A stretch of DNA of 64,000 nucleotides from Brevundimonas diminuta. GTDB taxonomy: Bacteria; Pseudomonadota; Alphaproteobacteria; Caulobacterales; Caulobacteraceae. Every line of letters begins with the position of its first letter. Position 1 is the first letter of the stretch. Position numbers and translations under genes: made by a program. A model generated the notes under the pieces. It ran no database searches and was not told the DNA's origin. It worked only from the letters and a program-made list of their open reading frames with translations. Shown piece by piece: positions 1 through 64,000 of this stretch. The stretch is taken from contig NZ_CP073063.1 in assembly GCF_022654015.1 (NCBI RefSeq), positions 1,550,001-1,614,000 on the forward strand. The letters are read 5' to 3'.

Positions 1-829
1 TGGCCTCATGCTCGCCGGTCGTGACCAGCATCCCCTTGGGGGCGTTGTTCTTCAGCGCCTGATAGCCCCAGTAATCGTCGGGGCTGAGCGCCTCCTCGAT
101 CCATTTCAGACCCAGTTTGTGGGCTTCGTGCGCCAAGCGAGTGGCGTAGTTCAGGTCCAACGCCATCCAGCCGTCGAACATCAGCCAGAAGTCGTCGCCG
201 CAGGCGTTGCGCATGGCCTCCAACTCGGCGAGGTTTTTGTGCAGGCCTTCCTCACCCTCGGCGGGGCCGTGGTGCAGGGGCATCTTGCCGCCGATGAAGC
301 CCAACTCCTTGGCTTTGTCGGGCCGCGCGCCGGTGGCGTAGAAGGTCAGTTCGTCACGAACCGGACCGCCCAGCATGGCGAAGACCGGCTCCTGACGCAG
401 GCGGCCCAGCAGGTCCCACAGCGCCAGATCGACGCCCGAAATGGCGTTCACCACCAGACCCTTGCGGCCATAGTACTGGGTCGAGAAATACATCTGGTCC
501 CAGATCTTCTCGACCTCGGACGGATCGCGACCTTCCAAGAAGCGGGCCAGATGCTTCTCGACGATATAGGCCGCCGGCTCGCCGCCGGTCGTGACCGCGA
601 AACCGACCACGCCGTTTTCGGCCTCGATCTCCACTACCAGGGTGCCCAGCACATTGATGCCGAAGCTGCGGCGGCTCTGGCGGTACTCGGGGTATTTCGC
701 CATCGGCGTTGCAATATGGTCGTCGATCCAGTGGCCGTCGCCCTGATCGTGATAGTCCGCGCCGCCCCCGGTTCCGTCATTTTTTACGACGAAGGCGCGG
801 ACGTGTTTGATGCGAGGCAGGCGGTTCAT
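1..829 (-). CDS. rhmD: L-rhamnonate dehydratase, 3' part cut by window edge
   Basis: Enolase-superfamily dehydratase that converts L-rhamnonate to 2-keto-3-deoxy-L-rhamnonate in the non-phosphorylating rhamnose pathway. About 276 N-terminal codons are visible; the usual length is about 400, so the C-terminal part of the barrel lies outside the window. The family's N-terminal block is present ([34 protein letters not shown]), followed by [20 protein letters not shown] and a WLMFDGWM strand that should carry a metal ligand. The ATG at 829 gives the family-typical start [13 protein letters not shown]; the nearby upstream ATG runs into a stop at once. It is divergent from the IclR gene, which probably controls it. 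Confidence 0.92.
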
Positions 830-945
830 GGCATGATCACCGAAAACTGGCGATCCGCTCCCATAATGCGGGATTTCACTGGCTTTCCTCCGTGCGTCAC
901 GTCAATGTCCCCTGTGTAGCCCCAGACGACTTGCGCGTTTTGCTA

Positions 946-958
946 CATTCTGAGAATG
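946..958. promoter_or_regulatory. Perfect 13-bp inverted repeat, candidate IclR operator
   Basis: CATTCTGAGAATG reads as six-base arms around one central G. It ends 11 bp before the preferred start of the IclR gene, inside the 140-bp region between divergent rhmD and iclR. IclR proteins usually bind short palindromes beside their own gene, so this is a plausible autoregulatory and divergent operator. Function is inferred from position and symmetry only. Confidence 0.4.
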
Positions 959-969
959 AGGATTACGAA

Positions 970-1776
970 ATGGGACGATCGGCGTCAATCAAGACCGTGC
1001 TGGTCGATGGGGAAGAAGAGGCGGGAGCGAAGGCGTCCGGCAGCCAGACCCTGCTGCGTGGTCTGGACGTCATCGACGCCCTGATCGAAGGCTCTCTGCC
1101 CTTGGCGGAACTGTCCGAAAAGCTGGAGCTGACGCGCAGCACGACGCACCGTCTTGCCTCGGCGCTGGTCGAGCGTCGCTTGCTGTCGTTCCGCCCGCGC
1201 GAGGGCTATTCCCTCGGTCCCAAACTGCTGGAACTGGGCCACGCCGCCAGCCAGCAGATGCATCTGCCGCGCGTGGCCCGGCCCTGGCTGGAGCAACTGT
1301 CGGCCCAAACGGACGACACGGTGCACCTCGGCGTGCTGGACGGCCGCCATGCGCTCTATCTGGACAAGGTCGCCGGCCGGCGTCGCATCAACATCGGCTC
1401 GCGTCTGGGCGAGCGGCACCCCATCGCCTCGACAGGCCTGGGCAAGGCGCTGATTCTGGACAAGACCGAGCCGGAATGGATCGACTTCTACGCCGAGCCG
1501 GGTGCCGCCTTCGACTCGTCGGCCCGCGCAGTCTGGCTTGAGCGGATGCATGGCTACGCCCAGAAGGGCTACGCTTTCGATCTGGAAGAGAACGAGGATC
1601 AGATCCGCTGCGTCGCCGCTCCGATCCGGTCGGTGAACGGACAGATCGTCGCCGCCCTGAGCGTCTCCTCGGCCGCGCAATACATGTCCGACGCGCGGAT
1701 GGCCGGACTGACAAAGACCGTCACCGACGCCGCCAACGCCATCAGCGCCGACCTCGGTTGGTCGCCCAAACCCTGA
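970..1776 (+). CDS. IclR-family transcriptional regulator
   Basis: IclR architecture over 268 residues. The N-terminal winged helix (about residues 25-85) includes LAELSEKLELTRSTTHRLASALVE in pieces typical of the family, and the C-terminal effector domain carries the family blocks VHLGVLDG, GSRLGERHPIASTGLGKALL-like and RCVAAPIR followed by ALSVS. An upstream GTG at 892 is possible. The ATG at 970 is preferred because it follows a GAGGA-type ribosome site and the upstream extension has no family character. It is divergent from rhmD and lies 24 bp before the SDR gene, so it probably senses a rhamnose-derived acid. The ligand is inferred. Confidence 0.88.
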   Translation: MGRSASIKTVLVDGEEEAGAKASGSQTLLRGLDVIDALIEGSLPLAELSEKLELTRSTTHRLASALVERRLLSFRPREGYSLGPKLLELGHAASQQMHLPRVARPWLEQLSAQTDDTVHLGVLDGRHALYLDKVAGRRRINIGSRLGERHPIASTGLGKALILDKTEPEWIDFYAEPGAAFDSSARAVWLERMHGYAQKGYAFDLEENEDQIRCVAAPIRSVNGQIVAALSVSSAAQYMSDARMAGLTKTVTDAANAISADLGWSPKP

Positions 1777-1800
1777 AACCGAACTACCGCCGGAGCCCGC

Positions 1801-2562
1801 ATGCTGCTTGAAAACAAGGTCGTCCTGATCACGGGCGCATCGCGGGGCATCGGGCGGGCGACGGCGATCGAAGCTGCACGCCAGGGCGCGAATGTCGCCC
1901 TCAATACATTCCGGGACGAGACCGCCGCCGCCCAGGTGGTCGCCGAGATCGAGGCGCTGGGGCGCCGGGCCATCGCCGTCGACGGCGACGCGGCCCAGCC
2001 CGAGAGCGCCACAGCCTTCGTCGCCGCCGCCGTCCAGGCGCTGGGCCGGGTGGACATCTTCGTCTCGAACGCCGGCATTTGTCCGTTCCACGCCTTCCTC
2101 GACATGCCGGTCGAGACCCTGCGCCGGACGATGGAGGTCAATCTGCACGGCGCCTATTACATGGTGCAGGCGGCGGCCAATCAGATGGTCAAGCAGCGGG
2201 AGGGTGGCGCCATCGTCGCCATCAGTTCGATCTCGGCTCTCGTCGGCGGCGAGATGCAGACCCATTACACCCCGACCAAAGCGGGGGTGCACAGTCTGAT
2301 GCAATCCTGCGCCGTCGCCCTGGGGCGTCACGGCATCCGCTGCAACTCGGTCCTGCCCGGCACCATCGCCACCGACATCAACAAGGACGACCTCGCAGAT
2401 CCGAAGAAGCGCGAATATATGGAGGGCCGCATTCCGCTGGGGCGTTTGGGCCGGCCGGAGGAAATCGCTTCGGTCGTCGCCTTCCTGGCCTCGGACATGG
2501 CGGGCTATATGTCCGGCGCGGCGCTGCTGGTGGACGGCGGCGCCTTCGCCAACTTCCAGTAA
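1801..2562 (+). CDS. SDR-family L-rhamnose 1-dehydrogenase (probable)
   Basis: Classical short-chain dehydrogenase, 253 residues. It has the TGASRGIG cofactor motif near residue 12, NAGICPFH at about 90, and the catalytic Ser-Tyr-Lys group (SSIS, then HYTPTKAG). The blocks NAGICPFHxFLDMP, TPTKAGxxSLMQSCA and LPGTIATDINK agree with remembered bacterial L-rhamnose dehydrogenases that oxidise L-rhamnose to rhamnono-lactone. Position between the rhamnonate-dehydratase regulator and lldD supports this. The alternative is the 4-dehydrogenase acting on 2-keto-3-deoxyrhamnonate, another SDR of the same pathway. It lies 9 bp upstream of lldD, so the two are surely co-transcribed. Confidence 0.8.
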   Translation: MLLENKVVLITGASRGIGRATAIEAARQGANVALNTFRDETAAAQVVAEIEALGRRAIAVDGDAAQPESATAFVAAAVQALGRVDIFVSNAGICPFHAFLDMPVETLRRTMEVNLHGAYYMVQAAANQMVKQREGGAIVAISSISALVGGEMQTHYTPTKAGVHSLMQSCAVALGRHGIRCNSVLPGTIATDINKDDLADPKKREYMEGRIPLGRLGRPEEIASVVAFLASDMAGYMSGAALLVDGGAFANFQ

Positions 2563-2571
2563 AGCCGGGCC

Positions 2572-3705
2572 GTGATTATCTCGTCGCCGAGCGATTATCG
2601 GGAAGCCGCGCGGCGCAAGCTGCCGCCCTTCCTGTTCCATTACATCGACGGCGGGGCCTATGCCGAGCAGACCCTGCGTCGCAACGTCGAGGACTGGCAG
2701 GCCATCGCCCTGCGCCAACGCGTGCTGCAGGACATGACCAGCCTCAGCCTTGAGACCAAGCTGTTCGACGAGACCCTGCGCCTGCCCGTCATCTTGGCGC
2801 CCGTCGGCCTAACCGGCATGTACGCGCGCAGAGGAGAGGTTCAGGCGGCCAGGGCGGCGGGCTCGCGCGGCGTGCCGTTCACGATGTCGACCGTGTCTGT
2901 CTGCCCGATCGAAGAGGTCGCGCCGGCTATCGACCGGCCCATGTGGTTCCAGCTCTATGTGCTGCGTGATCGCGGCTTCATGAGGAATGCGCTGGAACGG
3001 GCCAAGGCGGCGGGGGTGAAGACCCTGGTCTTCACCGTCGATATGCCGACGCCGGGCGCTCGCTATCGCGACGCTCATTCGGGCATGAGCGGGCCCAATG
3101 CCGAAATCCGCCGCATGGTCCAGGCCATGACCCATCCGGCCTGGGCCTGGGATGTCGGGGTGCGCGGCACACCGCACGATCTGGGTAATGTCTCGGCCTA
3201 TCTGGGCAAGCCGACGGGGCTGGCCGACTACATCGGTTGGCTGGCCAATAACTTCGATCCCTCGATTTCGTGGAAGGACCTGCAATGGATCCGCGATTTC
3301 TGGGACGGGCCGATGATCATCAAGGGCATTCTGGATCCGCAAGACGCCCGCGACGCCGTCAGCTTCGGCGCAGACGGCGTCGTGGTGTCGAACCACGGCG
3401 GGCGGCAGCTGGACGGCGTGCTGTCCTCGGCTCGCGCTTTGCCCGACATCGCCGACGCGGTGAAGGGCGAGCTGAAGATTCTGGTGGATTCCGGCATTCG
3501 CAATGGTCTGGACGTGGTCCGCGCCATCGCCCTGGGCGCCGACGCTGTCCTGCTCGGCCGGGCCTTCATCTACGCCCTAGCGGCGAACGGTCAGGCCGGC
3601 GTCGAAAATCTGCTGGACCTGTTCGAAAAGGAAATGCGCGTCGCCATGACCCTGACCGGCGCCAAGTCGATCGCGGGCGTGAACCACGAGATGCTGGCGA
3701 TCTGA
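2572..3705 (+). CDS. lldD: L-lactate dehydrogenase (FMN-dependent, LldD)
   Basis: FMN-dependent alpha-hydroxy-acid dehydrogenase of 377 residues that oxidises L-lactate to pyruvate at the inner membrane and passes electrons to quinone. It matches E. coli LldD closely from end to end. Visible blocks are the GTG-initiated [10 protein letters not shown] start, [44 protein letters not shown] with the active-site Lys, [10 protein letters not shown] with the catalytic His, and DSGIRNG plus LGRAF for FMN phosphate. Following the rhamnose genes, it would drain the L-lactate produced from L-rhamnose, either directly by the diketo-hydrolase route or through lactaldehyde. Confidence 0.95.
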
Positions 3706-3716
3706 CACAGGATCAG

Positions 3717-3751
3717 TGCGTCATCCCCGACGTGAAAGCGGGGATAACGCA
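3717..3751. terminator. Hairpin between convergent lldD and pectate lyase
   Basis: The arms TGCGT-c-ATCCCC and GGGGAT-a-ACGCA enclose an 11-base loop, with one opposed mismatch. No strong T-run follows on either strand. Its place between two convergent stop codons suggests a bidirectional terminator. Confidence 0.5.
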
Positions 3752-3765
3752 CATCTTCGCAAGTC

Positions 3766-5409
3766 CTAAGCCCCCAACGCCTCGATCAGGTCGCCCATGT
3801 TGCGGATGAAGACCGAGGTGGAGACGCCTTCGACCGGGAAGTCGGTATTGTAAGGCGAGGTGTCCCATAGGTCGCCGACGCGGGTCATCTGGTATTCGCC
3901 GCCGGTCACGGCGGTGGGGGAGGGGCCCTTGTATGGGTTTGATGTCGTGGTCAGCGGCGTGGGCCAATAGCCGCGCGCATTCAGCCCGGCCATGACTTCG
4001 GCCGCGCGACCGGCGTGAGGCGCGGTCGGGCGACGAGCGTCGCTGGACATGTCCCAGACATCGACGTCCTGAAGCGTGAAATACTTGGGCAGGTTCAGCG
4101 AGCCGGGGCGAGCCTTCAGCGGCGAACCGCGCGTGGCCTCATCGACCGGCATGGCCGACAGGCGCGCGTATTCGGCGCGCAGGGCCGGGGTATCCACATT
4201 GCGGAACGAACCGTAGTGGACGATCAGATTGGTGGGGTTGTCGTCGGCGTAGTACTGGCCGTTGGCGATGTTGGACCCGCGCCGGTGAATGTAGATCGGG
4301 GTGTTGGCGCCTTCCAGGATGAAGGTCGGGTGCGTGCGGCCCGGCGTGTTCAGCGGCGGCTTGGCCGCGACCTGATCCAGCCAGTCCATGGCCTCGGGCA
4401 GGCGGGCCAGATACTTGCGGTCGCCCGTCAGGCGATAGAAGCCCATCATCGACTTGATGTTGGTGCCGGTGGTGTGGGTGACGAAGGCTTGCGGCTCGAT
4501 CGTCCGGGCGCCCGCCGGCTTCAGCGTATCGGGGAAGTGTTGCAGACCCCAGGCCGGTTGCGGCTGCGGCTGCTGGGTCTTTACGAAGATGTCCATGCCG
4601 CGATTGATGGCGTCCAGAATCCTCGCATCGCTCCGGCCGTTCCGCGCCAGGCCGTGATAGGCGTAGATCAGGAACTCCAGGTTCTCGCCGGCCACGTCGT
4701 CATTGAAGGTGATGTAGGGCGTATAGTCGGCATGGCCGTGCAGGCCGCCGTTCTCGACGAACGGATAGCGCTGGGGCCAGCCGCCGTTCTCGTACTGGCT
4801 TTCCAGCACGAAACTGATCGCCTTGTTTAGCGGCGCCAGATATTTGCGATCCTTCTTCTCAAGGTAGATCCGCAGCAACAGTTGCGACGCCTCGGCTGTC
4901 CCCGCGTCGTCGAACGTCGCGTTGCCGTAGTAGTGGTGGAATTCTTCCAACCGCCAGGCGTTGGCGGCAACAGTGCCGTACCACTGCTTCAGCGACTCCT
5001 CGCCGGCGGTATCGATCACATAGTTCCATCCGCCCAGCGGGTGCTGACCCTTGACCAGGGCGTCTGCGGCCTTCTTGGCGGCTTCATAGTAAAATTCGTC
5101 GCCGGTGGCGTGATAGGCGTCCAGGAACAGATGGCCCACGGTCGCGGTGCCCGGCGGCTGGACCCAGATCATCGTCGGGTTGGCCTCAAGCTCGCCCCAA
5201 CGGCGCGAGAAATCGGGCAGATATTGCCAGACATAGCCGCCTTCGACGGCGGCCTCTTCGCTCATGAACCGAGCGGCGCGCTTCATGGTGTCCAGAATGG
5301 CGGCGCGCTCTGGCGACGCCTGGGCCAGGGCGGGGCCTGAAGCGGCGACGAAGGTGGCGGCGGCGCTCGCGGCCAGAAGAGCGCGGCGGTTCATGGACGT
5401 GACGGACAT
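3766..5409 (-). CDS. Secreted pectate lyase, PL10 type
   Basis: A 547-residue exported protein. The first 28 residues form a signal peptide with an RR pair (NRRALLAASAAATFVAASG) and an ALA cleavage site, so export may be by Tat. The mature protein shows repeated alpha-toroid-like segments and the PL10 hallmarks NGGWPQRYPF (about residue 205) and YITFNDDV (about 230). It should cleave polygalacturonate by beta-elimination to unsaturated oligomers that feed KduI and DhuI. It is longer than the ~330-residue PL10 core, with an extra C-terminal ~200 residues of unclear role. The 14-bp regulon operator lies 70 bp upstream of the start. Confidence 0.82.
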   Translation of the reverse strand: MSVTSMNRRALLAASAAATFVAASGPALAQASPERAAILDTMKRAARFMSEEAAVEGGYVWQYLPDFSRRWGELEANPTMIWVQPPGTATVGHLFLDAYHATGDEFYYEAAKKAADALVKGQHPLGGWNYVIDTAGEESLKQWYGTVAANAWRLEEFHHYYGNATFDDAGTAEASQLLLRIYLEKKDRKYLAPLNKAISFVLESQYENGGWPQRYPFVENGGLHGHADYTPYITFNDDVAGENLEFLIYAYHGLARNGRSDARILDAINRGMDIFVKTQQPQPQPAWGLQHFPDTLKPAGARTIEPQAFVTHTTGTNIKSMMGFYRLTGDRKYLARLPEAMDWLDQVAAKPPLNTPGRTHPTFILEGANTPIYIHRRGSNIANGQYYADDNPTNLIVHYGSFRNVDTPALRAEYARLSAMPVDEATRGSPLKARPGSLNLPKYFTLQDVDVWDMSSDARRPTAPHAGRAAEVMAGLNARGYWPTPLTTTSNPYKGPSPTAVTGGEYQMTRVGDLWDTSPYNTDFPVEGVSTSVFIRNMGDLIEALGA

Positions 5410-5478
5410 GGAAACTCCTGGTGTGACCTCTCTCGCACGGTTTCTAACGACCGTTTCGAACCGTCACTGAAGCATGAT

Positions 5479-5492
5479 TGACACCGGTTTCC
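5479..5492. promoter_or_regulatory. LacI-type operator, pectate lyase copy
   Basis: TGACACCGGTTTCC, centred on ACCGGT. It is identical to the copy at 10266-10279 and closely matches those at 8341-8354 and 15213-15226. It lies 70 bp upstream of the pectate lyase start, between that gene and the kdgK terminator. The even symmetry with a central CG is what LacI-family repressors bind. Confidence 0.72.
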
Positions 5493-5510
5493 TAGCCCTT
5501 GGCGCGATTG

Positions 5511-5542
5511 AAAAAGGCCGCATGGACTTCTCCATGCGGCCT
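5511..5542 (-). terminator. Rho-independent terminator of the kduI-kduD-kdgK operon
   Basis: Perfect 11-bp stem (AGGCCGCATGG with CCATGCGGCCT, six-base loop) followed on the minus strand by a short T-run. It begins 26 bases beyond the kdgK stop. Confidence 0.85.
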
Positions 5543-5567
5543 CCACCCAATCTCAATGTTTGCAGCC

Positions 5568-6611
5568 TCAGCGGCGGATATCGAACCCGCTGTCGCCCAT
5601 GGCGGCGCGAACCTCGTCGGCGGTGAAAAGGTTGAAGTCGCCGGGCACGGAGTGCTTGAGGCCAGCGGCGGCGAGGCCGAAGTCGAGGGCCTCCTGATCC
5701 GACCAGCCGCTCCACAGGCCGTACAGCACGCCGGAGGCGAAGGCGTCGCCGCCGCCGACCCGGTCCACGACGCCGGCCATATGGATGGCTGCGGCGTTAG
5801 TCTCAATGACGTCGTCGCCATCGCGCGTCAGCATGACGGCCGACAGGGCCTGGTCGGCGACACTGTCCTGAACGCGCCGGGTGCAGGCGACGCGTTGCAG
5901 GCGAGGGAAGGCGGCGAAGGCGGCCTTGGCGGCTTCACGACGACGCAGGGCCGGGTCCGGGCTGTCGAATGTCGTCTTCAGCACCAGGGCGAAGTCGCGG
6001 TCGTCGGCGAAGGCGACCGTGGCCCCGCCCAGCATCTTGCCGAGCGTGGCCGGGGGATCGCCATCCCACTGTTCCCACAGCTTGCCGCGGAAGTTGCCGT
6101 CGTAGCTGACCTTCACGTCTTTCCTAGCGGCGGCCTCGATGATGGCGACGGCGGCGGTCGAACCGTTCGGCCCTGTCGCCGGGGTCACGCCAGAGGCGTG
6201 CAGCCATTCTACGCCGTCCAGAAGTTGGTCCCAGTCAAAGGCCGTGTCGATATGCTCGACGAAGGCCGAACCGGCGCGGTCATAGAGGACTTCCGACGGA
6301 CGACGCACAGCGCCGGGCGTCAGGAAATACAGACCCATACGGCCGGGTTTGAAGACGACCTGAGAGGTGTCGACTCCGTGCTTGCGCACCTCGTCACGCA
6401 CGCCGCGGCCCAGCGCATTGTCGGCCAGGACCGTCGCCATGCCGGTCGGCGCGCCGAAGCGGGCCAGCGACACGGCGACATTGGCCTCGGCGCCGGCCGG
6501 ACGCACAGTCAGGGCAGGCGACTGCATCAGCAGTTCGTTGGCGTTGGGCGAAAACCGCAGCAGCATCTCGCCGAAGCAGAGGATGCGGCGGGAAGATGCA
6601 GCCTGGGTCAT
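5568..6611 (-). CDS. kdgK: 2-keto-3-deoxygluconate kinase (PfkB family)
   Basis: Sugar kinase of 347 residues that phosphorylates 2-keto-3-deoxygluconate, the end product of the Kdu branch, giving KDPG for the Entner-Doudoroff aldolase. PfkB signatures are visible: the N-terminal GEMLLRFSP strand, the PAGAEANVAVSLARFG substrate motif, and the C-terminal DRVGGGDAFASG anion-hole and catalytic-Asp motif. It is last in the kduI-kduD-kdgK operon, 21 bases after kduD, and is followed by a strong terminator. The specific substrate is inferred from context. Confidence 0.9.
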   Translation of the reverse strand: MTQAASSRRILCFGEMLLRFSPNANELLMQSPALTVRPAGAEANVAVSLARFGAPTGMATVLADNALGRGVRDEVRKHGVDTSQVVFKPGRMGLYFLTPGAVRRPSEVLYDRAGSAFVEHIDTAFDWDQLLDGVEWLHASGVTPATGPNGSTAAVAIIEAAARKDVKVSYDGNFRGKLWEQWDGDPPATLGKMLGGATVAFADDRDFALVLKTTFDSPDPALRRREAAKAAFAAFPRLQRVACTRRVQDSVADQALSAVMLTRDGDDVIETNAAAIHMAGVVDRVGGGDAFASGVLYGLWSGWSDQEALDFGLAAAGLKHSVPGDFNLFTADEVRAAMGDSGFDIRR

Positions 6612-6632
6612 GATCGCAACGCTAGCCCCGGA

Positions 6633-7391
6633 TCAGCGCGCCTGCCAGCCGCCGTCGACCGGCAGGATGGCGCCCTGGACGTAGTCGGAGGCCCGGCTGG
6701 CCAGGAAGACGGCCGCGCCGCCCAGGTCCGACGGCTCGCCCCAGCGCCCGGCCGGGATACGGCCCAGGATCTCGGCCGAACGGACCGGGTCCTCTCGCAA
6801 AGCCTGGGTGTTGGCGGTGGCGAAATAGCCGGGGGCGATGGCGTTGGCGGTGATGCGGTGCGGCGCCCATTCGTTGGCCATCAGCTTGGTCAGGCCGGCG
6901 ACGCCCGATTTGGACGCCGTATAGGAAGGCACGCGGATCCCGCCCTGGAAGGAAAGCATGGAGGCGATATTGATGATCTTGCCGCCGTCGCCCTGTTTGA
7001 TGAACAGACGGGCGACCGCCTGGCTCATGAAGAAGACGGTCTTCAGGTTGATGTTCATCACCAGGTCCCAATCCGCCTCGGTGAAGTCGACAGCGTCGGC
7101 GCGGCGAATCAGGCCGGCGTTGTTCACGAGGATGTCGATCCGACCCATGGCGGCCAGAGTTTCCTGCACGACGCGCTCGACCGGCTCGATCGAGGTCAGG
7201 TCGGCGCTGATGGCGTGGGCGCGACGGCCCATCGCCTGTACCTTGGCGACCGTGTCGTCAGAGTCCGACAGGGCGACCGAGACGATGTCTGCGCCCGCCT
7301 CAGCCAAAGCCAGGGCGATGCCTTGGCCCAGGCCCACATTGCCGCCGGTCACCAGCGCGACCTTGCCGGTCAGGTCGAATGGATTGCTCAT
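6633..7391 (-). CDS. kduD: 2-deoxy-D-gluconate 3-dehydrogenase
   Basis: Short-chain dehydrogenase of 252 residues that reduces 3-deoxy-D-glycero-2,5-hexodiulosonate to 2-keto-3-deoxygluconate. The glycine-rich motif TGGNVGLGQG is at about residue 16, NNAGLIRR at about 90, and the catalytic Ser with YTASKSG at about 155. The KduD-typical segments AGLIRRADA, IAPGYFATANTQALR and GRIPAGRWGEPSDLGG are all present. It lies between kduI and kdgK with gaps of 22 and 21 bases, so one transcript carries the three successive steps. Confidence 0.94.
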   Translation of the reverse strand: MSNPFDLTGKVALVTGGNVGLGQGIALALAEAGADIVSVALSDSDDTVAKVQAMGRRAHAISADLTSIEPVERVVQETLAAMGRIDILVNNAGLIRRADAVDFTEADWDLVMNINLKTVFFMSQAVARLFIKQGDGGKIINIASMLSFQGGIRVPSYTASKSGVAGLTKLMANEWAPHRITANAIAPGYFATANTQALREDPVRSAEILGRIPAGRWGEPSDLGGAAVFLASRASDYVQGAILPVDGGWQAR

Positions 7392-7413
7392 GCTTTTCTT
7401 CCTCTTGTCCTGA

Positions 7414-8271
7414 TTACTTCAGCTGGCAGATGTCGAGTTTGTACATGTCGGTGTAGTCGAGGTTCTCGCCGCCCATGCCCCAGATGAAGGTGTAGTTCGA
7501 AGTGCCTGCGCCGGTATGGATCGACCACGGCGGGCAGATCACGGCCTCCCCGTCGGCAATGACGATGTGGCGCGACTTGTCCGGTTCGCCCATGAAGTGA
7601 AAGACTCGGTCGTCTCCGCCCAGACCGAAATACAGATAGGCTTCCGAGCGGCGGTCATGAATGTGAGGCGGCATGGTGTTCCATACCGAGCCGGGCTTCA
7701 GCACCGTCACGCCCAGCAGTAACTGGCAGGACTTCACCTTCGCCGGCACGACATACTGGTAGATGGTCCGTTCGTTCGACGTCTCCAACGCGCCCATGTC
7801 CAGCGGCACGGCCTCGTCGATCGAAATCTTTGTCAGGTCGTAGCGGGCGTGGGCGGGTGTGGCGACCAGATAGAATTTCGCCGGCTCGGCGGGGTTGTTC
7901 GAGGCGAAGCTGACTTCGCTCGATCCCATTGGCACATAGAGGCCATCGCGAAAGCCCAGTTTGATGGTCTCGCCGTCAACGGTGATCGAACCGGCCCCGC
8001 CGATATTGACCACACCCAACTCGCGGGCCTGCAGGAACGGCGCCCCGGCCAAGGAGGGCGGCTCCGACTGCGTGGGCAGGTTCAGGGCGGTCTCAACCGG
8101 GGTCGCGCCGCCGATGATCATACGCTCGTGGTGGGAGTAGTTCAGGCTGACCTTGCCCGGAACGAACAGGCCCTGGATCAGATAGCGATCGCGCAACTGC
8201 TGGTTCGAGGCGCCCTCCATCATATCGGGATGGGTGGCCTGATAGACTTTGTCATACATGGGGTCGTACAT
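7414..8271 (-). CDS. kduI: 5-keto-4-deoxyuronate isomerase (KduI)
   Basis: Cupin-fold isomerase of 285 residues that converts 4-deoxy-L-threo-5-hexosulose uronate, released from unsaturated galacturonates, to the hexodiulosonate used by KduD. Family landmarks are [19 protein letters not shown], GxLFVP-like loops, and the metal-binding block [18 protein letters not shown] with its His-x-His and Glu, followed by a late [18 protein letters not shown]. It is the first gene of the kdu operon, with the operator 70 bp upstream. The same function seems to be duplicated by the divergent DhuI-like gene. Confidence 0.95.
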
Positions 8272-8340
8272 GCCGGTCTCCCTGCGAACTCGCCGCGCGA
8301 GCCACCGAAACGGATCTTGCGCCCGTCCTTCTGTGGACTA

Positions 8341-8354
8341 GGTAACCGGTGTCA
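8341..8354. promoter_or_regulatory. LacI-type operator shared by kduI and dhuI
   Basis: GGTAACCGGTGTCA, whose reverse complement TGACACCGGTTACC differs by one base from the copies at 5479 and 10266. It lies 70 bp before kduI and 78 bp before the divergent isomerase gene, so one repressor could silence both. Confidence 0.72.
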
Positions 8355-8431
8355 TATAATGATGCAATCGATTAGACCAACGCCGCTCACATATGTCGGC
8401 ATCGCTTCGCCACCGTCTTGAGGATTCCCCC

Positions 8432-9094
8432 ATGAAGATCGCTCTCATCATCGAAAACAGCCAGGCCGCCAAAAGCGAGACGGTGCATTCCGCTCTAACC
8501 GCTGTCGCCGAACCGCTAGGCCATGAAGTTTTCCACTATGGAATGTACGCGGCCGACGATAAGGCCTCGCTGACCTACGTCATGAACGGCTTGCTGACCG
8601 GAATTCTGTTGAATTCCGGCGCGGCCGATTTCGTCGTCACCGGCTGCGGAACCGGCATGGGCTCGATGCTGGCCTGCAACAGCATGCCGGGCGTCTTCTG
8701 CGGTTTGGTGATCGACCCGACCGACGCCTTCCTGTTCGGCCAGATCAACGACGGCAACGCAATCTCGATGCCCTATGCCAAGGGCTTCGGCTGGGCTGCT
8801 GAACTGAATCTGCAGGACGTGTATCGCAAGCTGTTCGAGGGCGAGCGGGGCCTGGGCTATCCCAAGGAACGCGCCGAGATCATGCGCAAGAATCGCGGCG
8901 TGCTCAGCGACCTGAAGTCGGTGACCTGCCACGACATGCTGACGGTTCTGAAGACGATGGACCAAGAACTGCTGAAGGCCGCCATCGCCGGCGAGAAATT
9001 CCAGGACTACTTCTTCGCCAACGCCACCGACGAAGGCATTCGCGACTATCTGAAGGGCGTTCTCGCCGCCAAGCCTGCGCTCGAAACGGCCTGA
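8432..9094 (+). CDS. dhuI: RpiB/LacAB-family isomerase, DhuI-like
   Basis: Protein of 220 residues in the RpiB/LacA/LacB superfamily. It begins MKIALIIENSQAAK and carries DFVVTGCGTGMGSMLACNS (about residue 70), GLVIDPTDAFLFGQINDGNA and SMPYAKGFGWAAELN. These blocks fit DhuI, described from streptococcal and other glycosaminoglycan or uronate loci as an isomerase of the same unsaturated-uronate product that KduI handles. The ATG at 8432 is chosen over 8393 because the alignment begins there and an AGGA site precedes it. It is divergent from kduI across a shared operator. A sugar-phosphate isomerase role is the alternative. Confidence 0.75.
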   Translation: MKIALIIENSQAAKSETVHSALTAVAEPLGHEVFHYGMYAADDKASLTYVMNGLLTGILLNSGAADFVVTGCGTGMGSMLACNSMPGVFCGLVIDPTDAFLFGQINDGNAISMPYAKGFGWAAELNLQDVYRKLFEGERGLGYPKERAEIMRKNRGVLSDLKSVTCHDMLTVLKTMDQELLKAAIAGEKFQDYFFANATDEGIRDYLKGVLAAKPALETA

Positions 9095-9134
9095 GGCAGA
9101 GCGGTCGGCGCGCGATCACGCGCGCCGGCCCAAC

Positions 9135-10184
9135 TCAGACTGACGGGATTGCCGACTTGCGCACCACCAGGGCCGGTCGAACTTCCGGCTGCTGCATCTT
9201 GGCCGGATCGACGCCGCGCATCGGCGCCAGCAACTTTTCAGCCGCCATCCGTCCCATGTCGCGGATAGGCAGGCGCACCGAAGTCAGGTTGGGCCAAACC
9301 CGCGCCGCCATCGGCAGATCATCGAAGCCGACGACGGACAGGTCGCGCGGCAGCTCAAGGCCGCGATCTCGCGCCGCCTGCATAACCCCGATGGCCATGT
9401 CATCGTTGAGGGTGAAGATGGCGGTCGGCGGCGTTTCCAGCGCCAAGAGGGCGTGGCCCGCCTCCACACCTGATTCGAACGTATAGGCGCCTTTGAAATC
9501 GTAAGCCGGATCCAGCGGGATCCCGCGTTCGGCCAGAGCGTCCAGGAACCCCTTGCCCCGCACGGCCGATGACCGGAACAGGTCCGGCCCGCGCACCAGA
9601 CCGATCCGTCTGTGTCCCAGGTCGGCCAGATGCGCCGCCGCTTCGGCCGCACCGATCCAGTCATTGGTGACCACCATCGCCTGAGGTTCATCCAACGCCA
9701 CCGAGGCGATGCGGACATAGGGGCAGTCGAGATCGCGCAGCAGGTCGATGACCTGTTCGTCCTCGGACACAGAAGGCGGCATGATGACGCCATACAGACG
9801 TTGGCGCTCGACGAAGCCCCTGATGTCTTCCAGCAGGGTAGGGGAGTTGCGATTACAAGGATGAACGACCAGTTCCAGGCCGGACCCCTTTAGCGCATCC
9901 AGTACGCCCTGCTGCATGTTCACGACGTAGGTCGGGCTGGGGTTGTCGTAGATCAGACCAACGAGGAACGAGCGTCGAAAGGCCAGGCCGCGCGCCTGTG
10001 GATCAGGCGTGAACCCCAGAGCCTTGATGACGGCGTTGACCTTTTCGCGCGTGTCTTCCTTGACGAACGGCGACTGATTGATGACCCGCGAGACGGTCTT
10101 CTTGGAGACCTGCGCCTCACGGGCGACATCGTTGATGGTTGCCCGCTTGCCCGGCTTGCCGGATCGCGGATCGTCTTGAGCCAA
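9135..10184 (-). CDS. LacI-family transcriptional regulator (KdgR-like)
   Basis: A 349-residue LacI-type repressor. The N-terminal helix-turn-helix and hinge (about residues 15-70: TINDVAREAQVSKKTVSRVINQSPFV, here in short pieces) is followed by a periplasmic-binding-like effector domain with GLIYDNPSPTYV, the HLADLGHRRIGLV block and FTLNDDMAIGVMQAA. It is convergent with dhuI and divergent from the hydratase-transporter operon. An operator of the four-site set lies 82 bp upstream of its start, which suggests autoregulation. By function it corresponds to KdgR, although enterobacterial KdgR is an IclR protein. Confidence 0.88.
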   Translation of the reverse strand: MAQDDPRSGKPGKRATINDVAREAQVSKKTVSRVINQSPFVKEDTREKVNAVIKALGFTPDPQARGLAFRRSFLVGLIYDNPSPTYVVNMQQGVLDALKGSGLELVVHPCNRNSPTLLEDIRGFVERQRLYGVIMPPSVSEDEQVIDLLRDLDCPYVRIASVALDEPQAMVVTNDWIGAAEAAAHLADLGHRRIGLVRGPDLFRSSAVRGKGFLDALAERGIPLDPAYDFKGAYTFESGVEAGHALLALETPPTAIFTLNDDMAIGVMQAARDRGLELPRDLSVVGFDDLPMAARVWPNLTSVRLPIRDMGRMAAEKLLAPMRGVDPAKMQQPEVRPALVVRKSAIPSV

Positions 10185-10265
10185 GGCTCGGCTCCTTCCC
10201 TATGTGCAGCTTGAAGGCATAGCCGCGACTCGCGGCCGACGCCATGGGGCTCCGCTAAAGCGCAT

Positions 10266-10279
10266 TGACACCGGTTTCC
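10266..10279. promoter_or_regulatory. LacI-type operator between lacI and the hydratase operon
   Basis: TGACACCGGTTTCC, identical to the pectate lyase copy. It sits between divergent genes, 82 bp before lacI and 41 bp before the TTG start of the hydratase, so it could control both directions. Confidence 0.72.
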
Positions 10280-10319
10280 TTCGTCGCTCTTATCGCAGCC
10301 TATTCACGAGGCGACACCT

Positions 10320-11156
10320 TTGACTTCGACCCCCTCTCTTGCGAGCCAGGACGACGCGCTGTCGGCCGACCCGGCGGCGATCGCACAGCAGTTCGTCGCC
10401 GCGCGTCTGGCGGCGCGCAGCACGCCAGACTATCCGGGCGTGATCCCTCAAAGCATGGCCGAATCCTACGCCATCCAGGACGTCGCCATCGGTCTGTTTC
10501 CCGATGAGGTCGTGGGCTGGAAGGTGGGCGGTGTCCCGCCCGAGCAGCAGCCGAAGCTGGGGATCCATCGTCTGGCCGGCGCCATTTTCGCGCGCAACGT
10601 CTGGCCGGCGCCCGGCGATACGGTCGTGCCTTTGCCCGAAATCGAGGGCGGGTTCGCGGCGGTGGAGGCTGAGTTCATTGCTCGGATCGGCGCCGACGCC
10701 GATCCAGCCAAGACCGACTGGACCATCGAGGACGCCATGGGCGTCGTGGACAAGGTCTTCATCGGCGTCGAGCTGGCCGGCAGTCCGCTTTCGACGATCA
10801 ACGACCTGGGATCAGCCGTCGTCGCCTCCGATTTCGGCAACAATGGCGGACTGATGATCGGTCCCGAGGTCGAGAACTGGCGAGAGCGTCTGGACGGCAT
10901 CGAGGTCGAAACGGTGATCAATGGCGCCAGCGTCGGCACCGGAGGGTCGCAGTCCCTCGCGGGCGGCGCGATGGAGTCTGTGCGGTTTTTGCTGGAACAT
11001 TGCGCGCGCTGGGGCCGCCCGCTGAAGGCGGGCACGCTGGTTTCGACCGGCGCGGTCACCGGCGTCCACCGTGTTCACGCGGGCGACGAGGCCGTGTGCA
11101 TCTTCAAGGGTATCGCAGAACTTCACTGTTCGGTCGTCAGGGCCGAAGCCCAGTAA
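10320..11156 (+). CDS. 2-keto-4-pentenoate hydratase/FAH-superfamily protein
   Basis: Protein of 278 residues in the MhpD/FAH superfamily. It has the early VVGWKVGG block, AEFIARIGAD, a VDKVFIGVELAGSP metal-site segment and the late LSTGAVTGVHRV stretch. Family members hydrate or cleave 2-keto acids with a divalent metal. The substrate here is not known; the locus suggests a keto-deoxy sugar acid. A TTG start at 10320 follows a CGAGG ribosome site, and no good ATG exists upstream. It is first in an operon with the transporter and the alpha/beta hydrolase, under the operator at 10266. Confidence 0.72.
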   Translation: MTSTPSLASQDDALSADPAAIAQQFVAARLAARSTPDYPGVIPQSMAESYAIQDVAIGLFPDEVVGWKVGGVPPEQQPKLGIHRLAGAIFARNVWPAPGDTVVPLPEIEGGFAAVEAEFIARIGADADPAKTDWTIEDAMGVVDKVFIGVELAGSPLSTINDLGSAVVASDFGNNGGLMIGPEVENWRERLDGIEVETVINGASVGTGGSQSLAGGAMESVRFLLEHCARWGRPLKAGTLVSTGAVTGVHRVHAGDEAVCIFKGIAELHCSVVRAEAQ

Positions 11157-11244
11157 CATCATCAGACGCCTACCCCGCCGCCGTTCAGGGACGGAAAAGA
11201 GCAGGGACGTGTCGAGGAATATTCAGGAACGGGTTTTCATAACC

Positions 11245-12531
11245 ATGTCAGACGCCTCCGTCGCGCCGCCGATCCAGATCAAGGCGCCATCCCCCGGCAA
11301 GTATCGCTGGATCATCATGTGGCTGCTGTTCGCGGCCATGGTCATCAACTACGTCGATCGTCAGATGATCGGCTTCCTCAAGCCGACGCTGTCAGCCGAG
11401 TTCGGCTGGTCCGAAACAGACTATGCCGACATCGTCTTCTGGTTCCAGGCGTCCTACGCCGTGGCCTACCTGTTGTGGGGCCGGATCATGGACCGGATCG
11501 GCGCGCGGTGGGGGCTGGGGATCGCCTTCGGCATCTGGCAGATCGGCCATATCATGCACGGTGCGGCGCGAGATCTGTCGCACTTCATGATGGCGCGGAT
11601 GGTCCTTGGCGTCGGTGAGGCCGGCGGTTTCCCTGGCGGGATCAAGGCGGTCGCAGAGTGGTTTCCCAAGAAGGAACGCGCCTTCGCGACGGGCCTGTTC
11701 AACGCCGGCACCAATATCGGCGCCATTGTCACCCCTCTGATCGTTCCGGGCCTCGTGCTGGCCTTCGGCTGGCAGATGGCCTTCGTTATCACCGGGGCCT
11801 TGGGCCTGATCTGGCTGCCGATCTGGCTCTTGGTCTATCGCAAGCCGCGCGAGCAGAAGAAGCTGTCCGTGGCTGAGCTGGCCTATATCGAGCAGGACCC
11901 GGCCGACGTTGTCGAAAAGGTCAAATGGACCAAACTGCTGACGGTCAAGGAAACCTGGGCCTATGCTCTGGGCAAGTTCCTGATCGATCCGATCTGGTGG
12001 ATGTTCCTGTTCTGGCTGCCGGACTTCCTGGGCAAGACCTATGGGCTGGATCTGAAGACCTTCGGCCCGCCGCTGGTCGCCATCTATCTCCTGTCCGACA
12101 TCGGCTCGGTTGGCGGGGGCTGGCTGTCGTCGCGCTTCATGCATAGGGGCATGAGCATCAACAAGGCCCGCAAGATCACCATGTTGATCTGCGCCCTGTG
12201 CGCCGTGCCGGTGGCCTTCGCGGCCGAGGCGTCAAACCTTTGGGTCGCGGTCGGCATCATCGGACTGGCGACGGCCGCGCACCAGGGCTTTTCGGCCAAT
12301 CTCTATGCGTTGCCGGGCGATGTCTTCCCCCGCTCGGCGGTGGGGTCGGTCGTCGGCATCGGCGGCATGCTGGGCGCCATCGGCGGCATGGCCATGGCCA
12401 AATACGCCGGCTACGTCCTGGAGAAGATCGGTACCTATACGCCCATCTTCATCGTGGCGGCCTCGGCCTATCTGATCGCGCTTCTGGTCATTCACCTGAT
12501 CACGCCGAAATACGAACTGGCCAAGGTCTAA
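11245..12531 (+). CDS. exuT: MFS hexuronate transporter (ExuT-like)
   Basis: A 428-residue major facilitator with about 12 hydrophobic segments. It has the anion:cation symporter signatures YRWIIMWLLFAAMVINYVDR (first helix), GVGEAGGFPGGIKAVAEWFP, ATGLFNAGTNIGAIV and KFLIDPIWWMFLFWLPDFL, all typical of ExuT/GudP hexuronate carriers. The start at 11245 puts the first transmembrane helix at about residue 25; the longer reading frame upstream overlaps the hydratase and has no family character. It lies in the operator-controlled operon and should import galacturonate or unsaturated uronate. Confidence 0.85.
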   Translation: MSDASVAPPIQIKAPSPGKYRWIIMWLLFAAMVINYVDRQMIGFLKPTLSAEFGWSETDYADIVFWFQASYAVAYLLWGRIMDRIGARWGLGIAFGIWQIGHIMHGAARDLSHFMMARMVLGVGEAGGFPGGIKAVAEWFPKKERAFATGLFNAGTNIGAIVTPLIVPGLVLAFGWQMAFVITGALGLIWLPIWLLVYRKPREQKKLSVAELAYIEQDPADVVEKVKWTKLLTVKETWAYALGKFLIDPIWWMFLFWLPDFLGKTYGLDLKTFGPPLVAIYLLSDIGSVGGGWLSSRFMHRGMSINKARKITMLICALCAVPVAFAAEASNLWVAVGIIGLATAAHQGFSANLYALPGDVFPRSAVGSVVGIGGMLGAIGGMAMAKYAGYVLEKIGTYTPIFIVAASAYLIALLVIHLITPKYELAKV

Positions 12532-12627
12532 CGAAAGGCTGCGTGGCTCAGCGCCGCGACGTCATCAAGGATTGCGGCCGGGCGAGCGATCGTCCGGCCG
12601 TCGTCTTTTCAGGAAGAGAGAACCGTG

Positions 12628-13614
12628 ATGGATGTGAAACGCAGGACGCTTTTGGGTCTGGCGATGGGGGCCGTGGTTGGCGCAACCGGGGCGCGGGCGC
12701 AGACAGTGGCGGACGGCGGCCGCGCCGGTCCGGCCGACCCAACCGAGATCATCCGCCTATGGCCCGACGGCGCGCCGGGTGGGCAAGGTGTGACGGTCAC
12801 GCCGGTCGTGCCAGAGCGCTCGACCGATCCCGCCTTCCACGACCGCTACGCCCAGTACACGACCGATCCGATCCTGACCGTCTTTCGCCCCGAGCGGCCG
12901 AACGGTTCAGCGATGCTCCTCATTCCCGGCGGCGGCTATCGCTGGGCTGTGCTGGACAAGGAAGGGTATGACGTCGCGCGCGTCTTCGCGGCCAGCGGCA
13001 CGACCTGTTTCGTCCTGAGGTATCGCCTGCCGGCTGACGGCTGGGCGGCCGGGGCCGACGCACCCCTTCAGGACGCCCAGCGCGCGGTCCGGCTGATTCG
13101 CAGCCGCGCCGCCGACTATGGCTTCGATCCACACAAGATCGCCGTGCTGGGCGCCTCGGCGGGGGGGCATCTGGCGGGGCTGGCCAGCGCCCGGACGGAC
13201 GCGACCTATGAACCGGTCGATGCCGCCGATAGCGCATCCTTGCGACCCGATCTGACCGTTCTGATGTATCCGGTCGCGACCATGGCGGACCCGTACGTCC
13301 ACGCCGGATCGCGGACGCATCTGCTGGGCGAGACGCCGTCGGCCGAGCGGATCGCGGCCTATTCTCTGGAGCAGATGGAGTGGCGTAATGCGGCGCCCGT
13401 CTTCCTGCTGCACGCCATGGACGACGCGTCCGTGCCGGTGGAGAACAGCCTGCAACTGCTGACCGCGCTCAAAGCCGCCTCTGTCCGGACCGAGGCGCAT
13501 CTGTTCCAGGAAGGCGGCCACGGTTTCGGCGTCCGCCTGATCCAGGGCAAGCCCGCCCAGGTCTGGCCCAATCTAGTGCGCGCCTGGGCCGCCCGGCTGG
13601 ATTTTCCGCTCTAG
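12628..13614 (+). CDS. Exported alpha/beta hydrolase, probable acetylesterase
   Basis: Protein of 328 residues with a signal peptide carrying an RR pair (VKRRTLLGLAMGAVVGATGARA). The alpha/beta-hydrolase core shows the oxyanion loop IPGGGYRW, the nucleophile elbow GASAGGHLAG (about residue 180), an Asp in AMDDASVP and the catalytic His in GGHGFGVR. The organisation fits carbohydrate acetylesterases that deacetylate pectin or xylan. GTG at 12625 directly abuts ATG 12628; either may initiate. The stop overlaps the stop of the convergent carboxylesterase by four bases. Confidence 0.75.
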   Translation: MDVKRRTLLGLAMGAVVGATGARAQTVADGGRAGPADPTEIIRLWPDGAPGGQGVTVTPVVPERSTDPAFHDRYAQYTTDPILTVFRPERPNGSAMLLIPGGGYRWAVLDKEGYDVARVFAASGTTCFVLRYRLPADGWAAGADAPLQDAQRAVRLIRSRAADYGFDPHKIAVLGASAGGHLAGLASARTDATYEPVDAADSASLRPDLTVLMYPVATMADPYVHAGSRTHLLGETPSAERIAAYSLEQMEWRNAAPVFLLHAMDDASVPVENSLQLLTALKAASVRTEAHLFQEGGHGFGVRLIQGKPAQVWPNLVRAWAARLDFPL

Positions 13615-15173
13615 GTTCCCGGCTGGATATAGGGAATGGCCGCGAAGAAAGCCCGCTCGTCCCCGCGCGGATCGTCGACCATGCGCGGCTGGAGATCCAT
13701 CAACATGGTCTGGCGGCGAGGCAGCTCATAGCGGTCCCAGCGTGGCAGTCCGGCATGATTCGGATCGCCGTCGCGGGCCAGGGCGATGAAGGCGTCGCTC
13801 ATCCGGTCCGACATGATTTGCGCGCCCGGACCGCGCGTCCGCGAGCCGGGCGCCTCGACATTGTCGAACACCAACGGAATGTCGGCGGTATGGAAGGCGC
13901 CCTTGCGACCCGAGGCCAACTCGCCAAGGAAGTCGAGTTGATAGACCCAGGCCGGTGCGCTGGCCTTGGCCCGTTCTTCGGCCTCGATCACCGCGCCGCG
14001 CCAGGACCGGCCCGCTGTCGTCGCAGCGATCAGCACCTGGTCGGGCGACCATTCGGGATGCATGGCGCGATAGCCGGCGATCACGGCTTCGGGCGTGATG
14101 TCGATCCGCATGACGCCGGGCGACAGTCGCGCCGCCAAGGTGTCCCACGTCAGGCCGACGTTTTTCGGATCGTTGCCCATAAATCCTAGCGTTTCTTCGC
14201 GCGTATTTCCGATGATCATGGGAATCGTCCGGCCCAGCGGCGCCGCATCGGGATAGAAGGGGTGGCGGGGCAGGGTGCGGAAATCCAGCACCGGCCCGAA
14301 ATACAGGCCGCCAAAGCCCAGGATCGGATCCTCGGCGCTCTGCGCCTCGAGCAGCCGCTCGACCGGCATCGTCGCCGCTTCGGCCGCCCGATCCGGTGTC
14401 AGGCCCAGAGCCTTCAGCCATGTCGTGGCTCGCGTCGTGGCGTTGATCGGCCCGGACGCGGTCACCTGCTGACCGCTCATGGTCGCGGCGCGGTGGAACA
14501 GACCCTGCGCCGCCGGCGTCGCCATCAGGGTGGCGATCTTTGCGCCGCCGCCGGACTGACCGAACAGCATCACTCTGGAAGGATCGCCGCCGAACGCCGC
14601 GATATTGTCCCGTATCCACTGCAGCGCCAGAATCAGATCCAGCTGGCCGACGTTGCCCGAATCTTCGAACCCCGGCGCCAGTCGCGCCAAATAGGCATAG
14701 CCGAAGACATTCAGCCGGTGGTTCAGCGTCACCACCACGACATCGCCGCGCGCCGCCAGACGTGTGCCGTCATACAGCGGGTCCGATCCCGATCCGCTCG
14801 AATAGGCGCCGCCGTGGATATAGACCATCACTGGCCGCCGACCCGCGTCGGTCCCCGGTGTCCAGACGTTCAGAAACAGGCAGTCTTCGCTTTGATTCGG
14901 CTCATCGCCGCGCTGCGGACTGGCCGCGCCGTAACGTGTTGCACGAACTGGGTCGCGCCAAGGCGTCGGCTTTTCTGGCGGTTGGAACCGCCGCGTCGGC
15001 GCTCCATATCGCACGCCGTTGAAGACGCTGATCCCGTCCTGTCGCAGACCGATGACCGGCCCGGCGGTGGTCACCAGGCGATTTGAGGCCGTGGCTGCAA
15101 GAACACCGGAGGGGACCGAAAGCAGACCTCCGGTCGCCAAACTGCTCAGCAGCGCCTTACGTCGCGTGATCAT
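13611..15173 (-). CDS. Exported type-B carboxylesterase
   Basis: A 520-residue carboxylesterase/para-nitrobenzyl-esterase family protein. The signal peptide begins MITRRKALLSSLATGG. Family motifs follow: the NVWTP and VYIHGGAYSSGSG oxyanion region, the nucleophile elbow LFGQSGGGAKI (about residue 220), and an acid-His pair in the C-terminal half, with FHTADIPLVF fitting the His. The start at 15173 is chosen because the regulon operator at 15213-15226 would otherwise fall inside the coding sequence and because the signal peptide begins here. A role in removing ester groups from pectin is inferred from co-regulation. Confidence 0.8.
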   Translation of the reverse strand: MITRRKALLSSLATGGLLSVPSGVLAATASNRLVTTAGPVIGLRQDGISVFNGVRYGAPTRRFQPPEKPTPWRDPVRATRYGAASPQRGDEPNQSEDCLFLNVWTPGTDAGRRPVMVYIHGGAYSSGSGSDPLYDGTRLAARGDVVVVTLNHRLNVFGYAYLARLAPGFEDSGNVGQLDLILALQWIRDNIAAFGGDPSRVMLFGQSGGGAKIATLMATPAAQGLFHRAATMSGQQVTASGPINATTRATTWLKALGLTPDRAAEAATMPVERLLEAQSAEDPILGFGGLYFGPVLDFRTLPRHPFYPDAAPLGRTIPMIIGNTREETLGFMGNDPKNVGLTWDTLAARLSPGVMRIDITPEAVIAGYRAMHPEWSPDQVLIAATTAGRSWRGAVIEAEERAKASAPAWVYQLDFLGELASGRKGAFHTADIPLVFDNVEAPGSRTRGPGAQIMSDRMSDAFIALARDGDPNHAGLPRWDRYELPRRQTMLMDLQPRMVDDPRGDERAFFAAIPYIQPGT

Positions 15174-15212
15174 CGATTGTGTCGCCCATATGATATCCGA
15201 CGAGACCAATCC

Positions 15213-15226
15213 TGACACCGGTATCA
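15213..15226. promoter_or_regulatory. LacI-type operator, carboxylesterase copy
   Basis: TGACACCGGTATCA, nearly a perfect inverted repeat (TGAY-ACCGGT-RTCA with one mismatch). It is the most symmetrical of the four sites and lies 40 bp before the esterase start. Confidence 0.72.
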
Positions 15227-15343
15227 TAATCATTCAACGCGGAATGTCAGCGAGGCTGAGGTGCAGGCGCAGCTGTCCGCAGATAAAGGCCGAAACCTCG
15301 GTTCTGGAATATTGGAACTTGGCTCAGGCCTTCGTCAGGCCGG

Positions 15344-15433
<90 letters not shown>

Positions 15434-15520
15434 GCGGCGCCGATATCGCTTGGTCGAGCGAGGGGCTTCTCTAGTCGGAGCCGCAGCGCTTCGCAACCCG
15501 TCTGTGAAAGAAATCCGACG

Positions 15521-16453
15521 CTATCTTTGCGCGGGCAAAGAGAGGCCCGGCGCGGCGCCGGTCTGGGCGTCCACGCCCTTGAATCGAAACAGTTCGGCAG
15601 GCCGGCCGCCCGTGGTGGAAGACAGCTGTCCGGTGGGTTCGACCAGCCCCGTCCGTTCCACGCCGCGCCGGAAATTCTGCTTGTGCAAGCTGAGACCCGA
15701 CACGGCCTCGGCGCCCGCCTGAAGTTGGGACAGGGTGAAGACGCCAGGGGTCAGATCGAACAGGACCGGGCGGTATTTCAGCTTGCTGCGTAGACGGCCG
15801 AGCGCGGTCGCCAGGATGCGCCGGTGATCCGAGGACATGATGCGGCCCGGCATAGGCTGCGTGGGCGACAGGTCGGCGTCGCGCCAGGCCTCGGCGACCA
15901 GACGCGCTTCGTAGAGCAGTTCATAGCGCTCCAGGACCCGCTCCTCGTTCCAGCGATGATCGGGCGTCAGGGCGAACAGGGCGCGAGCGCGGGCCAGGCG
16001 GTGCTCGTCGCCATCGGCCCAGGCGTGCAAGCCTTCTGTGATTCGCGCGTCGTGACCGCAGCGCCGGTCTTCCCAAGGAAAGAATTCGAACACAGCGTCC
16101 CAGCGGGCGTCGTGTGTCTGGCCTTCCGCCGCGTCAGGCGTCAGGGCCAGGTAGCCGACGGACACCTCTCTGTGACGGCCAGGACCGGGGGTGGCGCGCG
16201 GCGAGGCGCGGCCCGCGTCGCCGAAGGTGTAGAGCTGTTCGACAAAGCCGAGCCGGAACCCGGTCTGAACAGTCACGAAGTCCCGCAGGGCGCGCTCGAA
16301 GGTTCGGTCGCGCACCGGATCGAACGGCCCGAAGGGCAGGGCGCGCGAACCGTCCTCGGTCGGGGTCGTCAGGACGACGGCCTGTCGGTCTTTCAAGGTC
16401 ATCACGACCGCCGACAGACCGATGCGAACGCCGTCCTCCGCCCCCTGGGTCAT
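15521..16453 (-). CDS. Nudix-domain regulator of NAD metabolism (NrtR-like)
   Basis: Protein of 310 residues. The N-terminal half is Nudix-like (GLSAVVMTLKDRQAVVLTT, then ALPFGPFDP) but lacks a clear catalytic Nudix box, as in NrtR regulators. The C-terminal ~80 residues form a winged helix (KYRPVLFDLTPGVFTLSQLQ, then HKQNFRRGVERTG, then TGGRPAELFRFK), characteristic of NrtR. It probably represses NAD biosynthesis or salvage genes in response to ADP-ribose. It is downstream of, and four bases from, the HD-hydrolase gene, so the two form an operon. Confidence 0.75.
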   Translation of the reverse strand: MTQGAEDGVRIGLSAVVMTLKDRQAVVLTTPTEDGSRALPFGPFDPVRDRTFERALRDFVTVQTGFRLGFVEQLYTFGDAGRASPRATPGPGRHREVSVGYLALTPDAAEGQTHDARWDAVFEFFPWEDRRCGHDARITEGLHAWADGDEHRLARARALFALTPDHRWNEERVLERYELLYEARLVAEAWRDADLSPTQPMPGRIMSSDHRRILATALGRLRSKLKYRPVLFDLTPGVFTLSQLQAGAEAVSGLSLHKQNFRRGVERTGLVEPTGQLSSTTGGRPAELFRFKGVDAQTGAAPGLSLPAQR

Positions 16454-16457
16454 TGCG

Positions 16458-17099
16458 CTATTCCGTGTGCCAGGCGTCGTCGGCGGGGATCAGGCCGACT
16501 GCGCCCGCCAGGACGCGATAGCGTTCCAGATAGCGGGCCTGGGCGACCGGCGCGGGTTGGGGTTCGATCGTCAGGCTGTAGCCCTCGGGCGGACTGCCGA
16601 AGAAGCCCAGCGATTCCTTTTCGGTGAAACCCGCCAACTGCGTCGCCTCGAAGAAGGCGCAGGCCTTGTCGGCCTTCTTGATCAGCGTCTTGATCGTCTG
16701 CGGCGTCTTGGGCGGCAGGCCGTAGCGCAGGTGGATCGCGGCTTCCAGCTTGGCCTCGAAGTCCTTGTAACCCGCCCCGAGAGCCGCCTTGAACGGTGAG
16801 ATCATGTCGCCGATGACGTATTCCGAGGCGTCATGCAACAGGGCGGCCAGACGCCATTTCGGATCCAGGCCGGGCTTGATGTGGGCCGCGATCTCTTCGA
16901 CCACGCACGAGTGCTGGGCGACCGAAAAGGCATGCTCGCCGATGGTCTGACCGTTCCAGCGGGCGACGCGCGCCAGGCCGTGGGCGATGTCCTCGATCTC
17001 GATGTCGAACGGCGACGGGTCCAGCAAATCCAGGCGACGACCGGACAGCATGCGCTGCCAGGCGCGGGGGGCGTTTTTCTTGGTGGGGCGCTCGGCCAA
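16458..17099 (-). CDS. HD-family hydrolase (YfbR-like)
   Basis: A 213-residue metal-dependent phosphohydrolase. The ordered HD residues are visible as TIGEHAFSVAQHSCVV, then the central LLHDASEYVIGDM, then KADKACAFFEATQ, resembling YfbR-type 5'-deoxynucleotidases. The TTG at 17099 is preferred because AGGA sits eight bases upstream and it yields MAERPTKKNAPRAWQ; a TTG at 17141 is also open. It precedes the NrtR-like gene by four bases, which links nucleotide clean-up with NAD control. Confidence 0.8.
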   Translation of the reverse strand: MAERPTKKNAPRAWQRMLSGRRLDLLDPSPFDIEIEDIAHGLARVARWNGQTIGEHAFSVAQHSCVVEEIAAHIKPGLDPKWRLAALLHDASEYVIGDMISPFKAALGAGYKDFEAKLEAAIHLRYGLPPKTPQTIKTLIKKADKACAFFEATQLAGFTEKESLGFFGSPPEGYSLTIEPQPAPVAQARYLERYRVLAGAVGLIPADDAWHTE

Positions 17100-17193
17100 A
17101 TCGCGTGTCCTGATCGCTTGTCGGCTGGTCAGGTGACGCAAAGATACGCCGGGATCAAGCGGGAGGGACCAGACGGCGAAGGAAATCGCCGCG

Positions 17194-17991
17194 TCAGCGT
17201 CCGACGTTCAGCGTAACCAGTTCCTTAGCGTCGTCGAAAATGCCGTCGTTTCGGCGATCCTTGGACCTGACCACGGCGATGACGATCGGGCCGCCGCTGG
17301 GGCCGCGCGCCTCGAAGCCGACCTGGCGCCAGCCCGCATCGCCGGGCTGATCATCAGCCAGGATATAGGTCATGCGCGTCGCCGCACCCGGCGCACGGGT
17401 GCGCACGCGCGTGGAGTTGTCGTTGGCGTCCACGCTGACCGTCGAGGTTTCGGTGCGGACGTTTTGTCCGTCCTTGGACTGGATGTTTATGCCGCCGATG
17501 CGGACGCTGGCGTTATCGCCCTGGGTTTCGATCTTCAGGCCGGGCAGGCGGACCGAGGCGTCCTCGCCGCGCGTCTTGATGTCGACCCCAGGCGCTTGGA
17601 CGGAAGTCGTATCGCCTGCCTCGATCGCTGGCGGCGGCGCATCTCCGGCTCCGGGAGCAAGGCGCGCGACCGTATGGGGCAGATCGGCGCTGGCGCGCGC
17701 TTCGAAGTCCCGCAGCACGTCATCGACGGAGCGACCATCCAGCTTGACCAGATGCAGCACGACGTCGGCGCCCTTGGGGCCGCCATAGACGCAGTTCGCG
17801 CCGCCCGCCGCCGCCAGGCCCTTTCGCGTCAGGACGCCAAGACTGTCGGGGCATTGCAGGGCGTCGATCACCTTCAATACGCCCGCGCCCTGATCGTCGC
17901 TGGAGGAGGTGGTGGTGATGCGGACCGAGTTGTCGCCGTCGCAGGCGGCAAGGCTGGCGCTGAGGGCTAGATAAAGCAGGATATGACGCAT
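17194..17991 (-). CDS. Putative lipoprotein of unknown function
   Basis: A 265-residue protein beginning MRHILLYLALSASLAACDGD, a lipoprotein signal with an LAAC lipobox. The middle third has repeating short beta-like segments with the pattern D-x-SVRxxGxxI (about residues 150-200), and the C-terminal region is TRMTYILADDQPGDAGWRQVGFE. No enzyme motif is recognised. The ATG at 17991 is chosen because GAGAGG precedes it and the lipobox then falls at residue 19; a longer reading frame upstream lacks these. It is probably inserted in the outer membrane. Confidence 0.75.
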   Translation of the reverse strand: MRHILLYLALSASLAACDGDNSVRITTTSSSDDQGAGVLKVIDALQCPDSLGVLTRKGLAAAGGANCVYGGPKGADVVLHLVKLDGRSVDDVLRDFEARASADLPHTVARLAPGAGDAPPPAIEAGDTTSVQAPGVDIKTRGEDASVRLPGLKIETQGDNASVRIGGINIQSKDGQNVRTETSTVSVDANDNSTRVRTRAPGAATRMTYILADDQPGDAGWRQVGFEARGPSGGPIVIAVVRSKDRRNDGIFDDAKELVTLNVGR

Positions 17992-18064
17992 GGTCGAACC
18001 TCTCTTGGCCTCCATTCTGCCCGCTGCGGCCGCGTGATCCAGTGAAATCGCGGTAATCACCGGA

Positions 18065-18925
18065 TCAGCCGCCGGGGCGCGAGCCTTCGCGGCGGTTCAG
18101 GAAGGCCAGGCGTTCGAACAGATGGACGTCCTGTTCGTTCTTCAGCAGCGCGCCATGCAGCGGCGGGATCAGCTTGTTCGGTGTCTTCTCACGCAGGGTC
18201 TCGGCGTCGATATCCTCGACCAGCAGCAGCTTCAGCCAATCCAGAAGCTCCGAGGTGGACGGCTTCTTCTTCAGGCCCGGCGTGTCGCGGATTTCGTAGA
18301 AGGTCTTCAAAGCCTCGGAAACGAGGCGCGGTTTGATGCCGGGGAAGTGCACGTCGACGATAGCCGACAGGGTATCGGCGTCGGGGAAGCGAATGAAGTG
18401 GAAGAAGCAGCGCCGCAGGAAGGCGTCGGGCAGTTCCTTTTCATTGTTGGAGGTGATGATGACGATGGGGCGCACCTCGGCGCGGATCGTCTCGCCCGTT
18501 TCCTGGACGTAGAACTCCATTCGGTCGAGTTCTTGCAGTAGGTCGTTCGGAAACTCGATGTCGGCCTTGTCGATCTCGTCGATCAGCAGGACGGGGCGGG
18601 CAGGGGCGGTAAAGGCCTCCCACAGCTTGCCCTTCTTCAGATAGTTGCGGACGTCATGGACGCGCTCCTCGCCCAGCTGGCTGTCGCGCAGTCGGCTGAC
18701 GGCGTCATATTCATACAGGCCATTATGGGCCTTGGTCGTGGATTTGACGTGCCAGGTGATCAGCGGCGCGTCGAAGGCCTTGGCGATCTCATAGGCCAGG
18801 ACCGTCTTGCCTGTTCCAGGCTCGCCCTTGATCAGCAGGGGACGCTCTAACGCGACCGCAGCATTCACCGCGACCTTGAGGTCGGTCGTGGCGATATAAC
18901 GGTCCGTGCCTTCGAAACGGCTCAT
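18065..18925 (-). CDS. MoxR-family AAA+ ATPase
   Basis: A 286-residue MoxR-like AAA+ ATPase. It has a Walker A motif GEPGTGKT (about residue 35), a Walker B LLIDEIDKAD (about 100), sensor 1 TSNNEKELPDAFLRRC with the arginine finger, and a C-terminal lid. MoxR proteins act as chaperones for metal or complex assembly, often with a VWA protein, which is not in the window. The ATG at 18925 begins MSRFEGTDRY. It lies one base after the T-run of a strong hairpin, so its own Shine-Dalgarno bases are within the stem. Confidence 0.88.
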   Translation of the reverse strand: MSRFEGTDRYIATTDLKVAVNAAVALERPLLIKGEPGTGKTVLAYEIAKAFDAPLITWHVKSTTKAHNGLYEYDAVSRLRDSQLGEERVHDVRNYLKKGKLWEAFTAPARPVLLIDEIDKADIEFPNDLLQELDRMEFYVQETGETIRAEVRPIVIITSNNEKELPDAFLRRCFFHFIRFPDADTLSAIVDVHFPGIKPRLVSEALKTFYEIRDTPGLKKKPSTSELLDWLKLLLVEDIDAETLREKTPNKLIPPLHGALLKNEQDVHLFERLAFLNRREGSRPGG

Positions 18926-18961
18926 AAAAAAAACCCACTCCGTGTTTCCACGGAGTGGGTT
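18926..18961 (-). terminator. Strong terminator hairpin abutting the moxR start
   Basis: A 13-bp perfect stem (AACCCACTCCGTG with its complement, four-base loop) followed on the minus strand by a T-run that ends at the moxR ATG. It ends the transcript of the small gene at 18990-19184. The GGAG that would serve moxR lies inside the 3' arm. Confidence 0.9.
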
Positions 18962-18989
18962 AGCGGATCGTCCGCGTCGTGAACAGCGA

Positions 18990-19184
18990 TCAGGTGATGC
19001 GCTTGGCCGAGACCGGATCGCTGGCGGGGAAGGTTTCTTCCAGACCCTCATCCACCAGCGCCTCCTGGCGGCTTTCGGACTTTTCGATCTTGTCGAGTTG
19101 GTCCGGCACGCCGTCCTGCGAGGGCGTGCGCTTGGCGTGCGGGGCGTCGGTCGATGCGTCGTGACGGGCTTTGTCGTCGTTCAT
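18990..19184 (-). CDS. Small conserved protein with ETFPASDP motif
   Basis: A 64-residue, highly charged protein ending LVDEGLEETFPASDPVSAKRIT. The EExFPASDP tail is shared by many small alphaproteobacterial proteins of unknown function, often near stress genes. It is hydrophilic, has no membrane segment, and is probably partly disordered. It lies 12 bases downstream of the acidic 147-residue gene and is ended by the strong hairpin at 18926. Confidence 0.7.
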   Translation of the reverse strand: MNDDKARHDASTDAPHAKRTPSQDGVPDQLDKIEKSESRQEALVDEGLEETFPASDPVSAKRIT

Positions 19185-19196
19185 ATCATTGTCTCC

Positions 19197-19640
19197 TTAT
19201 CGCGCCGGAGCGTCTTGATCGCCGTCCGGGCCGTATCCCAGGTCCGTGATGTCGTCGTCCGAGAGCCGTTTGGCCTCCCAGTGGGCGGCGCTGGCCTGCG
19301 CGCCGCGTTCGTTTTCCATCAGGCCCGAATAGACGAGCTCGACTTCATCCGGCGCCGACGCAGGTTCGCCTTGGGCGTCGATCTGATTGCGGTTTTCGCC
19401 ATCCACGCCCAACAGGGCGTCGGCTTCGCGTTCGATACCGTCGAGCGCCAACTGGTCATTGAGATCGATCTCGGCGTCCTCGTCGAAATCCTCGTCGTCG
19501 GCGTCGCCATCGGCCTGGGTCACGTCCAGCACCTGGTCGGCCTCATCCAGCAGGAATTCGCCGTCGCCCTCGTCGTCCAGATGGGTTTCGTCGAACGTCT
19601 CAGACTGTTCCTGATCGTCCTGGTAGTCGTTGTCCGGCAT
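19197..19640 (-). CDS. Acidic hypothetical protein
   Basis: A 147-residue protein that is extremely Asp/Glu-rich in its first two thirds (runs such as DADDEDFDEDAEIDLND), with a more ordered C-terminus (VELVYSGLMENERGAQAS, then SDDDITDLGYG). The ATG at 19640 follows GAGGAG with good spacing. The function is not recognised. It is probably co-transcribed with the ETFPASDP protein. Confidence 0.6.
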   Translation of the reverse strand: MPDNDYQDDQEQSETFDETHLDDEGDGEFLLDEADQVLDVTQADGDADDEDFDEDAEIDLNDQLALDGIEREADALLGVDGENRNQIDAQGEPASAPDEVELVYSGLMENERGAQASAAHWEAKRLSDDDITDLGYGPDGDQDAPAR

Positions 19641-19796
19641 GGTCGTCTCCTCTTCGACAAGCCAACGCAACGGCGACGATACGCGTTCCAGCGGATCGAT
19701 CTCACAAGGGATGGTTAACCGATGCAGGCGTAGAGTGCGATTCACTCGGAGCCGTCGTGCGCGACCGGCTCGACCATGACTGGAGTACGGTCCTCA

Positions 19797-20219
19797 ATGG
19801 CCTTGAAGCTGTCGCTAAAACCCGGCGAGAAGTTCGTTTTGAATGGCGCCGTGGTCCAGAACGGCGATCGTCGCGGCGTGTTGATCCTTCAAAACCGCGC
19901 CAGCGTCCTGCGCGAGAAGGACATCATGCAGGCCGAGGACGTCACCACGCCCGCACGCCGCATCTATTTCCCGATCATGATGATGTATCTGGACGAGAGT
20001 TCGGCCTCGAAGTTTTTTGACGAACTCGCTCTGCGGATCACCGAATTCATGGGCGCGACGCACAACCCGGACATTCTGGCCGAATGCGTCTCGGCCTCGC
20101 GTCATGTGCTGGCGCGCGAATATTACAAGGCCCTGATGTCGGCGCGTAAGATTGTCGAGTATGAAGAGAGAGTGCTGAATGTCGCTTCAGGCCTACACAG
20201 CGGCGACAGCGAGGGCTGA
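19797..20219 (+). CDS. flbT: Flagellar biosynthesis repressor FlbT
   Basis: A 140-residue post-transcriptional regulator that binds flagellin mRNA and represses its translation. It matches Caulobacter Flb[25 protein letters not shown] (in pieces), [30 protein letters not shown] and [18 protein letters not shown]. The start at 19797 ([12 protein letters not shown]) equals the family start; earlier ATG and GTG codons give non-conserved extensions. Its 3' end overlaps flaF by 41 bases, indicating translational coupling of the two antagonistic regulators. Confidence 0.95.
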
Positions 20220-20544
20220 GAGCCCGCGCGACCTGGAGTACCGTCTGTTCGGTCAGGTCACGCGCGCTCTGGTTCACGCCTCGACCGTCGACGAATCCGA
20301 CATCGCCACCCGTATCGACGCGCTGGACTGGAACCGGCGTCTCTGGTCGACGCTGGCCGGCGAATGCAGCGATGCAGGCAATGCTCTGGGCGCTCCGATG
20401 CGCGCGCAGATCATTTCCCTGAGCCTGTTCATCAATCGCCATTCCTCGGCGATCATGCGGGGTGAAGAGAGCTTTCAGGATCTGATCGATATCAATCGCA
20501 TGATCATGCAGGGCCTGTCCGGCGGGGCGTCGCCGACGCAGTAG
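20179..20544 (+). CDS. flaF: Flagellin synthesis activator FlaF
   Basis: A 121-residue FlaF-family protein that promotes flagellin secretion and synthesis in alphaproteobacteria. It begins [24 protein letters not shown] and carries the family blocks [28 protein letters not shown] and [15 protein letters not shown]. It overlaps flbT. It is the last host gene on this side; foreign sequence starts about 105 bases downstream. Confidence 0.93.
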
Positions 20545-20649
20545 ATCGCCACGCGTTCACGAAAGCGCGAAGCCCATTGGCGCAAGGCGTTGAGCCGTCT
20601 TATGTTTCACCTCCCTGTTCAACAGTCGAAAGGAAGTCAAACCCACACA

Positions 20650-20657
20650 TGTCTCAT
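20650..20657. other. Candidate left attachment core
   Basis: TGTCTCAT, which recurs at 62742-62749. It lies 105 bp after flaF, where host sequence gives way to prophage-type genes. A short shared core fits a large serine recombinase rather than a tyrosine integrase, which normally leaves 15 bp or more. An 8-bp match in two intervals of this size can arise by chance, so support comes mainly from position and from the 42.1-kb spacing. Confidence 0.45.
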
Positions 20658-20696
20658 ACGAGGCGCGGGGTTTGGCGGGGCAGGGAAGGGGTCGGC

Positions 20697-21206
20697 TTAA
20701 TGTTGGAAAGGCCGCATTTCGCGGTCGCAAACTTCGTAAAAGTCCTCGACGATTTTGTTCAGATCATTGCGGAGTTTCGGCCTCTGCTTGATAGCTTCAT
20801 CTCTTTCGCCGGGTATCCGACTGGTCAGCATATCTGATGTGCCCTGATAGTCCGCTGCGAGATACCAGAGGCGGTCGATGATCGCCTTCATTTCGCGTGG
20901 AAAGAGATATTGGGCGCGCTTCGACTCTTCGAGAAACGCCGTATCCTCTTCCGTCCAAAAATCCTTTTTGGATCGGACGCGGCTCACGAATCTGTTGAGC
21001 ACCACGACGAAGGCATATCGCTTCTCGAAAAGCTCAAGGCGAATGCGGGCCTCTTCGGTTGAGGCCACGCGATCCGCGATTTTGGCTTGCAGTTCTTGGA
21101 TACGGGACTGCTTCAAGCCGACGATCAACGCCGCCAAAACAGCGGCGCAGCCTGTGAACAGCGTCGCCCACGCACCCCAATCGACTTCACATTGTGCCGG
21201 TATCAT
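20697..21206 (-). CDS. Hypothetical membrane-anchored protein
   Basis: A 169-residue protein with one transmembrane helix (about residues 10-30, WATLFTGCAAVLAALIVGL), then a charged, helical, probably cytosolic body (IQELQAKIADRVASTEEAR, FEKRYAFVVVLNRFVSRV). The topology, a short N-terminal stub and one helix followed by a soluble helical domain, is common in small defence or phage cargo proteins, but no family is recognised. The ATG at 21206 removes overlap with the integrase gene. It lies at the extreme left of the element, downstream of the integrase on the same strand. Confidence 0.65.
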   Translation of the reverse strand: MIPAQCEVDWGAWATLFTGCAAVLAALIVGLKQSRIQELQAKIADRVASTEEARIRLELFEKRYAFVVVLNRFVSRVRSKKDFWTEEDTAFLEESKRAQYLFPREMKAIIDRLWYLAADYQGTSDMLTSRIPGERDEAIKQRPKLRNDLNKIVEDFYEVCDREMRPFQH

Positions 21207-21237
21207 CAACCAGATTTGCGAAGCGTTCGACCGAACG

Positions 21238-22125
21238 TCAAGCCGCGATCTCGTCCACCATACCCACGAGGTCATCAGCCGACAGGTGGCCGTAGCGATC
21301 TGCCGTAATCTGGATGCTGGCGTGACCGGCCAGCTTGGACACGAGCGCGATTGGATGTCGCTTCATCGCCTTGGTCAGCGTGGTGTGGCGGGTGGAGTGG
21401 TAGCGGACCAACGAGAAGTCATGGCCGCGCCCGGCCATGTCCTGCCTGACCGCCTTCCACATTCCCCAGAGAACCGATGCGGTGAAAGGAAAGAGCGGGC
21501 CATTTCCCGCCTGTAGGCGCAGTGCCGGAAGCAGCCTGACAATCTCGGCCGACAGCGGGACGATCCGGGGCTTTTTGCTCTTGGTCGTGTAGCGTTCGAA
21601 GATCACGAAGTGCCGGGCGTCGCGCTGCTCGATGTGTCCCGGCCAGACCCGCAACGCCTCGCCTCGCCGACAGGCCGTGGCCAGCAAGAACCTCATGAAG
21701 GCGTCGAACCGGCTCCAATCGCGGTGCGGCTCGGCCTCGCGCCGGGCGGCGATGACCTCGAACATGTCCGCCAGTTCGGCGTCGGAGATCGTGCGTTCTT
21801 GGATGTTGTTGATGTCGAACGTCGGGAAAGTCGGCTTGGCTTTCAGGACCGGCGAGCCATCGTCGTTCGTCATCCGCGTGGCGATGGTCAGGGCGTTGGA
21901 CAGGGTGTCCAGCTTACGTTTGACGGTCGCGGGCGCCGCCGCCTTCCGGCCGTAAGTCTCAAGGTCTGACGCCAGTTTCTTGAGCCGGGTGTAATGCAGA
22001 TCAGCGATGTCCTCTTCGCCGATCAGAGCGGCAAGCTGCTTGATGTTGGTGCGGAGGGTGGCCTTGGATCGGGCGCCACGCCATTCGTGCACTTCGCAGT
22101 AGCGCAGGAGTTCGCGGACCTTCAC
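21238..22125 (-). CDS. Tyrosine recombinase/phage integrase
   Basis: A 295-residue tyrosine recombinase. The N-terminal SAM-like DNA-binding part (about residues 1-100) is followed by the catalytic domain with the first Arg in LATACRRGEAL, a beta-hairpin Lys in TTKSKKPRIVPL, HSTRHTTLTKAM (His-x-x-Arg), LAGHASIQI (His) and DRYGHL (nucleophile Tyr). All six catalytic positions appear intact. It overlaps the upstream winged-helix gene by four bases (ATGA), so the two are translationally coupled. It may mobilise the left-hand cargo block, since a separate serine recombinase lies at the other end. Confidence 0.93.
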   Translation of the reverse strand: MKVRELLRYCEVHEWRGARSKATLRTNIKQLAALIGEEDIADLHYTRLKKLASDLETYGRKAAAPATVKRKLDTLSNALTIATRMTNDDGSPVLKAKPTFPTFDINNIQERTISDAELADMFEVIAARREAEPHRDWSRFDAFMRFLLATACRRGEALRVWPGHIEQRDARHFVIFERYTTKSKKPRIVPLSAEIVRLLPALRLQAGNGPLFPFTASVLWGMWKAVRQDMAGRGHDFSLVRYHSTRHTTLTKAMKRHPIALVSKLAGHASIQITADRYGHLSADDLVGMVDEIAA

Positions 22126-22613
22126 GGTTTCTCTTTCAGCAGCTTGGCGATCTTGAGGGCGACCTCTTCGCCCTCCGGGGTTAGGCGCAGGAATTTCTCG
22201 CGTCGGTCGTCCTCGTTTTCCTCGACGTAGGCCCAGCCCAGAGCGTCAGGCTCCTTCTTGGTGGGCTTGAGGAAAAGTTGGTAGCTGCGGCCGATGGACT
22301 GACCGAGCAGTTCATCACCGTGCTTATCGCTCCCAGCCTTCTCACGGATGGTCGCGATGGTGATGTTGTGACCAAGGCTGACCTGTTCGACGATCATCGC
22401 GAACGTCAGCAGTTGGCGCACCGTCACACGGGTCGGTAGTTCCTTCGCGAGGGTTTGAAGGGCAGCAGCGAACGTCATGAACGTCCAGACGTGGGGTTTG
22501 ATCGAGGCCATGGCCGAATCCTTTTGCACGAGGCGCAAAGGATGCGTCGGCTTGGCCTTAAGCTCAATGAACATATCGAGCGTGTCGTCGCACGACAGGG
22601 CGGCAGACCTCAT
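22122..22613 (-). CDS. Winged-helix (MarR-like) protein
   Basis: A 163-residue protein with a winged-helix pattern: helix LLTFAMIVEQVSLGHNITIATIREKAG, recognition-like segment QSIGRSYQLFLKP, wing DDRREKFLRLTPEGEEVALKIAKLL. The final LTPEGxxxxxxI is typical of MarR-type domains. Start ATG 22613 overlaps the stop of the membrane-protein gene (ATGA), and the stop overlaps the integrase start, so three genes form a tightly coupled unit. An internal ATG at 22511 is an alternative. It may control the integrase. Confidence 0.7.
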   Translation of the reverse strand: MRSAALSCDDTLDMFIELKAKPTHPLRLVQKDSAMASIKPHVWTFMTFAAALQTLAKELPTRVTVRQLLTFAMIVEQVSLGHNITIATIREKAGSDKHGDELLGQSIGRSYQLFLKPTKKEPDALGWAYVEENEDDRREKFLRLTPEGEEVALKIAKLLKEKP

Positions 22614-22852
22614 TTGCGAAAACCCGAGAAGAAGCCATCGAGGCAGAACAGGGTGATAAGGGCTGCGACCGGCGCGATTGCGCCAAGCTCGCTAAACCAA
22701 TCGCCCATGCCCTTGAGGATCATGGACGCGGCATGAAGCAGCCACAGCAACGATCCACCCGACTGTCGCAGTTGAAGTTCGAGGATCGTCGCGAAGAACC
22801 CCGCGATAATCACCTTGGCCCAGCCCCGAGCCGCCCTATTCGCTTCCATCAT
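22610..22852 (-). CDS. Small two-helix membrane protein
   Basis: An 80-residue protein with two hydrophobic stretches (about residues 12-27 and 55-72: KVIIAGFFATILELQ and IAPVAALITLFCLDGFF). No family is recognised. It is first in the coupled unit with the winged-helix protein and integrase, directly after a terminator-like hairpin. It resembles small phage membrane proteins, but a holin role is not supported at this position. Confidence 0.5.
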   Translation of the reverse strand: MMEANRAARGWAKVIIAGFFATILELQLRQSGGSLLWLLHAASMILKGMGDWFSELGAIAPVAALITLFCLDGFFSGFRK

Positions 22853-22920
22853 GACAACCTGTTATGTGCTTTGGAATCATGATGGCGCCGATGACTCTTT
22901 TGGTCAATCGTGTCAAAAAG

Positions 22921-22953
22921 AAAGACCGCCTCGTTTCCGAGACGGCCTTCTTT
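22921..22953 (-). terminator. Terminator-like hairpin upstream of the integrase unit
   Basis: An imperfect long stem (AGACCGCCTCG against CGAGACGGCCTT, TTTC loop). On the minus strand it is followed by TCTTTCTTTTT. It would insulate the integrase unit from upstream transcription; on the plus strand TTCTTTG follows, so it may work both ways. Confidence 0.55.
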
Positions 22954-23065
22954 GTTCAGAACAACCGGGATACGGCGCCGAACCACGAGATCAGAGGATG
23001 CAGATTGCATCCCAAAACCATGCGGAACATTGCCCCACTCGGCTGGCTGACCTCGATAGCGAATA

Positions 23066-23090
23066 ACAGGTTCAAGTCCTGTCTCCTCTA
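23066..23090 (+). other. tRNA 3'-end remnant (T-arm plus acceptor strand)
   Basis: The sequence has a five-base-pair T-stem ACAGG/CCTGT around the canonical loop TTCAAGT, then CTCCTCT and a discriminator A. A partly complementary AGAGGA lies at 22993, but no D-arm or anticodon arm can be folded between them, and CCA is absent. It looks like a tRNA 3' fragment, as left by integration into a tRNA gene, or a decayed phage tRNA. It lies 1 kb from the tyrosine integrase. Confidence 0.4.
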
Positions 23091-23338
23091 CCTCCTGCAT
23101 CCCGGTCCCTTGGGGTAGTCGGGGGATGCTTTAGGCCAGCGTAGGCTGGGGTTTGTTTGGCCTGTGTTTGGTCCGGTTCTGGTGACCCCTTACACGCTCC
23201 GACTATATCGTTGGCGATTGCGCGCCTTGGGTGGGAGATGGTTAGCGAGCTTTGCGGCTGCAAGAGCCAGCGCGAAAAAATGCGACTGCGCGCCTATAAC
23301 CGTCCGCAACCGGTGATAGCCTGACGCTATTACATCTG

Positions 23339-24586
23339 ATGGATCAGCATATGAGTCGCGGCTTTTCTGACAACTGCCTGTTCTCGCGATACGACGGGTT
23401 CGCAATCCAGCATGAGCGGATTCAAAACCTTCAGTCACAAATCGCCAACCTTCCGGCTGAACGCATACTCAACACCGATATCGACGCGCTGATCGACTAC
23501 TATGTCGCGTCGAACCACATCGACGTCCCAAGGCTCAGATTGGATGAACTCACTGCCGAGCATAGCGAGCGTCAGATTGAGGTGAATGATCGCTACTACG
23601 ACGGTGGCACTTACATGGTGAGCGGCGACAACTATCGGATCGAGATTCCCTTTGATGGGCGCGAGGAGGTGTTCCATTGGTCGTCGAATATGTCGAGCAG
23701 CCCGCCGCGTGCGGAAGTCATTCAGAATATGGTCGTCTTTAACATCGCAGGGCGCGAGATAAGCGCGGAGCAGGTTCAGAGAACGATCAAGGAAACCACG
23801 GGAAACATTGCTCAACATCTGGATTGGTCGCGATCATTTTGGGCCGGTTTTGACACTAAGGTCAGGCAGACCGCGCAGCTTGGGCTACGGGACCGCGAAG
23901 CAAAGCTCCTCGCTTCCAATGCACAGAAATCCGCACTCGCGAACCTCGGCATCAAGCTGAAAGAGAAACCCGCCGATCCCAACGCTTATACCCCACCTCC
24001 TATCAAAACTCGGATCGTGCCGCAGATGCCGCCCATGACGCCATCGCGACCGGCAGACCCAACCCTCGACAAAGAGTCATACGCCCGCATTCTCGGTCTC
24101 GTTCGGGGCGCGGGTCGGAGTATCGAGCAGAGTTCATCTCGGACACGGAGCCTCGACGAAGAAGGGCTTCGCGACATGTTCCTTGTTCCCTTAAACGCTC
24201 ACTTCGGCACAGCTACCGGCGAAGCATTTAACTTTACCGGGAAGACCGACATTTTGATCAAAGAGCGCGGCGGCAATCTTTTCGTCGCTGAATGCAAGTT
24301 CTGGGGTGGGGCAGCGCAGTTTGCGGTAACCATCGACCAACTGCTGGGCTATCTGACTTGGCGAGACACTAAGTGTGCAATCATTATCTTCAACAGGAAT
24401 GTCGGATTTAGCGGCGTGGTTGAACAACTTGCTGAACTTCCGAAGCGGCACTCTCAATATATTTCCGGTCCCCGGCACCTCGACGATACAAGCAACGAGT
24501 TTACGTTCAGGCTTCCAAACGACCCCGACCGACACGTCACGATTTCGGTCTTGGCGTTCGATCTCGGACCGAAAGAAACCACCTAA
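23339..24586 (+). CDS. PD-(D/E)XK-type nuclease, putative defence protein
   Basis: A 415-residue protein. The C-terminal domain has the core of a PD-(D/E)XK nuclease: FTGKTDILIKERGGNLFVAECKFWGG, where D and the E-x-K triad follow at the right spacing (about residues 303-322), then a helix VTIDQLLGYLTWRD. The N-terminal ~200 residues are a separate, unrecognised domain with a HWSSNMSSSPP segment, followed by a Pro-rich linker (about residues 215-250). This modular plan, sensor plus linker plus Mrr-like nuclease, fits type IV restriction or abortive-infection effectors. It is the only plus-strand gene in its neighbourhood, so it has its own promoter. Confidence 0.7.
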   Translation: MDQHMSRGFSDNCLFSRYDGFAIQHERIQNLQSQIANLPAERILNTDIDALIDYYVASNHIDVPRLRLDELTAEHSERQIEVNDRYYDGGTYMVSGDNYRIEIPFDGREEVFHWSSNMSSSPPRAEVIQNMVVFNIAGREISAEQVQRTIKETTGNIAQHLDWSRSFWAGFDTKVRQTAQLGLRDREAKLLASNAQKSALANLGIKLKEKPADPNAYTPPPIKTRIVPQMPPMTPSRPADPTLDKESYARILGLVRGAGRSIEQSSSRTRSLDEEGLRDMFLVPLNAHFGTATGEAFNFTGKTDILIKERGGNLFVAECKFWGGAAQFAVTIDQLLGYLTWRDTKCAIIIFNRNVGFSGVVEQLAELPKRHSQYISGPRHLDDTSNEFTFRLPNDPDRHVTISVLAFDLGPKETT

Positions 24587-24801
24587 TCGACGCCTTTATT
24601 GAGCAGATAGGTTTCAAGGAAGGCGGCAGCTTCTTCGCGATCCGCTTCCACCTTCACCAGATGGTTTTCCAGTTCGTGGAGACGGGTCCGCGCTTGGCTG
24701 ATGTCACCGCGGGTCTTCAATGCGCTCGCTTCTGCGCGCTTCCACATGTCCCACATTATCGCGAGACGCTGCGGTGTTAGTTCCTCGGGGGAGTAGATCA
24801 T
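24583..24801 (-). CDS. Small coiled-coil protein
   Basis: A 72-residue helical protein with heptad-like spacing (about residues 15-65: WKRAEASALKTRGDI, then ARTRLHELENHLVKVEADREEAA). The function is not recognised. It overlaps the HNH gene by four bases upstream and the stop of the nuclease gene by four bases downstream, so it is probably translated with HNH. Confidence 0.5.
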   Translation of the reverse strand: MIYSPEELTPQRLAIMWDMWKRAEASALKTRGDISQARTRLHELENHLVKVEADREEAAAFLETYLLNKGVD

Positions 24802-25424
24802 AGCTCGCCCCGGACCATCGCCCAGAGTTGACGAAGGATCGTGCCGTCGCGTTCGTCGCGCCCGCGCTTTGCGTTCAGACGATAGCGAGCATGGTCCTTG
24901 CGGTTCTTGAGCATGGCGATTGCGTCAGCCGCAGACACGGGTTGACCGTGGTAGTGAAAGGGCGACATCAAGCTACGCCCCGCGAAAAACGAAATAAGCG
25001 TTGGAACGATCTTGTCTTTCTTCGCCGAATTATAGTCGCCTCGCATGGCCACGAGGTTGTTCTCGTGATGCAGCCCGCCTTTGGCGAGCGGAACGATGTG
25101 ATCGACGTGATACGGGCGGCCGAACCGCGCGGTCAGGCGATTGGCCAGCGCATATACAGCCGCGATCTTGGCTTCGTCCCGATCAGGGGACAGAGCAGCC
25201 AGCTTCACCGCGCGACGGCGGTTGTTATCAGAGGCAAGCTTATTGAGGTTGTTCTTGCGATACGCTTTCTGTGTGCCTTGCCTCGCTTCGGGGTGCGCTC
25301 GGTTCCAGACCGCAGCGGCGGCCGAGTTGCAGGGGCTACAAATCCGGTCGGGCTTTCTCACTCGTGACGCTGACCAGTTCACTCCCGGCGTCAACGCATC
25401 AGCGCATTTTCGACATTTCTCCAT
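24798..25424 (-). CDS. HNH endonuclease
   Basis: A 208-residue protein. An N-terminal zinc-ribbon-like module (CRKCADAL, then ICSPCNSAA) is followed by a basic linker and an HNH domain (YHVDHIVPLAKGGLHHENNL, then YNSAKKDK, about residues 110-145) with the HNH-type D-H, N and the final His/Asn positions. It probably nicks or cuts DNA. The ATG at 25424 is preferred over a TTG at 25436. It is preceded by a strong terminator and could be a phage homing-type or packaging-type nuclease, but its position among cargo genes argues for a mobile or defence role. Confidence 0.8.
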   Translation of the reverse strand: MEKCRKCADALTPGVNWSASRVRKPDRICSPCNSAAAAVWNRAHPEARQGTQKAYRKNNLNKLASDNNRRRAVKLAALSPDRDEAKIAAVYALANRLTARFGRPYHVDHIVPLAKGGLHHENNLVAMRGDYNSAKKDKIVPTLISFFAGRSLMSPFHYHGQPVSAADAIAMLKNRKDHARYRLNAKRGRDERDGTILRQLWAMVRGEL

Positions 25425-25443
25425 TTCGATTTCCAAACGAAAA

Positions 25444-25476
25444 AGGCCCCACCGATGAGCAAGATCGGCAGGGCCT
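25444..25476 (-). terminator. Strong terminator upstream of the HNH gene
   Basis: A 13-bp stem including two G-T pairs (AGGCCC core) with a 7-base loop, followed on the minus strand by TTTTTCG. It closely resembles the hairpin at 27296-27327. Confidence 0.7.
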
Positions 25477-25696
25477 CTTTCTGGAAACGAACAAGCTGTT
25501 CAGACTATGCGCGCGTTTCAAACATCGGCCCGATCCGCGACTTGCTCTCGCCGGAACGGTTATGATGTATTTAGTCAGCGACGCTTAAAACGCGGTGGAA
25601 AATCAGTCGCGTCCTGTCGCCGGTTCAGACCTTTTGGGGAAGGAACCGACCTGTGTAGCTGTGCTTTTATGTGTCTCACCCAACGGAGATATCGTT

Positions 25697-26197
25697 ATGG
25701 CCGAGAAAACACTCGAAACCCTGTTCCACGACACCCTTAAGGATATCTATTATGCAGAACGGAAAATCCTGAAATCGCTGCCTAAAATGGCGCGCGCCGC
25801 TCAATCACCCGAACTGAAGGCTGCGTTTGAAAAGCACAAAGAGCAGACTGAAGGGCAAATCGAACGGCTGCAACAGGTCTTCGAGATTATCGGGAAGGCC
25901 CCGCGAGGCAAGACGTGCGACGCCATCGAGGGCATTCTTGCCGAGGGTGATGAGATCATGGAGGAATATAAGGATAATCCCGCTCTGGATGCCGGTCTGC
26001 TGGCCGCAGCCCAAGCCGTCGAACATTACGAGATTACGCGCTACGGCACTCTGCGACGTTGGGCGAACGTGCTGGGCCTAAACGATGCTGCCGCGCTGCT
26101 CGAAGAGACTTTGAACGAAGAGTCGCAAACCGACGAAGACCTCACGAGCATTGCCGACGCCGCTGTGAACGCTGACGCTATGATGAAATCTGCATAA
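25697..26197 (+). CDS. yciF: YciE/YciF-type ferritin-like protein (DUF892)
   Basis: A 166-residue four-helix protein of the YciF/DUF892 family. It has the typical start (ETLFHDTLKDIYYAERKILKSLPKMA), FEKHKEQTEGQIERLQQVFE with Glu/His metal-type positions, AGLLAAAQAVEHYEITRYGTL and a C-terminal LLEETLNEESQTDEDLT. Family members are stress-induced ferroxidase-like proteins. The ATG at 25697 follows CGGAG. A GC-rich terminator follows. Presence inside a prophage suggests stress-protective cargo; it may also be a recent host acquisition. Confidence 0.9.
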   Translation: MAEKTLETLFHDTLKDIYYAERKILKSLPKMARAAQSPELKAAFEKHKEQTEGQIERLQQVFEIIGKAPRGKTCDAIEGILAEGDEIMEEYKDNPALDAGLLAAAQAVEHYEITRYGTLRRWANVLGLNDAAALLEETLNEESQTDEDLTSIADAAVNADAMMKSA

Positions 26198-26254
26198 GTT
26201 TTAGGAACCCGCTCTTTCAGGCAGTGTTGAGAGAGCGCGAAGCAACTCTGTGGG

Positions 26255-26281
26255 GCGGTGATCGAGGTCACCGCTCTTTTT
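26255..26281 (+). terminator. Rho-independent terminator of the yciF gene
   Basis: GCGGTGA and TCACCGC arms with a 6-base loop, then a seven-T run. It lies 58 bases after the yciF stop on the same strand. Confidence 0.85.
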
Positions 26282-26431
26282 TTGCGGCATTTTCCGCAGG
26301 GGTTCCACTGGTTTCATCGGTGTAAAATGTCGGCAGGTTTGTCCGCTGCTTGTGCTGCGCCGCCGCAACCCCGCTCCCCCGTAGTTCAGGAAGGTCAGGC
26401 GCCGAGCAGGATGCGAGCGCATGACGCCCTG

Positions 26432-26576
26432 TATTATAGAGGGAGGCAAAAACTGTCTGAAAAACCGTATTTGAGGGGGCTCCCTCTATTATAGAGAGAA
26501 CGGCCAAAGGCCCGTATTTCAGGAGGGGATCGCCCTCTATTAATATAGTAGGTATTGAAGAGTATAATAGAGGGAG
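26432..26576. repeat. Cluster of four TATWATAGAGGGAG elements
   Basis: Copies at 26432-26445 (plus), 26480-26493 (minus), 26531-26545 (minus, TATTAATAGAGGGCG) and 26563-26576 (plus) are arranged as outward/inward inverted pairs in an otherwise AT-rich 150-bp stretch. A second, imperfect repeat (CCGTATTT-x-AGGxGG) precedes each minus copy. The cluster lies in a 395-bp gene-free stretch between yciF and the 26594 gene. It could be an operator array, an origin-like iteron set or promoters for the phage polymerase; no such element was seen in the late gene region. Confidence 0.6.
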
Positions 26577-26593
26577 CGGTCTGCTCCCGGCGA

Positions 26594-27280
26594 CTACAAA
26601 GGCGAAGCGGTGCCGGTGGACCAGCCGACAAGGCCCGCCGACGTAGCAGAGCGGGATTGCAGGACGGCGTTTCCGACCAGACCCTTCCCCTTGGCGTCGC
26701 GAGCGTCGAACGGCGCCGTGAACGCTTGGAATGAGGGTGTGTGGATCAGACAGGCAGGATCGCCCTCAAGGTCCAGCCAGACGACGTGTTCATCGTTGTA
26801 GGGCGAACCCTCGCCGGGTTTGACGTGCTTCATGACGCCGACGAAGCCGCGACCTTCGGCAGAAAGTCCCTCGATCTTCTGCATGGTGATGTCGCTGAAC
26901 TTCACCTTGGATTTCTTGGCGATCTTCACCGCATCGGCGGCGGGCCACATCTTCGCGCTGGCCTTCCAGTTCGGACGCTTCCAGTTCGTGATTGTGTCGG
27001 CAGTGTAGGCTTTGACCTCGACCCCATACTGATAGGGGCCGCGCTTGTCGGGGTTGTTGGTCCAGTTGTCGAAGACAGTCGTTTGAAGCGCGGTCACGAT
27101 GTCGAACGCGGGCAGGGGCGTCATGACCGTCGCGACGCTGCGATACTGTGTGTCAGCGATCCTCTCGCACCACCGCACGAAATCGGGGTTCTTGTGCATG
27201 AAGGCAAAGAGAAGGGCTTGATCGTTTCCGATCATGTCGAGATGTTCGACGACATCCTGAATAGTGTTGAAAGGAATCAT
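26594..27280 (-). CDS. Hypothetical protein
   Basis: A 228-residue soluble protein. Notable segments are MIPFNTIQDVVEHLDMIG, FAFMHKNPDFVRWCERIAD, a Trp-rich middle (NWKRPNWKASAKMWPA) and a Gly/Ser-rich tail. No domain is recognised. The ATG at 27280 is preferred to a TTG at 27295, which would begin inside the hairpin at 27296. It is the gene immediately downstream of the SIR2-like gene, separated from it by a strong hairpin. Composition is normal for the element. Confidence 0.55.
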   Translation of the reverse strand: MIPFNTIQDVVEHLDMIGNDQALLFAFMHKNPDFVRWCERIADTQYRSVATVMTPLPAFDIVTALQTTVFDNWTNNPDKRGPYQYGVEVKAYTADTITNWKRPNWKASAKMWPAADAVKIAKKSKVKFSDITMQKIEGLSAEGRGFVGVMKHVKPGEGSPYNDEHVVWLDLEGDPACLIHTPSFQAFTAPFDARDAKGKGLVGNAVLQSRSATSAGLVGWSTGTASPL

Positions 27281-27295
27281 GTAATCCGAAAACAA

Positions 27296-27327
27296 AAGGC
27301 CCCGCGAGTGGAAGATCGCAGGGCCTT
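27296..27327. terminator. Bidirectional terminator between SIR2-like and 26594 genes
   Basis: A perfect 12-bp stem allowing one G-T pair (AAGGCCCTGCGA on the minus strand with its complement, 8-base loop), flanked by T-rich sequence on both sides (AAGTTTTT on plus, TTGTTTTC on minus). Confidence 0.75.
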
Positions 27328-27476
27328 AAGTTTTTCGGATTTGATGACAGAACCGAGTATACGATCCAGACCTTATTTATCCAATATCTAAATGGCCCTG
27401 TTGCCGTGCTTCCACACAACGGAACAGGTTATGGACCTATTTAGTCGGGGAGGGCAGGGTGAAGCCATATCTTTCT

Positions 27477-28568
27477 TTATGAGCGGAGGAGATTTCCAAC
27501 ATCAGCCATGAACTTGCCAGCCTTACTATCGACGACGTTCACTCTGAAACTTCTATAATCGGCGGACTTTGATCCATTTAGCATCGCCGAAATAGCGTTC
27601 TCCGCTGCATCAACATCATATTGAGACATCCCATACGTCGTGGCCCAAACCTGACTGGCCTTTGATCGGTTGTCGGGTCGAATGAGGTCGAGGTTTTGCT
27701 GGAGGAAGCTGAAGCCAAGGAACACTACTTTCTCTGCGTTTTCCATCGCGTGTCGGATGCAGCGTATTTCTTCGTTCTCTTCGAAGCTTTCCGTGAAGAT
27801 TCGCACATGTTCGCTATGCCCCACGATAGACCCAAAATCGTCAAGCCGCGCCCCGTATTGAACTCCTTTGGGCGTCGTCGCGGTTTCCCAGAAAAGATGG
27901 CCAAGACGTCCATAGGGGTGGTAAATTTTAAGCCCCTGCATAGCTGCCGTTGCCTCTTCATCCGTCAAGTTGCCAAACGCCTTGATGGCGTTGAAAAGGT
28001 AATGCTCAATAACTCTATCGTAGTTGAAGCAAATAAATGTGACGTTGTTTAGAAACTCTTCGACGTTGCTGCGACGAACACCCTCTTGTAATCTGAGGAA
28101 AAGTTCATTGAGCCAGTGCGGCTCGCCTCCGTTCTTTTTCGCGACCTCGGTCATGTCAAAGATTGAGCCAGTCTCCATAGATAACGAGCTTTGAGATTCA
28201 GCCCTCAATATGAGACGCCCGATGGCCATCTTTCCGAGTTGAACCCGAACCGGGTCTTCGTTGTGGAAGTCGAGATAGCGGTCGATTGACGATCCCTGAC
28301 GCAACCCCTTAGCCATTGACTGTGCTGTGGCGAACCACTCCTGCCATTTATGCTGGCCCGCGTGTTGAACAATCGCGGCGTTGAATTCGACGTCTTTGTC
28401 GGTCCCCTCCATTGTAAAGACCATTCGATCTGAACGGCGCGGACGCTCTGGCTTCACATTTTCCAGCAACGTCGCGATTTGATCGCGTAGGTCATTACCA
28501 AGCGGAAAGCCGTATTCGCGGCTGCACCCGGCACCGATCACAAATGTCGTTGGCTTCTTGAACATCAA
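27477..28568 (-). CDS. SIR2-like domain protein, putative NAD-cleaving defence effector
   Basis: A 363-residue protein of the SIR2-like (SIR2_2) superfamily. The cofactor-binding motif VIGAGCSREYGFPLGNDL is at the N-terminus; FICFNYDRVIEHYL (about residue 190), KIYHPYGRLG (about 220) and VVFLGFSFLQQNLDLI (about 290) match the family's later motifs (xFNYD, H-x-G and GFSF-like). Bacterial members of this type deplete NAD on phage infection. No partner such as Argonaute or HerA is beside it. The start pair MM at 28568 is only a few codons upstream of the motif, so there is no N-terminal domain. Confidence 0.78.
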   Translation of the reverse strand: MMFKKPTTFVIGAGCSREYGFPLGNDLRDQIATLLENVKPERPRRSDRMVFTMEGTDKDVEFNAAIVQHAGQHKWQEWFATAQSMAKGLRQGSSIDRYLDFHNEDPVRVQLGKMAIGRLILRAESQSSLSMETGSIFDMTEVAKKNGGEPHWLNELFLRLQEGVRRSNVEEFLNNVTFICFNYDRVIEHYLFNAIKAFGNLTDEEATAAMQGLKIYHPYGRLGHLFWETATTPKGVQYGARLDDFGSIVGHSEHVRIFTESFEENEEIRCIRHAMENAEKVVFLGFSFLQQNLDLIRPDNRSKASQVWATTYGMSQYDVDAAENAISAMLNGSKSADYRSFRVNVVDSKAGKFMADVGNLLRS

Positions 28569-28599
28569 AAATCCTTACCACGAAAGAAGCATGGTAAAC

Positions 28600-30117
28600 C
28601 TAAGCGAAGAACTCCGCATCATGGTCGCCCCAGACATGGGCGTAGTCGTCGCGCAGTTCGCGATCCATCGCCGCGATCAACATCTCTGGCGTGACCGGGT
28701 GCATGTTGTCGGTGCTATCCATCGTCGGGACGGCGACATCATCGAAATAGCCCGCCTCCCATGCCTGACGTGCAGCCGTCTCAAGGGACACGCCATCCGC
28801 CCGAACAAGCTTGCGACGGAACGGCGCCTCGCGATGCCAGCGGTCGAGGTCACGCCCGCGAAGTTCGCCGCCATCGTCGCAGATGCCCCGGATAGACAGG
28901 AACTCGCATAGCGACGGATCACGGCGCGGATGGAACGGGCGGGCGGGCTTGGCGACAGGTTCGGCGGGCGCGGTGATGTCCTGCACGATGTCATCGACCG
29001 TGCGGACCTTGCAAGCCGCGACGCGGGAAGGCGCGCGGACACGCCCTCCCTTGAACGCCGACAGACGCGACAGGAAACCGGCCGCAACGCCAGTCGAGAC
29101 AGGCGCGGGCGAAGGCGCGACAGGCGGCGTCGGATCATCGTCGCCGTCATCGCTCGCATGGGCCGAAACCGGCTCGCTGGATAGGCCAGACAGGTCAGGA
29201 AGGCAGATAACGCCAGTCGGGACGGAAGGCCGCTCCACGGGCTTAATTTCGGCCTTGCTGGCCAGTTCGAAAAGGTAGTCACAAGCGGCTTGAGCCTTGC
29301 TCGCCGCCGTGAAAATCGCGCGCTTATCGGCTTTCAGGACGTTCAGCCATGACGCCAAATAAGAGGCGTGATCCTCGCGGGTTTCGTTCTCGATCCCAAG
29401 GCGGGCGCAAGAGAAGGCCGCGCCCATTTCGGCGACCAATTCCTCGAACGCATAAGCCTTATCGCCGAACCGCTTTCCAAACTGGCGATCAAGCCGGGCC
29501 TTCGCGCCGCTCCAATGCGTCAGTTCATGGCACAAGGTCGAATAGTAGCGTTCCGGCTCGCCATACGCCGCGAACGGCGGAACCTGCACAAAGTCACCCT
29601 TGGGCGAATAGAAGGCTTGGGAACCGCCGTGGCGAATGTCGGCGCCCGTCGCGACCGCCCATGCATCGGCCTTCGCGATCCGGGTCTCGGAAGGTTCGAC
29701 CGTCGCCGGTTCATAGAACGAGGCGGGCAAGCCGTCGATTTGTTCGACGTTGAAAACCGCATAGCCCTTCGCGAACAGACGGGCCTTGCCGTCGTCGCCT
29801 TCGTCCGCATCATCGGCTTGAGCCTTGAAGGTTCCCCAATAGACGACAGGCGATGACTTCTCGCCTTTGCGGACGCATCCGCCTAACGCCTTCGCCTGAT
29901 TGAACGTCATCCAAGTGTGGTGACGATAGCCTTTCATTTCGGCCGCGCCCCACAGCAAGGCGACGTTCAGGCCGCGATACGCCTCGCCGTTCGCCCGCGT
30001 CGGGATGACCGGCAGACCGCAAGCCTTCGCGTTGTGACCGGGCGCCCAAGGGCGGACGCCAGCCTCAAGCATGGCGATGATGGAATCCGTGACGGTTTGG
30101 TAGATGTCAGCTTTCAT
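28600..30117 (-). CDS. ArdC-like antirestriction protein
   Basis: A 505-residue protein. The N-terminal domain (about residues 1-130, DIYQTVTDSIIAMLEAGVRPW, RGLNVALLW, MTFNQAKALGG) is the ArdC single-strand-DNA-binding domain. A metallopeptidase-like domain follows with HELTHWSGAKARL (H-E-x-x-H, about residue 205) and AFEELVAEMGAAF. A Pro-rich linker (about 315-400) leads to a C-terminal domain (about 400-505, with FLSIRGICDDGGELRGRDLD) not normally in ArdC. Plasmid and ICE ArdC proteins protect incoming DNA from restriction. A TAGATGCTTT element lies in the short leader before the ATG. Confidence 0.85.
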   Translation of the reverse strand: MKADIYQTVTDSIIAMLEAGVRPWAPGHNAKACGLPVIPTRANGEAYRGLNVALLWGAAEMKGYRHHTWMTFNQAKALGGCVRKGEKSSPVVYWGTFKAQADDADEGDDGKARLFAKGYAVFNVEQIDGLPASFYEPATVEPSETRIAKADAWAVATGADIRHGGSQAFYSPKGDFVQVPPFAAYGEPERYYSTLCHELTHWSGAKARLDRQFGKRFGDKAYAFEELVAEMGAAFSCARLGIENETREDHASYLASWLNVLKADKRAIFTAASKAQAACDYLFELASKAEIKPVERPSVPTGVICLPDLSGLSSEPVSAHASDDGDDDPTPPVAPSPAPVSTGVAAGFLSRLSAFKGGRVRAPSRVAACKVRTVDDIVQDITAPAEPVAKPARPFHPRRDPSLCEFLSIRGICDDGGELRGRDLDRWHREAPFRRKLVRADGVSLETAARQAWEAGYFDDVAVPTMDSTDNMHPVTPEMLIAAMDRELRDDYAHVWGDHDAEFFA

Positions 30118-30171
30118 GTCGCTTACCTATTGATTGAGTTAAAGCATCTATTGAGGACGGTTAGGCGCGGA

Positions 30172-30336
30172 TCATTCGACGATCAGGAACATCCAGCCGT
30201 TGATCGCGAGGCGTTCGCCGCTGATGTCGCAGACCGCTTCAAAGCGGCTATCGAGGTCAGTGTCCGGGCGGACCCAAACAGTCAGGTCACAGTGACCGGC
30301 GGTCAGGTCGATTAGGCGGGTGAACTCTTGAGGCAT
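30172..30336 (-). CDS. Small conserved hypothetical protein
   Basis: A 54-residue protein beginning MPQEFTRLIDLTAGHCDLTVWVRPDTDLDSRF and ending NGWMFLIVE, with beta-rich composition and no membrane segment. It lies upstream of ardC on the same strand, and both are preceded by TAGATGCTTT elements, so co-regulation is likely. The start at 30336 is the first ATG with a good preceding AAGGA; a TTG at 30357 is upstream. No function is recognised. Confidence 0.5.
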   Translation of the reverse strand: MPQEFTRLIDLTAGHCDLTVWVRPDTDLDSRFEAVCDISGERLAINGWMFLIVE

Positions 30337-30374
30337 GGTCAAAATCCTTTGCTCCAAAGCATCTAATAACCGGC

Positions 30375-30403
30375 GTTAGAATCTCTATCCGTTAGCCTGT
30401 CAA
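30375..30403 (-). promoter_or_regulatory. Possible sigma-70-like promoter for the ardC pair
   Basis: TTGACA at 30403-30398 (read on minus) with a 17-base spacer to TCTAAC, which matches four of six bases of the -10 consensus. It lies 40-70 bases before the 30336 start, between two TAGATGCTTT copies. Confidence 0.35.
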
Positions 30404-30589
30404 GCGCGTTCTTTCGTTCAAAGCATCTATTTCGAAAAAAGGCAGGGCCTAAACGTCGCGGCGAACGCGGGCGCGCGCAATCGTCCGCACACGTCCTATC
30501 TGAACGTCACGCGCGCGATGCGTCAGACAGTCGATTGCCGGTTATAGTGGGAATGTTTGCCAACGATGTCAGGACGTTAGCGAGCATCG

Positions 30590-30605
30590 GCGATGTAAAC
30601 ATCGC
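30590..30605. promoter_or_regulatory. Seven-base inverted repeat in the 30.4-30.8 kb gene-free stretch
   Basis: GCGATGT-AA-ACATCGC. The 390-bp interval between the ardC operon and the first small paralog has no convincing gene; it also holds a G-rich hairpin near 30698 (ACCCCCACGGGGGGGT). The dyad is a candidate operator for the XRE regulator encoded nearby; this is inference only. Confidence 0.3.
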
Positions 30606-30820
30606 TTTCGACCGCCCGGCGCATCCCTATTAGACCCTCATGGGTGCAGGGTGCTGGCCAAGGGTCGCCCGACGATGGACCCCCACGGGGGGGTAGAACC
30701 AGCGGGCGCGCGTATATTCCCCTCTTCCCCCAAGTGATCCAAATTTAAATGCCCCAGCTTTCCCTCTATGTCCGGTCCCGGTCTCGACACGTCTGCGCCT
30801 GAAAATCTATAGTCACGCTT

Positions 30821-31036
30821 ATGAAAAACTTACTTGCTGATATCCGTGCAGGGTCGCCTATTTTCAGCGTTGAAACCGTAGGCGACGGGTTCGTAATTAT
30901 CCCGAAACCCGGACAGGAAGCGGCATTTGCCAAAATGATTGACGAACTGTCCTTCCAATCGAACGACGAGTTCGCGATATTCCCGATTACCGATGGGAAA
31001 GTAGGCTACTCGCGAGCGACCGTGATGCCGTTCTGA
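30821..31036 (+). CDS. Small paralog family, member 1
   Basis: A 71-residue protein: start MKNLLADIRAGSPIFSVE, then VGDGFVIIPKPGQEAAF, ending GYSRATVMPF. It is clearly paralogous to those at 31284 and 32466: all share L-x-x-I-x-x-G-S, a GDxxVI-x-P-x-x-GQE strand-turn and a final x-R-A-x-V-x-P-F. The fold is probably small alpha/beta and no function is recognised. The leader is AT-rich compared with neighbours. Confidence 0.7.
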   Translation: MKNLLADIRAGSPIFSVETVGDGFVIIPKPGQEAAFAKMIDELSFQSNDEFAIFPITDGKVGYSRATVMPF

Positions 31037-31283
31037 TTTTGTGCGATCCGGTGAGCGGATGAGACAAACTGAACTGCATTAGAGTTTGAAGCTGGACAAA
31101 TCGTTAGGTGCAGTATCGCGGCATACTGCGATTGTGCATTCCGCATGGCATAGCCACCGCCGCTTCGATACTTATCAAAACAGTTAAGGACGGCGAGCGG
31201 GTCCGCACTTAGGTTGTGAACCAAAGCCACCGAACAGTCCGCAGTTTTCAAGAGCGTAGAGCGTGACGGCATTTGGTAGCGGT

Positions 31284-31511
31284 ATGGAAGAGATATTCGC
31301 CAGCATTGAAAACGGGTCCGCGATATTTGACACTCAACGCCTCGGCGATAGCTGGGTAATCTCCCCGAGGGCTGGTCAGGAAACGGCGTTCGATAGGTTG
31401 GTTAGCGATCTGACGTTCGGGCACCTATCAACCGTCGTGGTCCTCCCGGTGAGTGACGAACGGGGCGCATTTGTTCGGGCGGTAATCATGGGTTCTGACG
31501 TTCAGGTATAA
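31284..31511 (+). CDS. Small paralog family, member 2
   Basis: A 75-residue protein: MEEIFASIENGSAIFDTQ, then LGDSWVISPRAGQETAFDRLVSDL, ending GAFVRAVIMG plus a short tail. The start at 31284 rather than the GTG at 31263 aligns it exactly with member 1. It lies 248 bases after member 1, in a stretch that otherwise holds no gene. Function is unknown. Confidence 0.65.
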   Translation: MEEIFASIENGSAIFDTQRLGDSWVISPRAGQETAFDRLVSDLTFGHLSTVVVLPVSDERGAFVRAVIMGSDVQV

Positions 31512-31830
31512 TGCCAGAGATCGGCGGGTGTGCACCTTGATCAGGCCCCATCTGATCAAAACCATCATTCGGTGGCATTGGTTTTCCCCGCTTTAGTTTG
31601 ATGTCGGGATCGGACTTCATTGCCATCATGTTCCAGTAGACGGCCTTACCGAGTAATTTCGATTTTCGGAAAAGGTTTTCTTCTCCGAGTGCCTCGCGGA
31701 GAAATCCATTTACTTTCGCATTATACTGGATTTTAAGCTCGGACGATTTACAGTTCACACCTTCGCTCCTGCGCGTGAAATGCATTTTGTTTATGAAAGA
31801 TAAAGCGAAATGACCGTTCCAATAAGCCAA
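31486..31830 (-). CDS. Hypothetical basic protein
   Basis: A 114-residue protein rich in Lys/Arg in its middle (KVNGFLREALGEENLFRKSKLLGKAVYW) with a Pro-rich tail. It overlaps member 2 of the paralog family by 26 bases on the opposite strand and is divergent from nothing obvious. No family is recognised. It could be a chance frame, but its length and composition are better than neighbouring shadows. Confidence 0.35.
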   Translation of the reverse strand: MAYWNGHFALSFINKMHFTRRSEGVNCKSSELKIQYNAKVNGFLREALGEENLFRKSKLLGKAVYWNMMAMKSDPDIKLKRGKPMPPNDGFDQMGPDQGAHPPISGIIPERQNP

Positions 31831-31896
31831 GCCATGGCTGACTGTTAAAGTCAGACGGGGGCATTGGCTTTAGTTTCAACTGCTATGTGGTGCTTT

Positions 31897-32235
31897 TTAT
31901 CGTTTGATGAACTCCCGGATCATCGCCGCAACTGCGTTCCGTTCAGGCTCACCGAGTTGCGCCCACAGCTTCAAGATCGCCCGTTCAGACGGGGAATGGC
32001 CGGTGGGGTCTGGATCGCAATAGAGATCAGCCACACTGCATTGAAGGGCCTGAGCAGCTCGTAGGAGGGTCGAAGCCGAAATGCGATTCGCACCTTTTTC
32101 ATATTTCTGGATTTGCTGAAAAGTCACACCAAGCGCGGCTCCAAGCTCCGCTTGCGAAAGTCCGAGAGCAACTCGACGTTCGCGTATCGTTTTGCCGATT
32201 TGGCCATCGATTGGAGAAATGATGATTCGACTCAT
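31897..32235 (-). CDS. XRE-family helix-turn-helix regulator
   Basis: A 112-residue protein with a typical Cro/C1-type domain (about residues 12-66: IGKTIRERRVALGLSQAELGAALGV, then QQIQKYEKGANRISASTLLRAAQAL) and a short C-terminal tail, much like alphaproteobacterial XRE regulators. It lies between small paralogs 2 and 3 and on the opposite strand from both, so it may control them or act as the prophage repressor. An AT-rich dyad-containing region lies upstream of its start. Confidence 0.9.
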   Translation of the reverse strand: MSRIIISPIDGQIGKTIRERRVALGLSQAELGAALGVTFQQIQKYEKGANRISASTLLRAAQALQCSVADLYCDPDPTGHSPSERAILKLWAQLGEPERNAVAAMIREFIKR

Positions 32236-32465
32236 ATCTCCGATATACGACCATTTTTGCTACTGTGAAGCTGCGTTTTAGAAGTTGCGGTGACCTGCTT
32301 CGATCCGGCAGTTTAGATTGCCGCTGCGTTAGATCGTCCGTGTTTGTTGGCGCGGGCAAACTGTCCATGACGCCATAGGTTCGCAGTGCGTAGGATGGTG
32401 GTCGAGCTTTCAATGAGGCGTTAGGCTGGACTTTCGTTGAATGATGGCGTTTGAATACCGACGTT

Positions 32466-32684
32466 ATGGGATGTCTGCTGGATCGCCTCAAGGCGGGTTC
32501 GACCGCTTACACCGTGGAGCCGACAGGTGAGGGCGGCTTCGTCCTTATTTGTCGCGAGGGTCATGCGGACGAATTTACGATCCTCGTCCGCGACCTCGTT
32601 AGTCGGTTCCCAAGCGAGTTTGTGATTTTGCCGACGAGTAATGGCTCAAACGGCTATGAGCGGGCTGTGGTTCTACCGTTCTGA
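32466..32684 (+). CDS. Small paralog family, member 3
   Basis: A 72-residue protein: MGCLLDRLKAGSTAYTVEP, then GEGGFVLICREGHADEF, ending NGYERAVVLPF. It shares the spacing and terminal RAVV-x-P-F of the two others. The ATG at 32466 aligns with their starts; the ATG at 32451 adds five residues. It is divergent from the XRE gene across 230 bases, so one control region probably serves both. Confidence 0.65.
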   Translation: MGCLLDRLKAGSTAYTVEPTGEGGFVLICREGHADEFTILVRDLVSRFPSEFVILPTSNGSNGYERAVVLPF

Positions 32685-32822
32685 TGTCGGAGTTCGAGGC
32701 TCATGGATTGCCGCTGACCAAATATCAGCATGATCCTTTCCCTTCTAACCCGGCATCGACCTGCCGAAACTTGCTGCGGACGTCGCTGATCTTCGCAGAG
32801 CAAACGTCCACGCTGCACAAAA

Positions 32823-33161
32823 ATGCCGTCCCCATCTGGGTCCAACGGCGACTGTCGCAGACGTCATCTATTGGCTGCGCTGTCGGATCGACGGCTGGAA
32901 AACCGCGTCGCCAGTCGCGCTCTCGCCGAAGATGTCGAGACGCTTCGCCTTAAGCTGGAGCGAGTGACTGCCGAGGTTGAAGGCACCTATTCGATGCTGG
33001 CGGGCGACCTGTCTCTGTCCGACCGACTGAACGGTCTGGCGTCAGCATCCGCCCTCGCTCATCTGACCACGACCGTCGCCGGTCTGTCCGTGAAGATCGA
33101 CGCCCTGACGGCTGCGAAGCTGTCGGAAGTGAAGGCTCGCAAGGCTCCCGCGAAGAAGTAA
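32823..33161 (+). CDS. Hypothetical coiled-coil protein, possibly frameshifted at its 5' end
   Basis: A 112-residue reading frame. From about residue 20 it is a convincing helical protein (LENRVASRALAEDVETLRLKLERV, then SLSDRLNGLASASALAH) with a Lys-rich end KARKAPAKK. The first 20 residues are Arg/Ser-rich and look out of frame. In another frame just upstream, DLPKLAADVADLRRAN and TATVADVIYWLR also look protein-like, so the gene may begin near 32760 with a frameshift around 32860-32880, or be degraded. It is a few bases downstream of paralog 3. Confidence 0.45.
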   Translation: MPSPSGSNGDCRRRHLLAALSDRRLENRVASRALAEDVETLRLKLERVTAEVEGTYSMLAGDLSLSDRLNGLASASALAHLTTTVAGLSVKIDALTAAKLSEVKARKAPAKK

Positions 33162-33233
33162 TTTAGGCCGATTTGGTTGACGCCTCCCGATCTCGTGCGA
33201 TCATGAGTGAGGGCGGCGCCGCGGTTTGATGTG

Positions 33234-33249
33234 AGTATCATAAGATACT
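33234..33249. promoter_or_regulatory. Inverted repeat upstream of the methyltransferase
   Basis: AGTATC-ATAA-GATACT, in the 170-bp gap before the methyltransferase. It is a candidate operator or promoter element; the gap has no convincing gene. Confidence 0.3.
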
Positions 33250-33331
33250 GAATATGTTGGTCAAATATGCTCGACAAGTCGGCGGCCTGTGGCAGTTTGA
33301 TAGACATCTATCGCCGCTATGGAGACGCCCT

Positions 33332-34252
33332 TTGAAGCTGACTGCCCGCCTTTTCAACGCTGACTGCCTCGTCGCCATGACGAAGCTGGCCGACGAGTCC
33401 GTGGACCTGATCGCTGTGGACCTGCCGTATGGAGTGTCGGTCGAGGCGTGGGATAAGATCATCCCGATGGACAAGATGTTCGGAGAGTTCCGCCGCATCC
33501 TCTCCCCCACTGGCAACATCGTCATGACGGCACAAGGCCGGTTCTCGGCCGCGCTGATCGCGGCGGCTCCTGACCTCTACTGCTACTCGATGATCTGGGC
33601 GAAGACGCGCAAGACGCAGCATCTGCATAAAGACTATCGCGTCCTCGCCCAGCATGAGGATGTCTTGGTCTTTGCCAAGGGCGGGATGGGGAACAACGCC
33701 AAGGTCCACCCGACGTATAACCCGCAGGGTCTGACTGAATTGGACAAGCCGGTCACGTCCCGAAACAGCCTTAACAAGGATACGTTCTACAAGTTGAGCG
33801 GGCCGTCCGCGCAGCGGGGTCGCAATCAAACCCACACGAACTGGCCGACGAGCATCCTGTTCTTCCCGAGTGTCGGCGCAAAGGAAAAGGTGAAGGGCAA
33901 GGGCAATGCGCCCCAGACCCAAAAGCCCGTCGCCCTTATGGACTACTTGATCCGCACCTTTTCGAACGAAGGCGACACGGTGCTGGATTGCACCATGGGG
34001 AGCGGCACGACGGGCGTCGCCGCCCTGCAAGCTGGCCGTCACTTCATCGGCATTGAGATCAGCCCTCGGTTCTTCGAGAACACGGAAGCGCGCCTTCGTG
34101 CTGCTGCACCTGATGCAGACTTTGACATCCGCGTTGGCGCGGCCCCTATCGAGCGTTCCACCACGTCGTTGTTGGCCGAAGTGATGGAGCGCAAGCGCGC
34201 CGAATATCGCGCATTCAAGGAGCGCGAGAAGGCGGCGAAGACCGCCGCCTAA
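33332..34252 (+). CDS. Orphan DNA adenine-type methyltransferase
   Basis: A 306-residue site-specific methyltransferase of the beta (N6-adenine/N4-cytosine) arrangement: catalytic motif IV DLPYG first (about residue 30), then a target-recognition region, then the SAM motif LDCTMGSGTTGVAA (about 235) and QTQKPVALMDYLI. The TTG start at 33332 follows GGAG with seven-base spacing; an upstream ATG at 33254 has no ribosome site. No restriction enzyme lies next to it. It probably protects phage DNA or regulates. Its stop overlaps the TerL stop by four bases, tail to tail. Confidence 0.88.
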   Translation: MKLTARLFNADCLVAMTKLADESVDLIAVDLPYGVSVEAWDKIIPMDKMFGEFRRILSPTGNIVMTAQGRFSAALIAAAPDLYCYSMIWAKTRKTQHLHKDYRVLAQHEDVLVFAKGGMGNNAKVHPTYNPQGLTELDKPVTSRNSLNKDTFYKLSGPSAQRGRNQTHTNWPTSILFFPSVGAKEKVKGKGNAPQTQKPVALMDYLIRTFSNEGDTVLDCTMGSGTTGVAALQAGRHFIGIEISPRFFENTEARLRAAAPDADFDIRVGAAPIERSTTSLLAEVMERKRAEYRAFKEREKAAKTAA

Positions 34253-35976
34253 CGCATCCGTCTTCCACGGGCGCGGACCCTGCCCTTATTCAATAGAGAG
34301 CCGACATTCGTCCCGGCGAAGAACTTCTTTTCGAACTCCCGGTCCAGTCTGTCGAGGTGCTGACGCTCGTGCTTTTCCTCATCCGCGTTGAGGTATGGAC
34401 GCCAGTATTCGGCGGCTTGGGCCAGCACGTCGATGCGGTCGTCATGGCGAAGGGCGCCGCGAACGACGGTCATGTTGGTCATTTGGAACAGGCCCCGGCG
34501 TAGGCTGTCTGCCTTGAGGTCTTCACGCACCACGGCAAGGTCGATGACCAGACGGTGTTGCTTCATGACCGGCTCAAGCGCGCCGACGATCCGCTTCTCC
34601 TTCATGCTGGAAACCTTGTGGCCTTCCAGCTTGCAGGGGTGCTTGCGGGCGAGGATCGGCGACAGGAGTTGTCGGAACATGCCGTCGCCGAAGTTGTCTT
34701 CGACCATTACCAGATTGACCTTCTCGTCCCGTGCGATCTCGGCCAGCTTGGTCAGGGTCTCGGTAGACGTGCCGTCCACGAACCCGCCCCACTTCCGAAT
34801 GTAGATGCGTGTCCCGAGGAACTTGGTGACGACGTAGGCCGTCTCATCCTTGCCGGAACCGGAGGGGTCGATGTGCATCACCGAGCCGGTGAAGTCGGAC
34901 CAAAGCTCCGAGACATTGAACGGCCGGTAGAGACGGTCGCCTGACCATCCGACGTTCTCGACATCCTTGATCTGGTATTCGGGCGCGGAGGTCCACGCCA
35001 TGGAGACCGGCCCGCGTCGTGGGTCAACGTCCATGACGATGAGGTCGGAGGTCTTAAGCGGGTAGCGTTCCGCGTCGCTCAACGTCACGTCGAGCATCAT
35101 CTGAAGCATGAACTCGGCGGCGGTGCCGTCCAGTTCGTTTTCGATCAGCTTGGCGTCGGTGAAGCGGTCGGGATCGGTCGGCGCCCCTCCGAGCTTCGAC
35201 AGGCCGACAGGCTCACAAAGCTTGGGGTCACGCTCAATGTCAGCGAGCAGCATCGGAGCCAGTGCGGCCCCATAGTTCGCCAGCTTGTCGGCGAGTGGAT
35301 AGCGGGCGGTCCAGATGCGGACGGTGTAGCCGCGCTGCGGAAGGCCGTTGTAAATCGACTCTGCCGTTTGAGGGGTGCCGAGGACGATGATCTCGGACGT
35401 GTCGAGCGGCTTGATGATGTTCGAGAACTCGCCGAACAGGTGCCGGAGCTTGTCGCGCTGATCCTCGGTCCATGAGTTTCGTGGGTTCTCAACGTCGTCG
35501 CCGATGATGATGTCGGCGCGGTTGCCCGGTAGCTGGCCCGTGATGCCGATGCATTTCACGGAGGGCTGTTTGTCGGCGCCCTTGCCGCCCACGTCGAACG
35601 CGAGCGTCGAGGATTTTTGGTCGCGGCCGGGACGCAGCGAACCCCACAGCTTGTCACCCGCCTCGTGGTAGATGATGCCTTTGATGAGTGAGGCGTTGTC
35701 AGCCGCGCCTGTCTCGCCAGCAGAGACGATTAGGACTGTCTTGTTGTTGTCCTTCCAAAGACGCCAGACGACGTAGGCGCATGTCAGGAAGGACTTGCCG
35801 ATACCGCGAAGGGCTTGGATGGCCCGGCGGGTGGAGCCGCTTTCGAGGAAGCGGGCGATGTCCTCTTGGATGCGCGTCGGCTTGGGGAGGCCGAGAACGT
35901 GTTTCCAGACGTAGCGGACGAACGCGATGAAGGACTGCCGAAGAACGTCGGCGAGCGTCAGATTGGATGAGATCAA
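34249..35976 (-). CDS. Terminase large subunit (T7 gp19-like)
   Basis: A 575-residue packaging ATPase-nuclease, close to T7 gp19 in length (586). The ATPase domain shows Walker A-like ALRGIGKSFL (about residue 55) and Walker B IIIGDDVENPRNS (about 165), with LGTPQ as coupling motif. The C-terminal nuclease has HIDPSGSGKDETAY (about 370, first Asp) and VEDNFGDGMF with DDRIDVLAQA (about 520) as likely metal ligands. It is the last gene of the late operon, as in T7. Confidence 0.93.
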   Translation of the reverse strand: MISSNLTLADVLRQSFIAFVRYVWKHVLGLPKPTRIQEDIARFLESGSTRRAIQALRGIGKSFLTCAYVVWRLWKDNNKTVLIVSAGETGAADNASLIKGIIYHEAGDKLWGSLRPGRDQKSSTLAFDVGGKGADKQPSVKCIGITGQLPGNRADIIIGDDVENPRNSWTEDQRDKLRHLFGEFSNIIKPLDTSEIIVLGTPQTAESIYNGLPQRGYTVRIWTARYPLADKLANYGAALAPMLLADIERDPKLCEPVGLSKLGGAPTDPDRFTDAKLIENELDGTAAEFMLQMMLDVTLSDAERYPLKTSDLIVMDVDPRRGPVSMAWTSAPEYQIKDVENVGWSGDRLYRPFNVSELWSDFTGSVMHIDPSGSGKDETAYVVTKFLGTRIYIRKWGGFVDGTSTETLTKLAEIARDEKVNLVMVEDNFGDGMFRQLLSPILARKHPCKLEGHKVSSMKEKRIVGALEPVMKQHRLVIDLAVVREDLKADSLRRGLFQMTNMTVVRGALRHDDRIDVLAQAAEYWRPYLNADEEKHERQHLDRLDREFEKKFFAGTNVGSLLNKGRVRARGRRMR

Positions 35977-36043
35977 ACAAGGGGTGCGCCGCCCAGCCGC
36001 CCGCCGGTGAAGGCGAGCGGCGGCAAGCGAGGGGTCTTGGGTT

Positions 36044-36340
36044 TTAGTTCGGGGTCATGCCCGAAAGAATCTCGGCGTCGAGGTCGAGATCGGTCAGTTG
36101 AGCCGCGAGGTCTTCGACGACCTTGGAGCCAGCCGGTGCGCTGACGCCGTTGTCCTTGAGGAACTTTAGGGCCTGACTGATTAGCTGTGGCGAGATCGCA
36201 TACGACGGGTCGTTCGGATTCATCTCTGCGCGGAGGTTGGCACGGTCCAGTTCGTTCGACAGCAGCAGCGCGACGAGGCGGTGCATGGTGTCGAGTTCGC
36301 CTTCCGACGCGCGGACGTGGGTTTTGATTTGATCGATCAT
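36044..36340 (-). CDS. Terminase small subunit (T7 gp18-like)
   Basis: A 98-residue protein with SPQLISQALKFLKDNGVSAP, a segment common in small terminase subunits of T7-like phages. It is immediately upstream of TerL and overlaps the holin-like gene by four bases. It should recognise the phage DNA and stimulate TerL. Position and motif support the call. Confidence 0.75.
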   Translation of the reverse strand: MIDQIKTHVRASEGELDTMHRLVALLLSNELDRANLRAEMNPNDPSYAISPQLISQALKFLKDNGVSAPAGSKVVEDLAAQLTDLDLDAEILSGMTPN

Positions 36341-36567
36341 GGCTTCACCAGATCGACAAGGAAACCGGCCAGACCGCCGATTGCTGCTGCGGCGCCCATG
36401 ACCCAGAACTTGGCGTTCTCAAGCGAGCGCGTTCGGGTTTCGAGCGTGTCGTGCCGACCCTGCAAGGTCTCCATGAACCTGATGTAGGTGGCAAGCTGGC
36501 CTTTGATTTCCCCGAGGATCAGCACCAAGGCTGGGTCGGAGTTCGATGTATTTGGAGTGGGGTCCAT
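36337..36567 (-). CDS. Small membrane protein in the holin position (gp17.5-like)
   Basis: A 76-residue protein: charged N-terminus with a coiled coil (about residues 20-52) and one hydrophobic C-terminal helix (FWVMGAAAAIGGLAGFLVDLV). In T7 the holin gene lies in exactly this place, between the fibre and TerS. The topology also fits a class II holin. Direct evidence for pore formation is absent. It overlaps TerS by ATGA. Confidence 0.6.
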   Translation of the reverse strand: MDPTPNTSNSDPALVLILGEIKGQLATYIRFMETLQGRHDTLETRTRSLENAKFWVMGAAAAIGGLAGFLVDLVKP

Positions 36568-36594
36568 TAGACCTTTCGATTGTGGGTATGAGGG

Positions 36595-37059
36595 TTAGAT
36601 CGCGTCGCCAGCCGTGTATTGGAAGTCGAGCGTGAGTTCGTAGCTGCGACCGCCAACGACGACCGAACAGTAGGCTTGCCCGAAGGCTTGGTAGGTGAAG
36701 CCCGTGGGCTGATAGGCTGGGCCTTCGAAAGTTGCCGAAGCACCGCTCCCGTAAGCATCCCCGCCCCACGAGTATGAGGTGGGGGCGAGATAGGGCGTCA
36801 CCGAAATTCCGAACGTGATCCGGTCGTATTGCTGACGGTTCCAGTCGCCGAACCCCATCTGCACCTGCTCGTAGCTGGTGATGATGAGGCGGACGGTGCG
36901 GGAGGATTTGCCCCAGAAATCGTTCGGCATCATCAGCGACCCGGACTGGATGCCAGCCAAATCCCGCACACGCTGATCGGTTAGCGAGAGTTCGCCGGTG
37001 ATCCCGAGTTCGGCTTTGATCTGGTCGATGCTGATTGGCCCGGAAGTTGGGAGAGTCAT
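36595..37059 (-). CDS. Tail-associated protein with LPTSGPIS motif
   Basis: A 154-residue protein beginning MTLPTSGPISIDQIKAELG, a module seen at the start of many tail-tip or fibre-associated proteins, followed by MMPNDFWGK and a beta-rich C-terminal domain with many Tyr/Gly. It probably assembles with the S74 fibre encoded directly upstream: its start touches the fibre stop. Role as accessory receptor-binding protein is inferred. Confidence 0.6.
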   Translation of the reverse strand: MTLPTSGPISIDQIKAELGITGELSLTDQRVRDLAGIQSGSLMMPNDFWGKSSRTVRLIITSYEQVQMGFGDWNRQQYDRITFGISVTPYLAPTSYSWGGDAYGSGASATFEGPAYQPTGFTYQAFGQAYCSVVVGGRSYELTLDFQYTAGDAI

Positions 37060-39857
37060 TAGACCCTCCCTTCCAGCCGACCGATCCGGGCATCGGCGTC
37101 TTTCAAAGCCTCGACAAGCAAGGCCACGACGGGACCGTATTGGACACCCTTGATACCGTCCGCGTCCTCGGTGACGAGGGTCGGCAGAACGGTCTCAAGG
37201 TCTTGGGCGATGAAGCCCAGCGAGGCCATGCCCGACGCGATCCAATCAAACGTCACGCCTTCAAGGGCGCGGACCTTGGACATGGCATCGGTGATCGGAG
37301 CGATGTTTGTCTTAAGGCGCCTATCGGATTCCCCGACGACGGTGTTGGCGCGGACTTGTGCCGAGCAATAGAAGTTCTTGCCGTTGTAGACGCGAACCCA
37401 GTCATTGTCGGACATGTGGAAGCCGCCGCCGTGCTGTTCCCAATAGATGCCCGAGCCGGTGCCTCTGACACGAAACCAGTGTCCGAACCCCGAGTAGACC
37501 TGTGAGGTCGCATAGAAGCTCTGGGTATAGACGTTGCCATTCTCGGCATTGATGCTGCCGCCCATCGTGGCTTCGTTGTTTTCCAGATTGATCGTCAAAG
37601 GCCAGCGGCCATTGACGGTCTCCCATGCCTCCGAGTCGTTGCCAGAGCCACGCAGGAAATGCATGACGTTGGAGTTGACGTGGATCATCGCCGAACGGCT
37701 GTCGGTATCCTTGAAGTAGATGGTCGGCGAACCGCCTCTGATCTTGAGGTAGTTTCCCAGAGTTGAAAGCCCGCTGGTCGCTTCAAGGAAGCCGCCATTG
37801 TCGATGGACACGACCCTCTGATCGTCCGCGTTTCGGAACTCGTGGCCGCCGCGCGAGCGGTAATACGACCGTCCATTGCTGGCGAAGTAGAAGCGTTCGT
37901 TTCCGTCTGTGGTGGTGTTCCAGCCATCGCAGTAGCGACGCATCAGGCCGTTGGCATCGAGGTTTTTTGAGGTCCAGAACTCGTAGATCGTCGCGCCGGT
38001 AGACCACCCGCCGAAGCCCCACTTCCCATCTTCGAACATGCCGAAGTAGGTTCCGTAGGCGCCCGGACGGTGGAACTTCATCCACGCGCCATAGCCGCCG
38101 CCCGACCCCCGAACTTCGAGCGTAGCGAATGCCGCCGCGTCTTGGGGGTTCTGGGTCGAAGAAAACGTCAGTTGCTTTGAAAGGGTCTGCTCGGCGCCGC
38201 CCTCTGTCAAAACGTCGCCGTTCTGTTTGCCGGTCTCGCTGTAGGCGCGAACGTGGTTGTTCGTTCCCCGTGCGGTAAGGTGAAGAGAGGTCGTGGATTG
38301 GAGATCGAAGCGACCGCCAGCCCATGCCAGACGGGCGTGATAGTCAGTCGTGCTATCGGCAGACAGGTCAATGTATGGGCCGTAGCCGTTGCTGTCGTTT
38401 CGTAGTTCGACCCAACCACGGTTCACGTCGGTTCGTGATCCGCTGTCGGCCGGGCCAACACGCAGTTGATCGCCCGCAATATGAGCGTTCGTCGCGATGT
38501 AGAGGCCACCGCTCAAACCATAAAACCAACCGTTCTGGTCGAACCGCCAATAGCGTTCCGAGCCAGCCGCGCCCGTCTTGAGAACCGAATGGTTGCCGTC
38601 TGGGTAAAGAAGGCCGGTATTGAATTTCAGGTTGGTCACCGTCGCCGCTGAACCGCTGGCGATCTTCCCGTTGAGGGCGTCCAGCAGACCGTTAACATCG
38701 GTGATGTTGTGCAGGTGAGCCGTTGCCGGGTAGGTCGAAGGCTTGCCAGTGATCGTGTCCCAAGCATGGACGTGACCCGCCGCCGCCCGGCCATCAAGCG
38801 CAGCCTGTAGGCCGCTGACGTTGGCGATGTCGGAAGGGAAGATCGTCGGACGATCCGTGATGGTCGTCCAAGCATGGACGTGACCAGTTAGCGACCGCGC
38901 GTCGAGGGCCGCTTGCAAGTTCGCAACATCAGCGATGACATGGCCATGGCCGACGTTCGATTTGCCGTCCAAGGCTGATTGCAGCCCCGCGACGTTGACG
39001 ATGTTCGAGGGGAAGAACGACGGCTTGTCCGCGATTACGGACCAAACCGGCGTCACGTCGCCTTGCTCGATGTAGTTGGCTTCGACATTCTTGGCGCCCG
39101 ATCCGCTGTAGACCCAGCGGCGACCGTCCATGGTCGCGACCAGTGTTCCGGGTCGGATGCCGTTCTGTTGGACGGTCGTCAGATTGGTGATGCCGCCAGT
39201 CGAGACGACGGGCGTTTGACCGACGAGAACCGGGATGCGCGCCGGGTCGATCATGCCTTCCAGTCGGGACGAGGCGAGCGTGTCCGATTTCTTGTCGAAT
39301 AGGTTCGGATCGAACGTCGCGGCCAAAGCTGCTGACGCTGCTGCATCCAGAGCGTCTTGAGCCACAAGGGCGGCGTTGTCGGCTACCTCTTCGGCAAGCT
39401 GCTCGACGATCTCGCGATCTTCCGATGTGGACTGCCCGGAGCCTTGAGCGAGTTCGGCCCAATAGCGCGCGTTGGCCTCATGGTTGCCAGCGTGATTGCG
39501 ATGTTCCTGCGCGAGGTTTCGCGCATCGACCGCCGCGCCGCGAGCCGCTTCCGAAAGGATGCGCTGGGCGTCGGAGCGGTCGGCGTGACCCTTCGCCAGA
39601 TCGCGCGCCAGTTCGGCCGCGACCTTGGCAACGGAGGCTTGCGCCGCCGGGCCGGAGGTCATGTCGCTGAACGATGCGGGCGAAGGAACGAGGATTTCAC
39701 GGCCGCCCAAATCCACGAAGGGATAGCGGCCGTCATTGTTGGGTCCACCATCGGCGGACCCACCCAGCCAAGCAGTGACGGCTTTCGTCTGCTGCTCTGA
39801 TTTTCCGATGAGGTCTTCAATCTGCTGGGCGAGAGTGGTGATCGTCAGCCCGCTCAT
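37059..39857 (-). CDS. Tail fibre with S74 intramolecular chaperone
   Basis: A 932-residue fibre. The N-terminal ~200 residues are helical (many Ala/Glu/Gln), then short repeats built on SNVxGLQAALDGK-like units (about 260-400), then a beta-rich shaft. The C-terminus has SDRRLKTNIAPITDAMSKV and LGFIAQDLETVLP, the peptidase_S74/intramolecular chaperone that trims itself after trimer folding (catalytic Ser in the ESDRRLK start). It lies after the T7-type fibre with one 75-residue gene between, so the virion may carry two fibres. Confidence 0.9.
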   Translation of the reverse strand: MSGLTITTLAQQIEDLIGKSEQQTKAVTAWLGGSADGGPNNDGRYPFVDLGGREILVPSPASFSDMTSGPAAQASVAKVAAELARDLAKGHADRSDAQRILSEAARGAAVDARNLAQEHRNHAGNHEANARYWAELAQGSGQSTSEDREIVEQLAEEVADNAALVAQDALDAAASAALAATFDPNLFDKKSDTLASSRLEGMIDPARIPVLVGQTPVVSTGGITNLTTVQQNGIRPGTLVATMDGRRWVYSGSGAKNVEANYIEQGDVTPVWSVIADKPSFFPSNIVNVAGLQSALDGKSNVGHGHVIADVANLQAALDARSLTGHVHAWTTITDRPTIFPSDIANVSGLQAALDGRAAAGHVHAWDTITGKPSTYPATAHLHNITDVNGLLDALNGKIASGSAATVTNLKFNTGLLYPDGNHSVLKTGAAGSERYWRFDQNGWFYGLSGGLYIATNAHIAGDQLRVGPADSGSRTDVNRGWVELRNDSNGYGPYIDLSADSTTDYHARLAWAGGRFDLQSTTSLHLTARGTNNHVRAYSETGKQNGDVLTEGGAEQTLSKQLTFSSTQNPQDAAAFATLEVRGSGGGYGAWMKFHRPGAYGTYFGMFEDGKWGFGGWSTGATIYEFWTSKNLDANGLMRRYCDGWNTTTDGNERFYFASNGRSYYRSRGGHEFRNADDQRVVSIDNGGFLEATSGLSTLGNYLKIRGGSPTIYFKDTDSRSAMIHVNSNVMHFLRGSGNDSEAWETVNGRWPLTINLENNEATMGGSINAENGNVYTQSFYATSQVYSGFGHWFRVRGTGSGIYWEQHGGGFHMSDNDWVRVYNGKNFYCSAQVRANTVVGESDRRLKTNIAPITDAMSKVRALEGVTFDWIASGMASLGFIAQDLETVLPTLVTEDADGIKGVQYGPVVALLVEALKDADARIGRLEGRV

Positions 39858-39863
39858 TCGACC

Positions 39864-40091
39864 TTACTCCTTATCGGAAGCCGGTTCGGCCTCGGAGGAG
39901 GTGTCTTTTTCGAGCGACTGCTGCGCGACCGTGAAGCCGAGTTGTGCGCCTTGCAGCGCGGCCCGGACGGCGGTCAGTTGGGAGTTGATTCCCTCAAGTT
40001 GTTCGAGGGCGCGGGCCTTGCCGGTCAGAAGTTCAGCTTCTTGCTTGACGAGGGTTTGATACTGCTCCGCAGCGGTAGGGGTCTGGGACAT
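39864..40091 (-). CDS. Coiled-coil hypothetical phage protein
   Basis: A 75-residue protein, almost wholly helical (YQTLVKQEAELLTGKARALEQLEGINSQLTAVRAALQ) with an acidic tail. It lies between the two fibre genes, with its stop six bases before the S74 fibre start. It could be a fibre chaperone or linker. No family is recognised. Confidence 0.6.
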   Translation of the reverse strand: MSQTPTAAEQYQTLVKQEAELLTGKARALEQLEGINSQLTAVRAALQGAQLGFTVAQQSLEKDTSSEAEPASDKE

Positions 40092-40135
40092 GCGTCTCCT
40101 GAAAAGGTTTGTGGGGTAGTGATATTTAGCCGTGC

Positions 40136-40157
40136 GACCGGCCCGTTAAGGCCGGTC
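40136..40157. terminator. Hairpin after the T7-type fibre gene
   Basis: GACCGGCC and GGCCGGTC arms around a 6-base loop, in the 72-bp gap after the fibre stop. No T-run follows, so it may be an mRNA-processing or stabilising stem instead of a terminator. Confidence 0.5.
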
Positions 40158-40163
40158 TCATGG

Positions 40164-42716
40164 TCATGCCGTGATGATGGGTTGGTCGCCGCCGCCACCG
40201 CCGCCGCCCGGATCGTAGGGGTCGTAGCCGCCACCGCCGCCACCACCTGACGAACCGCCACCTGATCCGACGCCGCCGCCGGAACCAGTGCCGCCGCCGA
40301 GTGTCGAGGTGTTGTTCTTCATCTCTGTGACCTTGCCGTAGCGGGCGGTCACAGTCTGGGTGGACATGTTCGAGGTGAAGTAGACTTGGACGTAGTAGTG
40401 CCAGTTCCCGCCTTCACCCGGACGGTCGAGGAACTTCATGGGAAGGGAGCCTTGCCATGTGTCGTTCGCCATGCCGGAGCCGTTCAGTTGAACGGTCTGA
40501 AGGACCGTGCCGCCGTCGTTTCCGCGCGAGCGAATAAGCTGCACGACGGCCACGAATGATCCGCCCGCGTTGTGGGTGAAAGTCCCATAGGCGTTAAAGT
40601 CGATGTCGATTGGGCTGTCCGCCTTTTCGACGCCGATCCAAAGGCCATGAATACGGGTCGGGGTGGTGTTGTTGAGCGTGATCGTCGCCGCGTTGTAGGC
40701 GACTTCGGTATTGCTGACGGTGTTGTTGACCAGTCGGGTGTGATTGATCGAGCCACTGACGAGAAGGTCGCCGTAGATTTCGACGTTCGAGTTGAAGCGG
40801 ACCCGGCCGTTGACCAGCGACATGATCTTGACCGGCGCACCCCCGCCCGGAGCCACGAACGACATCTCATCGGCGACAAAGGCGAGTGTCCCATAGGAGC
40901 CGTTGTTGTTCGCCGTGATGCCGGTGATGTGGCCGTTGGAGTTGAGGGCGATGCTCCACCGGGCGTTCAGGCCGTTCGTCACCTGCGTCAGGGTGGTGAT
41001 CGACGCGGTGTTGCCGCCTACCGTGTTCTGCACATTCTGGATGGTCTGTGAGAGCGCACTGTCGGCGTTGATCCGAGCAGTGCGCTCATCGACCACAGAA
41101 GCTGAGACATTGCCGATGGATGTGTCGATCCCCGACAGACGGGTGCCAAGCGTCCAGCCCGGCCCGACTTCGACCCGATTGAGGTCCAGCGTGAAGACCG
41201 ACTGGTTGTTGCGGAAGGCGCCGAGGACGGCGAACTGCTGGGCGATGGCGCCGTCAGCGTTAGCCCGTGCGGTCGCCTCGTTCTGGATGGCTGTCGAGTT
41301 AGTCCCGACCTGCACGGCCAGAGATTGCCGGGCTTGAGCTTCTGCCTGATCGGCTGCAACACGAGCGTTCGTTTCGGTCAGGACCGCCGCTGCGATGTCA
41401 CCGGCGATCTTCGTCGCCAGAGCCGTCCGCTGCGCCGCTTCTGCTGACACCGCGTTGGTTCGGGCCGTGACTTCTGTTGCGATAGCGGCGGTGTTGTCGT
41501 CAGTTTTCGCCCCGACGCTATCAATGCGTTGAGACAAAGATTGGTCTTGGCTGGCCCGCGTGGTCGCCTCGCTCGTGACGAGGGCCTGTGCATTAGTCCC
41601 GGCGGTCGCCACCATCTGGTTCAGGCGTTGGGTGAAGGACTCCGTGGGACCGACGAGAACCTTGTTGAGGTCCAGCAGGAAGGCGGTGTTGTTGGCGTTC
41701 TTGGCGCCCAGCAACGAGAGGGTTTGAGCGAGCGCACCATCCGCGTTTGATCGGGCGGTCTGCTCGGCGGTGATGCTGGCGTCGAAACCATTTGCCCGAG
41801 CTACAAGAAGGTCGATGCGGTCAGCTTGCGCTGACACGGCATCGGCTCGCGCCGTTGCTTCGGAGATGATCTTCGCCGCGTTGTCGTTGGCCTTGACCGT
41901 GATCGCCGAGAGGCGTTGGCCAAGGCTCTCTGTGCCGGAGACGCGGACGGTGTTGAGGTCCAGCACGAAGGCGTTGTTCGCAGCGTTCCGTGCCCCGATG
42001 AGCGCGAGGGTCGTTGCCAGAGCCGTATCGCCAGCGACGCGCTCTTGCGCCTCGTTCTGGATGACGGTGGCAATCCCTGTCCCGTCTTCGAAGTTGACGA
42101 GGGAGTCCACCAGATCGGTGATCGTATCGACGCGGAGTTCGAGGCCCGTCGTCCGGGCTGTGGTGTTGGCCACGATGCCGTCGAGGGTGTCGGTTCGGAA
42201 CGCTTGATCGGCGAGGGCAAATGATTGGTCGAGGATGCGTTCGGCCGAGAGGTCGATGCTGGCCAGTGCGTCGCGGAAACGGTTGAGCGCACCGTCTCCC
42301 ATTTCCGAGGTCAGGATCAGTTCGTCCATGATGGCGTCAGGCGTGGTGACGACGCCGAGGTGATCGCCAAGCCGAACCTGCGCCCGGTCGAGTGAGCCGG
42401 TGTAGAGGTCGTCCAGTTCCTGAAGCCGGTAGAGGTTCTGAAGGTTTGCCCGGTTCAGTTCTTCAGCGGTCAGGTTCGCCCCGTTTTTGAAGTCCACGAG
42501 GGCCGTGCTGATCGGCGTCTCACGACGGATTTGCAGGACGCTGTTTTCGGCCGGAGGCTGACGAAGGCGGATGCGGCTGTCAGAGACCCATTCGAAGAAC
42601 GGGATGGAGCCGTTGAGCGTGACCCGAATGTGGGTCCGGTCGAGGAAGGGGACTGCAAGATCGAACTCTTGCTGGCCTCCCGTCACGATGTATTGGGCGC
42701 GGGTCTGGTGAGACAT
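40164..42716 (-). CDS. T7-type tail fibre (gp17-like)
   Basis: An 850-residue fibre. Residues 1-130 match the T7 tail-fibre attachment domain: QYIVTGGQQEFDLAVPFLDRTHIRV, then ANLTAEELNRANLQNLYRLQELDDL. A long helical shaft follows with at least four repeats carrying LDLNxVxVGxTExLxQRL, each bracketed by Ala/Thr-rich coiled coil. A beta domain and a very Gly-rich C-terminal tail (GGGSSGGGG) end the protein. T7 gp17 has 553 residues, so the shaft is greatly extended. Confidence 0.88.
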   Translation of the reverse strand: MSHQTRAQYIVTGGQQEFDLAVPFLDRTHIRVTLNGSIPFFEWVSDSRIRLRQPPAENSVLQIRRETPISTALVDFKNGANLTAEELNRANLQNLYRLQELDDLYTGSLDRAQVRLGDHLGVVTTPDAIMDELILTSEMGDGALNRFRDALASIDLSAERILDQSFALADQAFRTDTLDGIVANTTARTTGLELRVDTITDLVDSLVNFEDGTGIATVIQNEAQERVAGDTALATTLALIGARNAANNAFVLDLNTVRVSGTESLGQRLSAITVKANDNAAKIISEATARADAVSAQADRIDLLVARANGFDASITAEQTARSNADGALAQTLSLLGAKNANNTAFLLDLNKVLVGPTESFTQRLNQMVATAGTNAQALVTSEATTRASQDQSLSQRIDSVGAKTDDNTAAIATEVTARTNAVSAEAAQRTALATKIAGDIAAAVLTETNARVAADQAEAQARQSLAVQVGTNSTAIQNEATARANADGAIAQQFAVLGAFRNNQSVFTLDLNRVEVGPGWTLGTRLSGIDTSIGNVSASVVDERTARINADSALSQTIQNVQNTVGGNTASITTLTQVTNGLNARWSIALNSNGHITGITANNNGSYGTLAFVADEMSFVAPGGGAPVKIMSLVNGRVRFNSNVEIYGDLLVSGSINHTRLVNNTVSNTEVAYNAATITLNNTTPTRIHGLWIGVEKADSPIDIDFNAYGTFTHNAGGSFVAVVQLIRSRGNDGGTVLQTVQLNGSGMANDTWQGSLPMKFLDRPGEGGNWHYYVQVYFTSNMSTQTVTARYGKVTEMKNNTSTLGGGTGSGGGVGSGGGSSGGGGGGGYDPYDPGGGGGGGDQPIITA

Positions 42717-42738
42717 TGATCCTTTCGTTCACCCACGA

Positions 42739-42768
42739 CGAAAGGCCCGGCCGCGTGAGCGACCGGGC
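42739..42768 (-). terminator. Terminator-like hairpin before the fibre gene
   Basis: GCCCGG and CCGGGC arms around about 12 bases, followed on the minus strand by CTTTCGT. It lies between the gp16-like stop and the fibre start; the T-run is weak. Confidence 0.4.
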
Positions 42769-42792
42769 GATCCGGGTGGATTGTGGTTGGTG

Positions 42793-45700
42793 TTATTGGC
42801 CGGGCTGGAAGTTCATGATGGCGGACATGTCGCCTTGGCTGACGCCGTAGCGTCGGGCGTTGGCTTGGGTCTGCCAGTTATTCCAGCCCTCTTGAGCAGC
42901 CCGCTCGTTGGCTTTTGCCCCGCCTGTTCGGTTCACCATTTCCCGCAGTTCGGGAACGGCGCCGTTGCGGATCGAGGCGTTTGCCAAGCGGCGATATTGC
43001 GAGACCGTTTCCTTGATGCTGGCGGCTCGTTGCGGATCGCCCATGAGGGCGTATTCGCGTGACTGGATCAGCGATCCCAAAGCCTCGTGCATGTTCTGGC
43101 CGGTGTAGGGATGGCGATAGCCTTGGCCCTGATATTCCAGAACCGAGGCGTGTTCGCGCTTCGTGATCTTCTGCTCGTTGAACCGCTCCGGTGGGCGTTG
43201 CGCCATTCGGAGTTCCGGGTCGGCAGTCGAGAGAGCCGAGACCTCGCGGCGCACGATGTCGTCAACGGTTTGGCTGACGCGCGTCGGCTGGACCAATCCC
43301 TCGAACAGGCCGTCGTCCTTATCCTTGCGGATGACGGGGAGACCGAGCCAGTCACGACGCTCGGGCAGGGATTGCGAGAGGGTCGGGATATTGGCCGCGA
43401 GATGTTCGAGCAGACCGCTCGCCTCGCGCATCACCGGGTCTTGGGTTTGGGCGAGGTTTCGGACGACAGCCGGGATAGCGGACGAGCCGATTTTCTTCAT
43501 GACTTCCTTGCCGAAGCGTTCGCCCCGGTCAGTGTCACCCGCCGTGAATGACGGGTCGATCATGTCCCAGAAATCACCAACGCCCTGCAATGCCGCCTTG
43601 TTGACGATGTTGTTCACGATGGCTGCGAGAACGCCGCCGCCGATGCCTTGCAGCATGTCGTCGTCGTTGATGTCGTGGTCCCTGAAGATGCGGCTCATGT
43701 CCGCGACGATGCCGAGCATTTCGGCCACCGGCGAGAGTTGCTGATACTGGAACCAGCGACCGCCGAGCCGGATCGAATACGACTTCACGCCGTCTTCTTC
43801 CTCCGCTGCTGATCGCTTGCCGACGAGATCGCCGTTCGCAAACAGGAGGCCCGCCGTCGCCATGAAGCCCATGCCGGTCACGAGGCGAGCCATTGCCAAG
43901 TCGGCTTCAGCCCCGCCGCGTTCAAGTGACTGATCCAGCCCACGAAGAGCGGCAGTGTAGTTCTTGAACTTCGTCCGGTTCTCGCCGAGGGCGGCGAACA
44001 GGATCGGGTTGCGGTCGAACATGCCAGCCCGAACAAGATTGATCGGGGTTCGCAGGAACGGGACAAACAAAGCTCGGAACAGACGGTGTTGGCCCAAAGC
44101 CTGTTCCCACTTTTTGAGGGTGGGGCCGCTGTTCTGGAAGGTCATCAGTCGGGCGTAGTCGTCGGCCATCGCATGGAGATCGACAGCCGCCAGCACATCG
44201 GCCGCTTGGTAGAGGGTCTGATCCTTGCCGTAGTTTTTGGCCGGATCGTAGGTCTCGCCAGACAGTTCGAAGACCGACTTGGCGCGGTAGATCGCAGCCG
44301 ACGACGGGCGGTTGGCAACTGCGTCCATGACGCGGCTGAACTCCTTGGCCTGATCGGCGCCCTTGAGGCGAGCCGAGCGATACGAAGCCTCACGCACCGA
44401 TAGAGCGTTCAACTGCATCTTGTAGGTCATCGCCTTGGCGAACTCGTCCATCGCGATAGACGGGCGGTGGCCCAGCGTTCGGATGGTCGAGAAGATCGCG
44501 GCGCCCGCCATGTCAGGGATCGACTGGACAGGGTTCTGTTTCCAGCGCGCCTTTCGTTGGGGGTTGATGAGGAACGGCTGATTGAAGGCCGCATCGCCGA
44601 GCGACGATGCACCGTCTCGAACAGGAGCCGCCGTCTTGAAGGCTTGGAAGCCCGCACGGCTGGCGTCGGCGAAGGATTGGTAGATGCCCGCCACATAGGC
44701 GTTGGCCTCGCGGAAGGTGACGCCCTCGACCGAAGCCTTCGAACCGGAGAAGGCCCGGCGCAGAGGTGTCGTCACACCGGCGGCGACGTAGCGTTCGCCG
44801 ACCGATAGCCCGGCGTGAAGCACCGAACCCACGGCGTTGCGGACGGCAGTCGCGGGCGTCGTGAGGTAGCCCATGACGACGTAATATGAGAGGTAATCCT
44901 CCCAGCCCATCGCCCGCATCTTGCGAACTTCGTCCTTGAAGCCTTTGGCCCCGCCGGTCTTGTTCGCCTTCATCAGCGCGTCCAGCGCATCGCCCATTTC
45001 ATCGCCCTTCATCCCGCCGCCCATGGCGTCGGACAGGTCGTTGATGGACTGCTGAAGGTCGTTGAAGGTTCGCGCGCGGTGCTTGGTCGCCTTCATGATG
45101 TTCAGCGCACGAGCCACTTCCGACTTCGCGCCGCCCGCCATCGCGTCGAACATCTGTGTCGCCTGTAGGTGGGCGGCCAGATCGGACACGTCGTTCGCGG
45201 TCGCCTTGCCGTTGGCCATCTTGGCGCGGACATCGGCGACCTTCGTCACGAGGTGATCGACGTGCTGCATAGCGAGCGTTTCGAGCGCATGGATTTTGGA
45301 CGAGACGCCGAACTCTGACGTGATGTCGGCGTGAGCCTTCACGACATCGGAGGTCGTCAGACCGAAGGTCTGCTGGCGATCCTGAACCGACTTCCACGAC
45401 TTCGGCGCGTCACCGGCCGCGTCGTAGAGGGGCTTGAAGATTTGCCCCATGACGTTCGCCAGTTCTTCGAAGCTGTCCGGGTCATTCACCAACTCGTCGA
45501 AGTCGAACACGTCGGCGTTCCAGTGGCTGGGGCCGTCCGCGATCTCGTCGCCCTGCTTGCCGAGCCAGCGGACAAAGGCGTCCACCTGCTCGGGTTTGAC
45601 GAACTTTTTCAGACTGTCGAGGTGAGCCATCGCCGCTTTGGCGCGCTCCGGCGAACCGGCCAGTCCCCAATCGACGCCGTTCCAGCGTTCGTCTGCCTTG

Positions 45701-46722
45701 GTCTTGGCGTCGGCTCCAGCGGTTCGGGCATCGGCTTCAAGGTCTTCGAACGACGGACCCTTGGCGCGAGGCTCTTCGACACGCATCGGCAGTGCCGACA
45801 CCGGCCCCTTCTGCACCGGGCGGATGGTCATGTCGTCGAGGGACAACATCGGCAGGTTTACGCTGTCAGAAAGGTCGAGTTCATCGCGCATCGCTTGGTC
45901 GAGTTCGACCATGGAAGGGCGAGGCTCATTGTTGCGGATGCGGCGGATCAACGATCCGGCGCCTTCAAAGGCGCCTGTGAAAGCCGCGCCCGCGCCAGCA
46001 CTCGCGAGGGTGCGGAGGCCGCTGTAGTTATCTTGGACGCCAGCCGACAGGGCGTCGGTCTGCGATAGGACATCCGTCGCTCCGGCGACCAGACCTTGAA
46101 CGCCTACCTTCATCCAGAGCGAAGAGCCGCCGGTAATGTATGACGTTGGATCGACGGCCGAGCCACCGAGAACGCCGAGTAGTGCGGCGCCGCCATGCAG
46201 ACCTTTGCCGACCAAGCCGCCTTCAGCTTCCCAGAAGGGATCGGCGGCAGACTCTTGTGCGAACTCCTGACGGCGTTGACGCTCGTTGGAGATCGCAGTG
46301 TCGGCGGCACGGCGGGTGTCTCGGGTCTTGTCCGCCATGTCGGTCAGGACGCCGACCGAGTTATAGAGTCTTGAGACGAGGCGGATTGGGTTCAGGGTTT
46401 GGCGACCTGCGATGTCGGTAGCCGCTCGCGTGTCGCCCCGTTGCGAAGCGTCGATGTAATCGGCGGTGTCGTCGAGACCCGCTCGCCAACCTTCGGCGAT
46501 GAAGTTGGTATTCCATGTGTCCGAGAACACGTCGCCAAGACGTTCGCCCAGCGAGCGTTTGTCCTTGGGCGCGGACAGCGAGACCGCCGCCGAGCGACGG
46601 TCCCGTTGTTGTTCTTGAGCTTGCCCGTAATGGCGGGCCATTTCACGTTCGATGACGCTGTGCGGGGTGTTGTCAGGGAAAGTGATGACAGCCCCATCAG
46701 GGCCTCTAACAGTGATGCTCAT
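42793..46722 (-). CDS. Internal virion protein, gp16-like
   Basis: A 1309-residue ejection protein, nearly the length of T7 gp16 (1318). It begins MSITVRGPDGAVITFPDNTPHSVIEREMARHYGQ, a module found at the start of several large podovirus internal proteins, then has long helical stretches with hydrophobic segments (ALLGVLGGSAVD; AGAGAAFTGAFEGAGSLI). T7 gp16 carries an N-terminal transglycosylase; no clear catalytic motif was seen here. It forms the inner core and translocates genome through the envelope. Confidence 0.85.
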   Translation of the reverse strand: MSITVRGPDGAVITFPDNTPHSVIEREMARHYGQAQEQQRDRRSAAVSLSAPKDKRSLGERLGDVFSDTWNTNFIAEGWRAGLDDTADYIDASQRGDTRAATDIAGRQTLNPIRLVSRLYNSVGVLTDMADKTRDTRRAADTAISNERQRRQEFAQESAADPFWEAEGGLVGKGLHGGAALLGVLGGSAVDPTSYITGGSSLWMKVGVQGLVAGATDVLSQTDALSAGVQDNYSGLRTLASAGAGAAFTGAFEGAGSLIRRIRNNEPRPSMVELDQAMRDELDLSDSVNLPMLSLDDMTIRPVQKGPVSALPMRVEEPRAKGPSFEDLEADARTAGADAKTKADERWNGVDWGLAGSPERAKAAMAHLDSLKKFVKPEQVDAFVRWLGKQGDEIADGPSHWNADVFDFDELVNDPDSFEELANVMGQIFKPLYDAAGDAPKSWKSVQDRQQTFGLTTSDVVKAHADITSEFGVSSKIHALETLAMQHVDHLVTKVADVRAKMANGKATANDVSDLAAHLQATQMFDAMAGGAKSEVARALNIMKATKHRARTFNDLQQSINDLSDAMGGGMKGDEMGDALDALMKANKTGGAKGFKDEVRKMRAMGWEDYLSYYVVMGYLTTPATAVRNAVGSVLHAGLSVGERYVAAGVTTPLRRAFSGSKASVEGVTFREANAYVAGIYQSFADASRAGFQAFKTAAPVRDGASSLGDAAFNQPFLINPQRKARWKQNPVQSIPDMAGAAIFSTIRTLGHRPSIAMDEFAKAMTYKMQLNALSVREASYRSARLKGADQAKEFSRVMDAVANRPSSAAIYRAKSVFELSGETYDPAKNYGKDQTLYQAADVLAAVDLHAMADDYARLMTFQNSGPTLKKWEQALGQHRLFRALFVPFLRTPINLVRAGMFDRNPILFAALGENRTKFKNYTAALRGLDQSLERGGAEADLAMARLVTGMGFMATAGLLFANGDLVGKRSAAEEEDGVKSYSIRLGGRWFQYQQLSPVAEMLGIVADMSRIFRDHDINDDDMLQGIGGGVLAAIVNNIVNKAALQGVGDFWDMIDPSFTAGDTDRGERFGKEVMKKIGSSAIPAVVRNLAQTQDPVMREASGLLEHLAANIPTLSQSLPERRDWLGLPVIRKDKDDGLFEGLVQPTRVSQTVDDIVRREVSALSTADPELRMAQRPPERFNEQKITKREHASVLEYQGQGYRHPYTGQNMHEALGSLIQSREYALMGDPQRAASIKETVSQYRRLANASIRNGAVPELREMVNRTGGAKANERAAQEGWNNWQTQANARRYGVSQGDMSAIMNFQPGQ

Positions 46723-46731
46723 TCAGTCCTT

Positions 46732-48942
46732 TCATCGGGCCGGGACGAGTCCTTGGCCGGGGATGTATTGAAGTTGTGCGGGGGCTTGCGTGGTTGTCCC
46801 GGTCTGGCCGGGGACGCGCGCATTGCCCGTTCCACCCGGAGGTGGAACCGCAGCGATAGTGGTTGTGCCGCCGCCATTTCGGAGGAAGCCGCCATAGTTT
46901 CGGACGATGGCGTCAGCGGCTTGCATGGGGTCTTCCCCATTGGCGAGACGGCGTTCGAACTCATTTTCCCCTTGGATCACGAGCCGCAGCATGTGCGGTG
47001 GAACGGCGCCGCCGACGCCTTGCGTCACCATGGATCGCAGAGACCCAGAGACGTAGCCACGGGCGTTGCCGACGATCTGCTGTTGGGCCGGATCGCGACC
47101 AGCATCGCCGCGTGAACCGCTGGCCGCACGGGTGCGAACCTCGATGTAGGCGCGGGTAGCGGCGCGGCCAGTTCCGAAACGACCGGCGCGATAGTCGCGG
47201 TCGGCTTGTTCTGTGATCGACGCATAGTTCGGGTTGTTCGCAGCAAAGCGTTCGCCGTAGCGCAGCACCAAATCATCGTCGGCTTCACCGTCGAGCGTGG
47301 TGTCGCGAAGCGAGCGGAAGGCGTTGTTCATGGTCATGCCTTCACCGGGTTCCAGCACGTTCGAGCGGACGTTCTGTTCGATGGCGTCCGACACGTCTTC
47401 GCCACGGCTGGCGCGGGACCACAGGTCCATCGTCAGTTCGTCCTTGGTCGCCTGACGCGCCTGTTCGGTCTTACGTTCGGTGTCGCCCTCGATGCTGTCG
47501 ATAGCGTTGAGGATGCGGACCTGTTGTGCCGGGTTCAGAAGCGAGCGGCCGGGCAGTCGCGGACGACGAGCCGGTTCGACTTCCGCCGATGCTGTCTCGA
47601 CAGTTTCAGCCGGAGCCGCAGCCATCGCTTGGGTCTCGGAGCCGACCATTGAGCGCGGGTCTTTCCTCTCGCCTTTGGCGTCGCGGTAGGTCCAGTGCAG
47701 GTGCGGGCCGGTGCTGTTGCCGCTGTTGCCAGATGCGGCCACCTGCTGACCTTGGGTCACGGTGTCGCCCGGTTCGACCGAGATGTTGTCGAGGTGTGCG
47801 AAGCCGGTCGTTGAACCGTCTGCATGTCGGATGATGAGGGTTTTGCCGCCCCGTCCCCGAACGCCAGCGACTTCGACGACGCCATCGGCCGGAGCCGAGA
47901 CAGGCGTCCCGACCGGCACTGCGATGTCGATGCCGCCGTGGTTGGTTGAGGCGCCGGGTAGCGGTGCGCGACGTGCGCCCATGCCGGAGGTCACGCGACC
48001 CATGTCAGCCAAAGGGGCTGCATAGGTTTGACGGGCGGGAGCCGGAGCCGCAGCCGGAGCAGCGGGCGTCGGCGTTTCCACCGGAGGGAGCGGCTGACCT
48101 TCAATCGTAGTGTTGAAGGCGACCACATCCGGGTCGTTCGGATCGCGAGCGTCCAAGAGGTTTTGCAGGACGGTCGTGTCGCCCGTCTCTTGAGCGTAAG
48201 CGACGACGCCGTTCACCAGTGCCTCTTGCACTGCGTCGCCGTTCAGACCCGCTTCGGTCAGACGGTTGCGCTCGGCCGCGAGGTCGAAACCTTCGCCACG
48301 CTGTAGACCGGAAACCGCATTGCCGACCGTGAGGTCCAGCAGTTCCTTGTCAGTCTTCTCTTTCATCATCGCGTTAGCGCGGGTGTCGAGATCGCCGGTC
48401 CATCGGATCAAACGTCCCGCCACCTGACGCTGAACATCGGGCTGGGTGAAGAGGTCGCCAGATTCGGCGATGAACTCGCGGTTCCGCTCCATCATGAATT
48501 CGTCGATGTCGTCGGGTGTTGCCCCGCTGTTGATGCGGCGTTCGACTTCCTGTGCGGTCTCGGTCTCAAACTTGGTTTGGCGAGCCGCTGCTGTGGTCGA
48601 GTGATAGGCGCGCTCATAGGCGACCGACTGCGCCATGGCTGGGTCCATGACACCGCCCGATGCGGCGTCGGTCTGGCCCTGTGCGAAGTCGTCTTCTGCC
48701 TGAACGCGGCGTTCGGCGATGTCGTTTTCGTAGAAGGCTGCTGCGTTCTGTCGAGCGAGGCCGAAGAAATCGCGGAGGGCGTCTGCCTGACCGCCGTCGC
48801 CACGGAAGGCGGAACGAAGATCGGTGGTGACGCGCACGTCTGCGGAACGGGTCTCGCGGTTTACCGGGAGGATGGCGTCACGGTTGTTCGTGATGCGGTC
48901 CTGTGCGGTGCGGCGGATGCTGTTGCGGGAAAGATCAGCCAT
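46732..48942 (-). CDS. Internal virion protein gp15-like, with embedded M23 peptidase
   Basis: A 736-residue protein in the gp15 position and of gp15 length (747). Unlike T7 gp15, the middle (about residues 310-430) contains a LytM/M23 metallopeptidase: GRVTSGMGARRAP, NHGGIDIAV, then the GPHLHWTYRD zinc motif. The N- and C-terminal parts are helical, as in ejection proteins. The peptidase should open peptidoglycan at entry, taking over the task that gp16's transglycosylase does in T7. No separate endolysin gene is seen in the element. Confidence 0.85.
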   Translation of the reverse strand: MADLSRNSIRRTAQDRITNNRDAILPVNRETRSADVRVTTDLRSAFRGDGGQADALRDFFGLARQNAAAFYENDIAERRVQAEDDFAQGQTDAASGGVMDPAMAQSVAYERAYHSTTAAARQTKFETETAQEVERRINSGATPDDIDEFMMERNREFIAESGDLFTQPDVQRQVAGRLIRWTGDLDTRANAMMKEKTDKELLDLTVGNAVSGLQRGEGFDLAAERNRLTEAGLNGDAVQEALVNGVVAYAQETGDTTVLQNLLDARDPNDPDVVAFNTTIEGQPLPPVETPTPAAPAAAPAPARQTYAAPLADMGRVTSGMGARRAPLPGASTNHGGIDIAVPVGTPVSAPADGVVEVAGVRGRGGKTLIIRHADGSTTGFAHLDNISVEPGDTVTQGQQVAASGNSGNSTGPHLHWTYRDAKGERKDPRSMVGSETQAMAAAPAETVETASAEVEPARRPRLPGRSLLNPAQQVRILNAIDSIEGDTERKTEQARQATKDELTMDLWSRASRGEDVSDAIEQNVRSNVLEPGEGMTMNNAFRSLRDTTLDGEADDDLVLRYGERFAANNPNYASITEQADRDYRAGRFGTGRAATRAYIEVRTRAASGSRGDAGRDPAQQQIVGNARGYVSGSLRSMVTQGVGGAVPPHMLRLVIQGENEFERRLANGEDPMQAADAIVRNYGGFLRNGGGTTTIAAVPPPGGTGNARVPGQTGTTTQAPAQLQYIPGQGLVPAR

Positions 48943-49426
48943 TCAGAGACGGACCTTTCGAAGCCGCGTCTTGAGACAGCTTGATACCCTTGCCTTGGTA
49001 GTAGCCGCCGACGCCAGCTTGGGCGATGCGGAGTCCAGCACCGAGAATGGTGGGGCGAGAAATGCGGGAATACATGGAGTTCGCTTCGGCTGCGGCCGCT
49101 TTCTGCTGATTGTCAGCATTGAGGTTGGTTCGCTCGGCGGCGAGCGCGTTTTGCATGACGGAATCGTTCAGAAGATCGGTCACGCTTCCGCTGATATTTA
49201 GCCCCGCCTGACCGGCGGCGACCTTGATGCGGGCCTGTTCGCGACGGGCCTGACGTTGGCGGTCGTTGAGTTCGGCGACCTGCTGCGTGGCGATTTGCTG
49301 CTGTTGTTGTGCAAGCTGCTGGTCGATGGAGCGGGTCTGGGTCTTGGCGGCCTGAATCTCGCCGATGACTTGAGTGGCGGTGGAGACGACGGCGAGGGTC
49401 GTCATGACCGTGATCGGATCACAGAT
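48935..49426 (-). CDS. Internal virion protein gp14-like, apparent AUC start
   Basis: A 163-residue protein. Reading from ATC at 49426 gives xCDPITVMTTLAVVSTATQVIGEI; many podovirus gp14-like proteins begin MCDP. A strong GGGAGGG site lies nine bases before the ATC, whereas the first ATG (49405) is 30 bases from it. The remainder is helical and Gln-rich (QQLAQQQQQIATQQ) with a C-terminal AGLRIAQAGVGGYYQGKG. It forms part of the inner core. It overlaps gp15-like by eight bases and gp13-like by eight bases. Confidence 0.8.
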   Translation of the reverse strand: MCDPITVMTTLAVVSTATQVIGEIQAAKTQTRSIDQQLAQQQQQIATQQVAELNDRQRQARREQARIKVAAGQAGLNISGSVTDLLNDSVMQNALAAERTNLNADNQQKAAAAEANSMYSRISRPTILGAGLRIAQAGVGGYYQGKGIKLSQDAASKGPSLNG

Positions 49427-49922
49427 GGGTTGGTCCCTCCCTTGTATGAGACATGAGGTAGAAGGGGCGGCGTTCGCGCCCGTGGGTGAGATCGACTTGT
49501 TCAATCTCGAACCCGGCCCAGAGCAGCCAGTGGATGGACTGGTGATTGCGGGCGTCGATGTAGTTGGAAAGGTGGGGCCAGAAGAGGTGCCAGCGATCCA
49601 CGAAGTTCGGGGTGGCCCGGCCAATGGCCAGCTTTGCTCGCGGCCTTTCCATGCCATTCGCGCCGATCATCCAGACGATCCCGCCGTCAGCCGCGCCAAA
49701 GACGCAGATGGCCTTGCCGCTATCGGTGATGATCCACCCGTCAACGGACTGCATGACGCTGACCGTGAGCAGATGCAGCGGGTCAGGGTCTCCCATCTTG
49801 AGCATGGGATTGGTGGCTTTCATCTCGTCCCAATCGCCGGGGCGAAGGTCGGCGCAGATGTCTTCCAGCCATGCGATGGTTTGCTCGGCCGATACGTCGG
49901 CGAGGTCGTGAAATTCGATCAT
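49419..49922 (-). CDS. Internal virion protein gp13-like (DUF2833 type)
   Basis: A 167-residue protein: MIEFHDLADVSAEQTIAWLEDIC, then a mixed alpha/beta body with GKAICVFGAADGGIVWMIGANGME and WLLWAGFEIEQVDL. The pattern fits the acetyltransferase-like fold of T7 gp13-type proteins, needed for morphogenesis. T7 gp13 has 138 residues. The ATG at 49922 is preferred to an upstream start that overlaps the divergent moron leader. Confidence 0.75.
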   Translation of the reverse strand: MIEFHDLADVSAEQTIAWLEDICADLRPGDWDEMKATNPMLKMGDPDPLHLLTVSVMQSVDGWIITDSGKAICVFGAADGGIVWMIGANGMERPRAKLAIGRATPNFVDRWHLFWPHLSNYIDARNHQSIHWLLWAGFEIEQVDLTHGRERRPFYLMSHTREGPTHL

Positions 49923-49975
49923 GAGTTGCTTGCTGCGCCCCCGTGATGGCATGAAACCGGAAACGGGAGGGGCTT

Positions 49976-50404
49976 ATGCGTTTGATGGTTTTGGTTGCCG
50001 CGCTGGCGGCGTTTGCTGGCCCAGCATTCGCGGGCGAGTGGCGCGAAATCGGCAATAGCGACGAATACATCCTCGGCGTTGACCAAAGCCAAATACGCCG
50101 CACCGGCAACTTGGCCACGGTTTGGGCGATCCAGTCTTCGCGGGAGGGCTACCGTGTGACCCGGATGGAAGTGGATTGTCGCAATGAAACGCTGACTTCG
50201 CTAACCTATACCGAGTTCAATAACGGCGGTGGCGTCGTGATGTCGGACCATCGTCGAGGAAGGACCGAGATCGTCTATCCCGACTCGACCGGAGCGACCC
50301 TCATGAAAGCGGGCTGCGAAGCCGATACCTTCTTTTCGTCGGCCCGCCACCAGACCCCAAGTGCCTTCCACCGCATGGCCGTGAGCCGTTTAAGCGCGGA
50401 GTGA
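49976..50404 (+). CDS. Secreted moron-like protein, surface-adhesin E type
   Basis: A 142-residue exported protein. The signal peptide MRLMVLVAALAAFAGPAFA precedes GEWREIGNSDEYILGVDQSQIRR, a pattern of the surface-adhesin E family (W-x-x-I, then DxxxIRR, later MEVDC and a final AGC). GGAGG is six bases before the ATG. It is on the plus strand within an otherwise minus-strand late operon, the hallmark of a moron expressed in the lysogen. It probably acts in the periplasm or on the cell surface and could change adhesion or block superinfection. Confidence 0.75.
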   Translation: MRLMVLVAALAAFAGPAFAGEWREIGNSDEYILGVDQSQIRRTGNLATVWAIQSSREGYRVTRMEVDCRNETLTSLTYTEFNNGGGVVMSDHRRGRTEIVYPDSTGATLMKAGCEADTFFSSARHQTPSAFHRMAVSRLSAE

Positions 50405-50428
50405 GTCTGACCCCGAAAGGTCAGACTC
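50403..50428. terminator. Shared hairpin spanning both convergent stop codons
   Basis: GAGTCTGACC and GGTCAGACTC (10 bp, CCGAAA loop). The moron stop overlaps the left arm and the tail-tube stop lies in the right arm. No T-run follows on either strand. Confidence 0.6.
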
Positions 50429-52610
50429 GTGCGCGATTGTTGTAGGTCGCTTCCCACTCTGCGCTGATGAAGGTGGAGGCGAACGGCGTGTCGTTCTCGA
50501 TGCGGATGCGGGCCAATTGGTTCTGACCGAACACCATGAAGCGGTATCGGCCTGTCCCGTAGGTCGGCGTGTTCAGCTTGAAATGCCCGGCGCCGATGGT
50601 TCGCCCTGTCATGTCCGTCAGCTTGGTCGGCACGACTTCATCGACGGTATCGTCTGACCCATAGGGCGCGACGAGCGTTTTGAAATAGGCCGTGTCGGCA
50701 TAGTTCACCGTGAAGGACCGCATGACCTGTCGGCCCGTCGTGACGGCGACGCCATCGGATCGGCGGACGAACTGTTTCGAGAACTGGAAGGCGAAAGTGT
50801 AGCCCTCGCCCGCGAGGACGGGCGCGATGATCTCCGAACCCGGCACACTGACGATGTTGTCCGTGAGCCATTGGTAGGTCGAAGGGTCGATCAGCGTTTC
50901 GCGACGCCCGCCGAACCCTGCGGTGCGGACCATTTGGAAACGGTCTTTCGCGGGGCGGAACGGGAGCGTGAAGTAGGTCCGGTTCTCGGTCGTGTTGAAC
51001 TCGCCAGTGATGGCGGTTCGACGGTCGAGGTGGATTTGCGCGGAGGTCTCGGCCGGGATCGCGCCCGACTGAAGGTTGATCTTCTCAAGCCACAGGCCAT
51101 CGGCCCGCTGCATGACGAGGAACAGGACGCCCTTGAGGTAGGCCCCCGATACGATATTCGTCCCAGTCCCGAAGTCCCAGCGATGCCAAGCCGACTGCGC
51201 CTTCTCGTCCGATGAGTTCCAATAGAACTGGTAGACGAAAATGCTTTGAGCCGATCCATGCGTTAGAACGAACAATGAGTTCAGGTCGTCGGCTGCGATC
51301 AGACCATGCACACCGGCAGGGATGTAGGTCGGGCAGTGCGCTGTCACGTCGGCGGCCGAAGTCGCGTCAGTGCCAGACAGGCGGGTATATTCGCGGATGC
51401 TGGCGAAGCCGGAGCGTTCGACTGCGAAGTAGATTTCGGAGCCGAGAGCCGCGAGGCCAGCCGCCGTGTTGACGGTGTAGTTCGTGGTCGGGCGCATCGC
51501 GATTGAGGCGGTCGTCAAACCCATCTCGCCGTTGGTCAACGAGAACTGTGTTTGATCCGAAGTCAGGAAGATGCCGTCGTTGTGGGCCACGGCGTCGAAG
51601 AGCTTGGCCACCTTCGTCGAGGTCGCCCCGACTTCGATCCGGTCGGTGTCCAGATAGTCGAGTTGATCCATTCGCCAGAAGTTTCCGAACATGCCGGATT
51701 CCGACATGACCACGGCCTCGTCGAACAGGAACGACAGGCGGTTCTGATAGAAGAAAACCTTCTGGATCGTGCGGCCGATGAAGCCCGGCGTAGGGTTGGT
51801 CGCCTCGTCGCCGAGACGACGCGGCGCCCACGAGAAGGGAGCGAATGTGAACGTGCCGTCCGCTTCCGAGATCAGGGCGTGGGGCATGGTGCGGTAGTCG
51901 ATGGCGTTGACCAGACCCGGCATAACGCACTGTTTCCAGACGCCGCCGCTGCGGCGCAGATAGTAGCTGACGAAGCCGGAGCTTTCGTCGCCTTGGACGC
52001 GATAGATCGCGCCTTCCGGTGCAGTCTCGGGGAGCTTGTCGGAACGCTGAACCGTGCCAGTCAGAACGCCGCCAGACGGGTTAGGCTGATACTGGTAAGG
52101 GACGCCGGGTCCGAAATCGACGCCGTTCGAGTCCGTGCCGTAGTGGCGATTGACCCAGATTTGGTAGGCTTGATCGGGCTGTTGGTCGTCGCCAACCGCG
52201 CCCATGGCGCAGACCTTCTTGCGGTTCACGAGGAAGCTGTAGTCAGCCACGGTGAACATAGACAGGTCGCCCGCATAATCGGCGATCCCTTCCAGATAGC
52301 CCCAACCGCCGGGAGCGTTCACCTGACGCTCTTGGCCGGTCTGACTATCGAAGACACGGATGCGTTCGTCGGTGATCGTGACGACGTATTGCTCTTCGGT
52401 GTTGCGGTTGATGGTGTGAACGAAGACGTTGTTCGGCGCCGTCTCCATCAGCCGGGCGACACGCTCGGTCGGCGGACGTTTGCCGAGACCGTCAGCGATA
52501 GACGAGAAGCCGTTGAGTTGGCTTTCCAGTTGATCGGTCGAACGAACAAGGTCGGATTGCTGGGAGACGCCGCCGATGAGAGCCGGGATAGCCCCGGTCA
52601 TCAGGCTCAT
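50421..52610 (-). CDS. Tail tubular protein B/nozzle (gp12-like)
   Basis: A 729-residue tail nozzle protein (T7 gp12, 794). It starts MSLMTGAIPALIGGVSQQSDLVRSTDQLESQLNGF, with the gp12-typical GGVSQQ, followed by GLGKRPPTERVARL, HTINRNTEEQYVV and IRVFDSQTG. The remainder is beta-rich. It forms the tube tip through which DNA exits. It is translationally coupled to gp11-like (four-base overlap). Confidence 0.93.
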   Translation of the reverse strand: MSLMTGAIPALIGGVSQQSDLVRSTDQLESQLNGFSSIADGLGKRPPTERVARLMETAPNNVFVHTINRNTEEQYVVTITDERIRVFDSQTGQERQVNAPGGWGYLEGIADYAGDLSMFTVADYSFLVNRKKVCAMGAVGDDQQPDQAYQIWVNRHYGTDSNGVDFGPGVPYQYQPNPSGGVLTGTVQRSDKLPETAPEGAIYRVQGDESSGFVSYYLRRSGGVWKQCVMPGLVNAIDYRTMPHALISEADGTFTFAPFSWAPRRLGDEATNPTPGFIGRTIQKVFFYQNRLSFLFDEAVVMSESGMFGNFWRMDQLDYLDTDRIEVGATSTKVAKLFDAVAHNDGIFLTSDQTQFSLTNGEMGLTTASIAMRPTTNYTVNTAAGLAALGSEIYFAVERSGFASIREYTRLSGTDATSAADVTAHCPTYIPAGVHGLIAADDLNSLFVLTHGSAQSIFVYQFYWNSSDEKAQSAWHRWDFGTGTNIVSGAYLKGVLFLVMQRADGLWLEKINLQSGAIPAETSAQIHLDRRTAITGEFNTTENRTYFTLPFRPAKDRFQMVRTAGFGGRRETLIDPSTYQWLTDNIVSVPGSEIIAPVLAGEGYTFAFQFSKQFVRRSDGVAVTTGRQVMRSFTVNYADTAYFKTLVAPYGSDDTVDEVVPTKLTDMTGRTIGAGHFKLNTPTYGTGRYRFMVFGQNQLARIRIENDTPFASTFISAEWEATYNNRARV

Positions 52611-53215
52611 TCAGACCCCCAGACACGACGGCCACGGATCAGCTTTCGGCCGACGCGCGGATTGTCGAAGATGTTGATGTCGGAGATTGCGGTCTGGTCG
52701 CGGCGCAGGTTGATCCACGCGCGCTGCTCGTCTTCTTGGGCGAAGCGTTCGCGTTGAGCGTCGCCAACGTAGTCTGCAAGGAAGAGGCGACCGGCCTTAA
52801 CGGCGGCGAAGACGCGCGCCAGTTCGGGGAGAGCTTCGTAGGTATAGGACCAACGGACGCGGACCTTCACCGGGTCGGTGATCGTCCAAGTCAGGTTCGC
52901 CTTGTCCCAAAGGCACATTGTCTCGCGGGTCGGGTGACGCCGCTGCACGAGGTTTTGGCGCGGGTCCATCGGATTGACGGACATGGCCCCGGCCGGAATG
53001 GCGATGACGCCTTCGAAGTCGGGCGTGAGAACGTAGTTCTCGTCGGTATTGAACGAGAAGCCGTGCGAGCAGACCTCGCGGACGACGTTGGCCAGATGGC
53101 CACGAGCGATGTTTTGATCGCTGATCGTGCCGGAGAAGCTGTTGACTGGTGCTTGGCCGGTAGCGGCCAGCATGGAGTTCACGGCCTCAAGTTCCGTGAG
53201 CGGCGCAGCCATCAT
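52607..53215 (-). CDS. Tail tubular protein A (gp11-like)
   Basis: A 202-residue protein (T7 gp11, 196). It has the family start TELEAVNSMLAATGQAPVNS, then NIARGHLANVVREVCSHGFSFNTD and a late KAGRLFLADYVGDAQRER. It forms the gatekeeper ring between portal and nozzle. It follows the strong terminator after the capsid gene, so it is read at a lower level, as in T7. Confidence 0.93.
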   Translation of the reverse strand: MMAAPLTELEAVNSMLAATGQAPVNSFSGTISDQNIARGHLANVVREVCSHGFSFNTDENYVLTPDFEGVIAIPAGAMSVNPMDPRQNLVQRRHPTRETMCLWDKANLTWTITDPVKVRVRWSYTYEALPELARVFAAVKAGRLFLADYVGDAQRERFAQEDEQRAWINLRRDQTAISDINIFDNPRVGRKLIRGRRVWGSE

Positions 53216-53243
53216 GGCGCGGCCTCCTTTCGGAACGAGGATG

Positions 53244-53277
53244 AAAAAAAGGGCCGCCCCCTTTCGGAGGGCGACCC
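53244..53277 (-). terminator. Strong terminator after the capsid gene (T-phi-like)
   Basis: A 9-bp GC-rich stem (GGGTCGCCC with GGGCGGCCC, one G-T pair) followed on the minus strand by seven T. It lies between capsid and gp11-like genes, the exact position of the late terminator of T7. Confidence 0.88.
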
Positions 53278-53308
53278 TTTCATTGGTTCGGTGTGTGCAT
53301 GACCGGGA

Positions 53309-54262
53309 TTAGGTCGGGGCGCCGGTGCGGAGTTCGACCGCATCGGTGGCGCGCAGGACGTTCGTGCCGCTCATGTAGCGACCGACGATCAGGTGGCCTT
53401 GCTTGCTGATCTGCTCTTCGTGCTGGATCGACACGTCTTGCACCTGTGCGGTGACGAGAGCGTCCGGGGTCCAGACGACGCCGACAGTCTTCGAATAGTC
53501 GCCCTGATAGCGAGCCAGCACGCCGGGGGTGGCGGATTGGTTGACGCCGAACGGAGCGAGGTTCGACTTCATGATCTGAACGCCGTCGATGGTCGTCAGA
53601 GCCATGTTGCGAACGTCAGCCGAACCGCCGTTGTAGTCGCGGTTCAGGTTCTTGTCGGACTGCTTGAGGGCATACCATTGCGGAGTCGCGACCATGCCGT
53701 AGATCGGCTTGGTGTCCACATCGACGTTCTTCAGGTCCATGACCTTCTTCGCTTCCGAGAAAGCGTCGAACAGCTTCGTCACGTCCGTCAGGAGCGTGGA
53801 GCCGGTGACGTTGCCGCCGCCTTGGCCCAGCTTGCCCGCGTCGCGAGCGGCCTTGATGAGGGCGCGGATTGCGTTGGCGTCGAAGTGACGGGCGAGGAAG
53901 CCACCGATTTCGTCAGCGTAGGCCGAGCGAACTTCGTAGTGGTTCAGAGCTTCGTCGATGTCGGCGATGAAGACCGACGAGACGAGCTTGTCGTCCGGGG
54001 TCACGACGATCTCGTCGTGTGCGATCTGGTCGCCGGTGATCTCGACGCCGGGGGTGTGGTAGCCGCCGGTCGCCTGACCCATGACCGGGTAGCGATACGA
54101 CTTGCCGCCGTTCAGATTCACGATGCGGTGCAGACCGCGCATGATCGTCTTGGCTTCGTAGGTGGAGAGGACTTCGCCCGCGAACAGGTCGAGGAAGAGG
54201 TCGAGATTGCCAGCGGCGCCGCCGGTCTTGAAACCGGGACGCGAGGGGATGGAGTTAGCCAT
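53309..54262 (-). CDS. Major capsid protein (gp10-like)
   Basis: A 317-residue HK97-fold capsid protein (T7 gp10A, 345). It begins MANSIPSRPGFKTGGAAGNLDLFL, then FAGEVLSTYEAKTIMRGLHRIVNL and YPVMGQATGGYHTPGVEI (in pieces), the conserved E-loop region, and ends EEQISKQGHLIVGRYMSGTNVLRATDAVEL. The ATG at 54262 follows AGGAG. It has a leader of about 250 bases with several stems, consistent with high expression from a dedicated promoter. Confidence 0.94.
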   Translation of the reverse strand: MANSIPSRPGFKTGGAAGNLDLFLDLFAGEVLSTYEAKTIMRGLHRIVNLNGGKSYRYPVMGQATGGYHTPGVEITGDQIAHDEIVVTPDDKLVSSVFIADIDEALNHYEVRSAYADEIGGFLARHFDANAIRALIKAARDAGKLGQGGGNVTGSTLLTDVTKLFDAFSEAKKVMDLKNVDVDTKPIYGMVATPQWYALKQSDKNLNRDYNGGSADVRNMALTTIDGVQIMKSNLAPFGVNQSATPGVLARYQGDYSKTVGVVWTPDALVTAQVQDVSIQHEEQISKQGHLIVGRYMSGTNVLRATDAVELRTGAPT

Positions 54263-54512
54263 TAGGCTCCTTGATTGAGAGAGAGTTTTTGGCTCCCGTC
54301 GATCAATCGGAGTCCGCTGGCGCATGAGGTTGTGCGGTCGAAACCGGCCTCTTCGCAGCCGGATGTTTCCGCTTTGATTTGGGAGAAAGAGTTAGGCCGG
54401 GCTTTCACCGGCCGCCCGCCCGAAGGCGGTCAGTTCCCTGTGTGCGCGGGGAACTGTGCGGCCCCGCCAAGCAAGTCCCGATAGGACGAGCGGGTGTGGT
54501 CTTACGGTTGGA
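54263..54512. other. Structured 250-bp leader before the capsid gene
   Basis: There is no gene here. Several stems are visible, for example CAGTTCCC/GGGGAACTG near 54430-54456, GGCCGG/CCGGCC near 54393-54411 and a GCCCGCC/GGCGGTC-like pair. T7 has the phi10 promoter and an RNase III site in the same place, so phage promoter and mRNA-processing signals are likely. No promoter sequence can be named. Confidence 0.4.
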
Positions 54513-55358
54513 TTACAGCAGGGAACCCGCTGCGTTCGAACGCCACAGTTTCTGGGCCACGTCGTTTCGATACGCCGGGTCCGTCTTGTAGCGAGGGTCT
54601 TGGATAGCGGCTGTCATTTCCGCCTTGGAGCGGAAGACATCGCCAGATGCCGGGCTTGCTTCGGCCTCGATCAGAGAGCCTTCGGCAGGGCGCGCGGCGT
54701 TGAACTTCGACATCAGCCATTCGACACCCTGACGGGCGGTCGCTTGGCTTTCGACGAGAGTGTTGTAGCTGTCCTGTTCCGCAGGGGTCAGGCCGGTCTT
54801 GGCCCAATCAATCGCGGCGTTGAACTGATCCTCACCGCCAGCGGCGGCGTAGGCGTTCGAAAACTGCTCACGGGCGAGGGCTTCAAGCCCAGCCAGATAG
54901 TTGTCCACGATGCCTTGCGGGACGCCGAGATCGACAATCTTCTGGATGTCGTCGGCTCCGGGTTGGCCTCGCGATTCTTCATAGACCTTGGCGAAGCCTT
55001 CGAACGCCGATGTGATCGGGTTCGGTGCGTCTTCGGCCGAGGTCTCGCCTTCGGTCTGTTCGATCTTCAGGCTGTCGGTCTTGGCCGGGTCTTCGGCTTT
55101 CCCGCGCTGCTTGGCTTCAAGCTCGGCGTAGGATTTGGCCATGTCTTCCCAGCGGGCCTCGCCCTTGTCGGCGTCCCAGAATTTCTCGGGGACGTGTGCA
55201 GGGCGTTCAGGTTTCGAAGGGGTTTCCGGCTCGGCCTTGTTGAGCGATTGAGCGTAGGTGGCGGGGTCAACGCCCGCCGGGAAGGCCGAAGCCGGAAGGT
55301 TGGAATAGTCGTTCGGAGTTTCCGAAGCGGTCTCATTGACCGGGAGTTCGAGGCTCAT
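54513..55358 (-). CDS. Capsid assembly scaffolding protein (gp9-like)
   Basis: A 281-residue acidic protein (T7 gp9, 307). The N-terminal third is disordered (Glu/Pro/Thr-rich), the middle has PEKFWDADKGEARWEDMAKSYAELE, and the C-terminus has MTAAIQDPRYKTDPAYRNDVAQKL, both typical of gp9-like scaffolds. It is coupled to the portal gene by a four-base overlap. Confidence 0.92.
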   Translation of the reverse strand: MSLELPVNETASETPNDYSNLPASAFPAGVDPATYAQSLNKAEPETPSKPERPAHVPEKFWDADKGEARWEDMAKSYAELEAKQRGKAEDPAKTDSLKIEQTEGETSAEDAPNPITSAFEGFAKVYEESRGQPGADDIQKIVDLGVPQGIVDNYLAGLEALAREQFSNAYAAAGGEDQFNAAIDWAKTGLTPAEQDSYNTLVESQATARQGVEWLMSKFNAARPAEGSLIEAEASPASGDVFRSKAEMTAAIQDPRYKTDPAYRNDVAQKLWRSNAAGSLL

Positions 55359-56875
55359 TCAGTTCCTTGGTTAGGGTCTTGCGACGCGGCTTTCATCGCG
55401 GCGTCCATGAAGCCCGGTGCAGCGGCTTGAGTGGCTTGCGCCATCATCGCCTGTTGCTGCTCGGCTTCGATTTGTTCTGGTGATTTCAGAAGGCTTTGCA
55501 GGTCTGTCACGCCATGCTCGACGCCCAGCTTGTTCATCAGCGCGGTCGTATCGACCTTGGCGATGAACTCGGCTTGGCCCAGCAATCCCATGACATCCGA
55601 AGCCCACGTCCGAACGCGGTTCACTTCGGCTGCGGCACCCAGCGCGGCGAGGCCGGTGACGACCTTCGGCTTAATCCCAGCCGGTAGGCTCGGGATCAGC
55701 TTCTCGCGCTCTGCGATGTAGAGGTAGCGGGTCGCGACGGCGTATTGCAGTTCGGCCGACAGCACCGAGTAGGTGCCGCCCAGCGTGTTCTCCAATTCCT
55801 CTGACGACATCCGAATCTCTTCGGCCGTCACGCGCTCGGCGTTGCGGAACTGCTGGATCAGGAATGCCTTGGCGACGCGCGCTTCGATTGCGGACGCCAG
55901 ACGCTCGGCGATCACAAAGTCTGCCTGTTTGTCGAGGCTCAAGACCGTGATGTCACCGGCGTCGCCGGTGTGGAAGGAGCCGCGCTCCGAACCCACAACC
56001 ACATCGAGGTCGATGACCGAGTTGGGTTGGACGAAGAACTTAATGTCCGACGAGATCGCGGTGTAGGCGATCATCGACTCGTTCAGTTCCTCAAGGGCCA
56101 GAAGGTCGCCGATGTATTCTGTGACGTGCGAGCGACCGTAGTCGTTGGCCGGGATCGCCAGCCAGCGCAGAGCCAGCCAGCCCGACTTTTCAATCGGGGT
56201 CTCGCTCTCCGAACCGGGGACGCGCTTGCCGTTGATCTCTTGGTATTGGGCGTGGTTCTCGCCGCGCTTCTCGATGACCGTGTAGACATCGACCGTCTGG
56301 TCTTGCTTGTCCGGGTCGAGGGTCAGCCCGACAGCCGTCCGGGTCTCAACCGACAGGTTCGAGACGTGGATGCTTTCGCGAGCGATGATGAGGGTCGGGA
56401 CGCCACGGCTATCGCGCTTCACCACATACTGGTCGAGGCGATAGATGCGCGGCGTATCCTTCAGCGGAATGTGCAGGAGGACATTGCCAGCGATCACGAG
56501 GTGGCGAAGCACTTCGGCCAACACAGCGCGGGCGCGGCGGTCATCCAGAAGGTTGTTCGCCGACTGTGCGAACTGCGCCAGTTGGACATCGACCGCGTTC
56601 TTTTCCTCGCCGGTGAACTGCGCCACGGCGGCGTCCACGTTCAGGCGGAAGAACCCGACGTTGGTCGGGAACAGCGTCATCAGGAGCCGAGCCGAAAGGC
56701 TGCGGACGCCATCGGCGCCGACGCTCTGATAGGGTTGGGTCGGGGTGTAGTGTTCGTTCTGACCCTCAAGTGGGATCAGACCGGGGATCGTCACGCGCGA
56801 TGCGGTGCGAGCGTTCTCCAAGACGGTCGAACGGGATGCAGACAGCGCGCTGAAACGCGCTGCTGCGGTTTTCAT
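55355..56875 (-). CDS. Portal protein (gp8-like head-tail connector)
   Basis: A 506-residue portal (T7 gp8, 536). Family segments include the N-terminal YTPTQPYQSVGADGVRSLSARLLMTLFPT (in pieces), GNVLLHIPLKDTPRIYRLDQYVVKRD, SHVTEYIGDLLALEELNES and AERVTAEEIRMSSEELENTLGGTYSVLSAE. It forms the dodecameric ring for packaging and ejection. Confidence 0.95.
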   Translation of the reverse strand: MKTAAARFSALSASRSTVLENARTASRVTIPGLIPLEGQNEHYTPTQPYQSVGADGVRSLSARLLMTLFPTNVGFFRLNVDAAVAQFTGEEKNAVDVQLAQFAQSANNLLDDRRARAVLAEVLRHLVIAGNVLLHIPLKDTPRIYRLDQYVVKRDSRGVPTLIIARESIHVSNLSVETRTAVGLTLDPDKQDQTVDVYTVIEKRGENHAQYQEINGKRVPGSESETPIEKSGWLALRWLAIPANDYGRSHVTEYIGDLLALEELNESMIAYTAISSDIKFFVQPNSVIDLDVVVGSERGSFHTGDAGDITVLSLDKQADFVIAERLASAIEARVAKAFLIQQFRNAERVTAEEIRMSSEELENTLGGTYSVLSAELQYAVATRYLYIAEREKLIPSLPAGIKPKVVTGLAALGAAAEVNRVRTWASDVMGLLGQAEFIAKVDTTALMNKLGVEHGVTDLQSLLKSPEQIEAEQQQAMMAQATQAAAPGFMDAAMKAASQDPNQGTE

Positions 56876-56881
56876 GCGGGA

Positions 56882-57193
56882 TTATTTCGCTTTCGAAAGG
56901 GCTTTGCGGGCGAGCGATCCGACTGTGCCGGGCAGCTTGGCCAAAAGAGTCATGCCGGGATCAACCGTGGGCGATCCGCCACCTGTCGAAGGCGCGGGGA
57001 TGGTCGGCGAACGCGGCGTCGTCGGCGCGACCGACGCTGATCCCGATGCCCCACGGGGGATCGTCAGCGAGCGGACGCCGCCAGCACGGGCGCGTTCAAT
57101 CGCGGGCAGACCGTCGAGGTAAGGGTTGGTGATGATGGCCGGTTCTTTGTCAGCCGGTGCGGCGACAACCTTCGGCTTTTTGACGAGGCACAT
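56882..57193 (-). CDS. Small phage protein before the portal
   Basis: A 103-residue protein: MCLVKKPKVVAAPADKEPAIITNPYLDGL, a Pro/Ser/Thr-rich middle and a basic helical end. The MCxxKKPK start is a feature of small ejected or tail-assembly proteins (T7 gp6.7 or gp7.3 position). Exact role is not known. It lies six bases before the portal start. Confidence 0.65.
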   Translation of the reverse strand: MCLVKKPKVVAAPADKEPAIITNPYLDGLPAIERARAGGVRSLTIPRGASGSASVAPTTPRSPTIPAPSTGGGSPTVDPGMTLLAKLPGTVGSLARKALSKAK

Positions 57194-57195
57194 GG

Positions 57196-57408
57196 TCAGA
57201 CCTCCTTGCGTTTGAGGGAGGCTTCAAACTCCCGGCGCATCTGGAGGGCGACGGCGCGTTGGCCCGCCTTGAACATGATGGTGTCGAGGGTGTCGCCAGC
57301 CCGTGGCTCCTGCTCGGGGAACTTGAAGTCGAGGTATTCAAGGAACTCGGCGACGTTGGTGGGGAACGGTCGGGTCTGCGCGTAGGCAGAGGGCTTCGGT
57401 CGGCTCAT
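57196..57408 (-). CDS. Small hypothetical phage protein
   Basis: A 70-residue protein beginning MSRPKPSAYAQTRPFPTNVAEFLEYLDFKFPE, with a charged helical C-terminus (FKAGQRAVALQMRREFEASLKRKEV). It lies two bases upstream of the 56882 gene. No family is recognised; a packaged or early virion role is possible. Confidence 0.6.
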   Translation of the reverse strand: MSRPKPSAYAQTRPFPTNVAEFLEYLDFKFPEQEPRAGDTLDTIMFKAGQRAVALQMRREFEASLKRKEV

Positions 57409-57457
57409 GCGAGGCCCTTTCGAAATGAGGTTGGGGAGCGTTCGCGGTAAATACGCG

Positions 57458-57808
57458 ATGTTGAAATGTGAGGGCCGTTGGGCCGAGAGGATCGAAGAAC
57501 TGCTGGCAGCGAGTGACGCATCCAGAGGGTTTGCTACGCCACGGCCCCGTAAAGAGTTGGCCAAGGCGGAAGGCGCATGTCCTGTCTGCGGGACAGCGTT
57601 TCAGATCATCCGATCATCGAAGAAATTCTGCTCGCAGCTTTGTCGTGAAAAGGCTCGATACCGAGCGGTGCGAGCAGAGGTGAAGCCGACGCCCGTGCAC
57701 TGCGGCCAATGTCAGGGGGCTATCACCGTCAACAAGGCGGGTCGTCCGCCGAAATATTGCGGGGCCACTTGCCGGGCAAAGGCGTGGAAAAAATCACGGG
57801 TCCGATAA
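57458..57808 (+). CDS. Double zinc-ribbon protein on the opposite strand
   Basis: A 116-residue protein with two Cys clusters: CPVCGTAF with KKFCSQLCREKARYR, then HCGQCQGAI with PPKYCGATCRAKAWKK. Each is a C-x-x-C...C-x-x-x-C zinc ribbon followed by basic residues, suggesting nucleic-acid binding. Along with the moron at 49976 it is one of two plus-strand genes in the late region. Its end overlaps the convergent 57729 gene by 80 bases. The start is uncertain; ATG 57458 (MLKCEGRWAERIEELL) is the preferred one. Confidence 0.65.
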   Translation: MLKCEGRWAERIEELLAASDASRGFATPRPRKELAKAEGACPVCGTAFQIIRSSKKFCSQLCREKARYRAVRAEVKPTPVHCGQCQGAITVNKAGRPPKYCGATCRAKAWKKSRVR

Positions 57809-58046
57809 CCGTATCGTCGCCCCACATCCTGAATGCGAAGGCGCCGAAGTCGTCGGCGATAGAGATTACTGTCCCGCCGGTGGGTTGAAGGCCCATGACG
57901 TAGAGGTCATTCCATTCATGCTCGATCTCTTGCGATAGCAGCCAAGCCGACGCTTCGTCCGCCAAGTCAGTCGGCATGAGGAAGTGCGAGACCGGCGACT
58001 GCAACAGCCGCACAAATCCGACGATCACACCGACATCCGGGATCAA
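57729..58046 (-). CDS. Hypothetical early phage protein
   Basis: A 105-residue alpha/beta protein (FLMPTDLADEASAWLLSQEIEHEWNDLYV, then TVISIADDFGAFAFRMWGDD). It is coupled by ATGA to the upstream 58043 gene, so it is probably real despite its 80-base antisense overlap with the zinc-ribbon gene. No family is recognised. Confidence 0.55.
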   Translation of the reverse strand: MIPDVGVIVGFVRLLQSPVSHFLMPTDLADEASAWLLSQEIEHEWNDLYVMGLQPTGGTVISIADDFGAFAFRMWGDDTVIGPVIFSTPLPGKWPRNISADDPPC

Positions 58047-58333
58047 ACGAAACGGCGCAGTTCATTTTCCGCATAGTCGCGGATCGCCTGAACGTGGACG
58101 GTATGGTCTGCTTCGGCATCCGACATCATGCGGAGCGAGCGCGTGACCTCTTCGTGTGGATTGATCCCGGCGCCCAACGCCATAGCGACAGCGGCGAGGA
58201 ACGTGGCGCGAATCTGATCCGCCGGGTCGAGGTTCGACACACGGTCCAGAACGAGGAAGGCGGGTTCACGCAGGACGGCGACGGTCGATGCGCTTCGAAC
58301 TCGGTCGCCGAGATTAGGGTCTGAAAAAATCAT
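58043..58333 (-). CDS. Hypothetical early phage protein
   Basis: A 96-residue, mostly helical protein (DPADQIRATFLAAVAMALGAGINPHEEVTRSLRMM, then HTVHVQAIRDYAENEL). It is the first gene after the RNA polymerase, coupled to 57729. In T7 the class II genes (DNA metabolism) would lie here; nothing in the sequence suggests such a role. Confidence 0.55.
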   Translation of the reverse strand: MIFSDPNLGDRVRSASTVAVLREPAFLVLDRVSNLDPADQIRATFLAAVAMALGAGINPHEEVTRSLRMMSDAEADHTVHVQAIRDYAENELRRFV

Positions 58334-58388
58334 GGGATGTTTCGGTCTCTCAATAGGGAGTTAGGATGCATTCATTGGCTCAAGGCAT

Positions 58389-60821
58389 TTAGTGGAAAAG
58401 GTAATCCGACCGGCGGACCTCGTTGATGTCGAAGTCGCCCATTGCCGGAAGTGGCGGGAGCTTGTCGGCGTAAGCTTCCGGTAGCTGTGCGATCAGTTCG
58501 TCACGCAGCATGGCCAGCCTGTCCACGCTGTATTGATCGGCGAACGTCTCTCGCAGAATCGAGCGCAGTTCGAAGACACGACAGGCGTGAACCCCGAAAC
58601 TGTCATGGACCACGGACAGGTCATAGATGCCCGCGTCATGACAGGCGTTGGCGACGGCCATGAGGTGGGCCGCATCCATGGAGTGGATGAAGTTCGGGCT
58701 GATACCGTTGACCTGACGCTGACCGTCGATGCCCGGCGCACTGTGCTGAAGGTTGATCTGAAGCCGCTTGTTCTTGTGAAAGACCGTCATCCGGTCCTTG
58801 CGACGGCGGGGATAGGTTTGCAGGACCGGAAGGCCGGTCGGCGTCGTCCACCAAATCGGCTGACCAGCGGCGGTCATCACCTTGGCCGCTTCGCGCAGCC
58901 ACGCCATGGCGGTCGAGGCGGCGACTACCGTGTCCGAGATCGCATCCCAGAGGGTGTAGGAAAGGTAGAGCGACGAGGCGTAGTTGTCGGCCGTCCCAAG
59001 GTGGGGCTGACCGTTGGCGTCCAGTTCGCGGAGCGTCTGATAGATCATGTCCGTCATGCCGAACCGGGTCGCGCTGTAGGTGAAGGTCATGCAGGGACGC
59101 TTGGCGACCTTGCGCGTGACCAGTCCGCCTCGCCATGCGACTGCCCTTTCGTCGGCATCCTGATCGACGAGGGCTTGAGCCTTCGCCGCCACGTCCGAAT
59201 AGATGTCCTGCGGCCGGTCATCCGGCACAAGGTTGACGGCCTTCGCCCCTACAGGATCGCGGAGCATCGCACTAAAATGCTGCAAACCGCTGTTCGAACC
59301 GTCGAGGCTGACCGGCAGGTGGCTGATGAAGTCGGCGCCCTCGCGGATGTAGCCCGCCCATTCGATGCAAGCGGCCAGAGCCATGAAGGGGCTGTCCGCT
59401 TCGGCCCAGAAGCGGGCGCCGTCGAGAGGGTTGTTCGCGCTGTCCAGAACCAGATGCTCGTTCGCCCAGAACCAAGCCATGCGTTCGTCGTGCGAGACCT
59501 TATCGACCCCGAACAATCCGGCGATGTGGATGGCGAGCGCACCCGCTCCGGCGTCGGTGATCGGATGGCCTTCGGCGAAGGTCAGCAGAGCCTTGCAGAT
59601 GTCGTCGCCCTGCGGATTGGGACCGGCGGACGGGATCGGATAGACGCGGCCTCGGAAGTCCACGCTGTGCGGGAAGAAGATCGCCTCTTCGTCCGCGAAC
59701 TTTTCCGCGACCCATAGACGCTGACTGATCGCCAGTCGCTTCGATAGGTTGGCCGAGTTCAGGTCGTGGATGTCGGCGGCCTCGCGCTTCCAGCGGGCTT
59801 TCACCTGTTCGTCGTGAGCGAACTCGGGCGGGCGAGGCGGGAGATCGAGCGGTTGTCGATTGGGTAGACCACCCAAAACGCCGCCCCCGTCCCAAACCTC
59901 ACGGATGACATCGAGGATCGGCCGGTTGATTCGCCAAGCCGTCGATTGGATCGCGTTCACGGCCGAGTAAACGGCGGACATTTCGACTTTGCGGAGATGT
60001 TCGTGATAGGCGGGGTTCGTCTGCTTCACGAGGCGCGCACCCGGCGTCTTGGTGACGTAGCCGCCACGGAACGGCGTGGTCCATCGGCGCGGCGGGACGA
60101 TCATCGGAAGATGCATCGGCTCCAACAGTTCGCAGCGGGCGTGCTGTTGTTCGAGCCAACGGTGAACGGCCTCGGTCGGTCGAATGACCTTCGTGCCGCG
60201 CGCGATGCTCTCGATAACGAACAGGCCGGTCACATCGCAGAACAGTTCGAGGGCCTTGGCCCCCGCGCGAACGCGCTGTTGCAGGGTGAACGTGCGGTCC
60301 ACCCCGTGTTCGATCATGATGTCCTTGATGGCCTTGCGCTTCTTGCTCGTGACCAGAGAGGAAGCGTTCTGCTGGGACTTGAGCAGCCCCTTGAAGACAT
60401 CCTTCCGGTTCTGGCGAAGGCCGTCCATCTGGATGTGTTCGATAATGGCGTTGGCGACCGCGATGCAGGTGGCGGTGAACTTCATGCCGCTTGCGGCGGC
60501 GTCGAGTGCGACCCGCCCTGTCAGATAAGCGGCCTCGTCGGCTCCGATCTGCGACAGGATCAGGTGGGCGTCCACGCCGCGCGCCGCGCCGCCATGATCC
60601 ACGCGCTCGCAAAACTCACGGATCGCAGCGGCGGTCGGCTCGGTCGCCAGCTTGAGAAGTTGACGGCCGGGTGGAAGGTCCGCCTCTTCGTCAGCGGCGC
60701 GGGTCTCGTTGCGCCACGGCATGGGTCGGCTCGCACGATAGCGGCTTGCGCCGAGCGCGCGTGACTCGTTCTCAAGGTCGATCTGACGAGCGACCTTCTG
60801 TCGATATGTTTCGGTGTTCAC
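58389..60821 (-). CDS. Single-subunit phage RNA polymerase (T7-like)
   Basis: An 810-residue polymerase (T7 RNAP, 883). Catalytic motifs align with T7: SVDFRGRVYPIP, SLDGSNSGLQHFSAMLRD (motif A Asp), AKRPCMTFTYSATRFGM (motif B Lys and Tyr; T7 has YGS, here YSA) and VVHDSFGVH (motif C His-Asp). The region matching the T7 specificity loop is shorter, and the N-terminal domain is reduced, so the promoter should differ from T7's. The GTG start lies in a palindrome and has no clear ribosome site. It should transcribe the late operon. Confidence 0.96.
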   Translation of the reverse strand: MNTETYRQKVARQIDLENESRALGASRYRASRPMPWRNETRAADEEADLPPGRQLLKLATEPTAAAIREFCERVDHGGAARGVDAHLILSQIGADEAAYLTGRVALDAAASGMKFTATCIAVANAIIEHIQMDGLRQNRKDVFKGLLKSQQNASSLVTSKKRKAIKDIMIEHGVDRTFTLQQRVRAGAKALELFCDVTGLFVIESIARGTKVIRPTEAVHRWLEQQHARCELLEPMHLPMIVPPRRWTTPFRGGYVTKTPGARLVKQTNPAYHEHLRKVEMSAVYSAVNAIQSTAWRINRPILDVIREVWDGGGVLGGLPNRQPLDLPPRPPEFAHDEQVKARWKREAADIHDLNSANLSKRLAISQRLWVAEKFADEEAIFFPHSVDFRGRVYPIPSAGPNPQGDDICKALLTFAEGHPITDAGAGALAIHIAGLFGVDKVSHDERMAWFWANEHLVLDSANNPLDGARFWAEADSPFMALAACIEWAGYIREGADFISHLPVSLDGSNSGLQHFSAMLRDPVGAKAVNLVPDDRPQDIYSDVAAKAQALVDQDADERAVAWRGGLVTRKVAKRPCMTFTYSATRFGMTDMIYQTLRELDANGQPHLGTADNYASSLYLSYTLWDAISDTVVAASTAMAWLREAAKVMTAAGQPIWWTTPTGLPVLQTYPRRRKDRMTVFHKNKRLQINLQHSAPGIDGQRQVNGISPNFIHSMDAAHLMAVANACHDAGIYDLSVVHDSFGVHACRVFELRSILRETFADQYSVDRLAMLRDELIAQLPEAYADKLPPLPAMGDFDINEVRRSDYLFH

Positions 60822-60858
60822 CTCGATATTTATCGAGGCAGGGCCTGCCCTTAAGGGC
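60821..60858. promoter_or_regulatory. Three consecutive palindromes between integrase and RNAP genes
   Basis: CCTCGATA-TT-TATCGAGG (60821-60838), GGCAGG-G-CCTGCC (60837-60849) and GCCCTTAAGGGC (60847-60858) are chained within 38 bases. The first overlaps the polymerase GTG. They could be operators controlling the switch between integrase and polymerase expression, or mRNA stems that limit RNAP translation. Confidence 0.6.
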
Positions 60859-60869
60859 GGCGAGAATCC

Positions 60870-62582
60870 TTAAGCGGCTTGGCTCCGGCGTCGGAAATAC
60901 TCGTGGAGAGTCGCGATCTTCTGCGGGTCGGGCTGGACACCAAGCGAACCATGAAGATAGCCGACGCCGGTCTCCGGGTTGAGGATGTGGGCGCCCAAGT
61001 CGAACTCTGCGAGCAGGTTTCCCCTGTCGTCGAACTTGAAGCCGCGCACATTCCCGACGAGCGTCATCGTGAAGGTCTTCTGCTCCTTGCCTTCGAACTC
61101 GTCCTTGGTGTCGATCTCGACCCTCTCGACGACGGTCTGAATGGCTTGAGCCACCTTCATCCGGGCGGCGGTGCTGATTGATTCGTCCTCGTGGTTGATC
61201 GCCTCGCGCACTTCCCAGACCCGGCGCATGTGAGCGGCCTGACTGACAGCACCACGGGCGGCGTCGAGGGCGAGAATCGCTTCCTCTCGCCGTGCCTTGG
61301 TCGCGACCATGGTTCGCTCAATCTCGGAGCGCATGTCCAACATCGTCTGATCGGGGTCGTCCGCGCCAAGAATCATCTTCAAGAGACGTTTCGACTTGGC
61401 GGTCTGGTCGGCGATCAGCTTGTCGAGTTCAGCGACCTTCGTCACGAGCGGGCGGGTCTCGTCGGCCTTGGAGAAAAACCGATCATCCAAGGCCAGATGC
61501 AGCATCTGGGTAAGGGCGGCGTCTTCAAACGCCCGGTAGCGAATCGACGTGGCCTGATCGCACTTGCGGCCCCGGAAGACGTGAGAGCAAATCAGATTGG
61601 CGCGGGGGGTAGGGCCGTTTCTCAAGGTCATCCGGCCCCCACAGCCAGCGCAGCGGGCCACGGACTGGAAGAGATTGCGAAAGTTCATGCGGTGTCCACC
61701 GCCGGAACGCTGGCGCATCTTGCGGGCCGAGCGGGCGGCGGTCACGAGGTCAGCGTCTACGATCCGGGGATAGTAGTTCTCGATCTTCTCGAACGTCGCG
61801 GTCTTGCGGCCCTTGATAAGGCGCGTCGGCTGATGATCTCCCTCGACGGCAGGGGAGGCGATGATCTCGCTGATGAAGGTCGGTTCCCATCCGTGGCTTG
61901 CCTTCCCCCACGTCGGCACGTCGGCGTCGTTCAGCCGCTTGCCAACCGTTCGGGCGCCAACGCCTTCGGCCGTCCACTGGTAAATCTGGCGAACGAGTTC
62001 GGCGCGTTCCTCGACGATCTCGAATTTGCCAGCGACGACCTTGAGCCAGCCGGGGCAACGCGCGGACATGACGCGGCCCGTCGCCGCCGCCTTGGTGCGG
62101 TTGCGAGCTTGGGCGTCCATGATTCGTTCGGACTTCTGCTGACTTTCCTTCCACGCCAGTTCAGCGCGAATCAGGATTTCGATGTCCTCGACCATATTCG
62201 CTTGCAGGGTTTGGGCCGTGTAGACCCGCCCGCCGTCCACGGTGGCGATGCCGATGCCGAGGTCGGTGACATCTTCCAACCAACGCCGGGTGATCTTCCG
62301 CTCCTGACGGCTGAACCGATCCAGCTTCTCCGCAAGAAGGACGGTTCCCGGCGCGATCTCGCCCGCCATGATCCTCTTATTCAGGATGCCAAGGTTTCCC
62401 TTTGAGAGGTGGTCGCCCTTCCATGCCGAGCGTCCCTTGTCGATGACCGGAGGTTCGGCCTCGACCCAACCCTCTCGCGCGATATGTGCGCGAGCGAGTT
62501 CAAGCTGACGTTCAATCGACGCGCCTTTCTCCTGCTGGATCGAGGAAAAGCGGACGTAGATGATGCAGGGCGTGACGGTCAT
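60870..62582 (-). CDS. Large serine recombinase (phage integrase)
   Basis: A 570-residue serine integrase. The catalytic domain begins at residue 6 with IIYVRFSSIQQEKGASIERQ (active Ser and Arg) and continues with LLAEKLDRFSRQERK. The recombinase domain (about 170-290) has RVMSARCPGWLKV and GVGARTVGKRLNDADVPTW. The zinc ribbon (about 315-350) has CAGCGGRMTL and CSHVFRGRKC, followed by a coiled-coil motif and a C-terminal tail. It is upstream of RNAP, on the same strand, and 160 bp from the proposed right attachment site. Confidence 0.93.
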   Translation of the reverse strand: MTVTPCIIYVRFSSIQQEKGASIERQLELARAHIAREGWVEAEPPVIDKGRSAWKGDHLSKGNLGILNKRIMAGEIAPGTVLLAEKLDRFSRQERKITRRWLEDVTDLGIGIATVDGGRVYTAQTLQANMVEDIEILIRAELAWKESQQKSERIMDAQARNRTKAAATGRVMSARCPGWLKVVAGKFEIVEERAELVRQIYQWTAEGVGARTVGKRLNDADVPTWGKASHGWEPTFISEIIASPAVEGDHQPTRLIKGRKTATFEKIENYYPRIVDADLVTAARSARKMRQRSGGGHRMNFRNLFQSVARCAGCGGRMTLRNGPTPRANLICSHVFRGRKCDQATSIRYRAFEDAALTQMLHLALDDRFFSKADETRPLVTKVAELDKLIADQTAKSKRLLKMILGADDPDQTMLDMRSEIERTMVATKARREEAILALDAARGAVSQAAHMRRVWEVREAINHEDESISTAARMKVAQAIQTVVERVEIDTKDEFEGKEQKTFTMTLVGNVRGFKFDDRGNLLAEFDLGAHILNPETGVGYLHGSLGVQPDPQKIATLHEYFRRRSQAA

Positions 62583-62740
62583 GAGGCTCCACGAGCGGTT
62601 TCGGACGCTTTAGCCTCTCATGGAGTCGAAGGGCGTCAAGCATTTCGCCTCCCGATTCCGTGACTTGCCGACGCCGATTCCCGCTCCCATGTTCTGCTTC
62701 TGCGTCAGAGTGTGACGTGTAGCTGAAAGGAGGTGATCCA

Positions 62741-62806
62741 GTGTCTCATTGTCATCAATCGCGAGCGGCGACCGCGACCCTGGCCCTCGGAGAGGGTCTG
62801 GTCTGA
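62741..62806 (+). CDS. 21-codon leader-like ORF at the right junction
   Basis: GTG-initiated peptide MSHCHQSRAATATLALGEGLV. GGAGG lies seven bases before the GTG, and the 16-base stretch AAAGGAGGTGATCCAG is fully complementary to the 3' end of 16S rRNA, so this is a near-maximal ribosome site. The junction core covers its first codons: the ribosome site is phage DNA and the remaining codons are host DNA. With the left flank restored the frame would instead start ATGTCTCAT, 12 bases after GGAAG. A stem-rich region and terminator follow. No regulated gene lies downstream. Confidence 0.4.
   Translation: MSHCHQSRAATATLALGEGLV
62742..62749. other. Candidate right attachment core
   Basis: TGTCTCAT, the partner of 20650-20657. 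It lies 160 bp from the serine recombinase start, as expected for attP-derived DNA next to its integrase. Host genes resume to the right. Confidence 0.45.
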
Positions 62807-62856
62807 GCCTTTCAGACTGAGTTGCGGCCGGACCGTTCGCGGTCAGGCAATGAAGG

Positions 62857-62885
62857 GTCGTCGGGGAAACCCGGCGGCCCTTTTT
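62857..62885 (+). terminator. Terminator after the leader-like ORF
   Basis: A 9-bp GC-rich stem (GTCGTCGGG with CCCGGCGGC, G-T pairs allowed) followed by CCTTTTT. It ends any plus-strand transcript from the junction and lies just before the stop of the convergent ExoD gene. Confidence 0.75.
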
Positions 62886-62892
62886 GTCGCCG

Positions 62893-63657
62893 TCAGTGCA
62901 GGAGCTTGGCGAACCAGCCGGTCAAGTGCTGCGCCACCTCGACCACCGTCGCCCAGATCAGAAACAGATAGAGGGCGCTGGCTGCGGTCGCGACGACCCC
63001 GAGCAGGATCGCGACCCCGTCGCGCTGCATCATGCCCAGGGCGAACAGAACCAGTGCGATACCCGGCAGGGCGTCTCCAAACGGGATGGGCAAGGCCATG
63101 ATCAGGGCCAGCACGACGCAGACCAGGCCGGTGAAGGTGTCGGCGACATCGCCGGTCAGCAGCGGCAGGCGTGGGCGGGTCAAACGTTCGATGGCGCGGA
63201 CCATCTTCAGGACGCTCAGGCCGTTCGGCCGTCTGCGAACGGCGCGCCTCACGCCGTCGGAAAAGATGTAACGGCGCCCGGCGATCCGCACATTCGCCGA
63301 TAGCACCCAGCGACGCAGCCAGGCCGGGGCTGCGAACGGAGTGGCGATCAAGGACGTGTAGGCGGCGCGGGACACTGAGGCCTTCAACATCCAGCGCGGC
63401 AGCCAGACGCTCTGTCTCTGGAAGGCCAGTTCCAGCGACATCAGGATGATCGGCACGGCGAAGACCGCCTTGCCGCCGGGCGGCCAGGGCAGGAGCGCCA
63501 GCAGCGACAGGATCAGGATCATGGCCCCGAAGCCGCGCTCGCCGAACGAAGCGACAAGTTCGGCCATGGTCAGCTTGGGTTCGGGGGCGTGGCCGAGGTC
63601 TTCAAGGACGTCGGAAAACCGCCGCAGGTCGTCGTTCGGAGGCGGTTGGGCGGGCAT
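62893..63657 (-). CDS. ExoD-family membrane protein
   Basis: A 254-residue exopolysaccharide-synthesis ExoD-type protein. It has RFSDVLEDLGHAPEPKLTMAELVASFGERGFGAMILIL (in pieces), typical of ExoD, then LLPWPPGGKAVFAVPIILMSLEL, FQRQSVWLPRW, and two or more C-terminal membrane helices (VCVVLALIMALPIPFGDALPGIALVLFALGMM). The ATG at 63657 is preferred; 63690 adds 11 residues. Host gene. Confidence 0.85.
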   Translation of the reverse strand: MPAQPPPNDDLRRFSDVLEDLGHAPEPKLTMAELVASFGERGFGAMILILSLLALLPWPPGGKAVFAVPIILMSLELAFQRQSVWLPRWMLKASVSRAAYTSLIATPFAAPAWLRRWVLSANVRIAGRRYIFSDGVRRAVRRRPNGLSVLKMVRAIERLTRPRLPLLTGDVADTFTGLVCVVLALIMALPIPFGDALPGIALVLFALGMMQRDGVAILLGVVATAASALYLFLIWATVVEVAQHLTGWFAKLLH

Positions 63658-63756
63658 CAGGCGGGGCGCTCGGCTGGAGATTGCGCCCATCTAGGCGGTC
63701 GGCGCGCGGATCGCCACTTACAGAACGGACAGGCGATCAGATAAATCGACTGTGTC

Positions 63757-63942
63757 TCAGTCCTGCACGTGCTCGGGTTTGCCCTTACGCTTGGTCTCGG
63801 CCAGGTCTTCCAGCTGCTTTTCCGTCATGGACTCGACCATGGACTTGGACGCGCCCTTCAGCTTCGACTTCGGCGTGTCTCCACGCTTGGCCGACAGGGC
63901 GGCGCCGGCGGCCTTTTGCTGAGCGGCGGATTTTGCGGGCAT
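63757..63942 (-). CDS. DUF3008-family small basic protein
   Basis: A 61-residue protein matching the DUF3008 family: MPAKSAAQQKAAGAALSAKRGD, then LKGASKSMVESMTEKQLEDLAETKRKGKPEHV. The family is widespread in alphaproteobacteria and of unknown function. GGAG precedes its ATG. The last 58 bases of the window to the right hold nothing recognised. Confidence 0.92.
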   Translation of the reverse strand: MPAKSAAQQKAAGAALSAKRGDTPKSKLKGASKSMVESMTEKQLEDLAETKRKGKPEHVQD

Positions 63943-64000
63943 GGTCTGTCTCCTTGTTCGGAGACAAGCCGTCAGCCGCCCAGCAGTTCCCGTCCGATCA

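Follow-up and report, generated by a model that had tools for sequence, protein, structure and literature searches.

It is generally assumed of T7-like phages that they bring along a replisome of their own, encoded as one linked block, and their temperate representatives are reportedly the subject of a 2022 paper in Virology entitled 'Sheep in wolves' clothing'. The closest described system is Caulobacter phage S2B (MN857473), which resembles the prophage analyzed here in its late gene order, RNA polymerase (RNAP; 57% identity), TerL, the integrase with the adjoining gp57, and the location of the integrase near RNAP, but carries an exonuclease, a polymerase, a primase-helicase, a lysozyme, RusA, and a DUF2815 protein between its RNAP and portal. 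Mycobacterium phage jiawei (OR464703) has the same gene layout and a 53% identical RNAP, but its replication module is full. Pseudomonas phage LUZ100, a temperate-type T7-like phage, shares the integrase upstream of RNAP and T7-type late genes but, according to the account of its genome in PMC10134795, has a complete T7-type replication set. In the same host group, a table in PMC11053796 assigns DNA primase, helicase, and polymerase to each of the three RNAP-bearing clusters of Caulobacter and Brevundimonas Autographiviridae, unlike the prophage considered below. Among open-licence papers on Brevundimonas, Caulobacteraceae, Autographiviridae, and temperate T7-like prophages, we found no description of the module-less lineage reported here.

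The window, that is, the whole 64-kb stretch analyzed (G000:C1:1550001-1614000; host genome 3.2 Mb), contains a prophage, denoted W, with the transcription and virion genes of an Autographiviridae phage. All of these are on the minus strand. The T7-type single-subunit RNAP (58389-60821; phrog_414, E=7.8e-233) is followed by a late operon in the T7 order from portal to TerL, comprising portal, scaffold, and major capsid genes (53309-56875; phrog_449, phrog_1052, and phrog_267, respectively), two tail tubular-type proteins (50421-53215; phrog_457 and phrog_446), four ORFs for internal virion and core proteins (42793-49952; PHROG matches and comparison with S2B), of which the 736-aa protein contains a peptidase domain, two fibre/tail genes (37059-39857 and 40164-42716, together 37059-42716; PHROG tail matches), TerS (36044-36340; phrog_891), and TerL (34249-35976; phrog_38, 57% to S2B). 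The PHROG matches thus bear out the late gene assignments of the initial annotation at their coordinates, except for a 'holin position': ORF 36419-37093, where the coding frame is uncertain, has neither a strongly hydrophobic segment nor a family match. RNAP and the gene that follows it are separated by a CCTATTGA-like site (58345-58360, minus strand) that is conserved in position in several members and may be the one phage promoter of the late operon. The intergenic stretch before the capsid gene (54326-54512, minus strand) is also conserved and contains a CCGGTGAAAGCCCGG-like motif, recognizable in S2B and jiawei as well.

The ends of the prophage were set by comparison with the empty sites of four prophage-free relatives (G002, G009, G011, and G008), where homology to the window ends at 20637 and restarts at 62725. 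W therefore spans about 20638-62724 (42.1 kb), and both of its ends carry the short core GAAAGGA(A/G)GT, GAAAGGAAGT on the left (20628-20637) and GAAAGGAGGT on the right (62725-62734). The extent given initially, 34249-60821, was too short and overlooked the left 13.6 kb of the element; with these ends, a 13.6-kb early region with a tyrosine integrase, an HTH regulator, ArdC, and a gene named c12, as well as a serine recombinase, become part of the prophage. The integrase (21238-22125, minus strand; PF00589) is 42.5% identical to that of S2B, shows by eye the R-H-R-H-Y residues that we take to be the motif of this family, and adjoins a homolog of S2B gp57 (22122-22613, minus strand; 42% identity). 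With an integrase and attachment sites that are empty in relatives, W is a temperate-type prophage, as had been supposed, and presumably can excise and infect. The same genome contains a second, diverged module-less T7-like prophage, G000b (G000:C1, about 2065026-2107711, 42.7 kb; L006, L007, and L029), with ends set by two relatives, the right one overlapping a tRNA-Gln gene, and with the gene c124 in place of c12.

W has two site-specific recombinases, the tyrosine integrase and, beside attR, a large serine recombinase (60870-62582, minus strand; PF07508 and PF13408, with a resolvase-like N-terminus by eye). A related serine recombinase (28-32%) adjoins the tyrosine integrase in G036 and V39239; in G000b and V12812, the integrase adjoins a second, larger tyrosine-type recombinase, as read by eye.

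Between RNAP (58389) and portal (56875), the place of the T7 replication module is taken by four small minus-strand ORFs (58043-58333, 57729-58046, 57196-57564, and 56882-57193; overall 56882-58333). Three of them match S2B gp52, gp31, and gp30, the genes flanking the S2B replication block, and so it is the block itself that is absent. The replication proteins of S2B and LUZ100 had no match in the window (tblastn, E<=1e-4), nor did the prophage show an exonuclease, polymerase, primase-helicase, SSB, RusA, or lysozyme of the T7 type; it has no T7-type DNA polymerase and primase-helicase of its own. The absence of the module, first noticed as a gap in the gene order, is thus real and well established.

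The gap is not peculiar to W. Five RNAP loci, including G000b, were found in four of the 131 genomes of the genus, and all five lack the module. In the family, RNAP occurs in 5/390 genomes, and the sole locus outside the genus, G227, is an S2B-like prophage with the full module. The order and class samples contained RNAP in 6/398 and 4/385 genomes, respectively, and added six loci; replication genes adjoin RNAP in the three that allowed a judgement (G720, G623, and G1014; the others are G689, G904, and G852). Ten loci on viral contigs were retrieved with the window RNAP. Seven of them, with at least 62% RNAP identity, all span the region from RNAP to portal and all lack the module; one, L021, has the same RNAP as a locus of Brevundimonas sp. 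ASV9 (NZ_JAELUF010000012.1), which is 62% identical to that of the window. The other three are distant (L022, L023, and L024; 27-29%): L022 has a primase-helicase and an exonuclease, L023 has SSB, an endonuclease, and the start of a primase-helicase, and the L024 contig stops just after RNAP. None of the 15 viral records searched contained PF00476 or the S2B primase-helicase. Near relatives with the full module, by which the initial annotation would have recognized a recent deletion, were not found; it is kept in more distant ones, namely phages S2B and jiawei and prophages G227, G720, G623, and G1014. In a tree of 19 RNAP rows, the 12 that lack the module fall on one side of a branch (support 82/93, 78% of bootstrap trees), for which a single loss is the simplest reading, and a single loss in this lineage is moderately supported by these sequences. 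These prophages and contigs represent a conserved, module-less, integrating T7-like lineage in Brevundimonas.

The replacement for the T7 replication module probably sits in the early region. Besides the integrase, this region of W encodes the candidate defence protein PDC-S54 (23339-24586, plus strand; PADLOC E=3e-118) and a DUF892 protein (25595-26197, plus strand; PF05974), both considered cargo, an HNH/endonuclease VII-like protein (24798-25436, minus strand; phrog_1035, E=6.6e-13), a SIR2_2-like protein, probably also cargo (27477-28568, minus strand; PF13289, E=1.2e-4, just below the cut-off), an ArdC-type anti-restriction protein (28600-30117, minus strand; PF08401 and PF18818), an HTH regulator, probably a repressor (31897-32235, minus strand; PF01381), which occurs in 9/15 distinct early regions, and a DNA methyltransferase (33254-34252, plus strand; PF01555). 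A SIR2-like gene precedes c12 in L090 too (47% identity).

ArdC is present in every early region examined, though shortened or interrupted in V11477, V12812, and L090, and is followed in 12/12 elements by exactly one of three unrelated genes, c12, c106, or c124. This occupancy is suggestive; the elements were retrieved by RNAP, TerL, or ArdC searches and are mutually related, so that the count does not amount to a statistical test. The slot contains c12 in seven elements (W, G036, G039, V39239, V14687_29, V45004, and V12812), c106, encoding a primase-helicase-like protein, in V13922, V13484, and V2627, and c124, encoding a P-loop-like protein, in G000b and V12229. The V12812 form of c12 is only 23% identical, lies on the opposite strand, and was assigned to the family by alignment rather than tblastn; an L140 protein matches both this form and c12 of W. 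The ASV9 element, whose early region is probably contig G094:C733, likewise combines ArdC with a V12812-type c12. Between W and V39239, identity is 93-100% for the late proteins compared and 97% for ArdC, but it falls to only 49% for c12; as judged from such comparisons, the slot is exchanged between close genomes.

In W, the candidate replication initiator gene c12 (26594-27295, minus strand) has inverted repeats beside it. Sequence and fold searches gave no family match and no clear fold match for C12, a result compatible with the presence as well as the absence of a Rep or winged-helix domain, and its predicted fold (pLDDT 80) is uninformative. The adjoining iteron-like array (26427-26574) consists of five CCCTCTATTA/TAATAGAGGG matches with at most one mismatch, two of them overlapping in one palindrome, and these are the sole such matches in the 64-kb window. 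In eight c12 elements, the roughly 200 nt behind the gene contain 4-6 CCCTCTATTA matches with no more than one mismatch, some of which overlap in palindromes; no others occur in these early regions (shuffle means 0.1-0.4, largest single shuffle 3); there is one in V12812 and none in ten other regions tested. The DnaA box TTWTNCACA has no match in the early region of W.

An inverted pair follows the stop codon in all 15 c12-family genes, a set that includes ASV9, a G087 copy with an in-frame stop, and four distant genes (L140-L143), and it is strong in 13. It starts 9-25 nt past the stop codon, with a loop of 15-22 nt (28 in L143); loops this long are unlike those of intrinsic terminators. Its sequence types, CCCTCTATTA, TGTCGAGTCTTAAGC, GTGCAATCTTACGTAA, TCTCTAG, and TTACGTAT, differ among subfamilies. 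The pair scores at least 10 in 13/15 genes (10 in W) and 7-8 in L143 and L140, compared with at most 9 at sixteen other gene ends of the element. Among 600 random windows of the same loci, some of which may overlap arrays, 204 scored at least 7, 85 at least 8, 11 at least 10, and one at least 13, while four reached 13 or more in an earlier draw of 300. The case for the repeats is one of recurring position and spacing in the compared sequences, and not of the score of W alone. The c106 gene of V13922 has related repeats nearby, in four copies of some 26 nt each, as does c124 of V12229, in two copies of 56 nt; short repeats alone were found near c124 of G000b, and none in the 470 nt before c106 of V13484. 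The distant c12 relatives L140, L141, L142, and L143 reside in other Brevundimonas elements. The L140 gene adjoins a serine resolvase/invertase gene and that of L143 lies in an element with an integrase, contexts that fit a mobile replicon but prove nothing.

The 155 nt preceding c12 (27290-27444, minus strand) form a predicted structured leader RNA with a terminator-like hairpin (fold z = -5.08), and such a leader is common to the eight c12 elements. The loops of its first and its terminator-like hairpins pair with each other (GTGGAAG/CTTCCAC, GTGCAAG/CTTGCAC, or GAGGAAG/CTTCCTC): 56/56 cells (100%) are paired and two pairs are changed on both sides, where cells count sequences, not events, and the structure was drawn after viewing the same eight sequences. 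Support is weaker for the remaining helices of the proposed structure (75-99% paired). Over the structure as a whole, the paired-cell share, the covariation score, and the number of double-change cells exceed those of shuffles (reached in 1, 3, and 7 of 500, respectively), but the numbers of covarying pairs and pair types do not (191 and 366 of 500). Plasmids offer known cases of a rep gene under loop-loop control, and the leader may likewise limit C12 synthesis.

We suggest, with somewhat better than even confidence, that the T7 replication cassette was lost and that the host replisome copies the phage, probably started by an exchangeable plasmid-like replicon of the early region, here c12. 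Replication by the host is likely in itself; the identification of c12 and its array as an initiator with iterons recruiting the host replisome, including binding of C12 to DNA and origin function, is predicted from sequence. C12 would bind the repeat array just past the end of its own reading frame and bring in DnaB and Pol III of the host, with the leader RNA limiting C12 synthesis; the phage RNAP would next transcribe the late operon, and TerS/TerL would package the replication product. A broader proposal, to which we give somewhat less than even credence, is that c12 represents a new initiator family with a cognate 3' inverted-repeat array and, in the main T7-like subgroup, a loop-loop leader, the T7 replisome having been swapped for interchangeable plasmid-type replicons based on c12, c106, or c124. 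The initial annotation had offered full dependence on host replication or a deleted or helper-dependent form; the first is favored, with a swappable early-region starter now added, the deleted form is disfavored, and helper dependence has gained no positive evidence.

Alternatively, the host replicates the phage, but the cassette in the slot behind ArdC serves defence, counter-defence, or regulation; C12 would then be a DNA-binding regulator of its own operon, and replication would start otherwise, for instance by priming from a phage RNAP transcript. The nearby ArdC, SIR2-like, PDC-S54, and methyltransferase genes, an AIPR-like gene seen by eye in the same region of some related elements, and the failure to find an initiator domain in C12 all agree with such a cassette. 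However, c106 resembles a primase-helicase, and its relatives in other phages either adjoin a RusA-like gene or precede a terminase; moreover, operators are usually found upstream of a gene, whereas the array of four to six matches sits behind c12. We consider this alternative rather unlikely and retain the c12 replicon as the preferred explanation.

A helper-dependent element, with all late genes but replication machinery borrowed from a co-infecting phage, would account for the absence of a recognized replication protein. No source of such machinery was seen in the host genome, which has no match to the S2B-type primase-helicase and a single PF00476 match (310750-311889), presumably host PolA; in G036, G039, and G094, as in this genome (G000), there is one polymerase A locus, presumably host PolA and away from the prophages. 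The module occurs in none of the five RNAP prophages among the 131 genus genomes, and satellites usually retain replication and shed structural genes. Helper dependence is therefore improbable.

Decay or recent deletion has some precedent among relatives: V2627 lacks scaffold and capsid, and G088 keeps only T7-like fragments (L145, G088:C1:557000-576999), with parts of the tail, TerL, ArdC, and c12. An open c106 frame lies on another G088 contig. In W, however, the late frames are intact, as had been noted, and a comparison with the near relative L017 gives dN/dS ratios well under 1 (dN and dS, respectively: portal 0.015/0.258, tail protein B 0.018/0.242, RNAP 0.066/0.536, and capsid 0.060/0.268). 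In the comparisons with G000b, G036, and G039, where dS is high (mostly 0.6-1.8), every gene compared has a dN below its dS, as expected from purifying selection on the element. The stops observed elsewhere are few: those near the ends of the G000b portal and the L017 tail protein A shorten the frames by three and about a dozen residues, respectively, and the stretches that match internal virion protein 14 contain one stop in G036 and two in G039, perhaps because the match runs into the overlapping upstream gene. Since the gap is common to elements only about 50-80% identical in late proteins, and the 42-kb size is kept with clean ends, we regard decay as very improbable. A domesticated gene-transfer-agent-like particle packaging host DNA would likewise have late genes and no replication module, but is hardly credible here. 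Instead of a fixed locus without integrase, there are an integrase and attachment sites that are empty in relatives, one genome has two such elements at different sites, their presence is patchy (4/131 genomes), and ArdC and HTH regulator genes are retained.

The lineage retains T7 transcription and morphogenesis after loss of the replication block, and so these parts can be uncoupled, which raises the question of how host replication fills a T7-type virion. With c12, it also provides a candidate for a new replication initiator that is compact and open to testing. If the replicons are indeed swappable, replication becomes an exchangeable compatibility module, and the presence of c12 in W and c124 in G000b suggests that two such prophages can share one cell because their replicons differ. 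In its order (RNAP to TerL, early genes, integrase), the prophage corresponds to the S2B genome opened between integrase and RNAP. From iteron plasmids and plasmids with leader-RNA-controlled rep genes, the c12 locus differs in having no recognizable Rep domain in C12 and no DnaA box found, and in its location in an integrated phage, but it shares with them a single candidate initiator gene, adjacent repeats, and a leader structured by loop-loop pairing.
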